Source of the DNA: Lachnospiraceae bacterium
Lineage (GTDB): Bacteria > Bacillota > Clostridia > Lachnospirales > Lachnospiraceae
Reading direction: 5' to 3'
Length of the DNA stretch: 51,704 nucleotides
NCBI GenBank assembly: GCA_016290905.1
Contig: JAEEVO010000010.1
Coordinates: 1-51,704 of the forward strand
Part shown: piece after piece, positions 1 to 51,704 of the stretch
Layout of the letters: the number at the start of each line of letters is the position of its first letter
How positions within the stretch are numbered: the stretch's first letter is position 1
Notes under the pieces: model-generated
What the model was told of the DNA's origin: nothing
The model's database searches: none
What the model saw: only the letters and a program-made list of their open reading frames with translations
Made by a program: the position numbers and the translations under genes

Positions 1-581
1 ATTATATGATAAGTGATATGTTCTATGAAACTGTTGCGGCAGGGAAAAAGGCATATGAGACTATGAATCTTTTATCATCAGATATGAAAGCAGCCGGAAT
101 AACAAATGTCGGGCAGATAGAAGTATATTTTCATATTTATGATTCGGATACATATAAAACCATTGATGATTCTGAATGTATTTTGATTAAAACAAATCTA
201 TATGACAAAATGGATACCACTGTTGATAATACTGGAAAGACCTTGTATGAAAAAGACGGAATAAAGATTATCGGTAAATATGTTGACGAATCCAGCTTTT
301 GGGGAGCCGCCGTTATGTTGTATTGTGAAAATAATTCTGGACAAAAGGTGAGGATTTCGGTTGATGATCTTTCTGTAAATGGCTTTATGGTTTCCAGCTT
401 TTTCTCTCAGACAGTGTATGATGGGAAAATGGCATTTGATGACATTACTCTATTATAAAGTGATTTAAAAGAAAATGGAATCACATCAATTGATACGATT
501 TCACTGAAATTTAAAGTATCGAATCCGGATACATATCGGACTATTGTAGAAACTGATGAAATAACATTTTCAACAAAATAA
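1..581 (+). pseudogene. Repeat-domain protein, 3' end, interrupted by an in-frame TAA
   Basis: This is the 3' end of a gene that enters from the left edge; the first ATG at 6 lies inside a domain and is not a start. Two copies of one domain are visible. The first ends with GFM-like, AAGKKAYETM and LLSSDMKAAGIT segments. The second has GIKIIGKYV, FWGAAVMLYCENN, SVNGFMV and DGKMAFDDITLL. At 456-458 a TAA stops the frame, but the same frame stays open to a TAA at 579-581 and reads SDLKENGIT followed by LKFKVSNPDTYRTI, which matches the tail of copy one. LLSSD in copy one aligns with LL-stop-SD in copy two, so a TCA to TAA serine nonsense change is the simplest reading. The function is unknown; similar repeats occur in clostridial surface or lipoproteins (inference). 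Base composition is clearly more AT-rich than downstream. Confidence 0.7.
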
Positions 582-590
582 AAAAATTTC

Positions 591-618
591 TTGACATTTT
601 AAAAAATTGGAGTATACT
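591..618 (+). promoter_or_regulatory. Sigma-A promoter of gltD
   Basis: A perfect -35 TTGACA (591-596) is followed after 16 bp by TATACT (613-618). Transcription should start near 625, only about 17 nt before the terminator hairpin at 642. Confidence 0.75.
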
Positions 619-641
619 GTTGTTTGAATTATTGAGGCAAG

Positions 642-678
642 GGTGTCTCGGATTGTATCCGAGGCACCTTTTCTTTTT
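642..678 (+). terminator. Leader terminator/attenuator upstream of gltD
   Basis: Ten base pairs (GGTGTCTCGG with CCGAGGCACC, one G-U) close a 7-nt loop and are followed by TTTTCTTTTT. The hairpin lies between the gltD promoter and the gene, so it acts as an attenuator unless it is bypassed. It is preceded by GAGGCAAGG, and a GGCAA motif also precedes both asnB leader hairpins. Confidence 0.75.
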
Positions 679-763
679 GCTTATAAGGTCTAAAGAGTAA
701 AGGATTGTCATCTTGAGAAGAAGCTGACACAAGAATAACCGAAAACAGAAAGGTGTGAAAGAA

Positions 764-2248
764 ATGGGTAAGCCTACAGGTTTTTTAGAGTATGAGAGAA
801 AGGACGGAGCGGTTGTTCCGGAGAAAGAACGTATAAAGAATTTCAATGAGTTTCACTCGAGTCTGTCACTTGAAGAGCAGAGAAAACAGGCAGCCAGATG
901 TATGGAATGCGGCGTTCCGTTCTGTCAGGCGGGCGTAAAGATTTCGGGAATGATATCGGGCTGTCCTTTGAACAATCTGGTACCTGAGGTTAACGATTTG
1001 ATATACAGAGGTAACTTTGCAGAAGCATACAGAAGACTTTCGATAACACATTGCTTCCCTGAGTTTACTTCCAGGGTTTGTCCTGCACTATGTGAGCATG
1101 CCTGCACATGCGGACTTCATCAGGCCCCCGTTTCCACCAAGGAAAACGAGAAAACCGTCATAGAATATGCTTTTGCCAACGGTCTGGTTGATGAGCCCGA
1201 ACCTAAGGTAAGGACCGGTAAAAAGGTTGCAGTCATAGGAAGCGGTCCTTCAGGACTTGCAGCGGCTCTTATGCTAAACAGAAGAGGCCATCTGGTTACC
1301 GTATATGAAAGAAGCGACCGTGTAGGCGGATTGCTAAGATACGGTATCCCGAACATGAAGCTTGACAAGAGCATAATAGACAGAAGAGTTGCTTTAATGG
1401 AAAAAGCAGGTATTACCTTTAAGGTAAGTATTGATATAGGAAAAGATATTACAGGAGAAGAGCTCTTAAAACAATATGATGCGGTTGTTCTTGCATGCGG
1501 AGCTTCACATCCGAGAGATATAAATGCACCCGGAAGGGATGCAGAAGGCATATATTTTGCGGTTGACTTCCTGAAAAAGGTAACAAAGAGACTGCTTGAT
1601 TCGGAGATGAAGGAATTTCCTTTTGATCTTGCAGAAGGAAAGGATGTAATAGTTATCGGCGGCGGCGATACAGGTAATGACTGTGTAGGTACATGTATAA
1701 GGCTGCACGCCAAGAGCGTGACACAGTTAGAGATGATGCCCGAGCCTCCGAAGGAAAGGCTGGAGTCAAATCCTTGGCCCGAATGGCCCAGAGTACTTAA
1801 GGTTGATTACGGACAGGAAGAAGCAATAGACCGGTTCGGTTCCGATCCCAGAATATATAAAACCACAGTTAAAGAGTTTATAAAGGACGAGAGCGGTAAG
1901 CTTAAGAGCGTTGTCCTTGTTTCGCTTGAATCAAAGAAGGACGAAAAGACAGGCCGTATGAGCATGGTTCCCGTTGAAGGTACCGAAAAGGAAGTACCTG
2001 CACAGCTGGTACTTATCGCAGCAGGTTTCCTCGGAAGTGAGAGTTATGTTACCGATTCCTTTAAGGTAGAGGTTGACGGCAGGACTAATGTAAAGACAGA
2101 TGCAGATAAGCATGCTGCTTCGGTAGCAAAGATATTTACTGCCGGTGATATGCACATCGGTCAGTCACTGGTTGTAAGAGCCATAGCTGAAGGCAAGGCA
2201 GCAGCCAGGGAAGTTGATGAGTACCTGATGGGATATTCAAATTTGTAA
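764..2248 (+). CDS. gltD: Glutamate synthase (NADPH) small subunit
   Basis: The product (494 aa) is the FAD/NADPH half of glutamate synthase, passing electrons from NADPH through FAD and Fe-S clusters to the large subunit. Visible motifs are N-terminal cysteines in CMECGVPFC (46-54) and SGCPLNN, a second Cys group in RVCPALCEHACTCG (105-117) that should bind [4Fe-4S], an FAD dinucleotide fold GSGPSG (159-164) and an NADPH fold GGGDTG (299-304). The ATG at 764 is preferred over the in-frame GTG at 755, because that GTG lies within the ribosome site AGGTG and the ATG has about 8 nt of spacing. The gene is followed 58 nt later by gltB, so the order is gltD-gltB. The promoter and leader terminator upstream imply attenuation control. 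Confidence 0.95.
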   Translation: MGKPTGFLEYERKDGAVVPEKERIKNFNEFHSSLSLEEQRKQAARCMECGVPFCQAGVKISGMISGCPLNNLVPEVNDLIYRGNFAEAYRRLSITHCFPEFTSRVCPALCEHACTCGLHQAPVSTKENEKTVIEYAFANGLVDEPEPKVRTGKKVAVIGSGPSGLAAALMLNRRGHLVTVYERSDRVGGLLRYGIPNMKLDKSIIDRRVALMEKAGITFKVSIDIGKDITGEELLKQYDAVVLACGASHPRDINAPGRDAEGIYFAVDFLKKVTKRLLDSEMKEFPFDLAEGKDVIVIGGGDTGNDCVGTCIRLHAKSVTQLEMMPEPPKERLESNPWPEWPRVLKVDYGQEEAIDRFGSDPRIYKTTVKEFIKDESGKLKSVVLVSLESKKDEKTGRMSMVPVEGTEKEVPAQLVLIAAGFLGSESYVTDSFKVEVDGRTNVKTDADKHAASVAKIFTAGDMHIGQSLVVRAIAEGKAAAREVDEYLMGYSNL

Positions 2249-2258
2249 TTAACAAGTG

Positions 2259-2283
2259 TCAATCATAGGACAGCTGTGATTGA
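2259..2283 (+). other. Small hairpin in the gltD-gltB spacer
   Basis: TCAATCA (2259-2265) pairs with TGATTGA (2277-2283) across an 11-nt loop. There is no T-run, so it is not a terminator. It may stabilise or process the mRNA between the two subunit genes (inference). Confidence 0.4.
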
Positions 2284-2306
2284 TCATGGGAGGATAGATA
2301 AGAATT

Positions 2307-5300
2307 ATGAAAATTACGTTGAATGAAGTGAATAAAAACGGTTTGTACAGCCCGGAATTTGAGCATGACAACTGTGGTATAGGAGCTATAGTTAATATAA
2401 AAGGAAAAGCCGGACACGGGATTGTTGCGGATGCTCTTTCAATAGTAGAGAACTTGGAGCACAGAGCAGGGAAGGACGCAGAAGGCAAGACCGGTGACGG
2501 CGTCGGCATCCTTACGCAGATACCTCATAAGTTTTTCAAAAAGGTGATGAAACAGCAGGGCATAGAGCTTCCCGAAAAAAGAGGCTACGGCGTCGGTATG
2601 ATATTTTTCCCGCAGGATGAGCTTCAGATGCGTCAGGCTAAGGCAATGTTTGAGGTTATAGTTAAGAAGAACGGTCTTGAGATACTTGGGTTCAGGAAGG
2701 TCGATACCAATCCGGGCGTGCTTGGTTCAAAGGCACTTGAGTGTATGCCCAATATATACCAGGTATTTATAAAAAGAAACGAAAAAAATTCGGATCTCGA
2801 TTTTGACAGATTATTATATATCATCCGCCGTGAGTTTGAGCAGAGTAATGTAAATACCTACATTCCGTCACTTTCGTGCAGGACTATAGTATATAAGGGA
2901 ATGTTCCTTGTAGGCCAGCTCCGTACATTCTTTAAGGATCTTATGGACAAGGATTACGAGTCGGCTATCGCTATGGTTCACTCGCGTTTCTCGACAAATA
3001 CGACACCCAGCTGGAACAGGGCTCATCCCAACAGGCTCATCGTTCATAACGGTGAGATAAATACCATCAAGGGTAATGCCGACAAGATGCTTGCCCGTGA
3101 AGAGACCATGCATACCAATGCATTCTCGGAAGAGGATATGACCAAGGTTCTGCCCGTTATCTCACAGAGCGGTTCCGATTCGGCCATGCTTGATAATACT
3201 CTTGAATTCCTGATGATGAGCGGCATGGAGCTTCCGTTGGCAGCTATGATCGCCATCCCCGAGCCTTGGGCACATAATGAGACTCTGTCCCAGGAGGAGA
3301 GGGATTTTTACCAGTATTATGCAACTATGATGGAGCCTTGGGACGGTCCCGCATCAATCGTATTCTCAGACGGAGATATAATGGGAGCCATTCTTGACCG
3401 TAACGGTCTTCGTCCTTCAAGATATTATGTAACGGATGACGACAGGCTGATCCTTGCAAGTGAAGTGGGCGTGCTTGATTTTGATGAAGAGCACATTGTT
3501 AAGAAGGAAAGACTCCATCCCGGAAAGATGCTGCTGGTTGATACGGTACAGGGCAGGATCATAGGAGATGAGGAGCTTAAGGAACGTTATGCCCATAAGG
3601 AGCCTTACGGCGAGTGGCTGGACAGCAATATCGTAGAGCTTCATGATGTTAAGATCCCCAATCTTAAAGTGCCCGCTTACAGCAGGGACGAGTTAAAGCG
3701 TCTGCAGAAATCCTTCGGTTATACATACGAAAACTATCATGATTCAATCCTTACAATGGCACTTAACGGTTCGGAGCAGATAGGCGCGATGGGTGTAGAT
3801 ATCCCGATAGCTGCGCTTTCCGACAGCTATCAGCCTCTGTTCTATTATTTTAAACAGCTGTTTGCACAGGTTACAAACCCTCCTATTGACGCCGAGCGCG
3901 AAAAGATTGTTACTTCCACTACGGTTTACGTTGGAAAGAACGGTAATCTCCTGGAGGAAAAGCCTTCAAACTGCCATGTATTAAAAATCCATAATCCGAT
4001 CCTGGCAGACCTCGATCTCTTAAAGATAGAGCATATGAAGAAGGACGGCTTTAAGGTAGCAAAGGTTTCCACATGTTATTATAAGGGAACCCCTATGAAA
4101 CGCGTTTTAAAGCATCTCTTCATTGAGGTTGACAAGGTTTACCGCGAGGGCGCTACAATCCTTATCCTTTCCGACAGGGGAGTTGACGAGAACCACGTTG
4201 CTCTGCCTTCACTGCTTTCGGTGGCTGCAGTACATAAGCATCTGGTTGAGACAAAGAAATCGACGGCTATGTCCATCATAGTTGAATCAGGTGAGCCAAG
4301 TGAAGTACATCACTTTGCCACACTTCTCGGTTACGGTGCATCCGCAGTCAACCCTTATCTTGCACATGCGGCAATCAAGGAGCTTGTTGATGAGGAGTTA
4401 CTTGACAAGGATTACTATGCAGCCGGCGAGGACTATGACAAGGCAGTTCTCCACGGTATCGTAAAGATAGCTTCCAAGATGGGTATCTCTACCATCCAGT
4501 CCTATCAGGGCAGCAAGATATTCGAAGCAATCGGTATTTCTGAGGATGTTATAAATGAATACTTTACCGGCACGGTTAGCCGTGTAGGCGGTATCTCTCT
4601 TGAGGAGATTGGAAAAGCTGTCGACAAACAGCATTCAAAAGCTTTTGATCCGCTGGGACTGGCTGTGAACAACGAGCTTACCGCATACGGCAGACATAAA
4701 TCAAGAAGTCAGGGAGAAAACCACAGGTATAATCCCGAAACCATACATATGCTCCAGACTTCAACGAGAGAGGGCAGCTTTGATAAATTCAAGCAGTACA
4801 CCTCAATGGTTGACGCGGAGGAAACAGGTTATTTAAGAAGCCTCATAGATTTCAATTATCCGGCTGAAGGCATTTCGATAGATGAGGTTGAAAGTGAGGA
4901 CGAGATAGTAAAGAGGTTTAAGACCGGTGCCATGTCCTACGGCTCAATCTCGGAGGAAGCACATACGGCACTTGCGATAGCCATGAACCATCTTCAGGGC
5001 AAGTCCAACAGCGGTGAAGGCGGAGAAAGCGATGAGAGGATCGCGACCGCCGGCACAAAGGACGACAGAAGCTCAAAGATCAAGCAGGTGGCAAGCGGAC
5101 GTTTCGGCGTTACCAGTGCTTACCTTATAAGTGCTCAGGAAATCCAGATAAAGATGGCGCAGGGAGCAAAGCCCGGTGAAGGCGGACATCTTCCCGGAAG
5201 GAAGGTATACCCCTGGATTGCCAAGACCAGACATTCGACGCCCGGCGTGAGCCTTATCTCACCGCCCCCGCATCATGACATTTACTCAATCGAGGATCTG

Positions 5301-6860
5301 GCAGAACTTATATATGACTTAAAGAATGCAAACAAAAAGGCAAGGATATCGGTCAAGCTGGTATCCGAGGCAGGTGTCGGGACCATAGCATCCGGTGTTG
5401 CAAAGGCAGGCGCACAGGTTATCCTTATTTCGGGGTATGACGGAGGTACGGGTGCGGCACCCATCAGTTCGATCCATAACGCAGGACTTCCTTGGGAGCT
5501 TGGACTTGCAGAGACTCATCAGACCCTGGTAGCCAACGGACTTAGAAATAAAGTCATCATCGAGACCGACGGCAAGCTTATGAGCGGCAGGGATGTAGCT
5601 ATAGCAGCCATCCTTGGTGCGGAGGAATTCGGTTTTGCAACAGCTCCGCTTGTAACCTTAGGCTGTGTAATGATGAGAGTATGTAATCAGGATACCTGCC
5701 CCATGGGTATAGCCACACAGAATCCCGAGCTTAGGAAGAGGTTTATAGGAAAGCCTGAGTATGTAGAGAACTTCATGAGATTTATTGCAAGGGAGCTTAG
5801 GGAATACATGGCTAAGCTTGGCGTAAGGAGCATGAAGGAGCTTGTGGGAAGGACCGACCTCTTAAAGAGTAAGGCTGCAAAGGATGATAAAAAGGCAGCC
5901 ATCGACCTTTCGAAGATTCTCTGTGATATGTCAAAGGTAGATAAGGATCAGCAGGTATTTGACGCCAAGAACCTTTATGATTTCAAACTCGAAGAGACGG
6001 TTGACGAGAAAGTACTCTTAAAGGATAAGAGTGTGCTTAAGGCAGTCAAGGACGGAAAGGCCTGTGAGATCTCGGTGGATATAAAGAATACCGACAGAAC
6101 CTTCGGAACACTGCTTGGTGCAGAGATAACAAGGCTTCATCCCGAGGGATTGCCTGAGGATACCATCACCGTTAACTGTAAGGGTGCGGGCGGACAGAGC
6201 TTCGGTGCATTTGTTCCGCAGGGTCTTACACTTAAGATCACAGGTGATTCAAACGATTACTTCGGGAAGGGTCTTTCAGGCGGAAAGCTTACGGTTAAGG
6301 CTCCCGATAATGCAAAGTACGATCCGAGCGAGAACATCCTTATCGGTAACGTTGCGCTTTACGGAGCAACTTCGGGCGAGGCATATATAGCAGGAATGGC
6401 AGGAGAGAGATTCTGCGTAAGAAATTCCGGTGCAACCGCAGTTGTTGAAGGTGTCGGCGAGCATGGATGCGAATATATGACAGGCGGCGTGGCAGTGATC
6501 CTCGGACCTACGGGCAAGAACTTCGCAGCCGGTATGAGCGGCGGTATCGCTTACGTACTTGATGAGGGCAATAAATTATACCGCAATCTCAACAAGCAGT
6601 TAGTCAGCATGAAAACCGTTGAGAGCAAGGAAGATATAGACAGACTAAAGAGCATTATTGAAAAACATGAAGCTGCTACAGGCTCGAAAAAGGCTAAAAG
6701 GATACTTGATAATTTTGATTCTTACATAGGGAATTTTAAAAAGATCATTCCTATGGATTATCAGAAGATCATGAGCCTTATTGATGAAAACATATTAAAG
6801 GGCTTGAGCAGGGAAGAAGCACAGATCAAAGCATTTACTGATTTTATAGGTGAAAAATGA
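2307..6860 (+). CDS. gltB: Glutamate synthase large subunit
   Basis: The product (1517 aa, the usual length for the family) makes two glutamates from glutamine and 2-oxoglutarate together with GltD. The N-terminal class II (Ntn) glutaminase begins at Cys23 in HDNCGIGAIV, after a 22-residue propeptide that should be removed. A central domain is followed by the FMN-binding synthase domain, with ISPPPHHDIYSIEDL and GYDGGTGAAP, and by the 3Fe-4S cysteines in LGCVMMRVCNQDTCPMG near residue 1120. The C-terminal glutamate-synthase beta-helix carries GAGGQSFGAF and repeated G-x-x-G segments. The ATG at 2307 follows GGGAGGAT at good distance. The glutaminase, ammonia channel and synthase domains are all present, and no defect is seen. 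Confidence 0.97.
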   Translation: MKITLNEVNKNGLYSPEFEHDNCGIGAIVNIKGKAGHGIVADALSIVENLEHRAGKDAEGKTGDGVGILTQIPHKFFKKVMKQQGIELPEKRGYGVGMIFFPQDELQMRQAKAMFEVIVKKNGLEILGFRKVDTNPGVLGSKALECMPNIYQVFIKRNEKNSDLDFDRLLYIIRREFEQSNVNTYIPSLSCRTIVYKGMFLVGQLRTFFKDLMDKDYESAIAMVHSRFSTNTTPSWNRAHPNRLIVHNGEINTIKGNADKMLAREETMHTNAFSEEDMTKVLPVISQSGSDSAMLDNTLEFLMMSGMELPLAAMIAIPEPWAHNETLSQEERDFYQYYATMMEPWDGPASIVFSDGDIMGAILDRNGLRPSRYYVTDDDRLILASEVGVLDFDEEHIVKKERLHPGKMLLVDTVQGRIIGDEELKERYAHKEPYGEWLDSNIVELHDVKIPNLKVPAYSRDELKRLQKSFGYTYENYHDSILTMALNGSEQIGAMGVDIPIAALSDSYQPLFYYFKQLFAQVTNPPIDAEREKIVTSTTVYVGKNGNLLEEKPSNCHVLKIHNPILADLDLLKIEHMKKDGFKVAKVSTCYYKGTPMKRVLKHLFIEVDKVYREGATILILSDRGVDENHVALPSLLSVAAVHKHLVETKKSTAMSIIVESGEPSEVHHFATLLGYGASAVNPYLAHAAIKELVDEELLDKDYYAAGEDYDKAVLHGIVKIASKMGISTIQSYQGSKIFEAIGISEDVINEYFTGTVSRVGGISLEEIGKAVDKQHSKAFDPLGLAVNNELTAYGRHKSRSQGENHRYNPETIHMLQTSTREGSFDKFKQYTSMVDAEETGYLRSLIDFNYPAEGISIDEVESEDEIVKRFKTGAMSYGSISEEAHTALAIAMNHLQGKSNSGEGGESDERIATAGTKDDRSSKIKQVASGRFGVTSAYLISAQEIQIKMAQGAKPGEGGHLPGRKVYPWIAKTRHSTPGVSLISPPPHHDIYSIEDLAELIYDLKNANKKARISVKLVSEAGVGTIASGVAKAGAQVILISGYDGGTGAAPISSIHNAGLPWELGLAETHQTLVANGLRNKVIIETDGKLMSGRDVAIAAILGAEEFGFATAPLVTLGCVMMRVCNQDTCPMGIATQNPELRKRFIGKPEYVENFMRFIARELREYMAKLGVRSMKELVGRTDLLKSKAAKDDKKAAIDLSKILCDMSKVDKDQQVFDAKNLYDFKLEETVDEKVLLKDKSVLKAVKDGKACEISVDIKNTDRTFGTLLGAEITRLHPEGLPEDTITVNCKGAGGQSFGAFVPQGLTLKITGDSNDYFGKGLSGGKLTVKAPDNAKYDPSENILIGNVALYGATSGEAYIAGMAGERFCVRNSGATAVVEGVGEHGCEYMTGGVAVILGPTGKNFAAGMSGGIAYVLDEGNKLYRNLNKQLVSMKTVESKEDIDRLKSIIEKHEAATGSKKAKRILDNFDSYIGNFKKIIPMDYQKIMSLIDENILKGLSREEAQIKAFTDFIGEK

Positions 6861-6889
6861 TATGAGAAGCCAATTTTTAGAAAAAAAGG

Positions 6890-6918
6890 TTGACAAATGC
6901 CGCAACGTGAGTTAATAT
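6890..6918 (+). promoter_or_regulatory. Sigma-A promoter of asnB
   Basis: TTGACA (6890-6895), 17-bp spacer, TAATAT (6913-6918). The -35 begins 30 nt after the gltB stop, so asnB has its own promoter. Confidence 0.75.
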
Positions 6919-6938
6919 ATCTTTTCATAAGGGCAAGG

Positions 6939-6970
6939 GAGTCTTTGAACACAGGTTCAAAGACTCTTTT
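6939..6970 (+). terminator. First leader terminator of asnB
   Basis: An 11-bp perfect stem (GAGTCTTTGAA with TTCAAAGACTC) closes a 6-nt loop CACAGG and is followed by TTTT. GGGCAAGG directly precedes it. It lies about 15-20 nt after the expected transcription start. Confidence 0.65.
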
Positions 6971-6987
6971 AACATTATAAAGGCAAT

Positions 6988-7031
6988 GGTGTCTTATATC
7001 CGTTTGATGGCGGTATAAGGCACCCTTTTTT
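6988..7031 (+). terminator. Second leader terminator of asnB
   Basis: GGTGTCTTATATCCG pairs with CGGTATAAGGCACC with one bulged T and one G-U, then a run of six T. The GGTGTCTTAT strand resembles the gltD hairpin GGTGTCTCGG, and both are preceded by GGCAA. With the first hairpin it gives asnB two terminators in tandem. Confidence 0.75.
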
Positions 7032-7134
7032 ATGTGAGAAGCTGATCCCGACAATGGAAGCTGGAATTCAAATTGTTGGCTGAGCAAACAGAGCGTATTA
7101 GAAAATAATATAGAGAACCGGGAGGATTGATCAT

Positions 7135-8763
7135 ATGTGTTCGATTATGACATATTGTGATGATAATGTTGATTACGATACATTTAAGGAGGGTTTTGAC
7201 AAGACTGTATCACGTGGTCCCGATGACAGCCGTATAATATCGCTAAAGAACGGTGTCATGGGTTTTCACAGGCTTGCTATCATGGGACTTCATCCCGAGG
7301 GAATGCAGCCGTTTGAGAGAGATGGAAGTTACGTAGTATGTAACGGTGAGCTTTATGGGTTTAAGGAGATGAGGGATGATCTTATTAAGAAAGGATATAC
7401 CTTTGAGAGCGACAGCGACTGTGAGATAATCCTTCCCTTATACTTTGAATACGGAACGGATATGTTCAGGATGCTCGATGCGGAATATGCATGTGTGATA
7501 TATGATGCAAGGACCGATGAATATATAGCAGCAAGGGATCCGATAGGGATCAGGCCTCTTTACTACGGCTATGATGAAGAGGGTGCGATCGTATTTGCCA
7601 GCGAGCCGAAGAACATTGTAGGGATAGTTGACAGGATCATGCCTTTCCCTCCCGGACATTATTATAAAGAAGGAAGATTTGTCTGCTACAATGATATTTC
7701 AAAGGCAGCATTTGTTACGGAAAGCGGATACGCAGACGGAACGGGAACCGTCAGGGAATATATAAAGGATGATATTGAGACCATAACGAAAAACATTCAT
7801 GATAAGCTTGTGGCAGGTGTTGAGAAGAGGCTTGTGGCTGATGCCAAGGTAGGCTTCCTGCTTTCGGGCGGACTTGATTCTTCACTTGTATGTGCAATTG
7901 CAGCACGTAAATCCGACAAGCCCATCCGTACATTTGCCATCGGAATGACAGAGGATGCGATCGATCTTAAATATGCAAAACAGGTAGCGGATTACATAGG
8001 AAGCGACCATACAGAAGTATATATGACTCCCGAACAGGTAATAAGCTCTCTTGAGGATGTAATACATCTGCTCGGAACCTATGATATTACTACGATAAGA
8101 GCCAGCATGGGTATGTACCTTGTATGTAAGGCGATACACGAGACGACCGATGAGAGGGTGCTTCTGACCGGTGAGATATCCGATGAGCTTTTCGGTTATA
8201 AATATACCGATTTCGCACCCAGTGCGGAGGAATTCCAGAAAGAGGCTGAGAAACGTATCCACGAGCTTCACATGTATGATGTTCTCCGTGCTGACAGATG
8301 CATTTCCGTTAACTCGCTTGAGGCACGTGTTCCCTTCGGTGATCTTGATTTTGTAAAATACGTAATGTCGATCGACCCCGAGATCAAGCTGAACAAGTAC
8401 GGAAAAGGAAAGTACCTTTTAAGAAAGGCATTTGAAAAGGGCGGCTATCTTCCCGATGAGATCCTTTGGCGTGAGAAGGCAGCGTTCTCAGATGCGGTCG
8501 GACATTCCATGGTTGATTACCTTAAAGAATATGCCGAAAAGACAATATCCGACGAGGAGTTTAATCAGGAGTGCAATAAGTACACATATGCAACTCCGTT
8601 TACCAAGGAATCATATCTTTACAGGAAGATTTTTGAAAAGTATTATCCCGGACAGGCCAGAATGGTTGTTGATTTCTGGATGCCCAACAAGAGCTGGGAA
8701 GGCTGCAATGTAAACGATCCTTCGGCAAGAGTTCTTTCAAACTACGGTGACAGCGGTAAGTAA
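7135..8763 (+). CDS. asnB: Asparagine synthase (glutamine-hydrolysing)
   Basis: The product (542 aa) converts aspartate to asparagine using ATP and glutamine. Cys2 of MCSIMTY is the class II glutaminase nucleophile exposed after Met removal. Other glutaminase landmarks are RGPDDSRI, GFHRLAIMG and VVCNGELYG. The C-terminal ATP-pyrophosphatase domain has the PP-loop LSGGLDSS near residues 243-250, then GEISDELFGY and SLEARVPFGD. The start ATG follows GGGAGGATTGATC. The length fits bacterial AsnB. The 5' region carries its own promoter and two leader terminators; purF follows after 103 nt with no clear promoter and may be co-transcribed (inference). Confidence 0.95.
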   Translation: MCSIMTYCDDNVDYDTFKEGFDKTVSRGPDDSRIISLKNGVMGFHRLAIMGLHPEGMQPFERDGSYVVCNGELYGFKEMRDDLIKKGYTFESDSDCEIILPLYFEYGTDMFRMLDAEYACVIYDARTDEYIAARDPIGIRPLYYGYDEEGAIVFASEPKNIVGIVDRIMPFPPGHYYKEGRFVCYNDISKAAFVTESGYADGTGTVREYIKDDIETITKNIHDKLVAGVEKRLVADAKVGFLLSGGLDSSLVCAIAARKSDKPIRTFAIGMTEDAIDLKYAKQVADYIGSDHTEVYMTPEQVISSLEDVIHLLGTYDITTIRASMGMYLVCKAIHETTDERVLLTGEISDELFGYKYTDFAPSAEEFQKEAEKRIHELHMYDVLRADRCISVNSLEARVPFGDLDFVKYVMSIDPEIKLNKYGKGKYLLRKAFEKGGYLPDEILWREKAAFSDAVGHSMVDYLKEYAEKTISDEEFNQECNKYTYATPFTKESYLYRKIFEKYYPGQARMVVDFWMPNKSWEGCNVNDPSARVLSNYGDSGK

Positions 8764-8816
8764 TGGGTCGGGCTTATATAACAGAATCAGAGATGCTAAG
8801 CAGTGTTTTGTTACCG

Positions 8817-8841
8817 AGGAAACGCTGAAGGCGTTTTCAAG
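8817..8841 (+). other. Short hairpin upstream of purF
   Basis: GAAACGC pairs with GCGTTTTC around the loop TGAAG. The string CTGAAGGCGTTTTC and the following GTGAC-NN-TGAC-N-GAAG recur near 26948 upstream of the BceR-type regulator gene. There is no convincing T-run. The role is unknown. Confidence 0.4.
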
Positions 8842-8866
8842 GTGACAATGACAGAAGGGTAGAAAA

Positions 8867-10264
8867 ATGAGTTTACATGAAGAGTGCGGAGTATTCGGTG
8901 TATACTCCGACAAAAGAATGGATGTTGCAGGACTGTCATATTACGGGCTCTATGCTCTTCAGCACAGAGGGCAGGAAAGCTGCGGTATAGTCGTAAATGA
9001 TGACAGGGTGTTTTATTCTCACAAGGATCTGGGACTTGTAAGCGAAGTTTTCAGCCCTGAGATCCTTGCGAAGCTGCCTGAGGGCAGGATGGCGGTTTCC
9101 CATGTAAGATACGGGACAACAGGGGCAAATAACAGGAGCAACTGTCAGCCCATAGAGGTTAACCACCGTAAAGGAAGAATGGCCGTCGCTCACAACGGTA
9201 ACCTGTCAAATGCAGCAGAGCTCAGGGAAGCCTTAGAGTTAAAGGGAGCCATATTCCATACGACAAGCGACACCGAGATAATAGCATATATCATAACAGA
9301 AGAGAGGCTTTCCTCTTCGTCGATAGAGGAAGCCATAGAAAAAGCCATGAATTCCCTGGAAGGAGCATATTCTCTGATAATCATGTCTCCTCAGAAGCTG
9401 ATATGCGTAAGGGATCCTCATGGCTTTAGACCTTTATGTTACGGACGTACCGAGGACGGCACATATGTCGCCGCATCGGAGTCCTGCGCTTTGACTGCGG
9501 TCGGAGCGGAGTTCATCCGTGACATAGAGCCGGGAGAAATGCTTGTTTTCGGTAACGGTGAGTTAAGATCGATAAAGACACATATGAATAAGCAGGAGAA
9601 AAAATTCTGTGTATTTGAGTATATATATTTCGCACGCCCCGATTCGAAGATAGACGGAGTTTCCGTACATGCATCAAGAGTGCATGCCGGCGAGATACTT
9701 GCCGAGGAATATCCCGTCGATGCGGATATAGTAGTCGGAGCTCCGGATTCCGGACTTGATGCGGCTCTCGGGTTTTCGCGGAAGTCGGGGATACCCTTCG
9801 GGTTGGGCTTTATAAAGAACAAATATGTCGGAAGGACCTTTATCTCGCCTACCAAGGGTGGAAGGATGGACGGTGTCCGTATAAAGCTTGCGGCACTTGA
9901 AGAGTCGGTAAAAGGAAGGAGAGTAGTCCTGGTCGATGACTCGATAGTAAGAGGTACTACCATGGAACGTGTGGTAAGGCTCTTAAAGGAAGCCGGTGCA
10001 ACGGAGGTGCATGTACGCATATCTTCGCCGCCGTTCCTGCACCCGTGTTATTACGGGACAGATGTCGATTCGGAGGAAAACCTTGTGGCGGCTAACCATA
10101 AGATCCCGGAGATATGTGAGATGATAGGTGCGGATTCCCTGGGGTATTTCCCGGAGAGCAGGCTTAATGAGCTTGCCGGGGGACAGGGCTTCTGCAGCGC
10201 ATGCTTTAACGGCAGATATCCGACTAAGGTGCCTTTGCAGGGAAAGAATCTTTTTGAAAACTGA
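8867..10264 (+). CDS. purF: Amidophosphoribosyltransferase
   Basis: The product (465 aa) catalyses the first step of purine synthesis, PRPP + glutamine to phosphoribosylamine. A six-residue propeptide precedes the glutaminase nucleophile Cys7 in HEECGVFGVY. RYGTTG and AHNGNLSN belong to the Ntn domain. The phosphoribosyltransferase PRPP loop VVLVDDSIVRGTT is near residue 354. Cysteines in KKFCVFEY, HPCYYGTD and FCSACFNGRY fit the [4Fe-4S] cluster of the Bacillus-type enzyme. The ATG at 8867 follows AGAAGGGTAG. The gene is not in a pur operon here; it sits among other glutamine amidotransferases. Confidence 0.96.
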   Translation: MSLHEECGVFGVYSDKRMDVAGLSYYGLYALQHRGQESCGIVVNDDRVFYSHKDLGLVSEVFSPEILAKLPEGRMAVSHVRYGTTGANNRSNCQPIEVNHRKGRMAVAHNGNLSNAAELREALELKGAIFHTTSDTEIIAYIITEERLSSSSIEEAIEKAMNSLEGAYSLIIMSPQKLICVRDPHGFRPLCYGRTEDGTYVAASESCALTAVGAEFIRDIEPGEMLVFGNGELRSIKTHMNKQEKKFCVFEYIYFARPDSKIDGVSVHASRVHAGEILAEEYPVDADIVVGAPDSGLDAALGFSRKSGIPFGLGFIKNKYVGRTFISPTKGGRMDGVRIKLAALEESVKGRRVVLVDDSIVRGTTMERVVRLLKEAGATEVHVRISSPPFLHPCYYGTDVDSEENLVAANHKIPEICEMIGADSLGYFPESRLNELAGGQGFCSACFNGRYPTKVPLQGKNLFEN

Positions 10265-10272
10265 AAAAAATG

Positions 10273-10301
10273 TTGACAACTTAATAAAAAAAGAATAAAC
10301 T
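10273..10301 (+). promoter_or_regulatory. Sigma-A promoter of carAB
   Basis: TTGACA (10273-10278), 17-bp spacer, TAAACT (10296-10301). It begins 9 nt after the purF stop. The same -35, spacing and -10 precede dapL at 31771. Confidence 0.8.
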
Positions 10302-10316
10302 AGTTGTTCGAAGAAG

Positions 10317-10360
10317 CAAAGGCGTTTCGGGGTTAGTGTCTCGAAGTGTCTTTGTTTTTT
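10317..10360 (+). terminator. Leader terminator/attenuator of carA
   Basis: A continuous 15-bp stem (10317-10331 with 10340-10354, including G-U pairs) is followed by six T. The loop is GTTAGTGT; if its outer G-U pairs, a hexaloop TTAGTG remains. It starts about 15 nt after the -10 box. The 5' strand matches the dapL leader hairpin at 14 of 15 positions. Confidence 0.8.
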
Positions 10361-10391
10361 AGTTTTGGATTTCCGGAAAGGAATTTCAGCT

Positions 10392-11519
10392 ATGGAATTT
10401 AACAGAAAGCTTATACTTGAAGACGGACAGGAATATTATGGATATGGGTTCGGAGCCGATGAGGAAAAGGTTTGCGAGCTTGTATTCAACACATCCATGG
10501 TCGGGTACCAGGAGATACTTTCCGATCCGTCATATACATACCAGGCGATAGTCATGTCATATCCCCTTATAGGAAACTACGGGATGGCGGATGATGATTA
10601 TGAGTCGGAAACGCCCACTGCCGGTGCGCTTATCACACATGAATACAACGATCTCCCGAGTAATTTCAGGAGCACGGAGACATTATCGGAGGTCATGAAG
10701 AGATATTCAATCCCCGGAGTCTGCGGGATTGATACCAGAAAGCTTGTAAGATCGATAAGGGATTTCGGAAGCAGGAAGGTACTGATCACCGGCGTTTCAA
10801 CGGATAAGGAAAAAGGACTCGAGATACTGAAAAATACTTCTATCCCCACCGATGCTGTGGAGAAGGTAAGCTGCAGGAATATCTGGAGATCGAAGGTAAT
10901 GCTGAACCCGGGAGACGGGAGACTGCATTACGGAAAGAAAAAGCATGTGGTAGCCATTGACTGCGGCATGAAGAAAAACATCGTACTCAGCTTAAATAAC
11001 CTTGGAATAGATGTGACCATAGTTCCGTGGAATACAAGCGCAGAGGAAATAAGGAATCTGAGACCGGACGGAATATTCATATCCAACGGCCCCGGAGACC
11101 CGACGGATGTGGTTCCGACCATAGAAACAGTAAGGAAGCTTATCGGTTCGTACCCGATTTTCGGTATATGTCTCGGACACCAGATTATTTCCCTGGCATA
11201 TGGAGCAAAGACCTATAAGCTGAAGTTTGGTCACAGGGGCGGGAACCATCCCGTGAAGAACCTGGAGACCGGAAGGATAGAGATAACATCACAGAACCAT
11301 TCGTATGCGGTTGATGAGGAAAGCATGAAGAATACGCCGTTAAAGGTTACGCATATGAATATTCTGGACAATACTGTTGAGGGCGTAAGCTGTGAAAGAG
11401 ATAAGGTTTTCTCTGTGCAGTATCATCCCGAGAGTGCTCCGGGACCTCAGGATTCAAGGTATTTGTTTGATAAATTTCTTAAGTCTATAACAGGGACAGT
11501 TCCGATGTCTTTAAATTAG
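10392..11519 (+). CDS. carA: Carbamoyl-phosphate synthase small (glutaminase) subunit
   Basis: The product (375 aa) hydrolyses glutamine and feeds ammonia to CarB for arginine and pyrimidine synthesis. The class I amidotransferase triad is visible: Cys in GICLGHQ (near residue 260) and His/Glu in YHPES near the end. N-terminal landmarks are TSMVGYQEILSDPSY, YPLIGNYG and GVCGIDTR. I chose the ATG at 10392, preceded by GGAAAGGA, over an in-frame TTG at 10365 that lies only 5 nt past the leader terminator's T-run. The stop at 11517-11519 is followed directly by a dispersed repeat, then carB 95 nt on. Confidence 0.95.
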   Translation: MEFNRKLILEDGQEYYGYGFGADEEKVCELVFNTSMVGYQEILSDPSYTYQAIVMSYPLIGNYGMADDDYESETPTAGALITHEYNDLPSNFRSTETLSEVMKRYSIPGVCGIDTRKLVRSIRDFGSRKVLITGVSTDKEKGLEILKNTSIPTDAVEKVSCRNIWRSKVMLNPGDGRLHYGKKKHVVAIDCGMKKNIVLSLNNLGIDVTIVPWNTSAEEIRNLRPDGIFISNGPGDPTDVVPTIETVRKLIGSYPIFGICLGHQIISLAYGAKTYKLKFGHRGGNHPVKNLETGRIEITSQNHSYAVDEESMKNTPLKVTHMNILDNTVEGVSCERDKVFSVQYHPESAPGPQDSRYLFDKFLKSITGTVPMSLN

Positions 11520-11520
11520 C

Positions 11521-11549
11521 GTCATTCTGAGCGTTAGCGAAGGATGACA
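11521..11549 (+). repeat. Dispersed intergenic repeat, copy 1
   Basis: The unit GTCATTCTGAGCG followed by TTAGCGAAGGATGAC begins one base after the carA stop codon. It is partly self-complementary. Related copies lie at 14817, 14859 and 49311. Confidence 0.7.
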
Positions 11550-11614
11550 AAAAGAGCTTAAGTTAACGATGTTAGGATAAACTATGAATAACAGAGTAGG
11601 AGCAGAAGAAGATC

Positions 11615-14600
11615 ATGCCGAAAAGAACGGATATAAAAAAGCTTCTTGTTATAGGTTCGGGACCTATAGTCATCGGCCAGGCCGCAGAGTTTGACTATGC
11701 GGGCACGCAGGCCTGCCTGGCATTAAAGGAAGAGGGCTACGAGGTAGTGCTCTGCAACTCGAATCCTGCGACGATCATGACGGATACATCCATAGCGGAC
11801 AAGGTATACATGGAGCCGCTGACATTGGAATATATAGCAAAGATAGTCAGATATGAGAGACCGGATGCCATACTTCCGGGACTCGGAGGACAGACCGGGC
11901 TTAATCTGGCTATGCAGCTTGAGAAAAAAGGAATACTTAAGGAATGCCGTGTATCTCTTCTCGGGACAAAGAGCGAGAGCATAGAAATGGCCGAGGACAG
12001 GGAGCTTTTCAAGGAACTATGTGAAAGACTCGGAGAACCGGTGCTTCCTTCCGATATAGCTTCATCCGTTGAGACAGGATTAAAGGTGGCTGAGAAAATA
12101 GGCTATCCTGTTGTGCTCCGTCCCGCATTTACGCTTGGCGGTACAGGCGGCGGATTTGCCGATAACGAAGAAGAATTTGTGCCTTTGATGAAGAATGCGC
12201 TTTCACTTTCTCCTGTAAAGCAGGTACTTATCGAAAAGAGCATCAAGGGTTTTAAAGAGATAGAATATGAAGTGATCCGTGACAAGAATGATACGGCCAT
12301 CACTATCTGTAACATGGAAAACATGGATCCTGTCGGAGTTCATACCGGGGATTCCATAGTCGTTTGTCCTTCGCAGACTCTGACCAACAAGGAATATCAC
12401 ATGCTGAGGGACAGTGCATTAAAGATCATCAGAGCCCTTGAGATCGAGGGCGGCTGCAATGTCCAGTTTGCACTCGATCCCAATTCCTTTGATTATTATC
12501 TGATAGAGGTAAATCCCAGGGTATCGCGTTCATCCGCACTTGCATCGAAGGCCAGCGGATATCCTATCGCAAGGGTTTCCGCAAAAATCGGTATCGGTAT
12601 GACTCTGGATGAAATCAGGCTTGCCAATACTCCGGCGTCCTTTGAGCCCGCGCTTGACTACGTGGTTACAAAGATGCCGAGGTTCCCGTTTGATAAATTT
12701 ACCGATGCAAACAATACGCTCGGTACTCAGATGAAGGCTACGGGTGAGGTCATGAGCATCGGAAGATGCTTTGAGGAAAGCCTTCTTAAGGCAGTGCGTT
12801 CACTTGAAATAGGACTGTTCCATCTCCACAGCAAAAAGTTCGACGAGACTTCCTCCGATGAACTTAAGACCTATATAAAGACAGGAACGGATGACAGGAT
12901 ATATGCGATAGCGGAGCTGCTCCGCCGCGGGACCGGAACCGAGGAGATATCTGCCATAACGCAGATTGACCGTTTCTTTATCGATAAGCTGAAGAACATA
13001 GTTGAGCTTGAGAGTGAATTAAAGGAAAGCCCGGGTGACAAAAAGCTTTTGGAAAAAAGCAAGAAGTTCGGTTTCTCTGACAGGGAGATCGCAGTTCTTT
13101 GGAATATGACCGAGCCTGAAGTAAGGATTTTAAGGAAGTCCGCAGGTATCATGCCCGTTTACAAGATGATCGACAGCTGTGCATCCGAGTTTGACAGCTA
13201 CATACCTTATTTCTATTCAACCTATGAGGACGAGAACGAATCCGTCGTATCGGAAAAGGAAAAGATCATAGTTTTGGGATCCGGTCCCATAAGGATCGGA
13301 CAGGGCGTGGAGTTTGACTATTCCACCGTTCATGCCGTAAAGACCATAAAGGAATCGGGCTATGAGGCTATTATCATAAACAATAACCCCGAAACCGTTT
13401 CTACCGACTATACCTGTTCGGACAAGCTGTATTTTGAACCCTTGTGTACCGAGGACGTAATGAACATCATCGACCTTGAAAAACCCAAGGGAGTAATAGC
13501 GACCCTCGGCGGACAGACGGCGATAAACCTTGCCGATTCACTTAAGTCCTATGATGTAAAGCTGATAGGAACCGATGATGATGCTATAGACAGGGCGGAG
13601 AACAGGGATCTGTTCGAGAAACTCCTCCTTGATCTTAAGATTCCGCAGCCAAAGGGAATGGCGGTAACAAACATAGAGGACGGCATAAAGGCCGCTGAAG
13701 ATATAGGTTATCCCGTACTTGTAAGACCGAGCTTTGTTCTGGGCGGAAGAGCCATGCAGATCGTCGCAAAGGAAGAAGCTTTACGTACATATTTAAAGAC
13801 TGCTGTTGAGATTGATGTGGATAAACCTGTACTGGTAGACAAGTATATCCGCGGTAAGGAGGTGGAGGTTGACGCCATTTGCGACGGTACGGATGTTTTT
13901 GTACCGGGTATCATGGAACTTGTTGAAAGAACCGGCGTTCATTCGGGAGATTCCATAAGCGTTTATCCACCGTTCAGTATCTCACAGAAGGTAAAGGACA
14001 CGATACTTGATTATACCTTTAAGCTTGGTATCGGTATCGGCATCATCGGGCTTTTCAACATACAGTTCATAGTAGATCCGAATGAGAACGTATATATAAT
14101 AGAAGTAAATCCCCGTTCATCGAGGACTGTTCCGTTCCTCTCAAAAGCTACGGGATACAGCCTGGCGGACATAGCAACACGCGTAATACTCGGGAAATCG
14201 CTTAAGGATCAGGGTATAAACGTTATATATCCCGAAGAGAAGGAACGGTACTATGTTAAGGTTCCCGCATTCTCGTTCTCAAAACTGAACGGTATGGACT
14301 CCTACCTTTCACCCGAGATGAAATCAACGGGAGAGGCCATAGGCTATGATAAGAAGCTGCACAGAGCCATGTATAAGGCGCTCATTGCATCCGGCATGAA
14401 ACTCCAGAATTACGGAACGGTCGTAGTAACCCTTGCCGACGAGGACAAGGAAGAGGCGCTTCCTCTGGTACGCCGTTTCTACAATATGGGATTTAATATA
14501 GAAGCAACGATCGGTACTGCCGTTTTCTTAAAAGAACACGGCATCCGTACAAGGATAAGGAGAAAGCTCTCCGAGGGCAGCGAGGAGATACTTGACTCTT

Positions 14601-14794
14601 TAAAGGCCGGCTATGTAAGCTATGTTATCTGTACAAGAGCGATCCTTTCCGGAGTTCATTATGTCGACGGTATAGCCATAAGAAAATGTGCTTCTCATAA
14701 CGGCATAACGATGCTTACCTCGCTTGATACCGTAAGAGTGCTGCTGGACGTTCTTGAGGAACTTACCATCGGTATCTCTACGATCGACGCCTGA
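11615..14794 (+). CDS. carB: Carbamoyl-phosphate synthase large subunit
   Basis: The product (1059 aa) uses bicarbonate, two ATP and ammonia from CarA to make carbamoyl phosphate. The internal duplication is clear: [18 protein letters not shown] near residue 13 and [17 protein letters not shown] near residue 553, each followed by an ATP-grasp domain with [15 protein letters not shown] in the first half and [18 protein letters not shown] in the second. The C-terminal MGS-like allosteric domain (from about residue 930) is intact. The ATG at 11615 is preceded by GTAGGAGCAG. It shares the carA transcript. Confidence 0.97.
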
Positions 14795-14816
14795 TTGAAA
14801 ATTTTGTTAAATCTGT

Positions 14817-14918
14817 GTCATTCTGAGCGAAGCGAAGAATCTTTTAATCTATGATAAGCTCCTTCGCTAACGCTCAGGATGACAAACAAAGGATGACAAA
14901 CAAAGGATGACAATCAAA
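14817..14918. repeat. Inverted pair of the dispersed repeat plus three 14-bp direct repeats
   Basis: A forward copy (14817-14845, GTCATTCTGAGCGAAGCGAA) faces an inverted copy (14859-14883, TTCGCTAACGCTCAGGATGA core), so the region can fold into a long hairpin. It runs into three tandem units of GGATGACAAACAAA (14877-14890, 14891-14904, 14905-14918, the last with one change). It lies just after the carB stop. Confidence 0.7.
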
Positions 14919-14951
14919 GGCTCAAGACCAAGATAAACCCCGAAAAAATAA

Positions 14952-14984
14952 CCCGGATGTTTTAAAACATCCGGGGCGTTTTTG
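14952..14984 (+). terminator. Terminator after carB
   Basis: A perfect palindromic stem (CCCGGATGTTTT with AAAACATCCGGG) is followed by GCGTTTTT. It ends the carAB transcript; the reverse side can also serve the convergent response-regulator gene. Confidence 0.85.
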
Positions 14985-14997
14985 CGATAAGCGAATG
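14984..14997 (+). repeat. Short repeat GCGATAAGCGAATG, copy 1
   Basis: It directly follows a terminator's T-run. The same 14 bases follow the terminator of the T7SS cluster at 26868-26881. Confidence 0.5.
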
Positions 14998-15007
14998 CTA
15001 TTAGTTC

Positions 15008-15613
15008 TTAAATATTTTCTCTCTCTTCACATAAGAGCCTCTTAAACTCTCCGAGCGTCTCACAGCCGCTTTTTTCCCTCATCATAGCCAGGAGCTTTTT
15101 AACATAGCTGTAGGAATAGAAAAGCTTGTCGCTTATCTCCTTGCAGTTATAGCCTCTTATCATGAGCTCGGCCACTTTACATTCGGTCTCAGAGAAATTC
15201 TCGGAAAGAGAGGGAAGTTTTTTGGGCTTGTTTTCATTGGTCTTCAGGATATTGCCGAGACGGGCCAGCAGAATCTTCTGGGAAAACGGTTTCTTAATAT
15301 AATCTGCGGCGCCAAGCTGAAGACCTTTGAGCTCGTCTTCTTCATCGGACAGCCCTGTCAGGAAGACAACCGGTATATCCCGGCATTGTTTCATTGCCTT
15401 TATGGAGCGGATAACATCATACCCGTTTATATCCGGCATCATCACATCAAGCATTATAAGGCTTGGAAGATTTCCGCCGGAAAGGGCTTTTAATGCATCC
15501 GTTCCGCTTGAATACAGACTGACGCTGTAATTCATGCCAAGAAGGACGGCCGCATTTTTCAGAAGTATCTTGTCATCATCAACTACCATGATACGTGGCT
15601 TTTCGTCATTCAT
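15008..15613 (-). CDS. Response regulator, REC plus LuxR-type HTH
   Basis: The product (201 aa) has a receiver domain with the acidic pocket VVDDD (10-14), the phosphoacceptor Asp56 in IMLDVMMPD and Lys in YIKKPFS. The C-terminal part, FSETECKVAELMIRGYNCKE with SYSYVKKLL after it, is a LuxR/FixJ-type DNA-binding helix-turn-helix. Its ATG shares one base with the TAA of the upstream kinase gene, so the two are translationally coupled, with AGGAGAAAACAGTA as ribosome site. It is the output partner of the hybrid kinase. Targets are unknown; the divergent T7SS cluster is a candidate (inference). Confidence 0.88.
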   Translation of the reverse strand: MNDEKPRIMVVDDDKILLKNAAVLLGMNYSVSLYSSGTDALKALSGGNLPSLIMLDVMMPDINGYDVIRSIKAMKQCRDIPVVFLTGLSDEEDELKGLQLGAADYIKKPFSQKILLARLGNILKTNENKPKKLPSLSENFSETECKVAELMIRGYNCKEISDKLFYSYSYVKKLLAMMREKSGCETLGEFKRLLCEERENI

Positions 15614-17994
15614 TACTGTTTTCTCCTGTATTGCCTGAATAATGTCTGAGCGCTGGCGAAATCAAGCTCGTCAACAAACTCTGCGATATAGTTAAGCTGT
15701 TTGATCTTTTCGGGATTTGTTTCAATCTCGGAGAGTTGCCTGAGCGCATTCTGTGTCTCGAGCCAGATGTGCTCGTCAAGCCCCTTTTTGATCTGCTGTT
15801 CTAGTGTCGTACTGTTTATATTTCCCGTGAGCTCCTCAGGCTTTGTCTGCGGAAGCGCAGAGATAAGAAGGTTCATACCGTCAGCGGCTCTTTTCCATTC
15901 AAAGAGAAGTAGTTCTTTTGCATTTGCCGCATATTCGTAATCCTTGTCGTGGAGCCTTTTTTCAAGCTCGTTCGCCTGTTCGAAAAGACTCAGGGCTCCG
16001 ACACCCTTTGAGGCCGATTTTAGGGAATGGATCTCAAAGGCAAGGCTTGTATAGTCTGTATCAAAAAGATTGCGGACCTTTTCGTGATTCTTCTCATATC
16101 CGTCCGCAAATATTTCCGCAAGGGAACAGAATCTCGTGATGCTTCCGCTTAGGTAACTGATACCTGATTCCAGGTTTATGTCGTACTTGCGAACCTTTTC
16201 GGAAAGGCTCTTGACTTCCTCGTCCGGAATGACCTCCTCAGAAACGCTGTTTATCGTAACCTTATCCTTCGGAAGCAGTGAGATAAGAGTTTTTTCAAGG
16301 TCATGCCAGCTTACGGGCTTTGACAGGTAGGAAGTAAAGCCGGCAGCAAGGAATTTTTCTTCTGAGCCTGCCAGGGCTTCGGCGGTCAGGGCAATGACCG
16401 GCGTACTTTCGGGAAGCCCCTTTTCACGAAGAGCCTTAAGTGTTTCTATACCGTCCATATCCGGCATCATATAATCAAGAAAGATAAGGTCGTAATCCCT
16501 TTTATCCACCATGTCGGTAGCAGTCTTACCGTCCAGAGCGGTATCCACGGTGATCATGGTACGTTCAAGCAGCATTTTTATAACCGTAAGGTTTTCTCTG
16601 TTATCGTCTATGGCAAGGATGTGACAGTTCGGTGCGATAAAGCTGTCCGAACAGGTCTTATCGTCCGGCGTAAGCTGGATCTCGCCTATCGGTGAGGAGT
16701 CACATATCTTCTGGTTAAGCTCGATGCCAAATGTGCTGCCGTTGTTTTCGTTGGAGCTTACGATAAGCCGGCCGCCCATACTGTCGGCAAGATCCTTTGA
16801 AATGGCCAGCCCGAGTCCGGTACCTTCCACGGCCGATTCAATCGCTTTTGTACCTCTGTGGAAATTCTCGAAAAGAGTTTTCATTTCTTTTTCGGAGATA
16901 CCTACACCGGTATCCGTTACAGAGATCCTTAAAAGCGCGGTTGAATCATGGTTGTCTATGGTTTCGGCAAAAAGGGTAACGGAACCTTGTTCGGTATATT
17001 TTACGGCGTTGGATATGAAATTGGTTATGATCTGGCGCAGATGGTTTTTGTCACCTTCAAGCATGGACATCGTTTCGTGAGAGATATTGGGGATGAATTT
17101 GAGCCCTTTAGCGGTGCAGAGCCTTGAACCTATCGAAGCAAGCTCCGATAGCAACGAGTCTGTACGGTAAGGCCTTGATGCGGTAATGATCTTTCCCGAT
17201 TCTATCTGGGTTACGTCAAGGATGTTATTTATTATGGAAAGAAGGTGATCGCCTGAGTTCTGTATGACAGAGGTGTACTCATGGATTTCTTCCGGGTCGG
17301 TTGATCGGTTGATCAGCTCGTTTGTTCCCAGGATGACATTGATAGGAGTACGGATCTCGTGGCTCATGTTCGCAAGGAAGATACCCTTTGCTTTGTTACT
17401 CTGATTTGCCTCGGTCATGGCCTCTTCGAGTTTTTTCTGCTGGCTGTTATATAATCTCAGCTGTACGAACATGGCGGTACCGAGGGATATCGAGGAAATG
17501 GAAAATCCGGTTATTACATCCATCATGATAGACTCGCTGTCCGGAAACCATTCGACGAATTCGGGATAGGCGAGAGCCAACATACAGCTTGCTACATATA
17601 TGAAGATTTCCAGAACTGCAAGTACGATACCGACCCGGCCTTCAAGCATGAACAGCGTGAATGTCGTTGCGAAAACGAAAAAGCAGGGCATGCCGCTTAA
17701 GAAAGCTCCGGCCGTGAAGAACAGTATCGGGAAAATGATCATGAAGATGAATATAGCCGTAATGATACAGCATATATAATAATTCCCGCTCTTTATCGAA
17801 TATATCAGGAGCACGCCGGAAAGGATCGCGCATGAGAGCAGTACGGCACTGTTAAGTGCGGATGTTCCTATTATAAAGGAAATGGCAAATATGGACATGC
17901 TTACAAGAAAGCCTGTTAAAGCAAGCATATTAAAGATTCTTGCCCTGAAGTTGAGCTCAGGCGAGAACAGGACGGCTTTCAATTTTGACAGCAT
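15613..17994 (-). CDS. Hybrid sensor histidine kinase (TM-HisKA-HATPase-REC-HPt)
   Basis: The product (793 aa) starts with about six membrane segments (residues 22-180) that form the sensor. A HisKA domain follows with His212 in NMSHEIRTP, then the ATPase with NAVKYT, TDTGVGIS and GTGLGLAIS. A receiver domain carries LAIDDN and LIFLDYMMPDMDG. The C-terminal HPt domain has FEIHSLKSASKGVG. This is the layout of a phosphorelay kinase that passes phosphate on to a separate regulator, here the overlapping gene downstream. I chose ATG 17994, because the alternative GTG at 18003 abuts the GAGGAGG ribosome site. Sensed signal unknown. Confidence 0.92.
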   Translation of the reverse strand: MLSKLKAVLFSPELNFRARIFNMLALTGFLVSMSIFAISFIIGTSALNSAVLLSCAILSGVLLIYSIKSGNYYICCIITAIFIFMIIFPILFFTAGAFLSGMPCFFVFATTFTLFMLEGRVGIVLAVLEIFIYVASCMLALAYPEFVEWFPDSESIMMDVITGFSISSISLGTAMFVQLRLYNSQQKKLEEAMTEANQSNKAKGIFLANMSHEIRTPINVILGTNELINRSTDPEEIHEYTSVIQNSGDHLLSIINNILDVTQIESGKIITASRPYRTDSLLSELASIGSRLCTAKGLKFIPNISHETMSMLEGDKNHLRQIITNFISNAVKYTEQGSVTLFAETIDNHDSTALLRISVTDTGVGISEKEMKTLFENFHRGTKAIESAVEGTGLGLAISKDLADSMGGRLIVSSNENNGSTFGIELNQKICDSSPIGEIQLTPDDKTCSDSFIAPNCHILAIDDNRENLTVIKMLLERTMITVDTALDGKTATDMVDKRDYDLIFLDYMMPDMDGIETLKALREKGLPESTPVIALTAEALAGSEEKFLAAGFTSYLSKPVSWHDLEKTLISLLPKDKVTINSVSEEVIPDEEVKSLSEKVRKYDINLESGISYLSGSITRFCSLAEIFADGYEKNHEKVRNLFDTDYTSLAFEIHSLKSASKGVGALSLFEQANELEKRLHDKDYEYAANAKELLLFEWKRAADGMNLLISALPQTKPEELTGNINSTTLEQQIKKGLDEHIWLETQNALRQLSEIETNPEKIKQLNYIAEFVDELDFASAQTLFRQYRRKQ

Positions 17995-18018
17995 GACATA
18001 CACCTCCTCTTTTTTATC

Positions 18019-18047
18019 ACTATAGCATAGAGAAAAAAATAAGGCAA
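18019..18047 (-). promoter_or_regulatory. Promoter of the hybrid kinase operon
   Basis: Read on the minus strand: TTGCCT (18047-18042), 17-bp spacer, TATAGT (18024-18019), then the ribosome site and start at 17994. This gives a short leader of about 20 nt. Confidence 0.65.
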
Positions 18048-18063
18048 CAGATTATGTAAAGAG

Positions 18064-18096
18064 TGTCCCTTAGGGACATTGTTTTATTTTTTTTTT
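18064..18096 (+). terminator. Small hairpin with T-run in the kinase/T7SS divergent spacer
   Basis: GTCCC-TTA-GGGAC is followed by ATTGTTTTATTTTTTTTTT. No plus-strand gene lies just upstream, so it may insulate the T7SS genes from stray transcription. A TATAAT at 18101-18106 with a weak TTGTTT 16 bp upstream may be the promoter of the next gene. I see no further gene in 18004-18231. Confidence 0.4.
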
Positions 18097-18231
18097 CAAT
18101 TATAATGGATAATGGAAAATGCGGATGCTATAGTGGAAAAGCTGTTTGCAACGAAGCAATCTGTGGCATCGGTTGTGATCAAAACAGAGCTTGACCACGA
18201 TATCATATAAAAATCTAACGGGGTAAATATT

Positions 18232-19389
18232 ATGGCAGACAATAATGAAGCAGATGCTCTCTTCGCGACAAGACGAAAGAGACAACAGGAAGCAGAAGCC
18301 GAAAAGGAAAGGCTTGAAGAACTTGACCGTCAGAAGCAGCAGGTAGCCGAGGAGATCAAACGGCTCGAAAACATCCGTGCTCTTCAGGAAGAGGAAGCAA
18401 AACAGCAGGCAGAGGAACAGAAGAGGCTGGAAATCCAGAGACAGTACGAAGAAGAACAGGAGAGGATAGCCCAGGCCAAGAGGGAAGAGTTCATTAACAA
18501 GTCAATGATGTCCAAAGCGGAAAAAGTACCGAGAGAAACCTCCGGAGGGACAAACTCGAAGAAGCTGTTCTTATACGGAGGCATTGCGCTGGGTGTAGTA
18601 GTGCTGGCAGTGGTCATAATACTTATCATTTCCATGAACTCGGGTGATAAGAAGAAGTCCGACAGCAGCTCCGATGACACCGGTAAAAAGACTGCCGAAA
18701 CTGACAAAAACTATGAAGAAGACCGGGACGGTGATGTCGAGGACAATGATTACCCGGACGATGATGATAACGGCAACAGTGCGGATGAGGACGGGGACGG
18801 ATATGTTTCATTTAAAGAAAAGACCGGTAGTTATAATTATGTAACGGCAAGTATTCCGGGGACGGATGCAAGCAGGAACGCAACCTTTGTGTATCCCGAT
18901 TTCTTTAAAGAATATTCAGATTCCCAAGGGAACTCAATGTTCGCATGTTATGATGAGACATCGGAACAGTACGTATATTTCAGATATAAAGTAATCTTCC
19001 TGGAAAACGATCTTAGCGCAGCAATTGCTGACAGTGAGAGAGTACAGGAAATAAACAATACGTTACAACAGTCAATCTCTTTGGATAACATAGGAGACTC
19101 ACTACTGGAAGATTACCGGGAGCTTGGGAATGAATCCGAATTGGATCTGAGTGAATACAGGGTGTACACGCTGGGTGACGCTTATGTTGAAGGTATGACA
19201 ACCTTTGATGACTGTGCTTACGGTGACGTGATCCCGATGGTGCTTGTACGTGTAAAGGGTGATTTTGAAGCGATAGGTTTATTCTTTGTTACCGTAGGGG
19301 ATGTTGGAGACCCTGTGTTATTTACCGATACTGATGTAGAAAAACTGTTTGAGATAATGGTTGACAATACAGATTTTTCAAGGGGTTAA
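18232..19389 (+). CDS. T7SS-associated coiled-coil, single-TM protein
   Basis: No family was recognised. The 385-aa product has a highly charged N-terminal coiled coil (about residues 10-95, rich in Glu, Lys and Gln), one membrane helix at about 111-134 (LFLYGGIALGVVVLAVVIIL), an Asp/Ser-rich acidic linker (about 138-195, DEDGDGY at its end) and a folded C-terminal domain of about 190 residues. With no signal peptide, the coil should be cytoplasmic and the C-terminal domain outside. That topology (cytoplasmic part, TM, outer part) is shared with EssB of T7SSb, but the pseudokinase fold of EssB is not visible. It ends 15 nt before essC, so it is probably part of the secretion machine. The start ATG follows AACGGGGTAAATATT, a weak site. 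Confidence 0.7.
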   Translation: MADNNEADALFATRRKRQQEAEAEKERLEELDRQKQQVAEEIKRLENIRALQEEEAKQQAEEQKRLEIQRQYEEEQERIAQAKREEFINKSMMSKAEKVPRETSGGTNSKKLFLYGGIALGVVVLAVVIILIISMNSGDKKKSDSSSDDTGKKTAETDKNYEEDRDGDVEDNDYPDDDDNGNSADEDGDGYVSFKEKTGSYNYVTASIPGTDASRNATFVYPDFFKEYSDSQGNSMFACYDETSEQYVYFRYKVIFLENDLSAAIADSERVQEINNTLQQSISLDNIGDSLLEDYRELGNESELDLSEYRVYTLGDAYVEGMTTFDDCAYGDVIPMVLVRVKGDFEAIGLFFVTVGDVGDPVLFTDTDVEKLFEIMVDNTDFSRG

Positions 19390-19404
19390 TGAAAGGAGAG
19401 GGAA

Positions 19405-22400
19405 ATGTCTTTACTGCTAACGGTGTTTTTTGAAAACGGGTTTTCGGAACATTATTTTCCTGCTGTAGACAATAGGAAGTTTCCGATAACCGTAAGCCCG
19501 TACATATCCGGACTGGATGACGAATTTGTCATTGATGTTCAGGTATGGGACGGCAAGTGGACCATTCACGAGGACAAAAGGTATGAACTGCTTAAGGGCG
19601 GACAGAATGTAGAATCCGCCGAACTTAAAGCCGGGCTTATCCTTGAAGGAAATCTCAAAAAAGAGGATGTCTGGTTCTCACTTAAGATTGATGAGGCAGA
19701 TGCCAACAGAGTAGGTTTCTCAAAGTACATCCTGAGAAGGGACAAGATACAGTCACTTGTAATAGGAAGCGGAAGTGCTTCGGATATCATTTACAGCAGC
19801 AGATTTGTATCGGAAAAGCACGCAGAGATAATCCTTGATGGAGATTCAACTTATATCTGCGATAACGGGGCAACAAACGGTACGTACTTAAACGGCAGGC
19901 TTGTAAACGGAAGGGCACCTATAAAGTACGGTGATATTATTTATATAGTAGGTCTTAAGATCGCATATCTCGGAGCGCTGATTGCGGTTAACAATCCCGA
20001 CGGATGCGTAAAGGTTAAGCTGCTCGATCCCGTAGTTATCCCCGAACTTTCGGATGAAGGCGAGGAGGAAGAATACGAGAAGGCATATTTCTTAAGCACT
20101 CCCAGACGTCTCCGTGAGCTGGATGCCGAGGAGACACAGATCGAGAGATGCCCTCAGAAGCAGAATTCCAAGCAGCAGCCTCTCATATTTACCATCGGAC
20201 CTTCGTTCACGATGGTAATCCCGATCGCTCTTGCGGCTCTCATGAGCAATGAGGGCGGATTCGGAGCTCAGGGTCTCGTGATGTCCGTAGGTGCCGCAGG
20301 CATGGCAACAGTATGGGCTATAGCAAATGCAAAATATAATAAGAAAGAAGCCCTTGAGACAGAGTTTACCAGAAAGAATACTTATCTTGATTATATTTCA
20401 AGAATAGAAAACAAGCTGAAGAAGAAGGCGGAGTATAACAGAACGGTTCTTGAGGAACAGTATCCTTCGGCTGACGAGATGCTCAGATTCGTAACCGACA
20501 TGAACAGCAGGCTCTGGGAAAAGAACAGCAACCACAGGGACTTCCTTTCCGTAAGGCTTGGCATAGGCGATATCCAATCACCCAACACCGTTGACTTCTC
20601 AAATGAAGAGACGATTCAGGTATACGATCCGTTAAATGACTTCGGAAGCTCCCTTAAGGAGAACTACCGCATACTTGAAAAGGTTCCCGTATCCGTATCG
20701 CTTTATGATAACAGGATCGTCGGTATAGTAAGTGCCGATGAGGCAAAGAGAAATGAGCTGTTAAGGCTTGTAACTCTTAACCTGGCCGCAAGCTTTTCAT
20801 ATAACGAGGTTCGTTTATGCTTTGCATTTAAGGGAAAGGAATATGACAACTTAAGCTTTACCCGCTGGCTGCCTCATACATGGACACCCGACGGTAAGGT
20901 AAGGCTTGTGGGATATGACAGCAGATCTCTCGGCGATGTCATGTATTATCTTTCGGACATGATAAGAGAGCGTGTCGAAAGGGATGAAGGAAACGACAAG
21001 CCCAAGGATGAGAAGACACTTCCTCATTATGTCATATTCATAACCGACATCTCGATAATCGCCGGCGAGCCGGTATCGAAGTTCCTGCTCGATCCTCCCA
21101 AGGAGGCAGGCATAACGGTTGTATTCCTTGCAGAATCACCCGAAAGGCTTCCTTCAAAGTGTGATACGGTCATCAGGGAAGATAACGAAGTATGTGCACA
21201 ATACAGTATTGCCACACAGAAATGCGACAGCTCGAATCTTTCGTTCGACAAGATCTCTCTTCCCGCAATGGATAACTTCGCAAGACGTGTTGCAAACTTC
21301 GAGCTGAGAGATACCACGGGAAATTCGGAAATACCGGATATGCTTACATTCCTTGATATGTACAAGGTATCAAGAGTGGAGGATCTTAACATTTATCATA
21401 AATGGCTTGAAAACCGTACATATGAGACCATGAAGGCCATGGTCGGACAGAAGTCCGGCGGAAAGCCGGTTTATCTGGATATACACGAGAAATATCATGG
21501 ACCTCACGGTCTGGTTGCAGGTACCACAGGTTCGGGTAAATCAGAGACACTGCAGAGCTATATCTTAAGTATGGCGATCAACTATCATCCTCATGAAGTA
21601 TCCTTCATACTTATAGACTATAAGGGCGGCGGAATGGCACAGAGCTTTGACGGACTTCCCCACCTTGCAGGCATGATCACCAACCTTGGCGGAAACGGAA
21701 CTACAAGAGCGCTGCTTTCCATCAACGCAGAGATAAAGCACAGACAGAGAGTATTCAACGAGTACAAGGTTAAGCATATCGACCAGTACATAGAGCTCTA
21801 CAGAAACGGCGAAGCAGATGAAGCAATACCTCATCTTATCATCATTGCCGACGAGTTCGCAGAGTTGAAAAAAGAACAGCCCGAATTCGTAAAGGCACTT
21901 GTATCCGCAGCACGTGTAGGACGTTCGCTCGGTGTTAACCTGATACTCGCTACCCAGAAGCCCGGCGGCGTAGTCGATGACGAAATCTGGAGCAATACAA
22001 GATTCAGAATATGCTTGAGAGTTGCGGACAAGCAGGATTCCAACGAAATGCTCAAGCGTCCCGACGCAGCATTCATAACCGGTACCGGTCGTGGATACAT
22101 GCAGGTCGGAAATGACGAAATTTTTGAAGAATTCCAGTCGGGCTGGTCGGGAGCACAGTATACTCCCGATGTACCGTTCAATGACGGAAGCAAGGGCTTC
22201 GTAAGGATGATCAGTATTTCAGGTAAAGCTGAAAAGACAGGTAAAAAGAAGAAGAAATCGGGCGAAGACCTGAACAAGGTTACACAGCTTGATGAAATAG
22301 TAAAATATGCGGCAAAGCTTTCGGCGGAGAATAACATCGCTCCGTTAAGGCAGATCTGGCTGCCGCCGCTTCCCGATACGCTCTATCTTGAGGATCTCGA

Positions 22401-23994
22401 TACCGAAGGCCTCAACACCGAGCATATGGCAATCCCGATCGGTCTTGCGGACGATCCCGAGAACCAGAGGCAGTTTACCGTTTCGCTCGACTTCGTACGT
22501 GACGGACATCTCCTCATTTGCGGCGGTTCGGGTTCAGGTAAGACGACACTTATACAGACCATCATATTCAGCGCGGCAACAAGATATACCGCAAAGCAGG
22601 TTACATTCTATATTGCAGACTTCTCAGGCCGTACAATGTCGGCATTCTTAGGACTTCCTCATACCGGAGTCGTATGTCTCGAGGGTGAGGACGAGAAGAT
22701 CGAGCAGATGATGGGCTTCATCAGGGAAGAACTTGAGAGAAGGAAGAACATCCTCTCACAGAAGGGCATCGGTTCATATCGTGATTACCTTTCGGTAGGT
22801 GATGATCTGCCGATGGTATTCCTGATCATAGACAACTACGCATCATTCTCGGAAAGCTACGAGGAGTACGAGGATCTCTTAATACAGCTTTCACGTGAAG
22901 CAGCAGGCTACGGTATCTACATGATCATAAGCTGCAACAACTCATCAGACCTTCGCGGAAGGATGAGGCAGGGCTTCATGAAGGGTATAGGAATGCAGCT
23001 TCCCGACAGATTCGAGTATGACAGCGTTATCGGAATGAGAACAGAGATCCTTCCCGACGACAGGGTGAGCGGACGAGGACTCATCAAGGAAGAAAAGCCT
23101 CTTGAATTCCATACGGCACTTCCTGTAAGAAGCACCGGCGCAAGCGTAATGCTCACTATAAGGAACATCATAGCAGAGAAATTCAAGGGAAGCGCAGGAG
23201 AGACAAAGAAGCTCCAGAGCAGATACGAGACGGTATCCTCAGAAGAACTGCTTAAGGAAACCGGAAGCAGAGACAGCCTGCTCATAGGTAAGGATGCAAG
23301 AGAACAGAATACCGTAGAGTTTGACATGGATAAGCTTCTCTGTTATCTGGTAAGCGGAAATGCAAAGAGCGGAAAGACCAACTTCTTAAAGTTTGCGGCT
23401 ATGCAGCTTAAGGAAAAGGGCGCAAAGGTTTACATCTTTGACAGCGTTTTAAGAGAGCTTGAAGATTTCGCTGACAAAAACGAATTTGAAGGTTATATGA
23501 CAGACGGTCAGCAGCTCTTCAACTTCATGGAGAATACGATAGTACCCGAACTTACCGAGAGAAACGAGCTTGTATTCAACGCAAGGGAAGAGAAGAGATC
23601 CGTAAAGGAAGCTCTTGAAAACTACGACAGGATAGTTCTTATCGTAAACAGCATCACCGATTTCATGGAGGCAATCTACAACGAAGAAGCCGATATGAGC
23701 GAATTCCTTGAGATCGTATTCGAGAAGGGCTTAGAGCATAAGATCCACTTCATTATGGGAGTATCTCCGAGAGAGTACAATGACTGCTATCAGTACGCAG
23801 CATTCCGTATGGCATGTGAAATGAAGACAGGTATGCATCTCGGTGGTGAGGTAAGCGAACAGGGCATCTTCGATTTCGATGTGACCGGAAATGAAGCTGA
23901 CAAGAAGAGTCCTGCGGGAGTAGGCCTTACGACAGCAAACGGTAAGACAGTTGAGATAGTAACGCCTTTAGTAAAGGAGGACGCTGATGAGTAA
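19405..23994 (+). CDS. essC: Type VII secretion ATPase EssC (FHA-FtsK/SpoIIIE)
   Basis: The product (1529 aa) is the membrane ATPase of T7SSb. N-terminal FHA-type region: SGSASDI, SEKHAEI and NGTYLNGR (about 130-175). A hydrophobic hairpin near 270-310 should anchor it. Three ATPase modules follow: Walker A GTTGSGKSE near 706 with Walker B FILIDYKGGGMA and LATQKPGGVV; GGSGSGKTT near 1039 with FLIIDNY; and a degenerate SGNAKSGKTN near 1316. Only the first module has the full FtsK signature, as is usual for EssC. ATG 19405 follows GAAAGGAGAGGG. The last bases overlap the next gene by 8 nt, so the two are coupled. Length and domain order match Firmicute EssC. Confidence 0.95.
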   Translation: MSLLLTVFFENGFSEHYFPAVDNRKFPITVSPYISGLDDEFVIDVQVWDGKWTIHEDKRYELLKGGQNVESAELKAGLILEGNLKKEDVWFSLKIDEADANRVGFSKYILRRDKIQSLVIGSGSASDIIYSSRFVSEKHAEIILDGDSTYICDNGATNGTYLNGRLVNGRAPIKYGDIIYIVGLKIAYLGALIAVNNPDGCVKVKLLDPVVIPELSDEGEEEEYEKAYFLSTPRRLRELDAEETQIERCPQKQNSKQQPLIFTIGPSFTMVIPIALAALMSNEGGFGAQGLVMSVGAAGMATVWAIANAKYNKKEALETEFTRKNTYLDYISRIENKLKKKAEYNRTVLEEQYPSADEMLRFVTDMNSRLWEKNSNHRDFLSVRLGIGDIQSPNTVDFSNEETIQVYDPLNDFGSSLKENYRILEKVPVSVSLYDNRIVGIVSADEAKRNELLRLVTLNLAASFSYNEVRLCFAFKGKEYDNLSFTRWLPHTWTPDGKVRLVGYDSRSLGDVMYYLSDMIRERVERDEGNDKPKDEKTLPHYVIFITDISIIAGEPVSKFLLDPPKEAGITVVFLAESPERLPSKCDTVIREDNEVCAQYSIATQKCDSSNLSFDKISLPAMDNFARRVANFELRDTTGNSEIPDMLTFLDMYKVSRVEDLNIYHKWLENRTYETMKAMVGQKSGGKPVYLDIHEKYHGPHGLVAGTTGSGKSETLQSYILSMAINYHPHEVSFILIDYKGGGMAQSFDGLPHLAGMITNLGGNGTTRALLSINAEIKHRQRVFNEYKVKHIDQYIELYRNGEADEAIPHLIIIADEFAELKKEQPEFVKALVSAARVGRSLGVNLILATQKPGGVVDDEIWSNTRFRICLRVADKQDSNEMLKRPDAAFITGTGRGYMQVGNDEIFEEFQSGWSGAQYTPDVPFNDGSKGFVRMISISGKAEKTGKKKKKSGEDLNKVTQLDEIVKYAAKLSAENNIAPLRQIWLPPLPDTLYLEDLDTEGLNTEHMAIPIGLADDPENQRQFTVSLDFVRDGHLLICGGSGSGKTTLIQTIIFSAATRYTAKQVTFYIADFSGRTMSAFLGLPHTGVVCLEGEDEKIEQMMGFIREELERRKNILSQKGIGSYRDYLSVGDDLPMVFLIIDNYASFSESYEEYEDLLIQLSREAAGYGIYMIISCNNSSDLRGRMRQGFMKGIGMQLPDRFEYDSVIGMRTEILPDDRVSGRGLIKEEKPLEFHTALPVRSTGASVMLTIRNIIAEKFKGSAGETKKLQSRYETVSSEELLKETGSRDSLLIGKDAREQNTVEFDMDKLLCYLVSGNAKSGKTNFLKFAAMQLKEKGAKVYIFDSVLRELEDFADKNEFEGYMTDGQQLFNFMENTIVPELTERNELVFNAREEKRSVKEALENYDRIVLIVNSITDFMEAIYNEEADMSEFLEIVFEKGLEHKIHFIMGVSPREYNDCYQYAAFRMACEMKTGMHLGGEVSEQGIFDFDVTGNEADKKSPAGVGLTTANGKTVEIVTPLVKEDADE

Positions 23995-24241
23995 GATCAA
24001 CATAGAGGTTAAAATACCCGGCAATGCAAAGACCTATGATTTCCAGGTGGATGACAGGATGAAGGTAGGCACGGCCAAAAAAGAGATCATGTCTGCTATA
24101 GCTGATTTTGAAGGCTATAACATATTTAACGGAACCAAGGACATCGCAATCTGCTCTGTAGAGCTTGAAGGTCTTATTGAAGACGGAGAAAGTTTCCACA
24201 CAGTAGGCATAAAAAACGGCAGTCAGCTGGTAATAGTATAG
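23987..24241 (+). CDS. esaB: EsaB/YukD-like ubiquitin-fold protein
   Basis: The 84-aa product has the layout of YukD/EsaB: beta strands INIEVKIPG and KTYDFQV, a helix VGTAKKEIMSAI, and the end GSQLVIV. In T7SSb this small cytoplasmic ubiquitin-like protein is a regulator or core component. It overlaps essC, and its ribosome site AAAGGAGGACG lies inside essC. Family assignment rests on size, fold pattern and neighbourhood. Confidence 0.85.
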   Translation: MSKINIEVKIPGNAKTYDFQVDDRMKVGTAKKEIMSAIADFEGYNIFNGTKDIAICSVELEGLIEDGESFHTVGIKNGSQLVIV

Positions 24242-24251
24242 GAGGTAGGTT

Positions 24252-24566
24252 TTGGATCAGAGTAGAATATCAGTAGATACTGAGGCTCTTATGGGAGCCG
24301 CAGAAAAAGTGGATAAGTCTGTCAGCGACATTCAGGCAAATATCCAGAAGTTTCAGTCTGTTATCGAGGGTCTTAACAATACTTGGAGCAGTGATGTAAA
24401 AAACAAGTTTTTTACCAGCTACGAGAAAGACCTGAAGGCTCTTAACGAGATGGTTTCACAGTACAGCGAGGTTTCTTCCGGGTTGAGGACTATCGCCGAT
24501 TACCACCAGAAGAACGAGGAAACCATAAAGAGTCACATAGATAAAGCACACAGAACTTACGGTTAG
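24252..24566 (+). CDS. WXG100-family protein 1
   Basis: The 104-aa product shows two helices joined by a W-x-x turn (LNNTWSSDVK near residue 49), as in EsxA-type helical-hairpin proteins secreted as dimers by T7SS. The C-terminal YHQKNEE lacks the acidic residue at the exact position of the YxxxD/E export motif. The start is TTG at 24252, five nt after GGAGGT and the only reasonable start in frame. The gene begins 10 nt after esaB. Confidence 0.85.
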   Translation: MDQSRISVDTEALMGAAEKVDKSVSDIQANIQKFQSVIEGLNNTWSSDVKNKFFTSYEKDLKALNEMVSQYSEVSSGLRTIADYHQKNEETIKSHIDKAHRTYG

Positions 24567-24576
24567 GAGGCACACA

Positions 24577-24894
24577 ATGGCAGGAGATACTAATAAGGTC
24601 GATACCGCCCAGCTCGTTTCGGCAGCATCTGATATCGGTAATATCAAAAAGAATATTACTACAAGCGTTGAGTCTGTAAACGCAGTATTCAGAAAAATGT
24701 TCGAAACAAATGCGGGTAAATCGTCCGACGAGCTGAGCGCCGTAGTCGGGCAGCTCAAGAAAAGCTCTGCGGAGATCATAAATATGCTTGCAAGGTATGA
24801 AACAGTGCTTAAGGAAATCGCGGGAATCTATGATACCACGGAAAACAAGACAAGTAATGCTGCGGGCAAATTAAAGTTTGGAGGGTTGCGCTGA
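24577..24894 (+). CDS. WXG100-like protein 2 (no Trp-x-Gly)
   Basis: This 105-aa protein has the length and all-helical pattern of its neighbours, but the turn reads NAGKSSDEL with no tryptophan. It keeps a C-terminal YDTTE that fits the YxxxD/E export motif. Loss of the W suggests a diverged or obligate-heterodimer partner (inference). The ribosome site is GGAGGCACACA. Its TGA shares one base with the next ATG. Confidence 0.8.
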   Translation: MAGDTNKVDTAQLVSAASDIGNIKKNITTSVESVNAVFRKMFETNAGKSSDELSAVVGQLKKSSAEIINMLARYETVLKEIAGIYDTTENKTSNAAGKLKFGGLR

Positions 24895-25184
24895 TGGCAA
24901 ATATCAATATAAACACCACTGAAGTAAGGCGTCAGGCAAGACTGTTAAAGGAAGCATCGACACAGCTCATTAACGGTACAGTAAAGCCCATGGATGAAGT
25001 AAATCAGAGCATACAGTCCATATGGACGGGAGATACTGCAAGGCTTTTCCTTAAGTATGCGGATGAATTAAAGACAAATTTAAAGTCAAACGCACAGGAC
25101 ATAAACGAGATCAGCGTATTCCTGACCGAAGCATGTCAGGCAATCGAAAGAGCGGAACGTGAAGCAAAAGCTAAGGTTAAATAA
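24894..25184 (+). CDS. WXG100-family protein 3
   Basis: The 96-aa product has the true WXG turn (SIWTGDTARLF near residue 44) between two helices. It ends in a charged helix, with no Tyr for a YxxxD/E motif, so it may be exported only with a partner. Start overlaps the previous stop (TGATG) and is preceded by GGAGGGTTGCGC. Confidence 0.88.
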   Translation: MANININTTEVRRQARLLKEASTQLINGTVKPMDEVNQSIQSIWTGDTARLFLKYADELKTNLKSNAQDINEISVFLTEACQAIERAEREAKAKVK

Positions 25185-25206
25185 AATATTATAAGGAGGT
25201 TGCACA

Positions 25207-25509
25207 ATGGCGACACAACAGGTAAATGCGGCAAAATTGAAGAAGGCCGGAAACGATCTTAACGATCTTTCAGCAAAGATGAAATCAGAGATGAACAAGC
25301 TCGACGAGAATATCCAGAAGGTATCTTCCGTATGGAGCAGTGATGCAAGCGCAGCTTATGTTAAGAAGTATAATGACAACAAGGCAAATCTGGATGAACT
25401 GGTACGTATCCTTCAGGAATTCGGCACATCGCTCAATACTTTTTCACAGAATTATACACAGGCAGACAATAAAGCTACCGATCTTATCGGAAAGTATCTT
25501 GGCAAATAA
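25207..25509 (+). CDS. WXG100-family protein 4
   Basis: The 100-aa product has the turn SVWSSDASAAY near residue 40 and a YTQAD motif (YxxxD) in the second helix, the expected T7SS export signal. The ribosome site is AAGGAGGTTGCAC. Helical-hairpin organisation matches the neighbours. Confidence 0.88.
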   Translation: MATQQVNAAKLKKAGNDLNDLSAKMKSEMNKLDENIQKVSSVWSSDASAAYVKKYNDNKANLDELVRILQEFGTSLNTFSQNYTQADNKATDLIGKYLGK

Positions 25510-25521
25510 AGGAGAATAAAG

Positions 25522-25833
25522 ATGGCAGAACAGATAAAGGTTAATACCCAACAACTCAAGAACTATTCAAACGAGATCAAGAACGGCTACAAGAACATGT
25601 ACCAGTATTTATCACAGAGCAAGACCATCGTTAAGGGCTTAAAGTCAAGCTGGACAGGTGCCGGAGCAAATGATTTCTATACAAGATTCGACAGCATCAT
25701 GACAAAGTGCGAATCCACACTTAACATTGTAAACACCTATGCTTTAACACTTTCGGAGACAGCAGATGTTTACGCTCAGAATGAACAGAAGGTAAGTGAC
25801 AAAGCTAACAAGCTTAAGATCAAGCTTAAATAA
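25522..25833 (+). CDS. WXG100-family protein 5
   Basis: The 103-aa product has the canonical WTG turn (LKSSWTGAGANDFY near residue 42) and YAQNE (YxxxE) in the C-terminal helix. The ribosome site is AAAGGAGAATAAAG. It is the last small protein of the tandem array, 12 nt before the next gene. Confidence 0.88.
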   Translation: MAEQIKVNTQQLKNYSNEIKNGYKNMYQYLSQSKTIVKGLKSSWTGAGANDFYTRFDSIMTKCESTLNIVNTYALTLSETADVYAQNEQKVSDKANKLKIKLK

Positions 25834-25845
25834 CAGGAGGGGCTT

Positions 25846-26793
25846 ATGGCATCCATAAAGATAGCGGTTACGGAATTAAGCGCTAAGAAAGCCACATATA
25901 CCAAGGCTGCCAGGAATCTGAGAGACATAATCCAGACTCTTAACAAGGCAAGGACATCCATAGGAAACGACAGGATGTTCGACAGGGCAAAGCAGTCTAT
26001 CAAGAAGCTTGTGGATCTCCTTGACAGAAGAGCATTTGAGCTTGAGGCTTTGGCACAGGTCATGGGAACATCGGCAGACAGCTATAACAATGCCCAGTCA
26101 CATGTCGTATCGGTCGTATCGGATTACAAGGCACATAAACAGGACTTCTACGGAAATCCCGTACATGTTTCGGGCGCAGCAGGCGGAGCTTCAGGAGCTG
26201 CCGCAGCTGCAACAACGGCATCTGCACCGTCAGGATCTTCGTCATATGCGGGAGGATCGTCGTCTGCAGGATCGGGATCGTCGGGAACATCCTATACAAC
26301 AAACACATCGAGCACTGCAAGCACCGGTTCAGCAGGCGGAGCTGCAGGTGAAAGTCCGGTTGTAAACAACTACAGTGAAACTACGGTAAATAACTATACC
26401 CAGAACAATATATACGTTTCATCTTCGGATGCGGTGGGAGCAGCGGGAGCAGCTGCATCAGCAGCGCCTGCGGCAGCTGATGTTGTTCAGACCTCTGCAG
26501 CAAGCGTTGCATCGGCAGCACCTGCAGCAGCAGGAGTGGCTGCAGAAGCAGCATCCTCGGGCGGCGGACTCGGCGCGGCAGCCATCGGCATCGGTATAGG
26601 TGCTGCAGCTACGGCTGCGGGAATAGGTGCGGCAGGCATCATTTCCTCGAAGAAGAAGGAAAAGAAGGAAAAGGGCGTTTCTTCCGAAAACAGTGAAATA
26701 GACAAGAAACTGGCAGAAGCAAGAAAGAAGCTTAGCGCTCTTGAAAATGAAGAGGAAGTCTTAAAGGCAAATCTTACGGAAGTAACCGAATAA
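25846..26793 (+). CDS. ESX-like protein with Ala/Gly/Ser-rich middle and C-terminal coiled coil
   Basis: The 315-aa product starts with about 100 helical residues resembling the array proteins but without WXG. A low-complexity Ala/Gly/Ser/Thr stretch follows (about 105-165), then Asn/Tyr-rich VVNNYSETTVNNYTQNN, then a second Ala-rich stretch. A hydrophobic segment at about 243-268 (GLGAAAIGIGIGAAATAAGI) may cross the membrane. A Lys-rich patch (SSKKKEKKEKG) and a charged coiled coil end the protein. It could be a secreted effector, a needle or anchor component, or a membrane adaptor; no toxin domain is visible. The ribosome site is AGGAGGGGCTT. Confidence 0.75.
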   Translation: MASIKIAVTELSAKKATYTKAARNLRDIIQTLNKARTSIGNDRMFDRAKQSIKKLVDLLDRRAFELEALAQVMGTSADSYNNAQSHVVSVVSDYKAHKQDFYGNPVHVSGAAGGASGAAAAATTASAPSGSSSYAGGSSSAGSGSSGTSYTTNTSSTASTGSAGGAAGESPVVNNYSETTVNNYTQNNIYVSSSDAVGAAGAAASAAPAAADVVQTSAASVASAAPAAAGVAAEAASSGGGLGAAAIGIGIGAAATAAGIGAAGIISSKKKEKKEKGVSSENSEIDKKLAEARKKLSALENEEEVLKANLTEVTE

Positions 26794-26819
26794 TATATAG
26801 TTTAGCGGTAAAAAATAAG

Positions 26820-26866
26820 AAGAACGGCATAGCAGGGATACCGGGTCCCCGCTATGCCGTTCTTTG
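26820..26866 (+). terminator. Terminator of the T7SS cluster
   Basis: A 14-bp perfect stem (AAGAACGGCATAGC with its complement) extends inward through GGGA/TCCC. The T-tail is short (TTCTTTG), but A-rich sequence on the other side suggests a bidirectional terminator. Confidence 0.8.
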
Positions 26867-26867
26867 T

Positions 26868-26881
26868 GCGATAAGCGAATG
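26868..26881 (+). repeat. Short repeat GCGATAAGCGAATG, copy 2
   Basis: Identical to 14984-14997 and again placed right behind a terminator. Confidence 0.5.
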
Positions 26882-26906
26882 TCCTCAGCGCAAGCTCAAG
26901 TTTATG

Positions 26907-26935
26907 TTGATTTAAAGCCCGGTATAGACTATAAT
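26907..26935 (+). promoter_or_regulatory. Promoter of the bceRS-like genes
   Basis: TTGATT (26907-26912), 17-bp spacer, consensus TATAAT (26930-26935). The leader of about 80 nt contains CTGAAGGCGTTTTC (26948-26961), which also occurs before purF. Confidence 0.7.
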
Positions 26936-27019
26936 GATATAACAAAACTGAAGGCGTTTTCGATGTGACTTTGACCGGAAGATTGCGCACGACGGCACTT
27001 TAAAAACGAGGTTATATAA

Positions 27020-27694
27020 ATGGGCTACAGGATAATGATAGTCGAGGATGATTTTACACTTGCCTCGGCGATGAAGGAACAGATAGAAGCATGGGGTTAT
27101 GAGGTAACGACCGTAAAGGATTTCAGAAAGGTAAAGGAAGAGTTTACGGAAGCGGATCCGCAGCTGCTCCTGCTCGATATATCGCTTCCGTTCTATAACG
27201 GGTATTATTGGTGTACTGAGATAAGAAAGATATCGAACATCCCCATAGTTTTCCTGTCGTCCATGACCGAGAACATGAACATGATCATGGCCATGAACAT
27301 GGGCGGGGATGATTTCATACCAAAGCCGGTGGACCTTTCGGTGCTGACCGCAAAGATACAGGCTATTTTCAGGCGTGTCTACAACATGAACCTTACACCT
27401 CAGGTTTTAGAGCACAGGGGAGCTGTATTAAACCTTAACAACGGAACTCTTGATTATGACGGAAGCCGGATAGACCTTACGAAAAACGAGTTCAAGATCC
27501 TGAACATGCTCATGGAGAAAAAGGGCAGTATCGTCAGCCGTGAACAGCTTATGACAAAGCTGTGGCAGGACGACTGCTATGTGGAGGAAAACACGCTTAC
27601 GGTAAACATTACAAGGCTCAGAAAAAAGCTTGAAGCCGCGGGACTTAAGGACTTCATAGCTACGAAGGTCGGCATTGGGTATATCATAGAATAA
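27020..27694 (+). CDS. OmpR-family response regulator (BceR-like)
   Basis: The 224-aa product has a receiver domain with IVEDD (7-11), phospho-Asp53 in LLLDISLPFYNG and Lys in FIPKPVD. A winged-helix DNA-binding domain follows, with LTKNEFKILNML and NTLTVNITRLRKKL. DISLPFYNGYYWC is characteristic of regulators paired with BceS-type intramembrane kinases. Next to bceS/bceAB-like genes it should activate the ABC transporter in response to cell-wall-active peptides. Start ATG 27020 has a weak ribosome site (GAGGTT). Confidence 0.9.
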   Translation: MGYRIMIVEDDFTLASAMKEQIEAWGYEVTTVKDFRKVKEEFTEADPQLLLLDISLPFYNGYYWCTEIRKISNIPIVFLSSMTENMNMIMAMNMGGDDFIPKPVDLSVLTAKIQAIFRRVYNMNLTPQVLEHRGAVLNLNNGTLDYDGSRIDLTKNEFKILNMLMEKKGSIVSREQLMTKLWQDDCYVEENTLTVNITRLRKKLEAAGLKDFIATKVGIGYIIE

Positions 27695-27725
27695 AAAGAA
27701 TGACGGTTGTACGGAGGAAAGACAG

Positions 27726-28733
27726 GTGTCATCTGATCGGAAGAAGCTGATAAAGGGTTATATAAAATATAAAGCGGGCTCGATCGCTGCTATAATCGCA
27801 TGTCAGGCGGTCATGCTTTTTATTTTCGTACTTTACAGGCTCGAGATGACGCCGTTTTTATATGCACTTTGGATAAACATCCTGATCCTGTTCGTGTTTG
27901 TTGTATGCTCGTTTGTAAAATACAGGACCCGGCACAAGGAAAGGCAGAGGATACTTGAATCGGTGCTGAACGAAAGCATGGAATTTCCCGAGGCAGAGTC
28001 TCTTGAGGACGAGGATTATCAGAAAATACTCACCGTATTAAACAGCAGGTGCAACGAACTGACAAACAGGCTCGGCTCCGAAACCAGGGACATGAGCGAT
28101 TACTATACCATATGGGTGCATCAGATAAAGACGCCGATATCGGTACTGTATATGCTCTTAAACGAGGATACGCAAAAGGAACGTTCCTGCAGGGATGAGC
28201 TTTTCAAGATAGAACAGTATGTAAACATGGTACTTAACTATTTAAGGCTAGGAAGTGAGACAAACGACCTTGTGCTTAAGGAACAGTCGCTCGATGAGCT
28301 TATAAGGGGAGCTGTAAGGAAATACGCATCCCTGTTTATAAACAGAAAGCTGAGCATCAGCTACGAACCTGTGGAGCTTAAGCTTGTAACCGATGAAAAA
28401 TGGTTCTCATTCATCCTTGAGCAGATACTTTCAAATGCTGTAAAATATACTTTAAACGGCGGGGTAACCATAAAAGCGGAAAGGGGAAAGGTCAGTATAT
28501 CCGATACCGGTATTGGCATAGAAGCTGAGGATATACCCAGGATATTTGAGAAGGGCTATACAGGGTTTAACGGCAGGAGCGGCAGAAAATCTTCAGGCTT
28601 GGGGCTTTATCTCTGTTCACTTGCGGCCCGTAAGCTGGAGCTTAAGCTATCGGTAGAGTCCGAACCGGGCGTCGGTACAACCTTTATCATAAAATACGAC
28701 CCGGATGTCGACAAAATGAGCTTTGCCGACTAG
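27726..28733 (+). CDS. Intramembrane-sensing histidine kinase (BceS-like)
   Basis: The 335-aa product has two closely spaced TM helices (about 19-37 and 45-64) with almost no external loop, which is typical of BceS kinases that sense through the BceAB transporter. Catalytic motifs are His132 in WVHQIKTPISV, NAVKYTLNGG, SDTGIGIEAEDIPRIFEKG and SSGLGLYLC. The start is GTG at 27726, 8 nt after GGAGGAAA. It lies 31 nt after the regulator gene. Confidence 0.92.
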   Translation: MSSDRKKLIKGYIKYKAGSIAAIIACQAVMLFIFVLYRLEMTPFLYALWINILILFVFVVCSFVKYRTRHKERQRILESVLNESMEFPEAESLEDEDYQKILTVLNSRCNELTNRLGSETRDMSDYYTIWVHQIKTPISVLYMLLNEDTQKERSCRDELFKIEQYVNMVLNYLRLGSETNDLVLKEQSLDELIRGAVRKYASLFINRKLSISYEPVELKLVTDEKWFSFILEQILSNAVKYTLNGGVTIKAERGKVSISDTGIGIEAEDIPRIFEKGYTGFNGRSGRKSSGLGLYLCSLAARKLELKLSVESEPGVGTTFIIKYDPDVDKMSFAD

Positions 28734-28756
28734 AAAAAAAGACAACCTTACAAAAT

Positions 28757-28821
28757 TGTCACACTGAAAAGCTGAAATGTCACACGAATCGATTTTGACA
28801 TCTCAGTTTTTTTGGTATTAT
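28757..28821 (+). promoter_or_regulatory. Promoter of bceAB-like genes with two direct-repeat boxes
   Basis: Two copies of TGTCACAC (28757-28764 and 28778-28785) lie 21 bp apart, two helical turns, just upstream of -35 TTGACA (28795-28800). The -10 is either TATTAT (15-bp spacer, 28816) or TATGGT (18-bp spacer). Poor spacing plus phased repeats fits an activated promoter, presumably bound by the neighbouring OmpR-type regulator (inference). Confidence 0.65.
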
Positions 28822-28841
28822 GGTACCAAGGGAGAAAGTTA

Positions 28842-28874
28842 AAAAGTCTATTAAGCTTGCTTAAATAGACTTTT
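28842..28874 (+). other. Leader hairpin before the bceA-like gene
   Basis: AAAAGTCTATTAAG pairs with CTTAAATAGACTTTT around CTTG with one bulged base. The 3' arm ends in TTTT, so it may be a weak terminator or attenuator 20 nt into the transcript. Confidence 0.55.
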
Positions 28875-28940
28875 ATGACTTTCGCAATCCGTAGCATAAA
28901 CTTGACTAAAAAGCATTATGATCACAAAAGGAGAGAACAT

Positions 28941-29696
28941 ATGACTATCTTGGAAGTAAATGGCGTTCAGAAAATATACACGACACGTTTCGGTGGAAAC
29001 AAGGTAAGGGCGCTTGAAAACGTAAACTTCTCAGTAGAGGAAGGCGAATATGTAGCGATAATGGGAGAGTCCGGTAGCGGCAAGACCACACTGCTGAACA
29101 TTCTGGCGGCACTTGACAGACCTACAAAGGGAAGCGTCCGCTTGGACGGCATGGAGCTTACTGAGGTAAAGGAAAGCGAGATGGCGGCATTCAGGCGGAA
29201 AAATCTCGGATTTGTATTTCAGGAATTTAATCTTCTTGATACCTTTTCGATACGGGACAACATACTGCTCCCGCTTGTACTTGACAGGCAGGATATAAAG
29301 CAGATGATGGGAAAGCTTGAAGAAATAGCATCGGCGTTCAACATAAGTGAGATACTTGATAAATATCCTTATGAAGTATCGGGCGGACAGAAACAGCGTG
29401 CGGCTGCGGCCAGGGCGATAATAACCGAACCGAAGCTGTTGCTCGCGGATGAACCGACCGGAGCGCTTGACTCAAAATCAACCGACGGGATGCTGAAGAT
29501 TTTTTCACAGATAAACGAAAAGGGACAGACGATACTCATGGTAACACATTCGACAAAGGCCGCAAGCCACGCAAAACGGGTCCTCTTCATAAAGGACGGT
29601 GAGGTATATCACCAGTTATACCGCGGAGAATCAAGAGCCGAGGAGTTTTACGGAAAGATAACGGACACACTTTCGGTATTTTCAAAGAATGAATAA
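28941..29696 (+). CDS. ABC transporter ATP-binding protein (BceA-like)
   Basis: The 251-aa product has Walker A GESGSGKTTLLN, Q-loop FVFQEFNLLD, signature SGGQKQRAAAARA, Walker B LLLADEPTGALD and H-loop THSTKAA, a complete ATPase of the BceA/LolD type. ATG 28941 follows AAAGGAGAG; upstream in-frame codons from 28875 lie in the leader hairpin region and are unlikely to be used. It pairs with the permease gene 18 nt downstream for peptide-antibiotic resistance and signalling. Confidence 0.92.
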   Translation: MTILEVNGVQKIYTTRFGGNKVRALENVNFSVEEGEYVAIMGESGSGKTTLLNILAALDRPTKGSVRLDGMELTEVKESEMAAFRRKNLGFVFQEFNLLDTFSIRDNILLPLVLDRQDIKQMMGKLEEIASAFNISEILDKYPYEVSGGQKQRAAAARAIITEPKLLLADEPTGALDSKSTDGMLKIFSQINEKGQTILMVTHSTKAASHAKRVLFIKDGEVYHQLYRGESRAEEFYGKITDTLSVFSKNE

Positions 29697-29714
29697 AGGC
29701 AAAGGACAGGGAAT

Positions 29715-31763
29715 ATGAAAAACTTTTATATAAAAACAGCATTAAGCAATCTGAAGAAAAACTCAAGATTGTATATTCCTCAGGTAATATCCGGAGCCGT
29801 GATGTACAGTGTTTTTTACATTATGCTGAAGCTCTGCTATGAAGAAAAACTTTTATACGGCAGGGGATCACGGTATATCCCGACATTCATGGCCATCGGC
29901 TGCGCGGTCATGCTCATTCTGTCGGCAGTCATGATCTTTTATTCAAACGGCTTTTTGATGAAGCAGAGGAAAAAGGAATACGGACTGTATAACGTACTCG
30001 GACTCGAAAAACGGCACGTTATACTGATAATGTTCTTTGAAAACATAATCTCGTTTGCAGGTCAGATACTCGGCGGGATCGTCATCGGCGTAAGCTTTTA
30101 CAGACTGAGCACGCTGCTGATATCAAAAATCATGGATAACAGCAACATATCCGGGGCATCCGTATTCAGCGGAAAAGTCGTGCTGTTTACAACAATTGTG
30201 TTTTTGATGCTGTTTGTACTAACGTTCATCTACAATGTGATCTCGATAAAGAAACTTAACCCGGTAGAGCTGATGAAGGCTTCATCAACGGGCGAAAGGG
30301 AACCGAAGGTAAAGTGGATCATGTTTTTGCTGGGAATCATTTTCCTCGGCGCAGGATACTGGCTGGCGGTGTCTCTTGAAACGCCGCTGCGCGCACTGAT
30401 GGGCTTCTTTATTGCAGTAATACTGGTAATAGTGGGAACGTATTTCCTCTTTACGGCAGGAAGCATTTTTATACTTAAGGCATTAAAGAAGAATAAAAAA
30501 TACTATTACCATCCCGAGCATATGATATCGGTATCGGGCATGCTGTACAGGATGAAGCAGAATGCGGCCGGACTTGCTTCCATAGCCATACTTGCAACAG
30601 GAGTGCTCATCATGATATCCTCTACGGTTTCTCTGTACGGCGGTGTGGAGGAATCCATAGCAAAGATGTACCCGCAGGATCTGTATTTTTCTTCATATTT
30701 CATTACAAGGGAGGATACCCAATACAATACCAGGTGGGTAACATATGAAGAAGCTGAAAAGGTATTAAGGGAGAGCGCGGAAAAGGCGGGCGTGGAAGTG
30801 ACCATGTTTGGCCGGGAGGAATACTTTGAGACCGCATATATACTGGATAATGACGAACTGAAAGCTGAGGTTGAAAATCCGACGTCATCCACCTTTTTCG
30901 AATCGGGCCTGAGCAGTTCGAAAGTGAAATGTATAACCTTTATAGATACGGACTGCTATAACAGCCTTACCGGGGAAAATCTTGTGCTTGGTGAGGATGA
31001 GATGGCTCTCGCAGCTATGTCGGGCGGAAAATGGAAGCCGGAAAAGGTAAAAATAGCCGGTCTTGAACTAAAGTGCAAAAGCAGGCTTGATCAAATACCG
31101 GTTTATTCTGAGGTTGGTACGATCGTGGACTGTTATCTCATGGTGGTAAGCTCCGGGAACTACCGGGTGATATTTGACGAGCAGAAGGAGAAGTACGGAG
31201 ATTCTGCCTCCGAGATAGAAAAACGTTTTGTAGCAAATATAAAGGGTGAGGACGAAAACAGGGAGAAGCTGGAGAATATATATCTTAACATGATCAATGA
31301 CTATCTTAAAGAGGATGAAGACTGGTGCAGTACCAGGTGGAATTCTTCATGGGATATGAGGACGGATTTTTATGACATGAACGGGAGCCTTATGTTCCTG
31401 GGCATACTCCTTTCGATAGTCTGCCTGATTTCAACCGCGTTGATAATCTATTACAAGCAGATTTCCGAGGGTTATGATGACAGGAATAAATTCCAGATCA
31501 TGCAGAAGGTGGGTCTTTCGAGAGAAGAAATAAAAAAGACCATACGGAGCCAGATACTGACCGTGTTCTTCCTGCCGCTCATAGTCGCAGGCATACATAC
31601 GCTTGTCGCTTTTCCCATGATCACAAAACTGATGGCGATGTTGTCCGTATTCGGTGCAGAGATACTCCTGCCGTGCCTTGGCATAGTATTTGCTGTATTC
31701 GCACTTGTTTATGTTGTGATATACAGCATTACGGCTAAGACATATTACAAAATAGTCCGATAA
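29715..31763 (+). CDS. ABC transporter permease (BceB/FtsX-like)
   Basis: The 682-aa product begins KNFYIKTALSNLKKNSRLYIPQ, has four N-terminal TM helices, further TM pairs near 200-260 and 290-310, then a large extracellular domain (about 315-560) and three C-terminal TM helices. This is the BceB layout, whose outer domain detects bacitracin- or lantibiotic-like compounds. It completes a regulator-kinase-ATPase-permease detoxification module. A ribosome site GGACAGGGAAT precedes ATG 29715. Confidence 0.9.
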   Translation: MKNFYIKTALSNLKKNSRLYIPQVISGAVMYSVFYIMLKLCYEEKLLYGRGSRYIPTFMAIGCAVMLILSAVMIFYSNGFLMKQRKKEYGLYNVLGLEKRHVILIMFFENIISFAGQILGGIVIGVSFYRLSTLLISKIMDNSNISGASVFSGKVVLFTTIVFLMLFVLTFIYNVISIKKLNPVELMKASSTGEREPKVKWIMFLLGIIFLGAGYWLAVSLETPLRALMGFFIAVILVIVGTYFLFTAGSIFILKALKKNKKYYYHPEHMISVSGMLYRMKQNAAGLASIAILATGVLIMISSTVSLYGGVEESIAKMYPQDLYFSSYFITREDTQYNTRWVTYEEAEKVLRESAEKAGVEVTMFGREEYFETAYILDNDELKAEVENPTSSTFFESGLSSSKVKCITFIDTDCYNSLTGENLVLGEDEMALAAMSGGKWKPEKVKIAGLELKCKSRLDQIPVYSEVGTIVDCYLMVVSSGNYRVIFDEQKEKYGDSASEIEKRFVANIKGEDENREKLENIYLNMINDYLKEDEDWCSTRWNSSWDMRTDFYDMNGSLMFLGILLSIVCLISTALIIYYKQISEGYDDRNKFQIMQKVGLSREEIKKTIRSQILTVFFLPLIVAGIHTLVAFPMITKLMAMLSVFGAEILLPCLGIVFAVFALVYVVIYSITAKTYYKIVR

Positions 31764-31770
31764 AAAAATG

Positions 31771-31799
31771 TTGACATTATCGGGAAAAAGAGATAAACT
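31771..31799 (+). promoter_or_regulatory. Sigma-A promoter of dapL
   Basis: TTGACA (31771-31776), 17-bp spacer, TAAACT (31794-31799), the same hexamers and spacing as the carA promoter. Confidence 0.8.
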
Positions 31800-31814
31800 A
31801 TGTTTCTGAAGAAG

Positions 31815-31856
31815 CAAAGACGTTTCGGGTAAGAGCTCGAAGTGTCTTTGTTTTTT
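31815..31856 (+). terminator. Leader terminator/attenuator of dapL
   Basis: A 15-bp stem (31815-31829 with 31836-31850) closes the hexaloop TAAGAG and is followed by six T. The preceding GAAGAAGCAAAG and the stem match the carA leader almost base for base. It starts about 15 nt after the -10 box. Confidence 0.8.
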
Positions 31857-31881
31857 ATTATTTAGGAAAGAAGGAAGAAAA

Positions 31882-33066
31882 ATGTCACTGCCAAACAAAC
31901 ATTACGGAGAACTGAAGGACTCATATTTATTCTATAACATTTCACAGAAGATAAAAGCATATTCCGCCAAAAACCCGGACAAGAAGCTGTACCGCATGGG
32001 TATCGGAGATGTTTCGCTGCCGCTTTGCGACGCTGTTATCAAGGCACTCCATAAGGGTGTTGACGATCAGGCAAACAAGGAAAGCTTTCACGGATACATG
32101 CCCGAATGCGGGGCTCCCTTCTTAAGGACAACGATCGCAGAGTACTACAGGAAAAGAGGCGTTGATCTCGCGGATGATGAAGTTTTTGTTTCAAGCGGCG
32201 CAAGCGATGAGCTCGGAGATATCATAGACATGTTCGACAGGGGAAGCGCAGCATTGGTCATAGAGCCTGCCTATCCCGCATATGTGGACGCAAACACAAT
32301 GGCCGGAAGAAAGATAGTGCATCTTGCATCGGGAAAGGAAAATGGATTCCTGCCCGCACCCGATGAGGATACACAGGCCGATCTCATCTATATCTGCTCA
32401 CCCAACAACCCTACCGGTGCAGTATTTACAAGGGAAGGTTTGAAGGCTTGGGTTGATTTTGCAAACAAACATAAATCGGTCATTCTTTTTGATGCCGCAT
32501 ATGAAGCCTTTATCGAAGAGGAAAACCTTCCCAAGAGTATTTTTGAGATAGAAGGTGCAAGGACCTGCGCTATAGAGATATGCTCGCTTTCAAAGACCGC
32601 CGGCTTTACCGGAACAAGACTCGGCTATACGGTGATCCCTAAGGAGCTGGAGCGTGACGGCATGAACTTCAACTCTATGTGGGTAAGGAACAGGACTACA
32701 AAGACAAACGGCGTAAGCTATATCATCCAGTGCGGAGGAGCAGCCGTATTTACCGATGAAGGTCAGCGTCAGATAAAGGAAAACATAAAGATATACAAGG
32801 ATAATGCAAAGGTGATCATGCAGGCTTTGGATGAGCTCGGCATCTGGTACTGCGGCGGAAAGAACGCGCCTTACGTATGGCTGAAATGTCCCAAGGGAAT
32901 GGGAAGCTGGGAATTCTTCGACTATCTGCTTGAGAACGTACAGGTTATAGGAACTCCGGGAGAGGGCTTCGGAAAATGCGGAGAAGGCTATTTCCGCTTC
33001 TCGTCCTTCGGAAGCCCCGAGGATACGAAAGAAGCTGCCGAGAGACTTAAAAAGCTGCTGAAATAG
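31882..33066 (+). CDS. dapL: LL-diaminopimelate aminotransferase
   Basis: The 394-aa product should convert tetrahydrodipicolinate to LL-diaminopimelate, using glutamate as amino donor, for lysine and cell-wall synthesis. Family marks are YRMGIGDVSLPLC, FHGYMPECGAPFLR, SSGASDELGDI, YICSPNNPTGAV and the PLP-lysine motif SLSKTAGFTGTRLGY (near residue 237). Length is typical of DapL. ATG 31882 follows AGGAAAGAAGGAAG. It stands alone behind its own promoter and attenuator, and a terminator closes it at 33127. Confidence 0.93.
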   Translation: MSLPNKHYGELKDSYLFYNISQKIKAYSAKNPDKKLYRMGIGDVSLPLCDAVIKALHKGVDDQANKESFHGYMPECGAPFLRTTIAEYYRKRGVDLADDEVFVSSGASDELGDIIDMFDRGSAALVIEPAYPAYVDANTMAGRKIVHLASGKENGFLPAPDEDTQADLIYICSPNNPTGAVFTREGLKAWVDFANKHKSVILFDAAYEAFIEEENLPKSIFEIEGARTCAIEICSLSKTAGFTGTRLGYTVIPKELERDGMNFNSMWVRNRTTKTNGVSYIIQCGGAAVFTDEGQRQIKENIKIYKDNAKVIMQALDELGIWYCGGKNAPYVWLKCPKGMGSWEFFDYLLENVQVIGTPGEGFGKCGEGYFRFSSFGSPEDTKEAAERLKKLLK

Positions 33067-33126
33067 TTGCTATTCACAAATAATGCGGTGGATAGTAACG
33101 TTAAATGAATATTGAATACTGAAACG

Positions 33127-33150
33127 CGCATCCTAAAGGATGCGTTTTTC
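33127..33150 (+). terminator. Terminator after dapL
   Basis: CGCATCC-TAAA-GGATGCG followed by TTTTTC. Confidence 0.85.
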
Positions 33151-33165
33151 TTAAGAAATGTTTAC

Positions 33166-33194
33166 TTGCTTCGGAATAAAGTATATGATAAAAT
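33166..33194 (+). promoter_or_regulatory. Likely promoter of the restriction operon
   Basis: TTGCTT (33166-33171), 17-bp spacer, TAAAAT (33189-33194). A further TTGACA at 33233 has no good -10 at 17 bp. Confidence 0.5.
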
Positions 33195-33288
33195 AACCGA
33201 TAAGAGATGATGTTTTTATAAGTTTGTAACAATTGACAAAACAATTTGGAAAGCAAATGCCACCTGGGTATGATAAAAAAATGGAGGT

Positions 33289-33507
33289 GTGCCATGGCTG
33301 TTTCTTAAAAAACCTTTTCATCTGATGATTGAAAAAGGCATGACAAACGCTCAGCTGCAGCAAAAGGCTGGTTTCTCTGCAAATATTATCACCCGCCTTA
33401 AACGCAATGGTTATATTTCACTTGAAAGCATCGAAAGCATTTGCCATGTGATGAACTGCGGTGTTGATGATATTTTAGAATTTATTCCTGAAAATAAGGG
33501 GGAATGA
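33289..33507 (+). CDS. XRE-family HTH regulator, 5' end out of frame
   Basis: The 72-aa frame has an HTH of the small Cro/CI-type family that usually begins MAVSYKKL: LMIEKGMTNAQLQQKAGFS, then LESIESICHVMNCGVDDILEF. The good ribosome site GGAGG (33283-33287) serves ATG 33294, which reads MAVS and then hits TAA at 33306. The HTH frame can start only at GTG 33289, one nt after the ribosome site, or at internal ATG 33325 without one. A 2-nt loss at the Tyr codon before an A6 run explains this; a +1 shift at TCT-TAA would also restore the frame. It probably regulated the hsd operon just downstream (inference). As drawn it may not be translated well. Confidence 0.65.
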   Translation: MPWLFLKKPFHLMIEKGMTNAQLQQKAGFSANIITRLKRNGYISLESIESICHVMNCGVDDILEFIPENKGE

Positions 33508-33511
33508 TCGT

Positions 33512-36259
33512 ATGACTCCAGAAGAGCAAGCCCGTGTGGTTATAGATGAAAAGCTTGAACAGTCCGGATGGATTATTCAAGATATGCGGCAACTGAATTT
33601 GACAGCTTCCCTCGGTATAGCAGTACGCGAATTTCCTACCAGTACCGGGCCGGTTGATTATGCTCTTTTTATAGAGGGGAAGCCTGTAGGCATCGTAGAA
33701 GCAAAAAAATCCGAGGCCGGAGAAAACATTACTGTAGTGGAAGGTCAGTCCGCACGGTATGCGAACAGCACCTTTAAATGGGTACAGCAGGAATACAGGA
33801 TTCGCTTTGCCTACGAAGCAACTGACATGTTGGTCAGATTTACAGATTATGATGATATCAAATTCCGTTCCCGTGCTGTATTCTCATTCCATCGCCCGGA
33901 AACGTTAAAATCGCTGATAGCCGCTTCAGATACGGTTCGGAACAATATGAAGCATTTCCCGGCACTTGATGAGACAGGCTTCAGAAAATGCCAGATCAAG
34001 GCTATCAATAATTTGGATCGGTCCTTTGCGGATAACAGGCCAAAGGCGCTGGTCCAGATGGCCACAGGTGCGGGCAAAACATTCACTGCAATTACAGCAG
34101 CATACAGACTTTTGAAATACGGCAAGATGAACCGTATTCTTTTCCTTGTGGATACGAAGAGCCTCGGTGAACAGGCTGAACGTGAATTTCTTGCCTATAC
34201 GCCAAATGACGATCCGAGGAACTTTTCTCAGTTGTATGGTGTCAGACGACTGAAAAGTTCATATATTCCGAATGACATTCAGATCTGTATCAGCACCATT
34301 CAGCGCATGTACTCTATTCTGAAGGGTGAAGAACTGGATGAGGGCGCTGAAGAAGTTCCATTTGCGGAATATGTGACAGCAGAATCCAAAGCACCGAAGG
34401 AAGTTGTTTACAACAGTAAATATCCTCCGGAGTTCTTTGACTGCATTATCGTCGATGAATGCCACCGCTCCATCTATAATGTCTGGAGTCAGGTGCTGAC
34501 CTATTTTGACGCATTTATTATCGGGCTGACGGCTACTCCGGATAAAAGGACATTCGCATTTTTTGATGAAAATGTAGTCAGCGAGTATCCGAGAGAACAG
34601 GCTATCGTTGACGGCGTTAATGTCGGAGAGGATATTTTCCTTATAGAGACGGATATTACCAGAAACGGCGCACGTCTGATGAAACAGCTGATTGAATACC
34701 GCGACAGGCTTTCACGCGCAAAGCGTTGGCAGCAAATGGATGAAGACGAGGATTATTCCGGTGCGAACAAAGGAAAGCTCGATAAGGATGTTGTAAATCC
34801 AAGCCAGATCCGGACGGTAATCCGCAGCTTTAAGGAAAACCTGTTTACTACACTGTTCCCTCGCCGGAAGGAAGTACCGAAGACGCTGATTTTTGCTAAA
34901 ACCGACAGTCATGCGGATGATATCATCCAAATCGTCCGTGAAGAATTCGGCGAAGGGAATGATTTCTGCAAGAAAATCACCTATGCCGCCGATAAGCCGG
35001 AGTCGGTCTTAAGTGCATTCCGCAACGATTATTATCCCCGGATAGCTGTCACAGTGGATATGATCGCTACAGGAACGGATGTAAAGCCGATTGAATGTCT
35101 GATCTTTATGCGTGATGTCCGGAGCAAGAACTACTTTGAGCAGATGAAGGGGCGCGGTACACGGACACTCGGCGTGGATGACCTACAGAAGGTTACTCCC
35201 TCTGCCACAGAGAATAAAGATCATTTTGTCATTATAGATGCCGTCGGTGTTACGAAATCCAGGAAGAGCGATACCCGTCCATTAGAGCGCAAACCATTTG
35301 TTTCCATGAAGGAACTTATGATGAATATCGCTCTGGGTGCAAAGGATGAGGATACCCTGACGTCACTTGCAAGCCGTATTACTCGCCTGAATGCCCAAAT
35401 GACATCAACCGAGCGTAAAAACTTTGAAAATACGGTTGGTATTTCTGCGTGGAAGGTGGCAGAAAATCTGCTGAATGCATTTGATGAAGATGTTATCACC
35501 GAAAGAGCGAAGACTGATGCGGGAACAGAGGAGCCGACCGAGGAACAGCTGCAGGCTGCAAAGACTGCAATGATCACAGAAGCGGTCACCCCGTTCCATA
35601 ATCCGGAAACCAGGGATTTTATCGAAAATGTCCGCCGGAGTCATGACCAGATCATCGACAACATCAATCTGGATACAGTAACCTTTGCTGGGTATGACAC
35701 GCAGCGAGAAGAAAATGCCGATCAAGTAATCGCGACCTTCCAGGAATTTATTGAAGAAAACAAAGATGAGATCATTGCTCTCCGTATTATCTACGATCAG
35801 GCATATAAAGACCGCCCTATGATAATCGATGGGCTGAAATCGATGTATCAGAAGCTGAAGGAAAAAGGTATCACCGTAGAACGGTTGTGGGATTGCTATG
35901 CGATCAAAAAAACGGAAAAGGTGAAACGCGGCACGATGGCGCAGCTCACCGACCTGATTTCCATTATCCGCTTTGAGATGGGATATACGGACAATCTCTC
36001 TCCTTTTGCGGATAAGGTGAACTATAATTTCATGCAATGGACCTTCCGCAAAAATACCGGTGCGGTGCATTTCACAGAGGAACAGATGAAATGGCTGCGC
36101 ATGATCAAGGACCATATCATTACTTCGCTTTCTATCCTGCCGGAGGATCTGGATTTGACGCCTTTCGACCGTTGCGGCGGCTTGGCAGCATTCTATGATG
36201 CATTTGGTGATGATTATGAAAATATACTCAACGAGATGAATGTTGAGTTGGTGGCATAA
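33512..36259 (+). CDS. hsdR: Type I restriction enzyme, R (restriction/translocase) subunit
   Basis: The 915-aa product has an N-terminal PD-(D/E)xK nuclease (GPVDYALF then GIVEAKK, about 46-66), helicase Walker A MATGAGKTFTA near 183, DEAD-box IIVDECHRS near 312, LTATPDKR, and motif VI region EQMKGRGTRT. The C-terminal domain (about 700-915) should bind the M/S core. It cuts unmethylated DNA after translocation, with HsdM and HsdS. It begins 4 nt after the regulator gene, and ATG 33512 follows AAGGGGGAATGATCGT. Arginine codons CGC/CGT/CGG are more frequent than in the flanking core genes, in keeping with horizontal transfer. Confidence 0.95.
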   Translation: MTPEEQARVVIDEKLEQSGWIIQDMRQLNLTASLGIAVREFPTSTGPVDYALFIEGKPVGIVEAKKSEAGENITVVEGQSARYANSTFKWVQQEYRIRFAYEATDMLVRFTDYDDIKFRSRAVFSFHRPETLKSLIAASDTVRNNMKHFPALDETGFRKCQIKAINNLDRSFADNRPKALVQMATGAGKTFTAITAAYRLLKYGKMNRILFLVDTKSLGEQAEREFLAYTPNDDPRNFSQLYGVRRLKSSYIPNDIQICISTIQRMYSILKGEELDEGAEEVPFAEYVTAESKAPKEVVYNSKYPPEFFDCIIVDECHRSIYNVWSQVLTYFDAFIIGLTATPDKRTFAFFDENVVSEYPREQAIVDGVNVGEDIFLIETDITRNGARLMKQLIEYRDRLSRAKRWQQMDEDEDYSGANKGKLDKDVVNPSQIRTVIRSFKENLFTTLFPRRKEVPKTLIFAKTDSHADDIIQIVREEFGEGNDFCKKITYAADKPESVLSAFRNDYYPRIAVTVDMIATGTDVKPIECLIFMRDVRSKNYFEQMKGRGTRTLGVDDLQKVTPSATENKDHFVIIDAVGVTKSRKSDTRPLERKPFVSMKELMMNIALGAKDEDTLTSLASRITRLNAQMTSTERKNFENTVGISAWKVAENLLNAFDEDVITERAKTDAGTEEPTEEQLQAAKTAMITEAVTPFHNPETRDFIENVRRSHDQIIDNINLDTVTFAGYDTQREENADQVIATFQEFIEENKDEIIALRIIYDQAYKDRPMIIDGLKSMYQKLKEKGITVERLWDCYAIKKTEKVKRGTMAQLTDLISIIRFEMGYTDNLSPFADKVNYNFMQWTFRKNTGAVHFTEEQMKWLRMIKDHIITSLSILPEDLDLTPFDRCGGLAAFYDAFGDDYENILNEMNVELVA

Positions 36260-36262
36260 ACT

Positions 36263-37429
36263 ATGACAGAAACAAAGAAATTAAAAGACTGCTGTACAAT
36301 AATTGCCGGACAATCGCCTGAATCAAAATATTACAATTCGAAAGGGGATGGGCTGCCCTTCTTTCAGGGAAAAGCTGATTTTGGCGATTTATATCCAACG
36401 ATACGTGTATACTGTTCAAAGCCGACGAAAATATCGGAAAAAGACGATATTTTATTGTCAGTTCGTGCACCGGTTGGTCCCACTAATCTTGCACCTTGTA
36501 CTGTATGCATTGGCAGAGGGTTAACCGCTATCCGTCCATCCAAAGAATTACTGATAAAGTACGTGCTTCTCTTCTTTAGGTACTTTGAAGCTCAACTTGC
36601 GTCAAAGGGTACAGGAACAACCTTTAAGGCAATAACGCAGGATGTTATCAAGAATCTTGAAATACCTGTTCCTTCTATATCCGAACAGCAACGCATCGTG
36701 TCCCGTATCGAGGAGCTTTTCTCCTCACTCGACAATGCTGTGGAAACCTTGCAGAAAACAAAGGAACAGCTGGCAGTATATCGGCAGGCTGTTCTGAAAG
36801 AGGCTTTCGAGGGTGACTATAAAAAAGTCTCTCTCGGCGATATTTCTACGGTTATAAGCGGATACGCATTTAAGAGCAAAAAATATGATCCCGATGGTAA
36901 ATATGTTGTTGTTAAAATTGGGAATGTAAAGGAGCGGCGTTTTGACTTTAGCCGTGATTTAACTCGTACTAATGAGGCAGACGATAACATTTTAGAGAAA
37001 TATCTCCTACAAGAAGGAGATTGTCTAATCACACAAACCGGGTCGCGAGGTAAGAGAGATTATGGTTTTGTCTCAATGATTAGTAATCAAACCAATTTCT
37101 TGCTAAACCAAAGAGTTGCTGCATTGAGGTTTAACAAGGATGTTGCTATGCCACAGTTCTTTCAATACTATCTTTCTTCACCGGATTATAGGGATAAATT
37201 CTTCAGTTATGAAACCGGCAATGTGGGGCAGGGAAATGTCGGAATAAAAGCACTATCAGAACCTATGGTCATTTTGCCAAGTATTGTAGAACAGAAATTG
37301 ATTATTCAAAACATCGAAGAACGATTGTCCATGTGCGACAGTATTGAAAAAACTGTCAACACCGCTCTCACACAGGCCGAAGCCATGCGTCAGAGCATAC
37401 TGAAAGAAGCATTTGAAGGTCGTCTGTAA
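36263..37429 (+). CDS. hsdS: Type I restriction enzyme, S (specificity) subunit
   Basis: The 388-aa product has two target-recognition domains (about 1-145 and 195-345), each followed by a conserved helix (EQQRIVSRIEELFSSLD and EQKLIIQNIEERLSMCD). It chooses the bipartite DNA site for cleavage and methylation. Near-repeated tails RQAVLKEAFEG (about 174-184) and RQSILKEAFEG at the C-terminus give internal homology that can support domain shuffling. ATG 36263 starts 3 nt after the hsdR stop, with translation probably coupled. The N-terminal target domain is AT-rich. Confidence 0.93.
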   Translation: MTETKKLKDCCTIIAGQSPESKYYNSKGDGLPFFQGKADFGDLYPTIRVYCSKPTKISEKDDILLSVRAPVGPTNLAPCTVCIGRGLTAIRPSKELLIKYVLLFFRYFEAQLASKGTGTTFKAITQDVIKNLEIPVPSISEQQRIVSRIEELFSSLDNAVETLQKTKEQLAVYRQAVLKEAFEGDYKKVSLGDISTVISGYAFKSKKYDPDGKYVVVKIGNVKERRFDFSRDLTRTNEADDNILEKYLLQEGDCLITQTGSRGKRDYGFVSMISNQTNFLLNQRVAALRFNKDVAMPQFFQYYLSSPDYRDKFFSYETGNVGQGNVGIKALSEPMVILPSIVEQKLIIQNIEERLSMCDSIEKTVNTALTQAEAMRQSILKEAFEGRL

Positions 37430-37521
37430 AAGGAGTTATTAATGCCAAGAATTAACATCAGGAATTTTACAAGAAAGATGTCAAAGAACTATCTTCTGCT
37501 GAATTCGAAAAATGCTGCCTT

Positions 37522-38031
37522 ATGGTTCTGAGCGGGTATGCAGAAGAAATGTATCTTGATAACTTCGTTATCTCGCACAATGAGATTGTAAAAGCACACG
37601 ATGGCGACTATCAGGTAGATATTTACTCTGAGTTCACTATTTTTGGCGGAAGCAAAATAAAGGTTTTGGTAGAGTGTAAACAATACAGTAGTCCCGTGAA
37701 AAGGGAACGAGTCGAATTGCTTCACAGCAGGCTGCTAAGCACAGGTTCTCACAAGGGAATCCTGATGACAACTGCACAATTCCAGAGTGGAGCACTCCGC
37801 TTTGCGAAAGAACATGGCATTACACTGATCGAAGTTATGAATACATGCGATCGATTCCATAGCTATGCAAGCGAAGCGGACTTCAACCTTCCTTTTGAAG
37901 AAGAAATCCTTCACAGATATCCTGTTTTTTGCGCCAACCTAGTAACAGATGAAAGAAAACAGGTTTTTCCTACAACTTCAATGATAGAGCGATATATCGC
38001 AGAAATACATACTGAGAAAGGTAAAAACTGA
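37522..38031 (+). CDS. Mrr-like restriction endonuclease, 5' end out of frame
   Basis: The 169-aa frame carries an Mrr-type catalytic core: GDYQVDIY, VLVECKQYSSPVKRERV (the E-x-K of the PD-(D/E)xK fold), then SHKGILMTTAQFQSGALRFA and HGITLIEV. Mrr_cat nucleases cut modified or foreign DNA. The best start, ATG 37442 behind AAAAGGAG, reads MPRIN and then leaves frame; the catalytic frame reads HQEFYKKDVKELSSAEFEKC from 37456 on, so one missing base after the AAC codon explains it. Translation from ATG 37522 has no ribosome site and would lose the N-terminal helix. It is either a fresh pseudogene or a phase-variable gene. Short operon spacing on both sides places it inside the hsd operon. Confidence 0.7.
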   Translation: MVLSGYAEEMYLDNFVISHNEIVKAHDGDYQVDIYSEFTIFGGSKIKVLVECKQYSSPVKRERVELLHSRLLSTGSHKGILMTTAQFQSGALRFAKEHGITLIEVMNTCDRFHSYASEADFNLPFEEEILHRYPVFCANLVTDERKQVFPTTSMIERYIAEIHTEKGKN

Positions 38032-38032
38032 T

Positions 38033-38749
38033 ATGCGAGAATACAAAGATTGCTATATTGCTTATCTTGATATATTGGGCTTTAAGGAACTACTTAAAAA
38101 AACAGATGATAATCTGTGCGAATACATTGCCGGGCTGTTTGATCGGATACAAGAGGAGTATCATATAACTGTCAATAGAACTGGGAAACACTTAGTTGAT
38201 CCTGCTCTCATTAAGCAAAAAATTATGTCAGATAGCATTTGCATCTACGTTGAAGCAAGTGTACCGAATGCTCTTGCCGGATTAATTGCTACTTGTGACT
38301 ATTTTCAAGTCAGATTATCACGGCAAAATGCCCCCGTTCTTGTACGTGGTGCCATTGTTCGTGGGAATTTGTATGCTGAAGATGATATCATTTTCGGACA
38401 AGGTTTTGTTGATGCTTATCAGATGGAAGAAAAAACGGCAAAGTATCCACGCATCATTCTCACCAAGGCCATAATAAAGAAGTGCAGTTGCTTTGACGAG
38501 CATGGTCGGGATTATATCAAACAATTTACTTTTGATGATGACGATGCATTTGTCACGGTAGATTACCTATATCTTTTTTATGGACTGAGTCATGAGAAAG
38601 ATGATTGGAAGTGCTTTGCGACCTATGTGTTTGATAAAGTTGAGGCAGAAACAGATGCGTCAATAAAAGGAAAATACTTGTACTTACAGCGCAATATTAA
38701 AAGAGCCATAAAGAAATATGTGGACCAAGAGGAGGATTCTCATGTCTGA
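38033..38749 (+). CDS. Unknown protein, possible nucleotide-cyclase fold
   Basis: No confident family. The 238-aa product has the spacing of class III nucleotide-cyclase domains: a first strand with a putative metal Asp13 (YIAYLDILGFKELL, like the FxDIxGF of cyclases), a second acidic strand IMSDSICIYV with Asp67 (like GD-A-M), and VLVRGAIVRGNLY with Arg105. There is no TM segment or signal peptide. If catalytic, it could make a cyclic nucleotide signal in defence; if not, it may be a structural relative. It is placed between the Mrr-like gene and hsdM and overlaps the hsdM start by 8 nt, so it belongs to the restriction operon. Function is inferred only. Confidence 0.6.
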   Translation: MREYKDCYIAYLDILGFKELLKKTDDNLCEYIAGLFDRIQEEYHITVNRTGKHLVDPALIKQKIMSDSICIYVEASVPNALAGLIATCDYFQVRLSRQNAPVLVRGAIVRGNLYAEDDIIFGQGFVDAYQMEEKTAKYPRIILTKAIIKKCSCFDEHGRDYIKQFTFDDDDAFVTVDYLYLFYGLSHEKDDWKCFATYVFDKVEAETDASIKGKYLYLQRNIKRAIKKYVDQEEDSHV

Positions 38750-40241
38750 ACAAACATCAACAATTATTTCAAAAGTCTGGGGCATGTGTAATCCGCTCCG
38801 GGATGACGGTGTGTCTTACGGAGATTATCTGGAACAGCTGACTTATCTGATCTTCCTGAAAATGTCCGATGAGTATGGGAAGCCCCCTTACAAGAGAGAA
38901 ACCGGAATTCCAAAGGGATATACATGGTCGGATATGAATACGCTTAAGGGTGCCGAACTGGAAACACAGTATAAGAATACCCTTGAGAAACTTGGAGAAG
39001 AAGGCGGTATCCTCGGCCAGATTTTCAAAGGCGCAGTCAATAAGATCAGTAATGTTGCAATCCTTTATCGCGTTGTCCAGATGATCGATAGGGAAAACTG
39101 GGTGGCGATGTCTTCAGATGTGAAAGGCGAAATCTATGAAGGTTTGCTCCAGAAAAATGCGGAAGATATCAAAAGCGGCGCAGGACAGTATTTCACTCCC
39201 CGTCCGCTGATTAAAGCTATGGTTGAGTGCGTTCGTCCGGAGCCAGGAAAGACCATTGCAGATCCCTGCTGTGGCAGCGGAGGCTTTTTCCTCGCCGCGC
39301 AGTCGTTTCTTTCCAATCCGGCGAACTATTCCCTTGACCGCAGTCAAAAGGAATTCCTGAAAAATGAAACCTTCCACGGGAATGAAATCGTAAGTGCGAC
39401 TTTCAAAACGGCTCTGATGAATCTGTATCTTCATAATATCGGCGATATTTATGGTGAGATTCCGGTTACGCTCGGTGACGCGCTGCTTTCTGATCCCGGA
39501 TATCGTGTGGACTATTGTTTAACGAATCCGCCCTTTGGCAAAAAGTCTTCCATCACATTTACAAATGAGGATGATGAGCAGGAGGAAGAGGATCTCGTAT
39601 ATAACAGACAGGATTTCTGGACGACCAGTTCGAATAAACAGTTGAACTTCGTGCAGCACATCAATACGCTGTTAAAGGCAACAGGCAAAGCTGCTGTGGT
39701 TGTCCCTGATAATGTGTTGTTTGAAGGCGGTGCTGGAGAAACTGTTCGCCAGAAGCTATTGGAGACCACCGATCTTCATACGATTTTGAGACTTCCGACC
39801 GGAATTTTCTATAAGCCGGGTGTAAAAGCAAATGTCATCTTCTTCGATAAACGTCCAGCAAGTCCAGAAAAGCAGACGAAAGAAATCTGGATATATGACC
39901 TCCGGACGAATATGCATTTTACGCTAAAACAGCATCCGATGACTTATGCTGACTTGGAGGATTTCATCAGCTGTTATAATCCGAAGAATCGTTATGAGCG
40001 AAAAGAGACGTGGTCGGAAGAAAATCCCGATGGGCGTTGGCGTAGATTTATCGTTGGCGGCAAGGATGATCAGATCTTGAACCGTGACAAAACCAGCCTT
40101 GATATTTTCTGGATAAAGGATAAATCCCTTGCCAATCTCGATAATCTTCCCGCTCCGGATGAACTGGCGGATGATATCATTGAGAATCTACAGGCTGCCC
40201 TTGAAAGCTTCCAGGAACTGCAGGCTCAACTTAAGAAATAA
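38742..40241 (+). CDS. hsdM: Type I restriction enzyme, M (methyltransferase) subunit
   Basis: The 499-aa product is an adenine N6-methyltransferase: N-terminal helical domain (LRDDGVSYGDYLEQLTYLIFLKM), SAM motif I ADPCCGSGGFFL near 172-183, catalytic NPPFG (variant of NPPF/Y) near 261, and the type I C-terminal domain. It methylates the host sites chosen by HsdS and is required for restriction. I chose ATG 38742 behind AAGAGGAGG over the upstream in-frame ATG at 38718. The order hsdR-hsdS-(two genes)-hsdM is unusual; hsdM is more often next to hsdS. Confidence 0.95.
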   Translation: MSEQTSTIISKVWGMCNPLRDDGVSYGDYLEQLTYLIFLKMSDEYGKPPYKRETGIPKGYTWSDMNTLKGAELETQYKNTLEKLGEEGGILGQIFKGAVNKISNVAILYRVVQMIDRENWVAMSSDVKGEIYEGLLQKNAEDIKSGAGQYFTPRPLIKAMVECVRPEPGKTIADPCCGSGGFFLAAQSFLSNPANYSLDRSQKEFLKNETFHGNEIVSATFKTALMNLYLHNIGDIYGEIPVTLGDALLSDPGYRVDYCLTNPPFGKKSSITFTNEDDEQEEEDLVYNRQDFWTTSSNKQLNFVQHINTLLKATGKAAVVVPDNVLFEGGAGETVRQKLLETTDLHTILRLPTGIFYKPGVKANVIFFDKRPASPEKQTKEIWIYDLRTNMHFTLKQHPMTYADLEDFISCYNPKNRYERKETWSEENPDGRWRRFIVGGKDDQILNRDKTSLDIFWIKDKSLANLDNLPAPDELADDIIENLQAALESFQELQAQLKK

Positions 40242-40253
40242 GTGAGGTAGCGT

Positions 40254-40970
40254 ATGCTTTATAATGTGTATTGTGATGAAACATGTCATCTTGAAAACGA
40301 CGGAATCAACGTAATGGTTCTCGGAGCGGTCTGGTGTCCTCAAAGCAAGCTGAAAGAAGTAAACCAGCGCATCAAGGAGATTAAAGCCAGGAATAATGTT
40401 TCCCCAACGATGGAGCTTAAATGGACAAAGATTAGCCCCGGTAAACTGGATCTTTACAAAGATCTTGTAAATTACTACTTTGATGATGATGATCTTCATT
40501 TCAGAGCATTGATAATACCAGACAAATCGAAGCTGGATCATCAGCGTTTCAATCAGACGCATGATGAGTGGTATTATAAGATGTACTTTGATATGCTGAA
40601 GGTCATCTTCCATCCGATGGATCGATTTGAGGTTTATATTGATATAAAGGATTCCAATTCATACCACAAAGCACAGAAGCTGAGAGAGGTATGCAGTAAT
40701 TCAATGTATGATTTCTCAAAAAGTATTATCCAGAGACTGCAGCCGATCCGCTCCGAAGAAGTACAAATCATGCAACTCACAGATATCCTGATTGGTGCCA
40801 TAGCTTATGAGAATCGTTTATTTCCTGAAGGATTTAAAAAGAGCTCAGCGAAACAGGAAATCATCAGCCTTATCAAAAAACGTTCAGGCTATACAATGAA
40901 AAAGAAAACTCTCCTGAGGGAAGACAAACTTAATCTTTTCCGCTGGGATGCAAGGGGGATCAATGAGTAA
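40254..40970 (+). CDS. DUF3800-family protein
   Basis: The 238-aa product opens with NVYCDETCH, the acidic strand typical of DUF3800 (usually Y-x-D-E-S), followed by GAVWCP, TMELKW, FEVYIDIKDS and the C-terminal QIMQLTDILIGAIAY. DUF3800 proteins are thought to have an RNase H-like fold and are common in mobile and defence regions; their activity is not established. It starts 12 nt after hsdM with ribosome site AGTGAGGTAGC, so it is co-transcribed with the restriction genes. Confidence 0.82.
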   Translation: MLYNVYCDETCHLENDGINVMVLGAVWCPQSKLKEVNQRIKEIKARNNVSPTMELKWTKISPGKLDLYKDLVNYYFDDDDLHFRALIIPDKSKLDHQRFNQTHDEWYYKMYFDMLKVIFHPMDRFEVYIDIKDSNSYHKAQKLREVCSNSMYDFSKSIIQRLQPIRSEEVQIMQLTDILIGAIAYENRLFPEGFKKSSAKQEIISLIKKRSGYTMKKKTLLREDKLNLFRWDARGINE

Positions 40971-41475
40971 TAATTGCTGGCTTCCAAAATGTGAATATTA
41001 TGACAGTTCTCAGCCGTGGACAGATTATGAGGATCTCCTCTATTCTATTTTCAAAACTGATTTTATAGATAGTTACCCTGAATTTGAAGGCAAGGAAATC
41101 AGAATCCGCTTCTATCCAAAAGAAAACAACAAGGAGGAAGCCTTCTATCATGTCACTTGCCAAGACTACCTTAAAGTCGGAGACCGCGTCCCTGATTTCA
41201 GAAGATGCGAAAGAATCCGCTGGGTCAGAGCCTTTATTGAGAACTATGACTGTGATACGTCAAAATGTACAGACTGTGACGGAATTAAAGTATGGGAGAA
41301 ACCATACAAGAATAATCAGCGGATTCACTTGCTGTTTGAGGAGAAAAGATATATCGTAGTATTGGAAAGAAGAGACAACTATGTACTGTTGATCACGGCC
41401 TTTTATATTGATCATAATCATACCCTTGAGAATAAGATTAAAGAGTATCAGCGATATAAGGCTGAGTCTGAGTAA
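40963..41475 (+). CDS. Unknown protein at the end of the restriction operon
   Basis: Not recognised. The 170-aa product has acidic and aromatic-rich sequence with a Cys pattern CDTSKCTDC near 104-112, which may bind a metal, and a C-terminal part (RIHLLFEEKRYIVVLERRDN, LLITAFYIDHNH) that resembles small RNase-like domains of toxins in layout only. ATG 40963, within 8 nt of the DUF3800 stop, has ribosome site AAGGGGG and is better than the longer in-frame start at 40948. The overlap suggests that it works with the DUF3800 protein. Confidence 0.6.
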   Translation: MSNNCWLPKCEYYDSSQPWTDYEDLLYSIFKTDFIDSYPEFEGKEIRIRFYPKENNKEEAFYHVTCQDYLKVGDRVPDFRRCERIRWVRAFIENYDCDTSKCTDCDGIKVWEKPYKNNQRIHLLFEEKRYIVVLERRDNYVLLITAFYIDHNHTLENKIKEYQRYKAESE

Positions 41476-41504
41476 AAAAAATTTTCATTATTTCGCGAAT
41501 TCTA

Positions 41505-41533
41505 TTGACAAGGATCAAAATATCGGCTATACT
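41505..41533 (+). promoter_or_regulatory. Promoter upstream of the hydE leader region
   Basis: TTGACA (41505-41510), 17-bp spacer, TATACT (41528-41533). It drives a short leader into the two terminators at 41572 and 41617. Confidence 0.7.
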
Positions 41534-41571
41534 TATAATAGCTCATCTGCCAGGTGTAGAAGGAGTTCCTG

Positions 41572-41606
41572 AAGACGTTTTGCTTATGCAAAGCGTTTTT
41601 TGTTTT
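41572..41606 (+). terminator. Terminator after the promoter at 41505
   Basis: ACGTTTTGC-TTAT-GCAAAGCGT with one G-U pair, then TTTTTTG. The 5' side CTGAAGACGTTTT resembles the carA/dapL/purF leader strings. Confidence 0.75.
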
Positions 41607-41817
41607 AGTAAATGGGTACGTGCAGAGGAAGTTTAGCCTCTGTACGTCTTTTCTTAATAGTTTGCCTAAGTTTTGCCTTTGTTATTACCCGCTTCCCTTC
41701 TTCCCAGCTGACAGAGATGTTATCGCTGATCTGGAAGTACAGTTCAGCAAGCCATTGCCCTTTCAATATAATGGTTGGAATAGTCCTGTATTTATATCCA
41801 CTCTGTTCATAGATCTT
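41605..41817 (-). pseudogene. SymE-family toxin remnant
   Basis: Reading the minus strand from 41817 to a TAA at 41607-41605 gives 70 residues: YKYRTIPTIILKGQWL, AELYFQISDNISVSWEEG, then KRVITKAKLRQTIKKRR. The IPTIILKGQWLxELxF and VxxxxEEGxxxIT pattern is that of SymE toxins (an AbrB-fold family linked to RNA cleavage in E. coli). There is no ATG or other good start in frame: a stop at 41820-41818 closes the frame, and the nearest ATG (41810) is in another frame. It is therefore taken as truncated or frameshifted. In E. coli symE lies beside hsd genes, as here. Confidence 0.65.
41617..41655 (+). terminator. Second hairpin terminator before hydE
   Basis: ACGTGCAGAGG pairs with CCTCTGTACGT (one G-U) and is followed by CTTTTCTT. 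It overlaps the 3' end of the SymE remnant on the other strand. Region 41656-41850 holds nothing else that I recognise. Confidence 0.55.
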
Positions 41818-41851
41818 TTAAGTGTTCTGTATTACAAACAGAGAATTTTGA

Positions 41852-41881
41852 TTGACATAAGACAAAAAAACTATGTATAAT
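41852..41881 (+). promoter_or_regulatory. Promoter of hydE
   Basis: TTGACA (41852-41857), 18-bp spacer, TATAAT (41876-41881). The -10 overlaps the first in-frame ATG (41880), so that ATG cannot be the translation start from this promoter. Confidence 0.75.
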
Positions 41882-41915
41882 GAAATCTGATAAATATATG
41901 AAAGCGATATTATTT

Positions 41916-42977
41916 ATGGATATGGATTTAAGAAAAACGATCGATAAAATAAAGGATACCCGGACGATAGCGCCGGATGAGCTGAAAATGCTGCTGGAGT
42001 GTACAGACAACGCCGATCTTGAGTATCTGTATGGGAAGGCAAGAGAGGTTGCTGACGGAATATTTCATAAGGACGTGTATCTCCGCGGGCTGATAGAGTT
42101 TACAAATTACTGCAAAAACGACTGCTATTATTGCGGGATACGGTGCAGTAACAGGAAGGCTGAGAGGTATCGCCTGAGCGAGGATGAGATAATGAAATGC
42201 TGCGATACCGGTGCAATGCTGGGCTTTAAGACGTTCGTCCTGCAGGGTGGTGAGGATCCTTTCTTTAACGATGATAAAATATGTGATATAGTAAGAAAGA
42301 TAAAGGAAAAGTATCCGAAGCATGCGGTAACTCTTTCCATAGGAGAGAAATCCTATGAGAGCTATAAGCGGTTTTTTGACGCGGGTGCCGACAGATATCT
42401 GTTAAGGCATGAGACTGCAAACGAGGAGCATTACGCAAAGCTTCATCCCTCGTCCCTTTCGGGCGCGAACAGAAAGCAGTGCTTAAGGAACCTTAAGGAA
42501 ATAGGCTATCAGGTCGGATGCGGGATAATGGTAGGGACGCCCTTTCAGACAGTTGGGAATATTTACGAGGATATCCTGTTCATGCAGGAACTGCAGCCCC
42601 ATATGATAGGTATAGGCCCCTTTATCGCTCATAAGGACACTCCGTTTAAGGATGAACCTGACGGAAGCGTGAAGGATACGCTGGTGCTGCTTGCTCTGCT
42701 CAGGCTTCTGTTCCCGAAGGTATTGCTGCCTGCGACAACTGCACTCGGTACCGCTGACGCAACGGGCAGGGAAAAGGGCATACTGGCCGGAGCAAATGTT
42801 ATAATGCCGAACCTTTCACCTGTAAATGTCAGGGGCAAGTATCTGCTGTATGACGGAAAAATATGTACCGGTGAAGAGGCTGCGGAGTGTAACGAATGCA
42901 TGAAGAGACGGATTGGGAGCGTCGGATATCATGTGGCTGACAGCCGCGGCGATCATCCGGATATGCAGGTGGTCTGA
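41916..42977 (+). CDS. hydE: [FeFe]-hydrogenase H-cluster radical SAM maturase HydE
   Basis: The product (353 aa from this start) is a radical SAM enzyme that helps build the H-cluster. The [4Fe-4S] motif is CKNDCYYC (Cys66, 70, 73). HydE-type sequence follows: LQGGEDPFFND, LSIGEKSYESYKRF, ADRYLLRHETANEEHY, GCGIMVGTPFQTV, IGPFIAHKDTPF and LPATTALGTADATGREKGI. Starts at 41880, 41898, 41916 and 41922 are in frame; 41880 lies in the -10 box. MDMDLRKTIDKI at 41916 fits known HydE N-termini, but no strong ribosome site is visible. HydF and HydG are not in this window. Confidence 0.9.
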   Translation: MDMDLRKTIDKIKDTRTIAPDELKMLLECTDNADLEYLYGKAREVADGIFHKDVYLRGLIEFTNYCKNDCYYCGIRCSNRKAERYRLSEDEIMKCCDTGAMLGFKTFVLQGGEDPFFNDDKICDIVRKIKEKYPKHAVTLSIGEKSYESYKRFFDAGADRYLLRHETANEEHYAKLHPSSLSGANRKQCLRNLKEIGYQVGCGIMVGTPFQTVGNIYEDILFMQELQPHMIGIGPFIAHKDTPFKDEPDGSVKDTLVLLALLRLLFPKVLLPATTALGTADATGREKGILAGANVIMPNLSPVNVRGKYLLYDGKICTGEEAAECNECMKRRIGSVGYHVADSRGDHPDMQVV

Positions 42978-42991
42978 AAGAAGGTTAAAAG

Positions 42992-43159
42992 ATGGAGTGG
43001 CTTACGGATAATATCGGAACGATAGCTGTTGTACTGGTGCTTCTGGCAGTGATCGCGGTCATCATTCGATATATGTATAAAAGAAAAAAGGCAGGCAGAT
43101 CCTCCTGCGGATGCGACTGTACTTCGTGCCGGTTCGGAGAGAACTGCGGGAAGAGGTAA
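42992..43159 (+). CDS. FeoB-associated Cys-rich membrane protein
   Basis: A 55-aa ORF: MEWLTDNIGTIAVVLVLLAV opens a single N-terminal TM helix (about 9-28), then RYMYKRKK, then a Cys cluster CGCDCTSCRFGENC (39-52). This matches the small family found beside FeoB iron transporters in Firmicutes. No feoB is nearby. It starts 14 nt after hydE with GAAAGAAGG as ribosome site, so it is probably co-transcribed with hydE and may concern iron or Fe-S supply (inference). Confidence 0.8.
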   Translation: MEWLTDNIGTIAVVLVLLAVIAVIIRYMYKRKKAGRSSCGCDCTSCRFGENCGKR

Positions 43160-43281
43160 AAAAGCTGATTCCAATATTGTGCAAAACATCGTAAAATATA
43201 ATACATTGTAAATAATCCGGTGTTGTGATAGCATATCTTTTAGGATATTGTTGGTTATTTAGAAAGGTATTTGTTATTATT

Positions 43282-44169
43282 ATGGAACAGAGGGAATTGT
43301 TTAAGAACGGTTTCTTTACAGGAGAAAGAGCACTGTACGGAAAGAAGTTCATCAGGGTTGAAGACAGTGTTTTCGATAACGGTGAGTCTCCTTTAAAGGA
43401 GTGCCGGGATATCGAGCTGTCGGAGTGCCTTTTCAGGTGGAAGTATCCGCTCTGGTATTGTGACGGATTTACCGCTGAGAACTGTACATGGTTTGACATG
43501 GCCAGAGCCGGAGTCTGGTATTCGAAGAATTTTACGGTAAAGAACGCTTCCATACAGGCACCCAAGAATTTCAGGAGATGCGATTCTTTTGCACTGGAGA
43601 ACGTTACACTGCATAACGCAGAGGAGACTTTGTGGAGCTGCAGCAATGTCAGGCTTGATAACGTAACGGTTTCGCATGGCCCGTATTTTGCTATGAACAG
43701 CAGGAACATGGAGATATCGGGACTTACGCTGGATGGTAATTATTCGTTCGACGGAGCCGAGAATGTCGTGGTAAGGAACTCAAGGCTGCTTACAAAGGAT
43801 GCTTTCTGGAACAGCAGGAACATAACGGTTTACGATTCTTTCATCTCGGGAGAATACCTCGGGTGGAATTCGGAGAATCTGACTTTTATCAATTGTACCA
43901 TAGAAAGTCTTCAGGGAATGTGTTATATAAACGATCTGAAGATGAAGAACTGCAAGCTTATAAATACGACACTTGCGTTTGAATATTCAAAGGCAGAAGC
44001 TGAGATCAACGGGAAGATCGACAGCGTCTTTAATCCTTCCGAGGGAAGGATAACCGCAGATGCGATAGGTGAGCTTATAATAGAGAAGGATAAGGTCGAT
44101 CCTTCAAAGACACTGATCAGCTGCAGTGAAATTTCAAAGACTTCAGACAGACCGGAGTGGATAAAGTGA
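43282..44169 (+). CDS. DUF3737-family beta-helix protein
   Basis: The 295-aa product consists of short repeats with C/N-x-W or N-x-x-V turns (ELSECLFRWKYPLWYCDGF, FTAENCTWF, ALENVTLHN, VRLDNVTVSH, LTFINCTIES), which predict a right-handed parallel beta-helix like DUF3737 proteins. There is no signal peptide, so it is cytoplasmic. The function is unknown. ATG 43282 is preferred to 43225, because translation from there would give a hydrophobic tail that the family does not have. Its stop overlaps the start of the following lyase gene by 4 nt, so the two are coupled. Confidence 0.8.
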   Translation: MEQRELFKNGFFTGERALYGKKFIRVEDSVFDNGESPLKECRDIELSECLFRWKYPLWYCDGFTAENCTWFDMARAGVWYSKNFTVKNASIQAPKNFRRCDSFALENVTLHNAEETLWSCSNVRLDNVTVSHGPYFAMNSRNMEISGLTLDGNYSFDGAENVVVRNSRLLTKDAFWNSRNITVYDSFISGEYLGWNSENLTFINCTIESLQGMCYINDLKMKNCKLINTTLAFEYSKAEAEINGKIDSVFNPSEGRITADAIGELIIEKDKVDPSKTLISCSEISKTSDRPEWIK

Positions 44170-45332
44170 GATACGATTTTGATACGGTACATGACCGCAG
44201 GAATACGGCAAGTCTTAAATGGAACGTTTTGGAAAATGAACTTCCAATGTGGGTCGCCGATATGGATTTCACCACGGCTCCCGAAGTGGTCGAAGAGATA
44301 AAAAAACGTGCGGGACACGGTATTTTCGGATATAACGAGGTTCCGGACGAGTGGTATGAGGCATATATCAACAGATGGAGCAGCTTGCACGGTTTGATAA
44401 TGAAGAAAAACGAGCTTCTGTTCTGTACCGGTGTGGTTGCCGCGATATCGAGCATCGTGAGGAAGCTTACGACTCCGAACGAGAATGTGCTGATACAGAC
44501 TCCTGTTTACAATATCTTCTTTAACAGCGTGCTCAACAACGGACGGAGGGTGCTTGATAATACGCTTTTGTACAGGGACGGGAGCTACAGCATTGATTTT
44601 GACGATCTCGAAAAAAAGCTTGCGGATCCGCAGACGTCGCTGATGATCCTCTGCAACCCTCATAATCCTATCGGAAAGATATGGGACAGGGAGACACTTG
44701 CAAGGATAGGCGAGCTCTGCAGCAAGTATCACGTGATCGTTATCTCGGACGAGATACACTGCGAGATAACTTCTCCGGGGAAGGGATATATACCCTTCGC
44801 GTCAGTGTCAGAGACCTGCAGGAACATAAGCATTACATGCATATCACCGACAAAGACATTTAATCTTGCGGGGCTGCAGACTGCCGCAATCTTTGTTCCG
44901 GACAGCTTCCTAAGGCATAAGGTGTGGCGCGCCATAAATACGGATGAGGTTGCGGAACCGAATACGTTCGCATGTCCGGCTGCGATAGCCGCTTTTAACA
45001 AGGGCGGAGCATGGGCCGATGAGATGAACGAGTATGTGAGCGCGAACAGGGAGAGAGCAGAAGCTTTTATAAAGGAAAATATCCTTAAGATAAAAGCTGT
45101 TCACGGTGAAGCTACCTATTTAATGTGGCTTGATATCGGCGGAGTCGGAAAGAGCAGGGATGTTGCTTCTTATATAAGAAAGAAGACGGGACTGTATCTT
45201 ACGCCGGGAGTTGAGTTTGGTGAAAGCGGGGATGATTTCCTGCGTATGAATATCGCGTGTCCGGCCTCATTACTTGATGACGGCTTAAGCAGGCTTAAGG
45301 CCGGGATTGACGCATATGTTAAAAGGACATAA
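44166..45332 (+). CDS. MalY/PatB-type PLP-dependent C-S lyase / aminotransferase
   Basis: The 388-aa product is a fold-type I PLP enzyme. Marks are WVADMDFTTAPEVVEEI, FGYNEVPDEWYEA, FCTGVVAAISSIVRK, ILCNPHNPIGKIW, ISDEIHCEI and the PLP-lysine motif SPTKTFNLAGLQTA. PatB/MalY enzymes cleave cystathionine or cysteine to pyruvate, ammonia and thiol; in E. coli MalY is also a regulator. The start is GTG at 44166, forming a GTGA overlap with the DUF3737 stop and preceded by CGGAGTGG. Confidence 0.9.
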   Translation: MRYDFDTVHDRRNTASLKWNVLENELPMWVADMDFTTAPEVVEEIKKRAGHGIFGYNEVPDEWYEAYINRWSSLHGLIMKKNELLFCTGVVAAISSIVRKLTTPNENVLIQTPVYNIFFNSVLNNGRRVLDNTLLYRDGSYSIDFDDLEKKLADPQTSLMILCNPHNPIGKIWDRETLARIGELCSKYHVIVISDEIHCEITSPGKGYIPFASVSETCRNISITCISPTKTFNLAGLQTAAIFVPDSFLRHKVWRAINTDEVAEPNTFACPAAIAAFNKGGAWADEMNEYVSANRERAEAFIKENILKIKAVHGEATYLMWLDIGGVGKSRDVASYIRKKTGLYLTPGVEFGESGDDFLRMNIACPASLLDDGLSRLKAGIDAYVKRT

Positions 45333-45387
45333 TTACCGGCCGCTTTGACCGGAGTTATCATATAGAAATTTTAAGGAGGGTATTTCA

Positions 45388-45792
45388 ATGGCATGTTTTT
45401 TGGTTAGTACTGCAGAGGCGGTTGTAGTGAAGATTGCAGAGAAAGTGGTTGCAAAGAAGGAGCTTGAAGCTGCCGGAAAGAAAGAAGGAGATGCTGAGAT
45501 AAAGGCAGCCATTCCGATGAGCGTTAAGCTTAAGTGGCTTTCAAGGATGCTTTTCAGCGGTTCGGCACTTTTGTTGTTTGAGCATATCTGGCACGGGGAG
45601 ATCGTGCTGTGGTTCCCGTTCCTTACAGCCATGTCCGATTCCGGGGATGTCGTGGAGATGCTAAAGGAGATGGGCACGGTCGGAGTATGTATGGCGGTTC
45701 TGATCACGGTTATCTGGGCTGTAATGTGTAAGGTAGCCGAGGCTATAGTGAAACGGCCGGTTTCAGATACCGAAGGGCAGCAGGACGCATAA
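45388..45792 (+). CDS. Small conserved membrane protein A
   Basis: Function unknown. The 134-aa product begins MACFLVSTAEAVVVKIAEKV, then a charged cytoplasmic-type stretch, and has two or three TM helices (about 50-70, 74-86 and 95-115). The ribosome site is AAGGAGGG. It lies 16 nt before a second small membrane protein and upstream of larC, which suggests a shared transcript; no role in nickel-cofactor synthesis is established. Confidence 0.75.
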   Translation: MACFLVSTAEAVVVKIAEKVVAKKELEAAGKKEGDAEIKAAIPMSVKLKWLSRMLFSGSALLLFEHIWHGEIVLWFPFLTAMSDSGDVVEMLKEMGTVGVCMAVLITVIWAVMCKVAEAIVKRPVSDTEGQQDA

Positions 45793-45807
45793 AGGGGGTA
45801 GCGGAAT

Positions 45808-46125
45808 ATGACACTATTGCTCACTGTTTTTGCGGCAATCACGGTAACGGCTATCTGGTATAACCGTAAGAATGACGATATGAGGCTCGGGATCCTGTGC
45901 TTCCTTTACTGGGGTGCATCGATCATGTGGCTGGTTGACGCTCTGTTTGAGTATTTTGAGGACGGGGCCGATTTCTTTAACCAGGAATTATCGGCAGTAA
46001 TAAACGATGCTTTCCTCGGACTTGCAGTTATCGCACTCGGTCTTGTCATCTGGATCGTAAGGCTTCTGATCTCCGATCCCAAGGGCTCGGTCAGGAGAGC
46101 GATAAGGAAGCAGGCTTCGCATTAA
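45808..46125 (+). CDS. Small conserved membrane protein B
   Basis: Function unknown. The 105-aa product has three TM helices (about 2-18, 28-45 and 68-90), a loop with acidic DALFEYFEDGADFF, and a basic C-terminus. The ribosome site is AAAGGGGGTAGCGG. Its close spacing to protein A suggests that the two work as a pair. Confidence 0.75.
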   Translation: MTLLLTVFAAITVTAIWYNRKNDDMRLGILCFLYWGASIMWLVDALFEYFEDGADFFNQELSAVINDAFLGLAVIALGLVIWIVRLLISDPKGSVRRAIRKQASH

Positions 46126-46155
46126 ATCTACATATTATATAGGAAGGAATATTTG

Positions 46156-47523
46156 ATGAAAACTTTATATCTGGAATGTGATTCGGGTATAAGTGGTGAT
46201 ATGCTTGTAGCTGCGCTGCTGGATCTCGGCGCGGATGAGGATGTTCTGAAAAAAGCTCTTTCGGGTATAACCGACAAGGGCTTTTCCTACAAAATAAGCA
46301 GAGTTAGCAAAAATGGACTTGATTGTTGCGATTTTGATGTTATACTTGATAAGGAGCATGATAATCATGACCATGACATGAACTATCTGTACGGACACCT
46401 CGAAGGGCACGGAGAGCATGATCATCACCATGACCACGGACACGAACATGAGCACCACCATGATGACGAACATGAGCATCACCATGATGACGAACATGAT
46501 CATCACCATGATGACGAGCACGATCATCACCATGAACATGAGCACGAGCACGGACATCACCATCACCATGAGCACCGTAATCTGAAAGATGTTATGGCGG
46601 TGATCGGGACGCTTGAACTTACCGACAAAGCACGCGAGCTCGCAATCAAGGTATTTGAGATACTTGCCGAAGCCGAGGCAAAGGCTCACGGAAAGAGCAT
46701 AGATGAGGTGCACTTCCACGAGGTCGGCGCTATCGATTCGATCGCGGACATAGTGGCGGCAGCAGTCTGCTTTGATAATCTCGGGATAACCGATGTGATA
46801 ATCCCGAAGCTTTGCGAGGGTACGGGAAGCGTGAGATGTCAGCACGGTATATTGCCGGTTCCGGTACCTGCCGTATTGAACATAGCTTCCGCACATCAGC
46901 TGCCCGTTTCCACTATTAATAGGAAGGGAGAGCTTATCACTCCGACAGGAGCTGCGTTTGCAGCTGCCGTTATGACATCCTCAAAGCTTCCGGAGGTGAT
47001 AATACCCGAAAAGGTCGGTCTGGGTGCAGGCAAGAGGGAATATGAACAGCCGAGTATCGTCAGAGCCATACTTCTTAAGGACAGGACGGAAGAGGACGGT
47101 ATCTGGAAGCTTGAGACGAATATAGATGACAGCACCGGTGAACAGCTTGGGTTTACGATGGAGTGCCTGCTTAAGGCCGGAGCAAGAGATGTTTTCTATT
47201 CACCGGTTTATATGAAGAAGAACAGACCTGCATGGCTTTTGTCCGTTATTGCCGAAGAAAAGGATATCCCTAAGCTGGAGGAGATCATCTTCAGGGAAAC
47301 CACGACCATCGGTATCAGGAGGCAGAAGGTTGAAAGGACCGTTCTTCCGAGAAGAAAGGAAAAGGTTGAGACCGCTTTCGGAACTTTGGAGGTAAAGGTC
47401 TGCGGATATGAGGGTAGTGAAAAGGTCTATCCTGAATACGAGAGCGCAGCGGAGATTGCCCGCAAACAGGGGATACCGCTTGAAGAGGTCTATGCCATGG
47501 CTAGAAACAGCTTTAATAAATGA
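46156..47523 (+). CDS. larC: Nickel-pincer cofactor biosynthesis protein LarC, His-rich
   Basis: The 455-aa product inserts nickel into the lactate-racemase-type pincer cofactor in a CTP-dependent step. LarC marks are LYLECDSGISGDMLVAALLD, DEVHFHEVGAIDSIADI, GSVRCQHGILPVPVPAV, ELITPTGAAFAA, LETNIDDSTGEQLGF and TTTIGIRRQ. Both halves are in one frame, unlike the larC1/larC2 split of Lactobacillus plantarum. Between about 68 and 140 lies an expanded His/Asp/Glu insert with 36 His, partly an 8-residue repeat (DEHEHHHD), probably a nickel store. ATG 46156 follows AGGAAGGAAT. larB, larE and a LarA racemase are not in the window. Confidence 0.93.
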   Translation: MKTLYLECDSGISGDMLVAALLDLGADEDVLKKALSGITDKGFSYKISRVSKNGLDCCDFDVILDKEHDNHDHDMNYLYGHLEGHGEHDHHHDHGHEHEHHHDDEHEHHHDDEHDHHHDDEHDHHHEHEHEHGHHHHHEHRNLKDVMAVIGTLELTDKARELAIKVFEILAEAEAKAHGKSIDEVHFHEVGAIDSIADIVAAAVCFDNLGITDVIIPKLCEGTGSVRCQHGILPVPVPAVLNIASAHQLPVSTINRKGELITPTGAAFAAAVMTSSKLPEVIIPEKVGLGAGKREYEQPSIVRAILLKDRTEEDGIWKLETNIDDSTGEQLGFTMECLLKAGARDVFYSPVYMKKNRPAWLLSVIAEEKDIPKLEEIIFRETTTIGIRRQKVERTVLPRRKEKVETAFGTLEVKVCGYEGSEKVYPEYESAAEIARKQGIPLEEVYAMARNSFNK

Positions 47524-47550
47524 CACCGGGAGGATTTGTTTTTATAAGAT

Positions 47551-49308
47551 ATGAACAGTGTTTTTTTGAAGAAAGCAGTAGTTGTCCTGACTCTCACAGG
47601 TTTTACAATCCTTTCGGGATGTACCGCGGCAGAGAAAGGCAACGATAAGATCCCGGACAATCCCGAAACGGAGATATCCAGGACGGAGATTACATCCGTG
47701 CCCGATAAAGACTCCGGTCAGGAACCGTCGCCTGCGGAAAAAGAGGAGAGCGGGACCGGAGAAGAAAATACCCAAAATGATAATAATGAAGGCGGTACGA
47801 CAGACGATACTGCCGAAAAGGAGGATAAGGAAGTGGATTACGCTGAAATGTTTAAGGGGATCAAGCTGGCAAGGAGCTATAAGGGAATGGTAAATACCAA
47901 TCCCATAATAGAGCAGCATTACGGAGCCGATCCTTTTGCACTGGTATATGATGATACCGTTTATTTCTACATGACCGCGGACGCATATGAGTATGATGCC
48001 GCAGGTGAGATAAAGGAAAACTCATACAGCCAGATCAGAAGCCTTTATGTTGTTTCAACAAAGGATATGGTGAACTTTACCGACCACGGCGAGATAAAGA
48101 TCGCAGGTGCCAACGGAGCAACAAAGTGGGCGCATAACTCATGGGCTCCCGCAGCAGCATGGAAGATGGTTGACGGAAAGCCGAAGTTCTTCCTGTACTT
48201 TGCGGATAACGGCGGCGGTATCGGCGTTGTATGCTCGGACAGCCCCACAGGACCTTTTGTGGATGAGCTCGGACACGGGCTTATCAGGAGGGACATGGAG
48301 AACTGCGGTAATGTAGAGTGGCTCTTCGATCCGGCAGTACTTGTTGATGATGACGGAAGGGCATATATCTACTTTGGCGGCGGCGTTCCCAGAGGAGCTG
48401 ACGGACAGCCCATGGCTTCTCATCCCATGACCGCAAGATGTGCAGAGCTCGGTGAGGATATGATGAGCCTTAAGGACGTTCCGGTTACCATTGACGCTCC
48501 GTACCTTTTTGAAGATTCGGGAATTCATAAATATAATGATACCTATTATTATTCATATTGCAGCAATTTCAGCGTTGACAAGGCAGGTACCGATGAGTAC
48601 GGCTTTGAGAACGGCGAGATAATCGTGATGGAGAGCAAGGATCCGTTGGGACCGTTTACCTTCAAGGAGAGGATACTTAAGAATCCCGGAGCGTATTTTG
48701 GAGTTGGCGGAAACAACCATCATGCCATATTCAAGTTTAAGGATCAGTGGTATATCACTTATCATACACGTATCCTTGAACAGGATCAGGGAATACTCAA
48801 GGGTTATCGTTCAACCAGTATCGATGCTTTCGATATGGGTGAGGACGGAACCATCGGCAATATCGTGATGACAAAGAACCGGAGAAAGCAGGTAGGGAAC
48901 CTTGATCCCTATAAGACTGTAAACGGTGCAACCTTTGCGGCAATGGCCGGAATCGATACCGCTCCCGCAGATGAAGTAAGCAGCAAATACGGCTGCGGCA
49001 CACTTCTTCTTACCGATATAAATGACGGGGATTACGTTAAGATCCAGGGCGTTGATTTCGGTGACAAGGGCGCAACAAAGGTTAAGGTTACCGTTAAGAC
49101 CAACGGAAAAGACGGTGTTATCCGTGTATCCACCAAGTCTGTAAATGTTAACGGCGAGGTCATGGGATATATCCCCGTTAAGTCCGACGGAAACGGGACA
49201 ACGGTATGCGAGGCAGTTCTCGACACCGCGATCACAGGCGTTCAGGATCTCTTCTTTACCTTTAAGGGTGAAGGCTATGAGATCGTTGACTGGATCTTTG
49301 AGCAATAA
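47551..49308 (+). CDS. Glycoside hydrolase family 43 lipoprotein
   Basis: The 585-aa product has a lipoprotein signal (LSGC, Cys24), then an acidic Glu/Asp/Thr linker (about 25-105). The GH43 five-bladed propeller region follows: GADPFALVYDDTVYFYMT, STKDMVNFTDHG, SWAPAAAW, FDPAVLVDDDGRAYIYFGG, IDAPYLFEDSG. A C-terminal CBM6-like beta-sandwich (about 460-585, VKIQGVDFGDKGATK onward) may bind xylan. It should release arabinose or xylose from arabinoxylan at the cell surface. The ribosome site GGGAGG is 18 nt upstream, longer than usual. It lies 27 nt after larC; a functional link is not evident. Confidence 0.88.
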   Translation: MNSVFLKKAVVVLTLTGFTILSGCTAAEKGNDKIPDNPETEISRTEITSVPDKDSGQEPSPAEKEESGTGEENTQNDNNEGGTTDDTAEKEDKEVDYAEMFKGIKLARSYKGMVNTNPIIEQHYGADPFALVYDDTVYFYMTADAYEYDAAGEIKENSYSQIRSLYVVSTKDMVNFTDHGEIKIAGANGATKWAHNSWAPAAAWKMVDGKPKFFLYFADNGGGIGVVCSDSPTGPFVDELGHGLIRRDMENCGNVEWLFDPAVLVDDDGRAYIYFGGGVPRGADGQPMASHPMTARCAELGEDMMSLKDVPVTIDAPYLFEDSGIHKYNDTYYYSYCSNFSVDKAGTDEYGFENGEIIVMESKDPLGPFTFKERILKNPGAYFGVGGNNHHAIFKFKDQWYITYHTRILEQDQGILKGYRSTSIDAFDMGEDGTIGNIVMTKNRRKQVGNLDPYKTVNGATFAAMAGIDTAPADEVSSKYGCGTLLLTDINDGDYVKIQGVDFGDKGATKVKVTVKTNGKDGVIRVSTKSVNVNGEVMGYIPVKSDGNGTTVCEAVLDTAITGVQDLFFTFKGEGYEIVDWIFEQ

Positions 49309-49310
49309 GA

Positions 49311-49334
49311 TCCTTCGCTGACGCTCAGGATGAC
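49311..49334. repeat. Dispersed intergenic repeat, copy 4 (inverted)
   Basis: The string CCTTCGCTGACGCTCAGGAT plus GAC starts 3 nt after the GH43 stop. It is the reverse complement of the carA copy with few changes and, like the carB copy, is followed by further GATGACA units. Confidence 0.65.
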
Positions 49335-49378
49335 AGACTTAACTAAAAGATGACAGGCTTGACTTGAATCAAGAATAT

Positions 49379-49420
49379 AAATCCGGCTGCCGCGGGTTTT
49401 ACCTGCGGCGGATTTATTTT
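49379..49420 (+). terminator. Terminator after the GH43 gene
   Basis: AAATCC plus GCCGCGGG pairs with CCTGCGGC plus GGATTT, with a GGCT bulge and loop TTTTA, then ATTTT. It separates the GH43 gene from the S10 operon. Confidence 0.75.
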
Positions 49421-49442
49421 GAAAAAATTTTTAAAAAAGTAC

Positions 49443-49471
49443 TTGCATTTAGGAAAAAACTATGCTATGAT
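49443..49471 (+). promoter_or_regulatory. Promoter of the S10 ribosomal-protein operon
   Basis: TTGCAT (49443-49448), 17-bp spacer, TATGAT (49466-49471). Confidence 0.8.
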
Positions 49472-49477
49472 GGTTCG

Positions 49478-49738
49478 TGCTGTGAGTTGATAGCGTAGAA
49501 GCGTGAGGTTGCCGCACAGCAATGTGCGGGTTTTCCGTGGAGCGAATGTCAAGTTTACAAAACTGACGACAAGTCACTGTACAATTAAATTTCTGCCGCG
49601 AGCAGATAAACCGTGAGTAAATCACTGTTTCTTGAGCCAGGCGAAAACCTGGTAAAATTTGAGAGAGATCGTGAAACACACGGGTGAGTGTACAGTCGCC
49701 GCTTGTTGTACTTTTTAAAAGTGCGAAAAGGAGGAGAC
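49478..49738 (+). ncRNA. Structured leader RNA of the S10 operon
   Basis: The 260-nt leader holds several hairpins: CCGCACA-GCAA-TGTGCGG (49512-49529, GNRA-type loop), TCTGC-CGCGA-GCAGA, and CCAGG-CGAAAA-CCTGG. A long-range pairing is possible between ACTGTACA (49576-49583) and TGTACAGT (49689-49696). From memory, this sequence recurs before rpsJ in Lachnospiraceae, so it is probably an autoregulatory ribosomal-protein leader; the binding protein is not known to me. It covers a gene-free stretch of over 400 nt (49309-49745) together with the repeat, terminator and promoter above. Confidence 0.7.
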
Positions 49739-49745
49739 TTTTTTT

Positions 49746-50057
49746 ATGGCAAATCAGGTAATGAGAATCACTCTTAAGGCTTACGATCATCAGTTAATCG
49801 ATGCATCGGCAGCCAAGATCGTTGAGACTGTTAAGAAGACAGGTTCAAAGGTCAGCGGTCCTGTTCCGCTTCCTACTAAGAAGGAAGTTATCACTATTCT
49901 TCGTGCCGTACATAAGTACAAGGACTCGAGAGAACAGTTCGAGCAGAGAACCCATAAGAGACTTATCGATATCATCACACCTACCCCTAAGACAGTCGAT
50001 GCATTATCAAGACTGGAAATGCCTGCAGGTGTCTATATCGATATCAAGATGAAGTAA
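49746..50057 (+). CDS. rpsJ: 30S ribosomal protein S10
   Basis: The 103-aa product has the S10 sequence throughout: [57 protein letters not shown]-like [12 protein letters not shown]. It also acts with NusB in antitermination. The ribosome site is AAAAGGAGGAG. First gene of the operon. Confidence 0.98.
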
Positions 50058-50145
50058 TTCATCAATTAACAACCATTGATAGTAATTGAAGTTATATATA
50101 GGAAAGAAACAGTCCGGCAAAACGGATAACAGACTCCTGTAAAAA

Positions 50146-50219
50146 CTAGAATGAACGCGAGAGCGTTCCGCTGTAGATTACTATCTAGAATGAACGCGAG
50201 AGCGTTCCGCTGTAGATTA
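50146..50219 (+). repeat. Two tandem copies of a hairpin unit between rpsJ and rplC
   Basis: The 35-bp unit occurs at 50146-50180 and 50185-50219, identical, with a 39-bp period. Each contains GAACGC-GAGA-GCGTTC, a 6-bp stem with a GNRA tetraloop, flanked by CTAGA and TGTAGATTA, which can close the base (CTA with TAG). Confidence 0.85.
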
Positions 50220-50234
50220 ACAAGGAGGAAAGAA

Positions 50235-50870
50235 ATGAAGAAAGCTATTTTGGCTACGAAGGTCGGCATGACCCAGATCTTCAGTGAAGACGGTGTTTTA
50301 ACACCCGTCACAGTCCTCGAAGCAGGTCCCTGTGTAGTTACACAGGTTAAGACATCTGAGAATGATGGCTACGAGGCAGTTCAGGTAGGCTTCGGCGAGA
50401 TCAGGGAGAACCTGGTAAGCAAGCCTAAAAAGGGACACTTCGCAAAAGCAGGTGTTTCCTCAAAGAGATTTCTTAAAGAGTTCAGGTTTGAAAACGCAGC
50501 TGAGTATTCTTTAGGACAGGAAATCAAGGCAGACATCTTTGCAGCTGGTGACAGGATCGATGCAACAGGCATCTCGAAAGGAAAAGGATTCCAGGGTGCC
50601 ATCAAGCGTCACGGTTTAAGCCGCGGACCCATGAAGCACGGTTCCAAGTATCACAGACATGCAGGTTCAAACGGTGCAGCTACTTCACCCGGTAGAGTAT
50701 TCAAGGGAAAGCACATGCCCGGACAGACAGGTAACGTTAAGGTTACCGTACAGAACCTTGAGGTTGTCAGAGTTGATGTAGAGAACAATGTTATTCTTGT
50801 TAAGGGCGCAGTTCCCGGACCCAAGAAGGCAATGCTCGTTCTGAAAGAAACAGTAAAGAAAGCAAACTAA
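50235..50870 (+). CDS. rplC: 50S ribosomal protein L3
   Basis: The 211-aa product begins [16 protein letters not shown] and has [20 protein letters not shown] and [14 protein letters not shown], all L3 marks. ATG 50235 follows CAAGGAGGAAAGAA. An upstream in-frame extension to 50151 runs through the tandem hairpins and is not part of L3. Confidence 0.98.
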
Positions 50871-50896
50871 CGCTTTAGGAAAGGAGGTTACTTCAA

Positions 50897-51517
50897 ATGG
50901 CAACAGTTAAAGTTTACAATATGGAAGGCGCTGAAGTTGGTTCACTTGAATTAAAGGACGAAGTATTCGGCGTTGATGTAAATACACATGTAATGCATAT
51001 GGCAGTTGTTTCACAGCTCGCTAATAAGCGTCAGGGAACACAGAGCGCCAAGACCCGTGCAGAAGTAAGGGGCGGCGGAATAAAGCCCTGGAGACAGAAG
51101 GGAACCGGACATGCACGTCAGGGTTCGATAAGAGCTCCTCAGTGGAAGGGCGGCGGCGTAGTATTCGCTCCCAAGCCCAGAGACTACTCCTTCAAGATGA
51201 ACCGTAAGGAAAAGGCACTTGCTATCAAGTCAGCCCTTACATCAAGAGTAGTTGAGAACAAGTTCTTCGTATTAGATACACTTGCATTTGACGAAGCAAA
51301 GACAAAGAAGATGGTTTCAGTTCTCGAAAACCTTAAGTGTGACAAGGCTCTCGTAGTTCTTGCAAACAAGGATGAGAACGTTATCCTTTCCACAAGGAAC
51401 CTTCCCAATGCAACAACCGTTACATCTAATGCACTGAACGTATTTGATATCCTTAAGTATGACAAGATGATCATCACAAAGGATGCGGTAGCACAGATCG
51501 AGGAGGTGTACGCATAA
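50897..51517 (+). CDS. rplD: 50S ribosomal protein L4
   Basis: The 206-aa product shows L4 motifs: [39 protein letters not shown], and [18 protein letters not shown]. In some bacteria L4 binds the S10 leader to repress its operon; whether it does so here is unknown. The ribosome site is AAAGGAGG. Its TAA shares one base with the rplW ATG. Confidence 0.98.
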
Positions 51518-51704
51518 TGGCAGACTTAAAGTATTATGATGTGCTCTTAAAGCCCATCGTTACAGAGAAAAGCATGGCTATGCAGGCTGAGAAGAAATAT
51601 ACTTTTTCAGTAAATCCCGATGCTACAAAGACACAGATCAAGGAAGCTGTTGAGAAGATGTTCAAGGATGTTAAGGTTCTTAAGGTTAACACAATGAACC
51701 TTGA
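51517..51704 (+). CDS. rplW: 50S ribosomal protein L23, 5' part (cut by window edge)
   Basis: The frame [20 protein letters not shown], then [20 protein letters not shown] and [10 protein letters not shown], is L23. It starts at ATG 51517 in a TAATG overlap with rplD and runs off the right edge after 62 codons. Confidence 0.95.

Follow-up and report, generated by a model that had tools for sequence, protein, structure and literature searches.

Antiterminators recognised by ANTAR proteins are marked by a hexaloop whose first base is A and whose fourth is G (PMC3369931, PMC8934654), and the ANTAR targets in print are dual hexaloops (PMC3369931). In the EutV/EutVW system of the Enterococcus faecalis eut operon, antitermination requires both hairpins, which are naturally joined by a linker of 5-12 nt; a 14-nt linker drastically lowers induction and a 20-nt extension abolishes antitermination (PMC3369931, PMC8934654). 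The EutV structure paper narrowed the binding site to a single hexaloop within a model still requiring both for antitermination, and called for bioinformatics on the extent of single-hexaloop use (PMC8934654). AmiR of the Pseudomonas aeruginosa amidase system and NasR of Klebsiella nasF also act on leader terminators, their targets being described as dual hexaloops (PMC3369931) and their partners being other than glutamine synthetase.

Nitrogen genes have been linked to such systems before. The ANTAR gene in the GS-GOGAT cluster of Clostridium thermocellum encodes a proposed NitR-type antiterminator, in an account whose relevant part gives no leader structure or regulon of the present type (PMC4676874), and ANTAR RNA candidates near nitrogen genes, such as Desulfotomaculum glutamate synthase, express the same idea of a Firmicutes nitrogen regulon (PMC3369931). 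Since the search behind these candidates is described as requiring two hairpins (PMC3369931), it would probably have missed single-hexaloop leaders. The gltD motif of Selenomonadales and Veillonellales is likewise an RNA near a promoter upstream of gltD, but is thought to occlude the ribosome-binding site and occurs in other taxa than the leaders described here (PMC8632094), at which it gave no Rfam match. Like the eut leaders, the leaders reported here, found in a 51,704-nt stretch of Lachnospiraceae DNA (the window), carry an A1/G4 hexaloop on a stem of at least three pairs that overlaps an intrinsic terminator; unlike them, they mostly carry one hexaloop, at the 5′ end of the RNA. We found no description of single-hexaloop leaders of this type in the open-licence literature.

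Results

The original prediction held that gltD, asnB, carA and dapL share a promoter-terminator design, and this design is real, as seen in the TTGACA promoters, the terminators and the exact set returned by a hexaloop scan. The features, all on the + strand, are listed below; gltD, gltB, purF, carA, carB and dapL are what we take these genes to be from their sequences.

591-618, +, gltDB operon promoter: TTGACA, 16 bp, TATACT; 11/12 consensus matches
632-651, +, gltD single A1/G4 hexaloop hairpin, proposed antiterminator: loop AAGGGU at 639-644, 7 bp
639-678, +, gltD intrinsic terminator overlapping the hexaloop hairpin: consensus scan (639-671) and folding
755-6860, +, glutamate synthase genes gltD (755-2248) and gltB (2307-6860): open reading frames, gltD also by Pfam
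6890-6918, +, asnB-purF operon promoter: TTGACA, 10/12 consensus
6928-6947, +, asnB hexaloop hairpin 1: loop AAGGGA at 6935-6940, 7 bp
6935-6970, +, asnB terminator 1, with only UUUU, overlapping hexaloop 1: folding; absent from the consensus scan
6980-6995, +, asnB hexaloop hairpin 2: loop AAUGGU at 6985-6990, 5 bp
6988-7031, +, asnB terminator 2: folding; absent from the consensus scan
7135-10264, +, glutamine amidotransferase genes asnB (7135-8763) and purF (8867-10264): open reading frames, asnB also by Pfam
10273-10301, +, carAB promoter: TTGACA, 10/12 consensus
10313-10328, +, carA single hexaloop hairpin: loop AAAGGC at 10318-10323, 5 bp
10312-10361, +, carA terminator sharing bases with the hexaloop: consensus scan (10312-10359) and folding
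10392-14794, +, carbamoyl-phosphate synthase genes carA (from 10392) and carB (11615-14794): open reading frames
31771-31799, +, dapL promoter: TTGACA, 10/12 consensus
31811-31826, +, dapL single hexaloop hairpin: loop AAAGAC at 31816-31821, 5 bp
31809-31856, +, dapL terminator sharing bases with the hexaloop: consensus scan and folding
31882-33066, +, dapL, LL-diaminopimelate aminotransferase: reading frame, Pfam aminotransferase class I/II

A promoter consensus scan placed TTGACA at 591, 6890, 10273 and 31771 with a spacing of 16-17 bp. Positions 1-18000 contained 43 promoter-like sites versus 30.4 expected and 25 terminator-like sites versus 14.8 expected, and such consensus matches taken alone are weak evidence. 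The common core GCAANGGNGTNT is stronger evidence, with four exact copies in the window, every one inside these leaders, and a dapL copy with one mismatch; with one mismatch permitted, the window held 11 copies versus 9.1 expected, which is not above chance. A whole-window scan for an A1/G4 hexaloop overlapping a terminator, with thresholds set after the leaders had been seen (stem of at least 5 pairs, G-C closing, terminator of at least 11 pairs), returned exactly 639, 6935, 10318 and 31816 on the + strand (gltD, asnB, carA and dapL), none on the − strand, and none in 20 windows given mononucleotide shuffles in 500-base blocks. Outside the window, the same genome contained three further leaders, upstream of glnN, pyrG and amtB. 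The promoter at 41505 upstream of hydE, once counted as similar, was rejected, having neither an A1/G4 hexaloop with a stem of more than two pairs nor a covariance-model match. At the hydE-like frame, a 12/12 promoter-like site at 41852 overlaps the first possible start codon.

Folding of the antiterminator rather than the terminator revealed the A1/G4 loop, earlier regarded as unclear, in 5/5 window hairpins, and it was present in 8/8 own-genome elements first examined; a 10-nt-loop antiterminator obtained as the first fold was dropped in favour of the 6-nt loop. Across eight elements, the terminator folded at −17.4 to −25.8 kcal/mol, compared with −3.6 to −7.2 kcal/mol when the 5′ part takes its hexaloop form, and unconstrained folding of the carA 5′ part gave a different hairpin as best, at −5.9 versus −3.9 for the hexaloop. 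In 76 aligned model matches (69 distinct rows, from a seed that itself contains the loop motif), A1 occurred in 74/76, A2 in 76/76 and G4 in 76/76. The antiterminator stem, the 5′ side of which is not part of the modelled terminator, had 76.7% of its cells paired and a covariation of 0.375 versus at most 0.176 when slid, a value reached by 0/500 shuffles; shuffles did reach two of the five antiterminator covariation measures, namely pairs changed on both sides (69/500) and pair types (41/500). The pair beneath the closing pair was kept in 66/67 (GC 34, AU 16, GU 16). The terminator covaried independently, with 97% paired and a score of 0.534, and both mutually exclusive stems are thus backed by covariation.

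A covariance model and a list of downstream genes, the follow-up that had been proposed for these leaders, support a common ANTAR-type antitermination. The first model, R1, was built from the own genome only and gave 89 matches, of which 27 had no labelled gene downstream; low-scoring ones include ordinary or bidirectional terminators. Removing 26 left a set of 63, each with an A1/A2/G4 loop, a promoter of at least 9/12 or own-genome origin, and no repeats, and this set minus 2 served to build a second model, R2. Nitrogen or glutamine genes follow 114/121 scorable named elements among the matches listed, with label genes picked after the first matches had been seen; without two labels drawn from the named set (circularly permuted ATP-grasp and citrate synthase; 8 elements), the count was 106/121 among the matches listed. 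The leader genes are gltBD, asnB-purF, carAB, dapL, glnN, pyrG and amtB, with glnK and glnA in relatives, a set that points to a glutamine/nitrogen regulon.

The leaders tracked the ANTAR gene across the family. R1, at E up to 0.1, matched 42/68 ANTAR genomes versus 0/11 ANTAR-less ones. R2, at E up to 0.01, matched 62/68 versus 0/11, a partly circular figure because its source genomes, the own genome excepted, all bear ANTAR genes; on genomes unused in building it, R2 matched 27/33 versus 0/11. In the class outside the family, matches at E up to 1e-3 occurred in 43/96 ANTAR genomes versus 6/92 without, where genomes unlisted as matches, and G164 with a match under the Pfam cut-off, were scored as ANTAR-less. 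The cleaner figures come from R1, from the class test and from the 33 genomes that had no part in building R2. Because the genomes share ancestry, the co-occurrence p-values overstate independence. In searches over 40 genomes the filters were stricter, at the cost of weak matches; R2 found no match in six ANTAR-bearing family genomes, and none to the first asnB hairpin at E up to 0.01, a hairpin that R1 did match.

The PF03861 gene was present in 88/100 family genomes and 20/24 genus genomes, while the leaders were present in 24/24 genus genomes, including four with no detected ANTAR gene. One of these is the window's own 81%-complete assembly, in which no ANTAR gene was found; one PF03861 search of it also drew a blank in its control genomes and carries no weight by itself, and the search that matched 88/100 family genomes found none there either. 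The others are 3/23 congeners, one of them 93% complete. Type I glnA was not found in any of the four either. Assembly incompleteness predicts 3.3 misses among 24 genus genomes, but real loss of the ANTAR gene may account for some of the four.

Co-occurrence also bears on the idea that another protein or a small molecule binds the hairpin, with ANTAR merely a nitrogen gene of the same lineages. The glnA RNAs are glutamine aptamers. Comparable gene sets are served by them elsewhere (PMC2864571), and R2 matched some ANTAR-less class genomes (16/92 at E up to 0.01, 6/92 at 1e-3). However, the loop follows the published A1/G4 ANTAR rule, no leaders were found in the 11 ANTAR-less family genomes (11 genera, seven at least 93% complete), a hairpin of ~16-20 nt seems small for a metabolite aptamer, and an Rfam search of the leaders gave no family match at the gathering cut-off or at E up to 5, making another ligand unlikely.

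In relatives, whose proteins carry the PF03861 domain, the ANTAR gene lies directly 3′ of glnA in 27/28 labelled family genomes and 6/6 same-genus loci. These proteins share with EutV the RNA contacts E160 and M172 (both 28/28) and K149 (28/28, where the alignment anchor itself required K or R), and have H, F or Y at the Y164 position in 28/28; R142, K143, K147, R168 and N173 are not conserved. The AlphaFold model of a same-genus ANTAR protein (pLDDT 88.6) had RNA-bound EutV as its top PDB match. Of 36 receivers, only that of the L169 protein had the phospho-aspartate. One genome encoded a fusion of the ANTAR domain to CTP synthase.

The absence of paired hairpins, correctly noted in the original prediction, is of interest because accounts in print depict ANTAR targets as dual. 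A single hexaloop occurs in each of the gltD, carA and dapL leaders, and two, far apart, in those of asnB (loops 6935 and 6985), glnN and amtB; in asnB each has its own terminator. Such tandem copies, together with closely spaced matches in other genomes (G173, G283), would suit canonical dual-hexaloop leaders in which the upstream hairpin, P1, was overlooked or two leaders cooperate. Against this, the hexaloop starts roughly at the expected RNA start in gltD, carA, dapL and pyrG, leaving no space for the P1 hairpin that EutV requires; a P1 hairpin 0-16 nt upstream was found in 0/63 elements (0.5 expected by chance); and the own-genome tandem separation of about 50-75 nt exceeds the 5-12-nt EutV linker as reported (PMC3369931, PMC8934654). 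The dual trait of two hairpins with a short linker is thus absent from these leaders, and we regard a dual-hexaloop arrangement as very unlikely.

Among 75 unique R1 elements whose hexaloop stem has at least three pairs, 54 carried a promoter of at least 10/12, versus 2.4% in shuffles, and the loop started 10-20 nt past the −10 element in 56/59 elements with a promoter of at least 9/12. A named-genome pattern, an exact string found in at least 119 stretches, one of them in Roseburia hominis (L246), lay 13-16 nt from the promoter in 95/124 among the matches listed, a distance partly dictated by the pattern. Although the narrow 10-20-nt range could suggest that the palindrome is a DNA operator, lying at about +1 to +20 and bound by a repressor or an activator, with incidental terminators, the covariation of two mutually exclusive RNA stems, the second copies farther from the promoter in asnB, glnN and amtB, and the co-occurrence with an RNA-binding protein family make an operator highly improbable.

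Discussion

The A1/G4 loop, the covariation and the ANTAR co-occurrence support the suspected common antitermination system with an ANTAR regulator, and we consider it likely that these leaders form a glutamine/nitrogen regulon under single-hexaloop ANTAR antitermination. Each cassette consists of a sigma-70-type promoter, one A1/G4 hexaloop hairpin at the extreme 5′ end, and an intrinsic terminator whose 5′ arm doubles as the 3′ half of the hairpin. By default, the much more stable terminator would fold and RNA polymerase would halt after roughly 50 nt. Under glutamine or ammonium shortage, the glnA-linked ANTAR protein would bind the hexaloop, stabilise the hairpin and prevent the terminator, so that the gene is transcribed; one hairpin would suffice, and glutamine synthetase, or the glutamine state, would provide the input.

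EutV is described as phosphorylated, whereas 35/36 receivers here have no Asp, and the gene set also differs. A plausible mode of control is that of AmiR, described as a pseudo-receiver under its partner AmiC (PMC8934654). We tentatively propose, as a possibility short of even odds, that a single 5′-terminal ANTAR hexaloop is a complete antitermination switch, which in Lachnospiraceae and in much of Clostridia governs the main glutamine/nitrogen regulon, and that glutamine synthetase or another glutamine enzyme directly gates the glnA-linked pseudo-receiver protein. If so, in the ANTAR-CTP synthase fusion the metabolic enzyme itself would be the RNA-binding antiterminator.

The leaders offer a naturally occurring collection of single-hexaloop terminators, spread across the family and tracking the ANTAR gene, which makes single-hexaloop sufficiency directly testable. 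Gut and rumen Clostridia appear to turn on ammonium and glutamine genes through one small RNA hairpin at the 5′ end, read probably by a protein encoded beside glutamine synthetase, and in the Lachnospiraceae, common in gut and rumen, the leaders are a candidate for the main switch of ammonium and glutamine metabolism.

Leaders pair a hexaloop hairpin with an overlapping terminator

The original prediction had placed a promoter and a terminator hairpin before gltD, asnB, carA and dapL, and its promoter and hairpin positions were borne out, with the asnB terminators recovered via folding only. The 5′ arms share GCAANGGNGTNT, which four window hairpins match exactly and the dapL hairpin matches at all but one base, and folding the 5′ part of each leader alone gave a hairpin with a six-base loop:

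gltD: AAGGGU
asnB, two hairpins: AAGGGA and AAUGGU
carA: AAAGGC
dapL: AAAGAC

All window hexaloops carry A at loop position 1 and G at position 4, and the folding program also predicted an A1-U6 pair across the loop in gltD and the second asnB hairpin. In carA the unconstrained optimum was a different hairpin (−5.9, versus −3.9 for the hexaloop form). Bases of the hexaloop stem, the proposed antiterminator, are also required by the terminator, and a scan of the window for the hexaloop and terminator combination returned only the four leaders, with none in 20 shuffles.

Other features of the window were as follows:

18232-26793: presumably a type VII secretion cluster, resembling one in its FtsK/EssC-like ATPase and several ~100-aa WXG-like proteins
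28821-29001: weak Clostridiales-1 RNA match (27.2 bits, cut-off 48)
33512-40241: genes we take to be type I restriction-modification (R, S, M), interspersed with small additional genes
41505-41610: promoter and terminator, no hexaloop
41852: 12-of-12 promoter-like site downstream of the preceding feature, overlapping the first start codon of a hydE-like frame that may actually begin further downstream
49488-49572: S10-Clostridia ribosomal protein leader (84.4 bits)

Across 69 distinct aligned matches, the terminator stood above its controls on every measure, while the antiterminator exceeded its controls and slid versions in paired cells, double-change cells and covariation score and was not clearly above controls on two counting measures. 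The modelled terminator does not cover the antiterminator positions 5′ of the loop, and that these vary together with the 3′ side is therefore evidence for the antiterminator as such. In the folds of carA and dapL, the terminator can reach these positions via U-tract pairing. Since the outermost two of the seven tested pairs were paired in only 29/67 and 29/69, the conserved stem comprises ~5 pairs.

Leaders precede nitrogen genes across relatives

A string search of the window's own genome with GCAANRGNGTYT gave 29 matches, which do not exceed the 39 of the reversed control, so the string alone is unspecific. Notable in context were the four window matches and C165:2587, C165:2636 and C165:4982, on a contig where glnN (type III glutamine synthetase) is preceded by tandem hairpins and pyrG by a single one. 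A tandem amtB leader on another contig has a weaker model match (C81:3146, E 0.008), with one stem pair of this first hexaloop mismatched, and a second hairpin at C81:3229.

A model built on eight own-genome elements (R1) matched in 43 of 80 family genomes (E up to 0.1), and 62 of its 89 matches had labelled genes behind them, the other 27 being without assignment. The promoter-to-hexaloop pattern occurred in at least 119 stretches of genome_contigs. Those listed were titled for the most part Lachnospiraceae or unresolved Clostridiales/Eubacteriales, with exceptions including Ruminococcus flavefaciens, Marasmitruncus, Sedimentibacter, a Selenomonadaceae MAG and Candidatus Ruminimicrobiellum; they held 124 elements, of which 114 precede labelled genes (Pfam checked on examples), 7 were unassigned and 3 had too little DNA.

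Genes behind leaders (R1 matches; elements in listed pattern stretches)
glnN: 20; 50
asnB: 9; 6
purF: 8; 14
gltB: 6; 6
amtB: 6; 21
glnK: 4; –
pyrG: 3; 3
dapL: 2; 2
carA: 1; 2
gltD: 1; –
glnA: 1; –
ATP-grasp: 1; –
circularly permuted ATP-grasp: –; 6
citrate synthase: –; 2
dapF: –; 2

In L164, L171, L197, L207 and L234 the leader precedes circularly permuted ATP-grasp genes; in L164 and L207 (Ruminococcus) it is also present before citrate synthase. At L169:2553-6731, in a genome titled Candidatus Ruminimicrobiellum, the same leader is followed by amtB, by a PII-like gene and by the gene of an ANTAR protein retaining the phospho-Asp; we take this organism to belong to Elusimicrobiota, and its leader is apparently in a different phylum.

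Leaders co-occur with an ANTAR gene linked to glnA

With the own genome excluded from all comparisons below, R1 matched in 42/68 family genomes with an ANTAR gene versus 0/11 without. A later model (R2), whose source genomes other than the own one all bear ANTAR, matched in 62/68 versus 0/11, and in 27/33 versus 0/11 when restricted to genomes unused in its building. In the class outside the family, the proportions were 56/96 versus 16/92 at E up to 0.01, 43/96 versus 6/92 at 1e-3 and 34/96 versus 2/92 at 1e-4. Despite its leaders, the own genome yielded no ANTAR gene; it yielded two type III glutamine synthetases only and no type I glnA, which was likewise not found in three ANTAR-less congeners (G100-G102). 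The ANTAR and type I glnA pair is missing in 4 of 24 genus genomes, with 3.3 losses expected from incompleteness.

At least one ANTAR gene, usually a single one, was present in 88/100 family and 20/24 genus genomes, directly after glnA at 27 of 28 labelled family loci and 6/6 genus loci; the sole exception is a CTP synthase-ANTAR fusion. The phospho-Asp position of the receiver-like domain is G, N, S, V, E or A in 35 of 36 proteins, a pseudo-receiver comparable to that of AmiR, which PMC8934654 describes with its partner AmiC. Gene order, pseudo-receiver and fusion together suggest that glutamine synthetase may be the sensor. The structure model of a same-genus protein most resembled RNA-bound EutV, the ANTAR antiterminator of the Enterococcus faecalis eut operon. 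By our own mapping of EutV numbering, 28 proteins all keep the contact residues K149, E160 and M172; R142, K143, K147, R168 and N173 are not conserved among them.

A CTP synthase with a fused C-terminal ANTAR domain (Pfam CTP_synth_N, GATase, ANTAR) lies at L102:628-2382 (minus strand); that genome has no other ANTAR match, and the adjoining glnN bears the leader. G277:C397 and G294:C292 each have a single open frame (261 and 257 aa, respectively) with two ANTAR matches, possibly forming a built-in dimer.

A single 5′-terminal hexaloop

Transcription normally starts 6-9 nt past the −10 element. The stem begins 7-15 nt after the −10 end in 55 of 59 elements, which, given a normal start, would place the RNA 5′ end no more than a few bases from the hexaloop stem, and a search of 63 elements for a candidate P1, the upstream hexaloop hairpin of EutV dual targets, found none 0-16 nt upstream. 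According to PMC3369931 and PMC8934654, EutV requires both hairpins and a short linker. In the EutV structure, one hexaloop is touched by both chains of the dimer, and a single 5′-terminal hexaloop is therefore compatible with that structure, but at odds with the published EutV kinetic model. Paired hairpins are a defining feature of the published ANTAR target family, and these leaders lack them and are thus a variant of ANTAR targets. That they work like ANTAR antitermination has good support.
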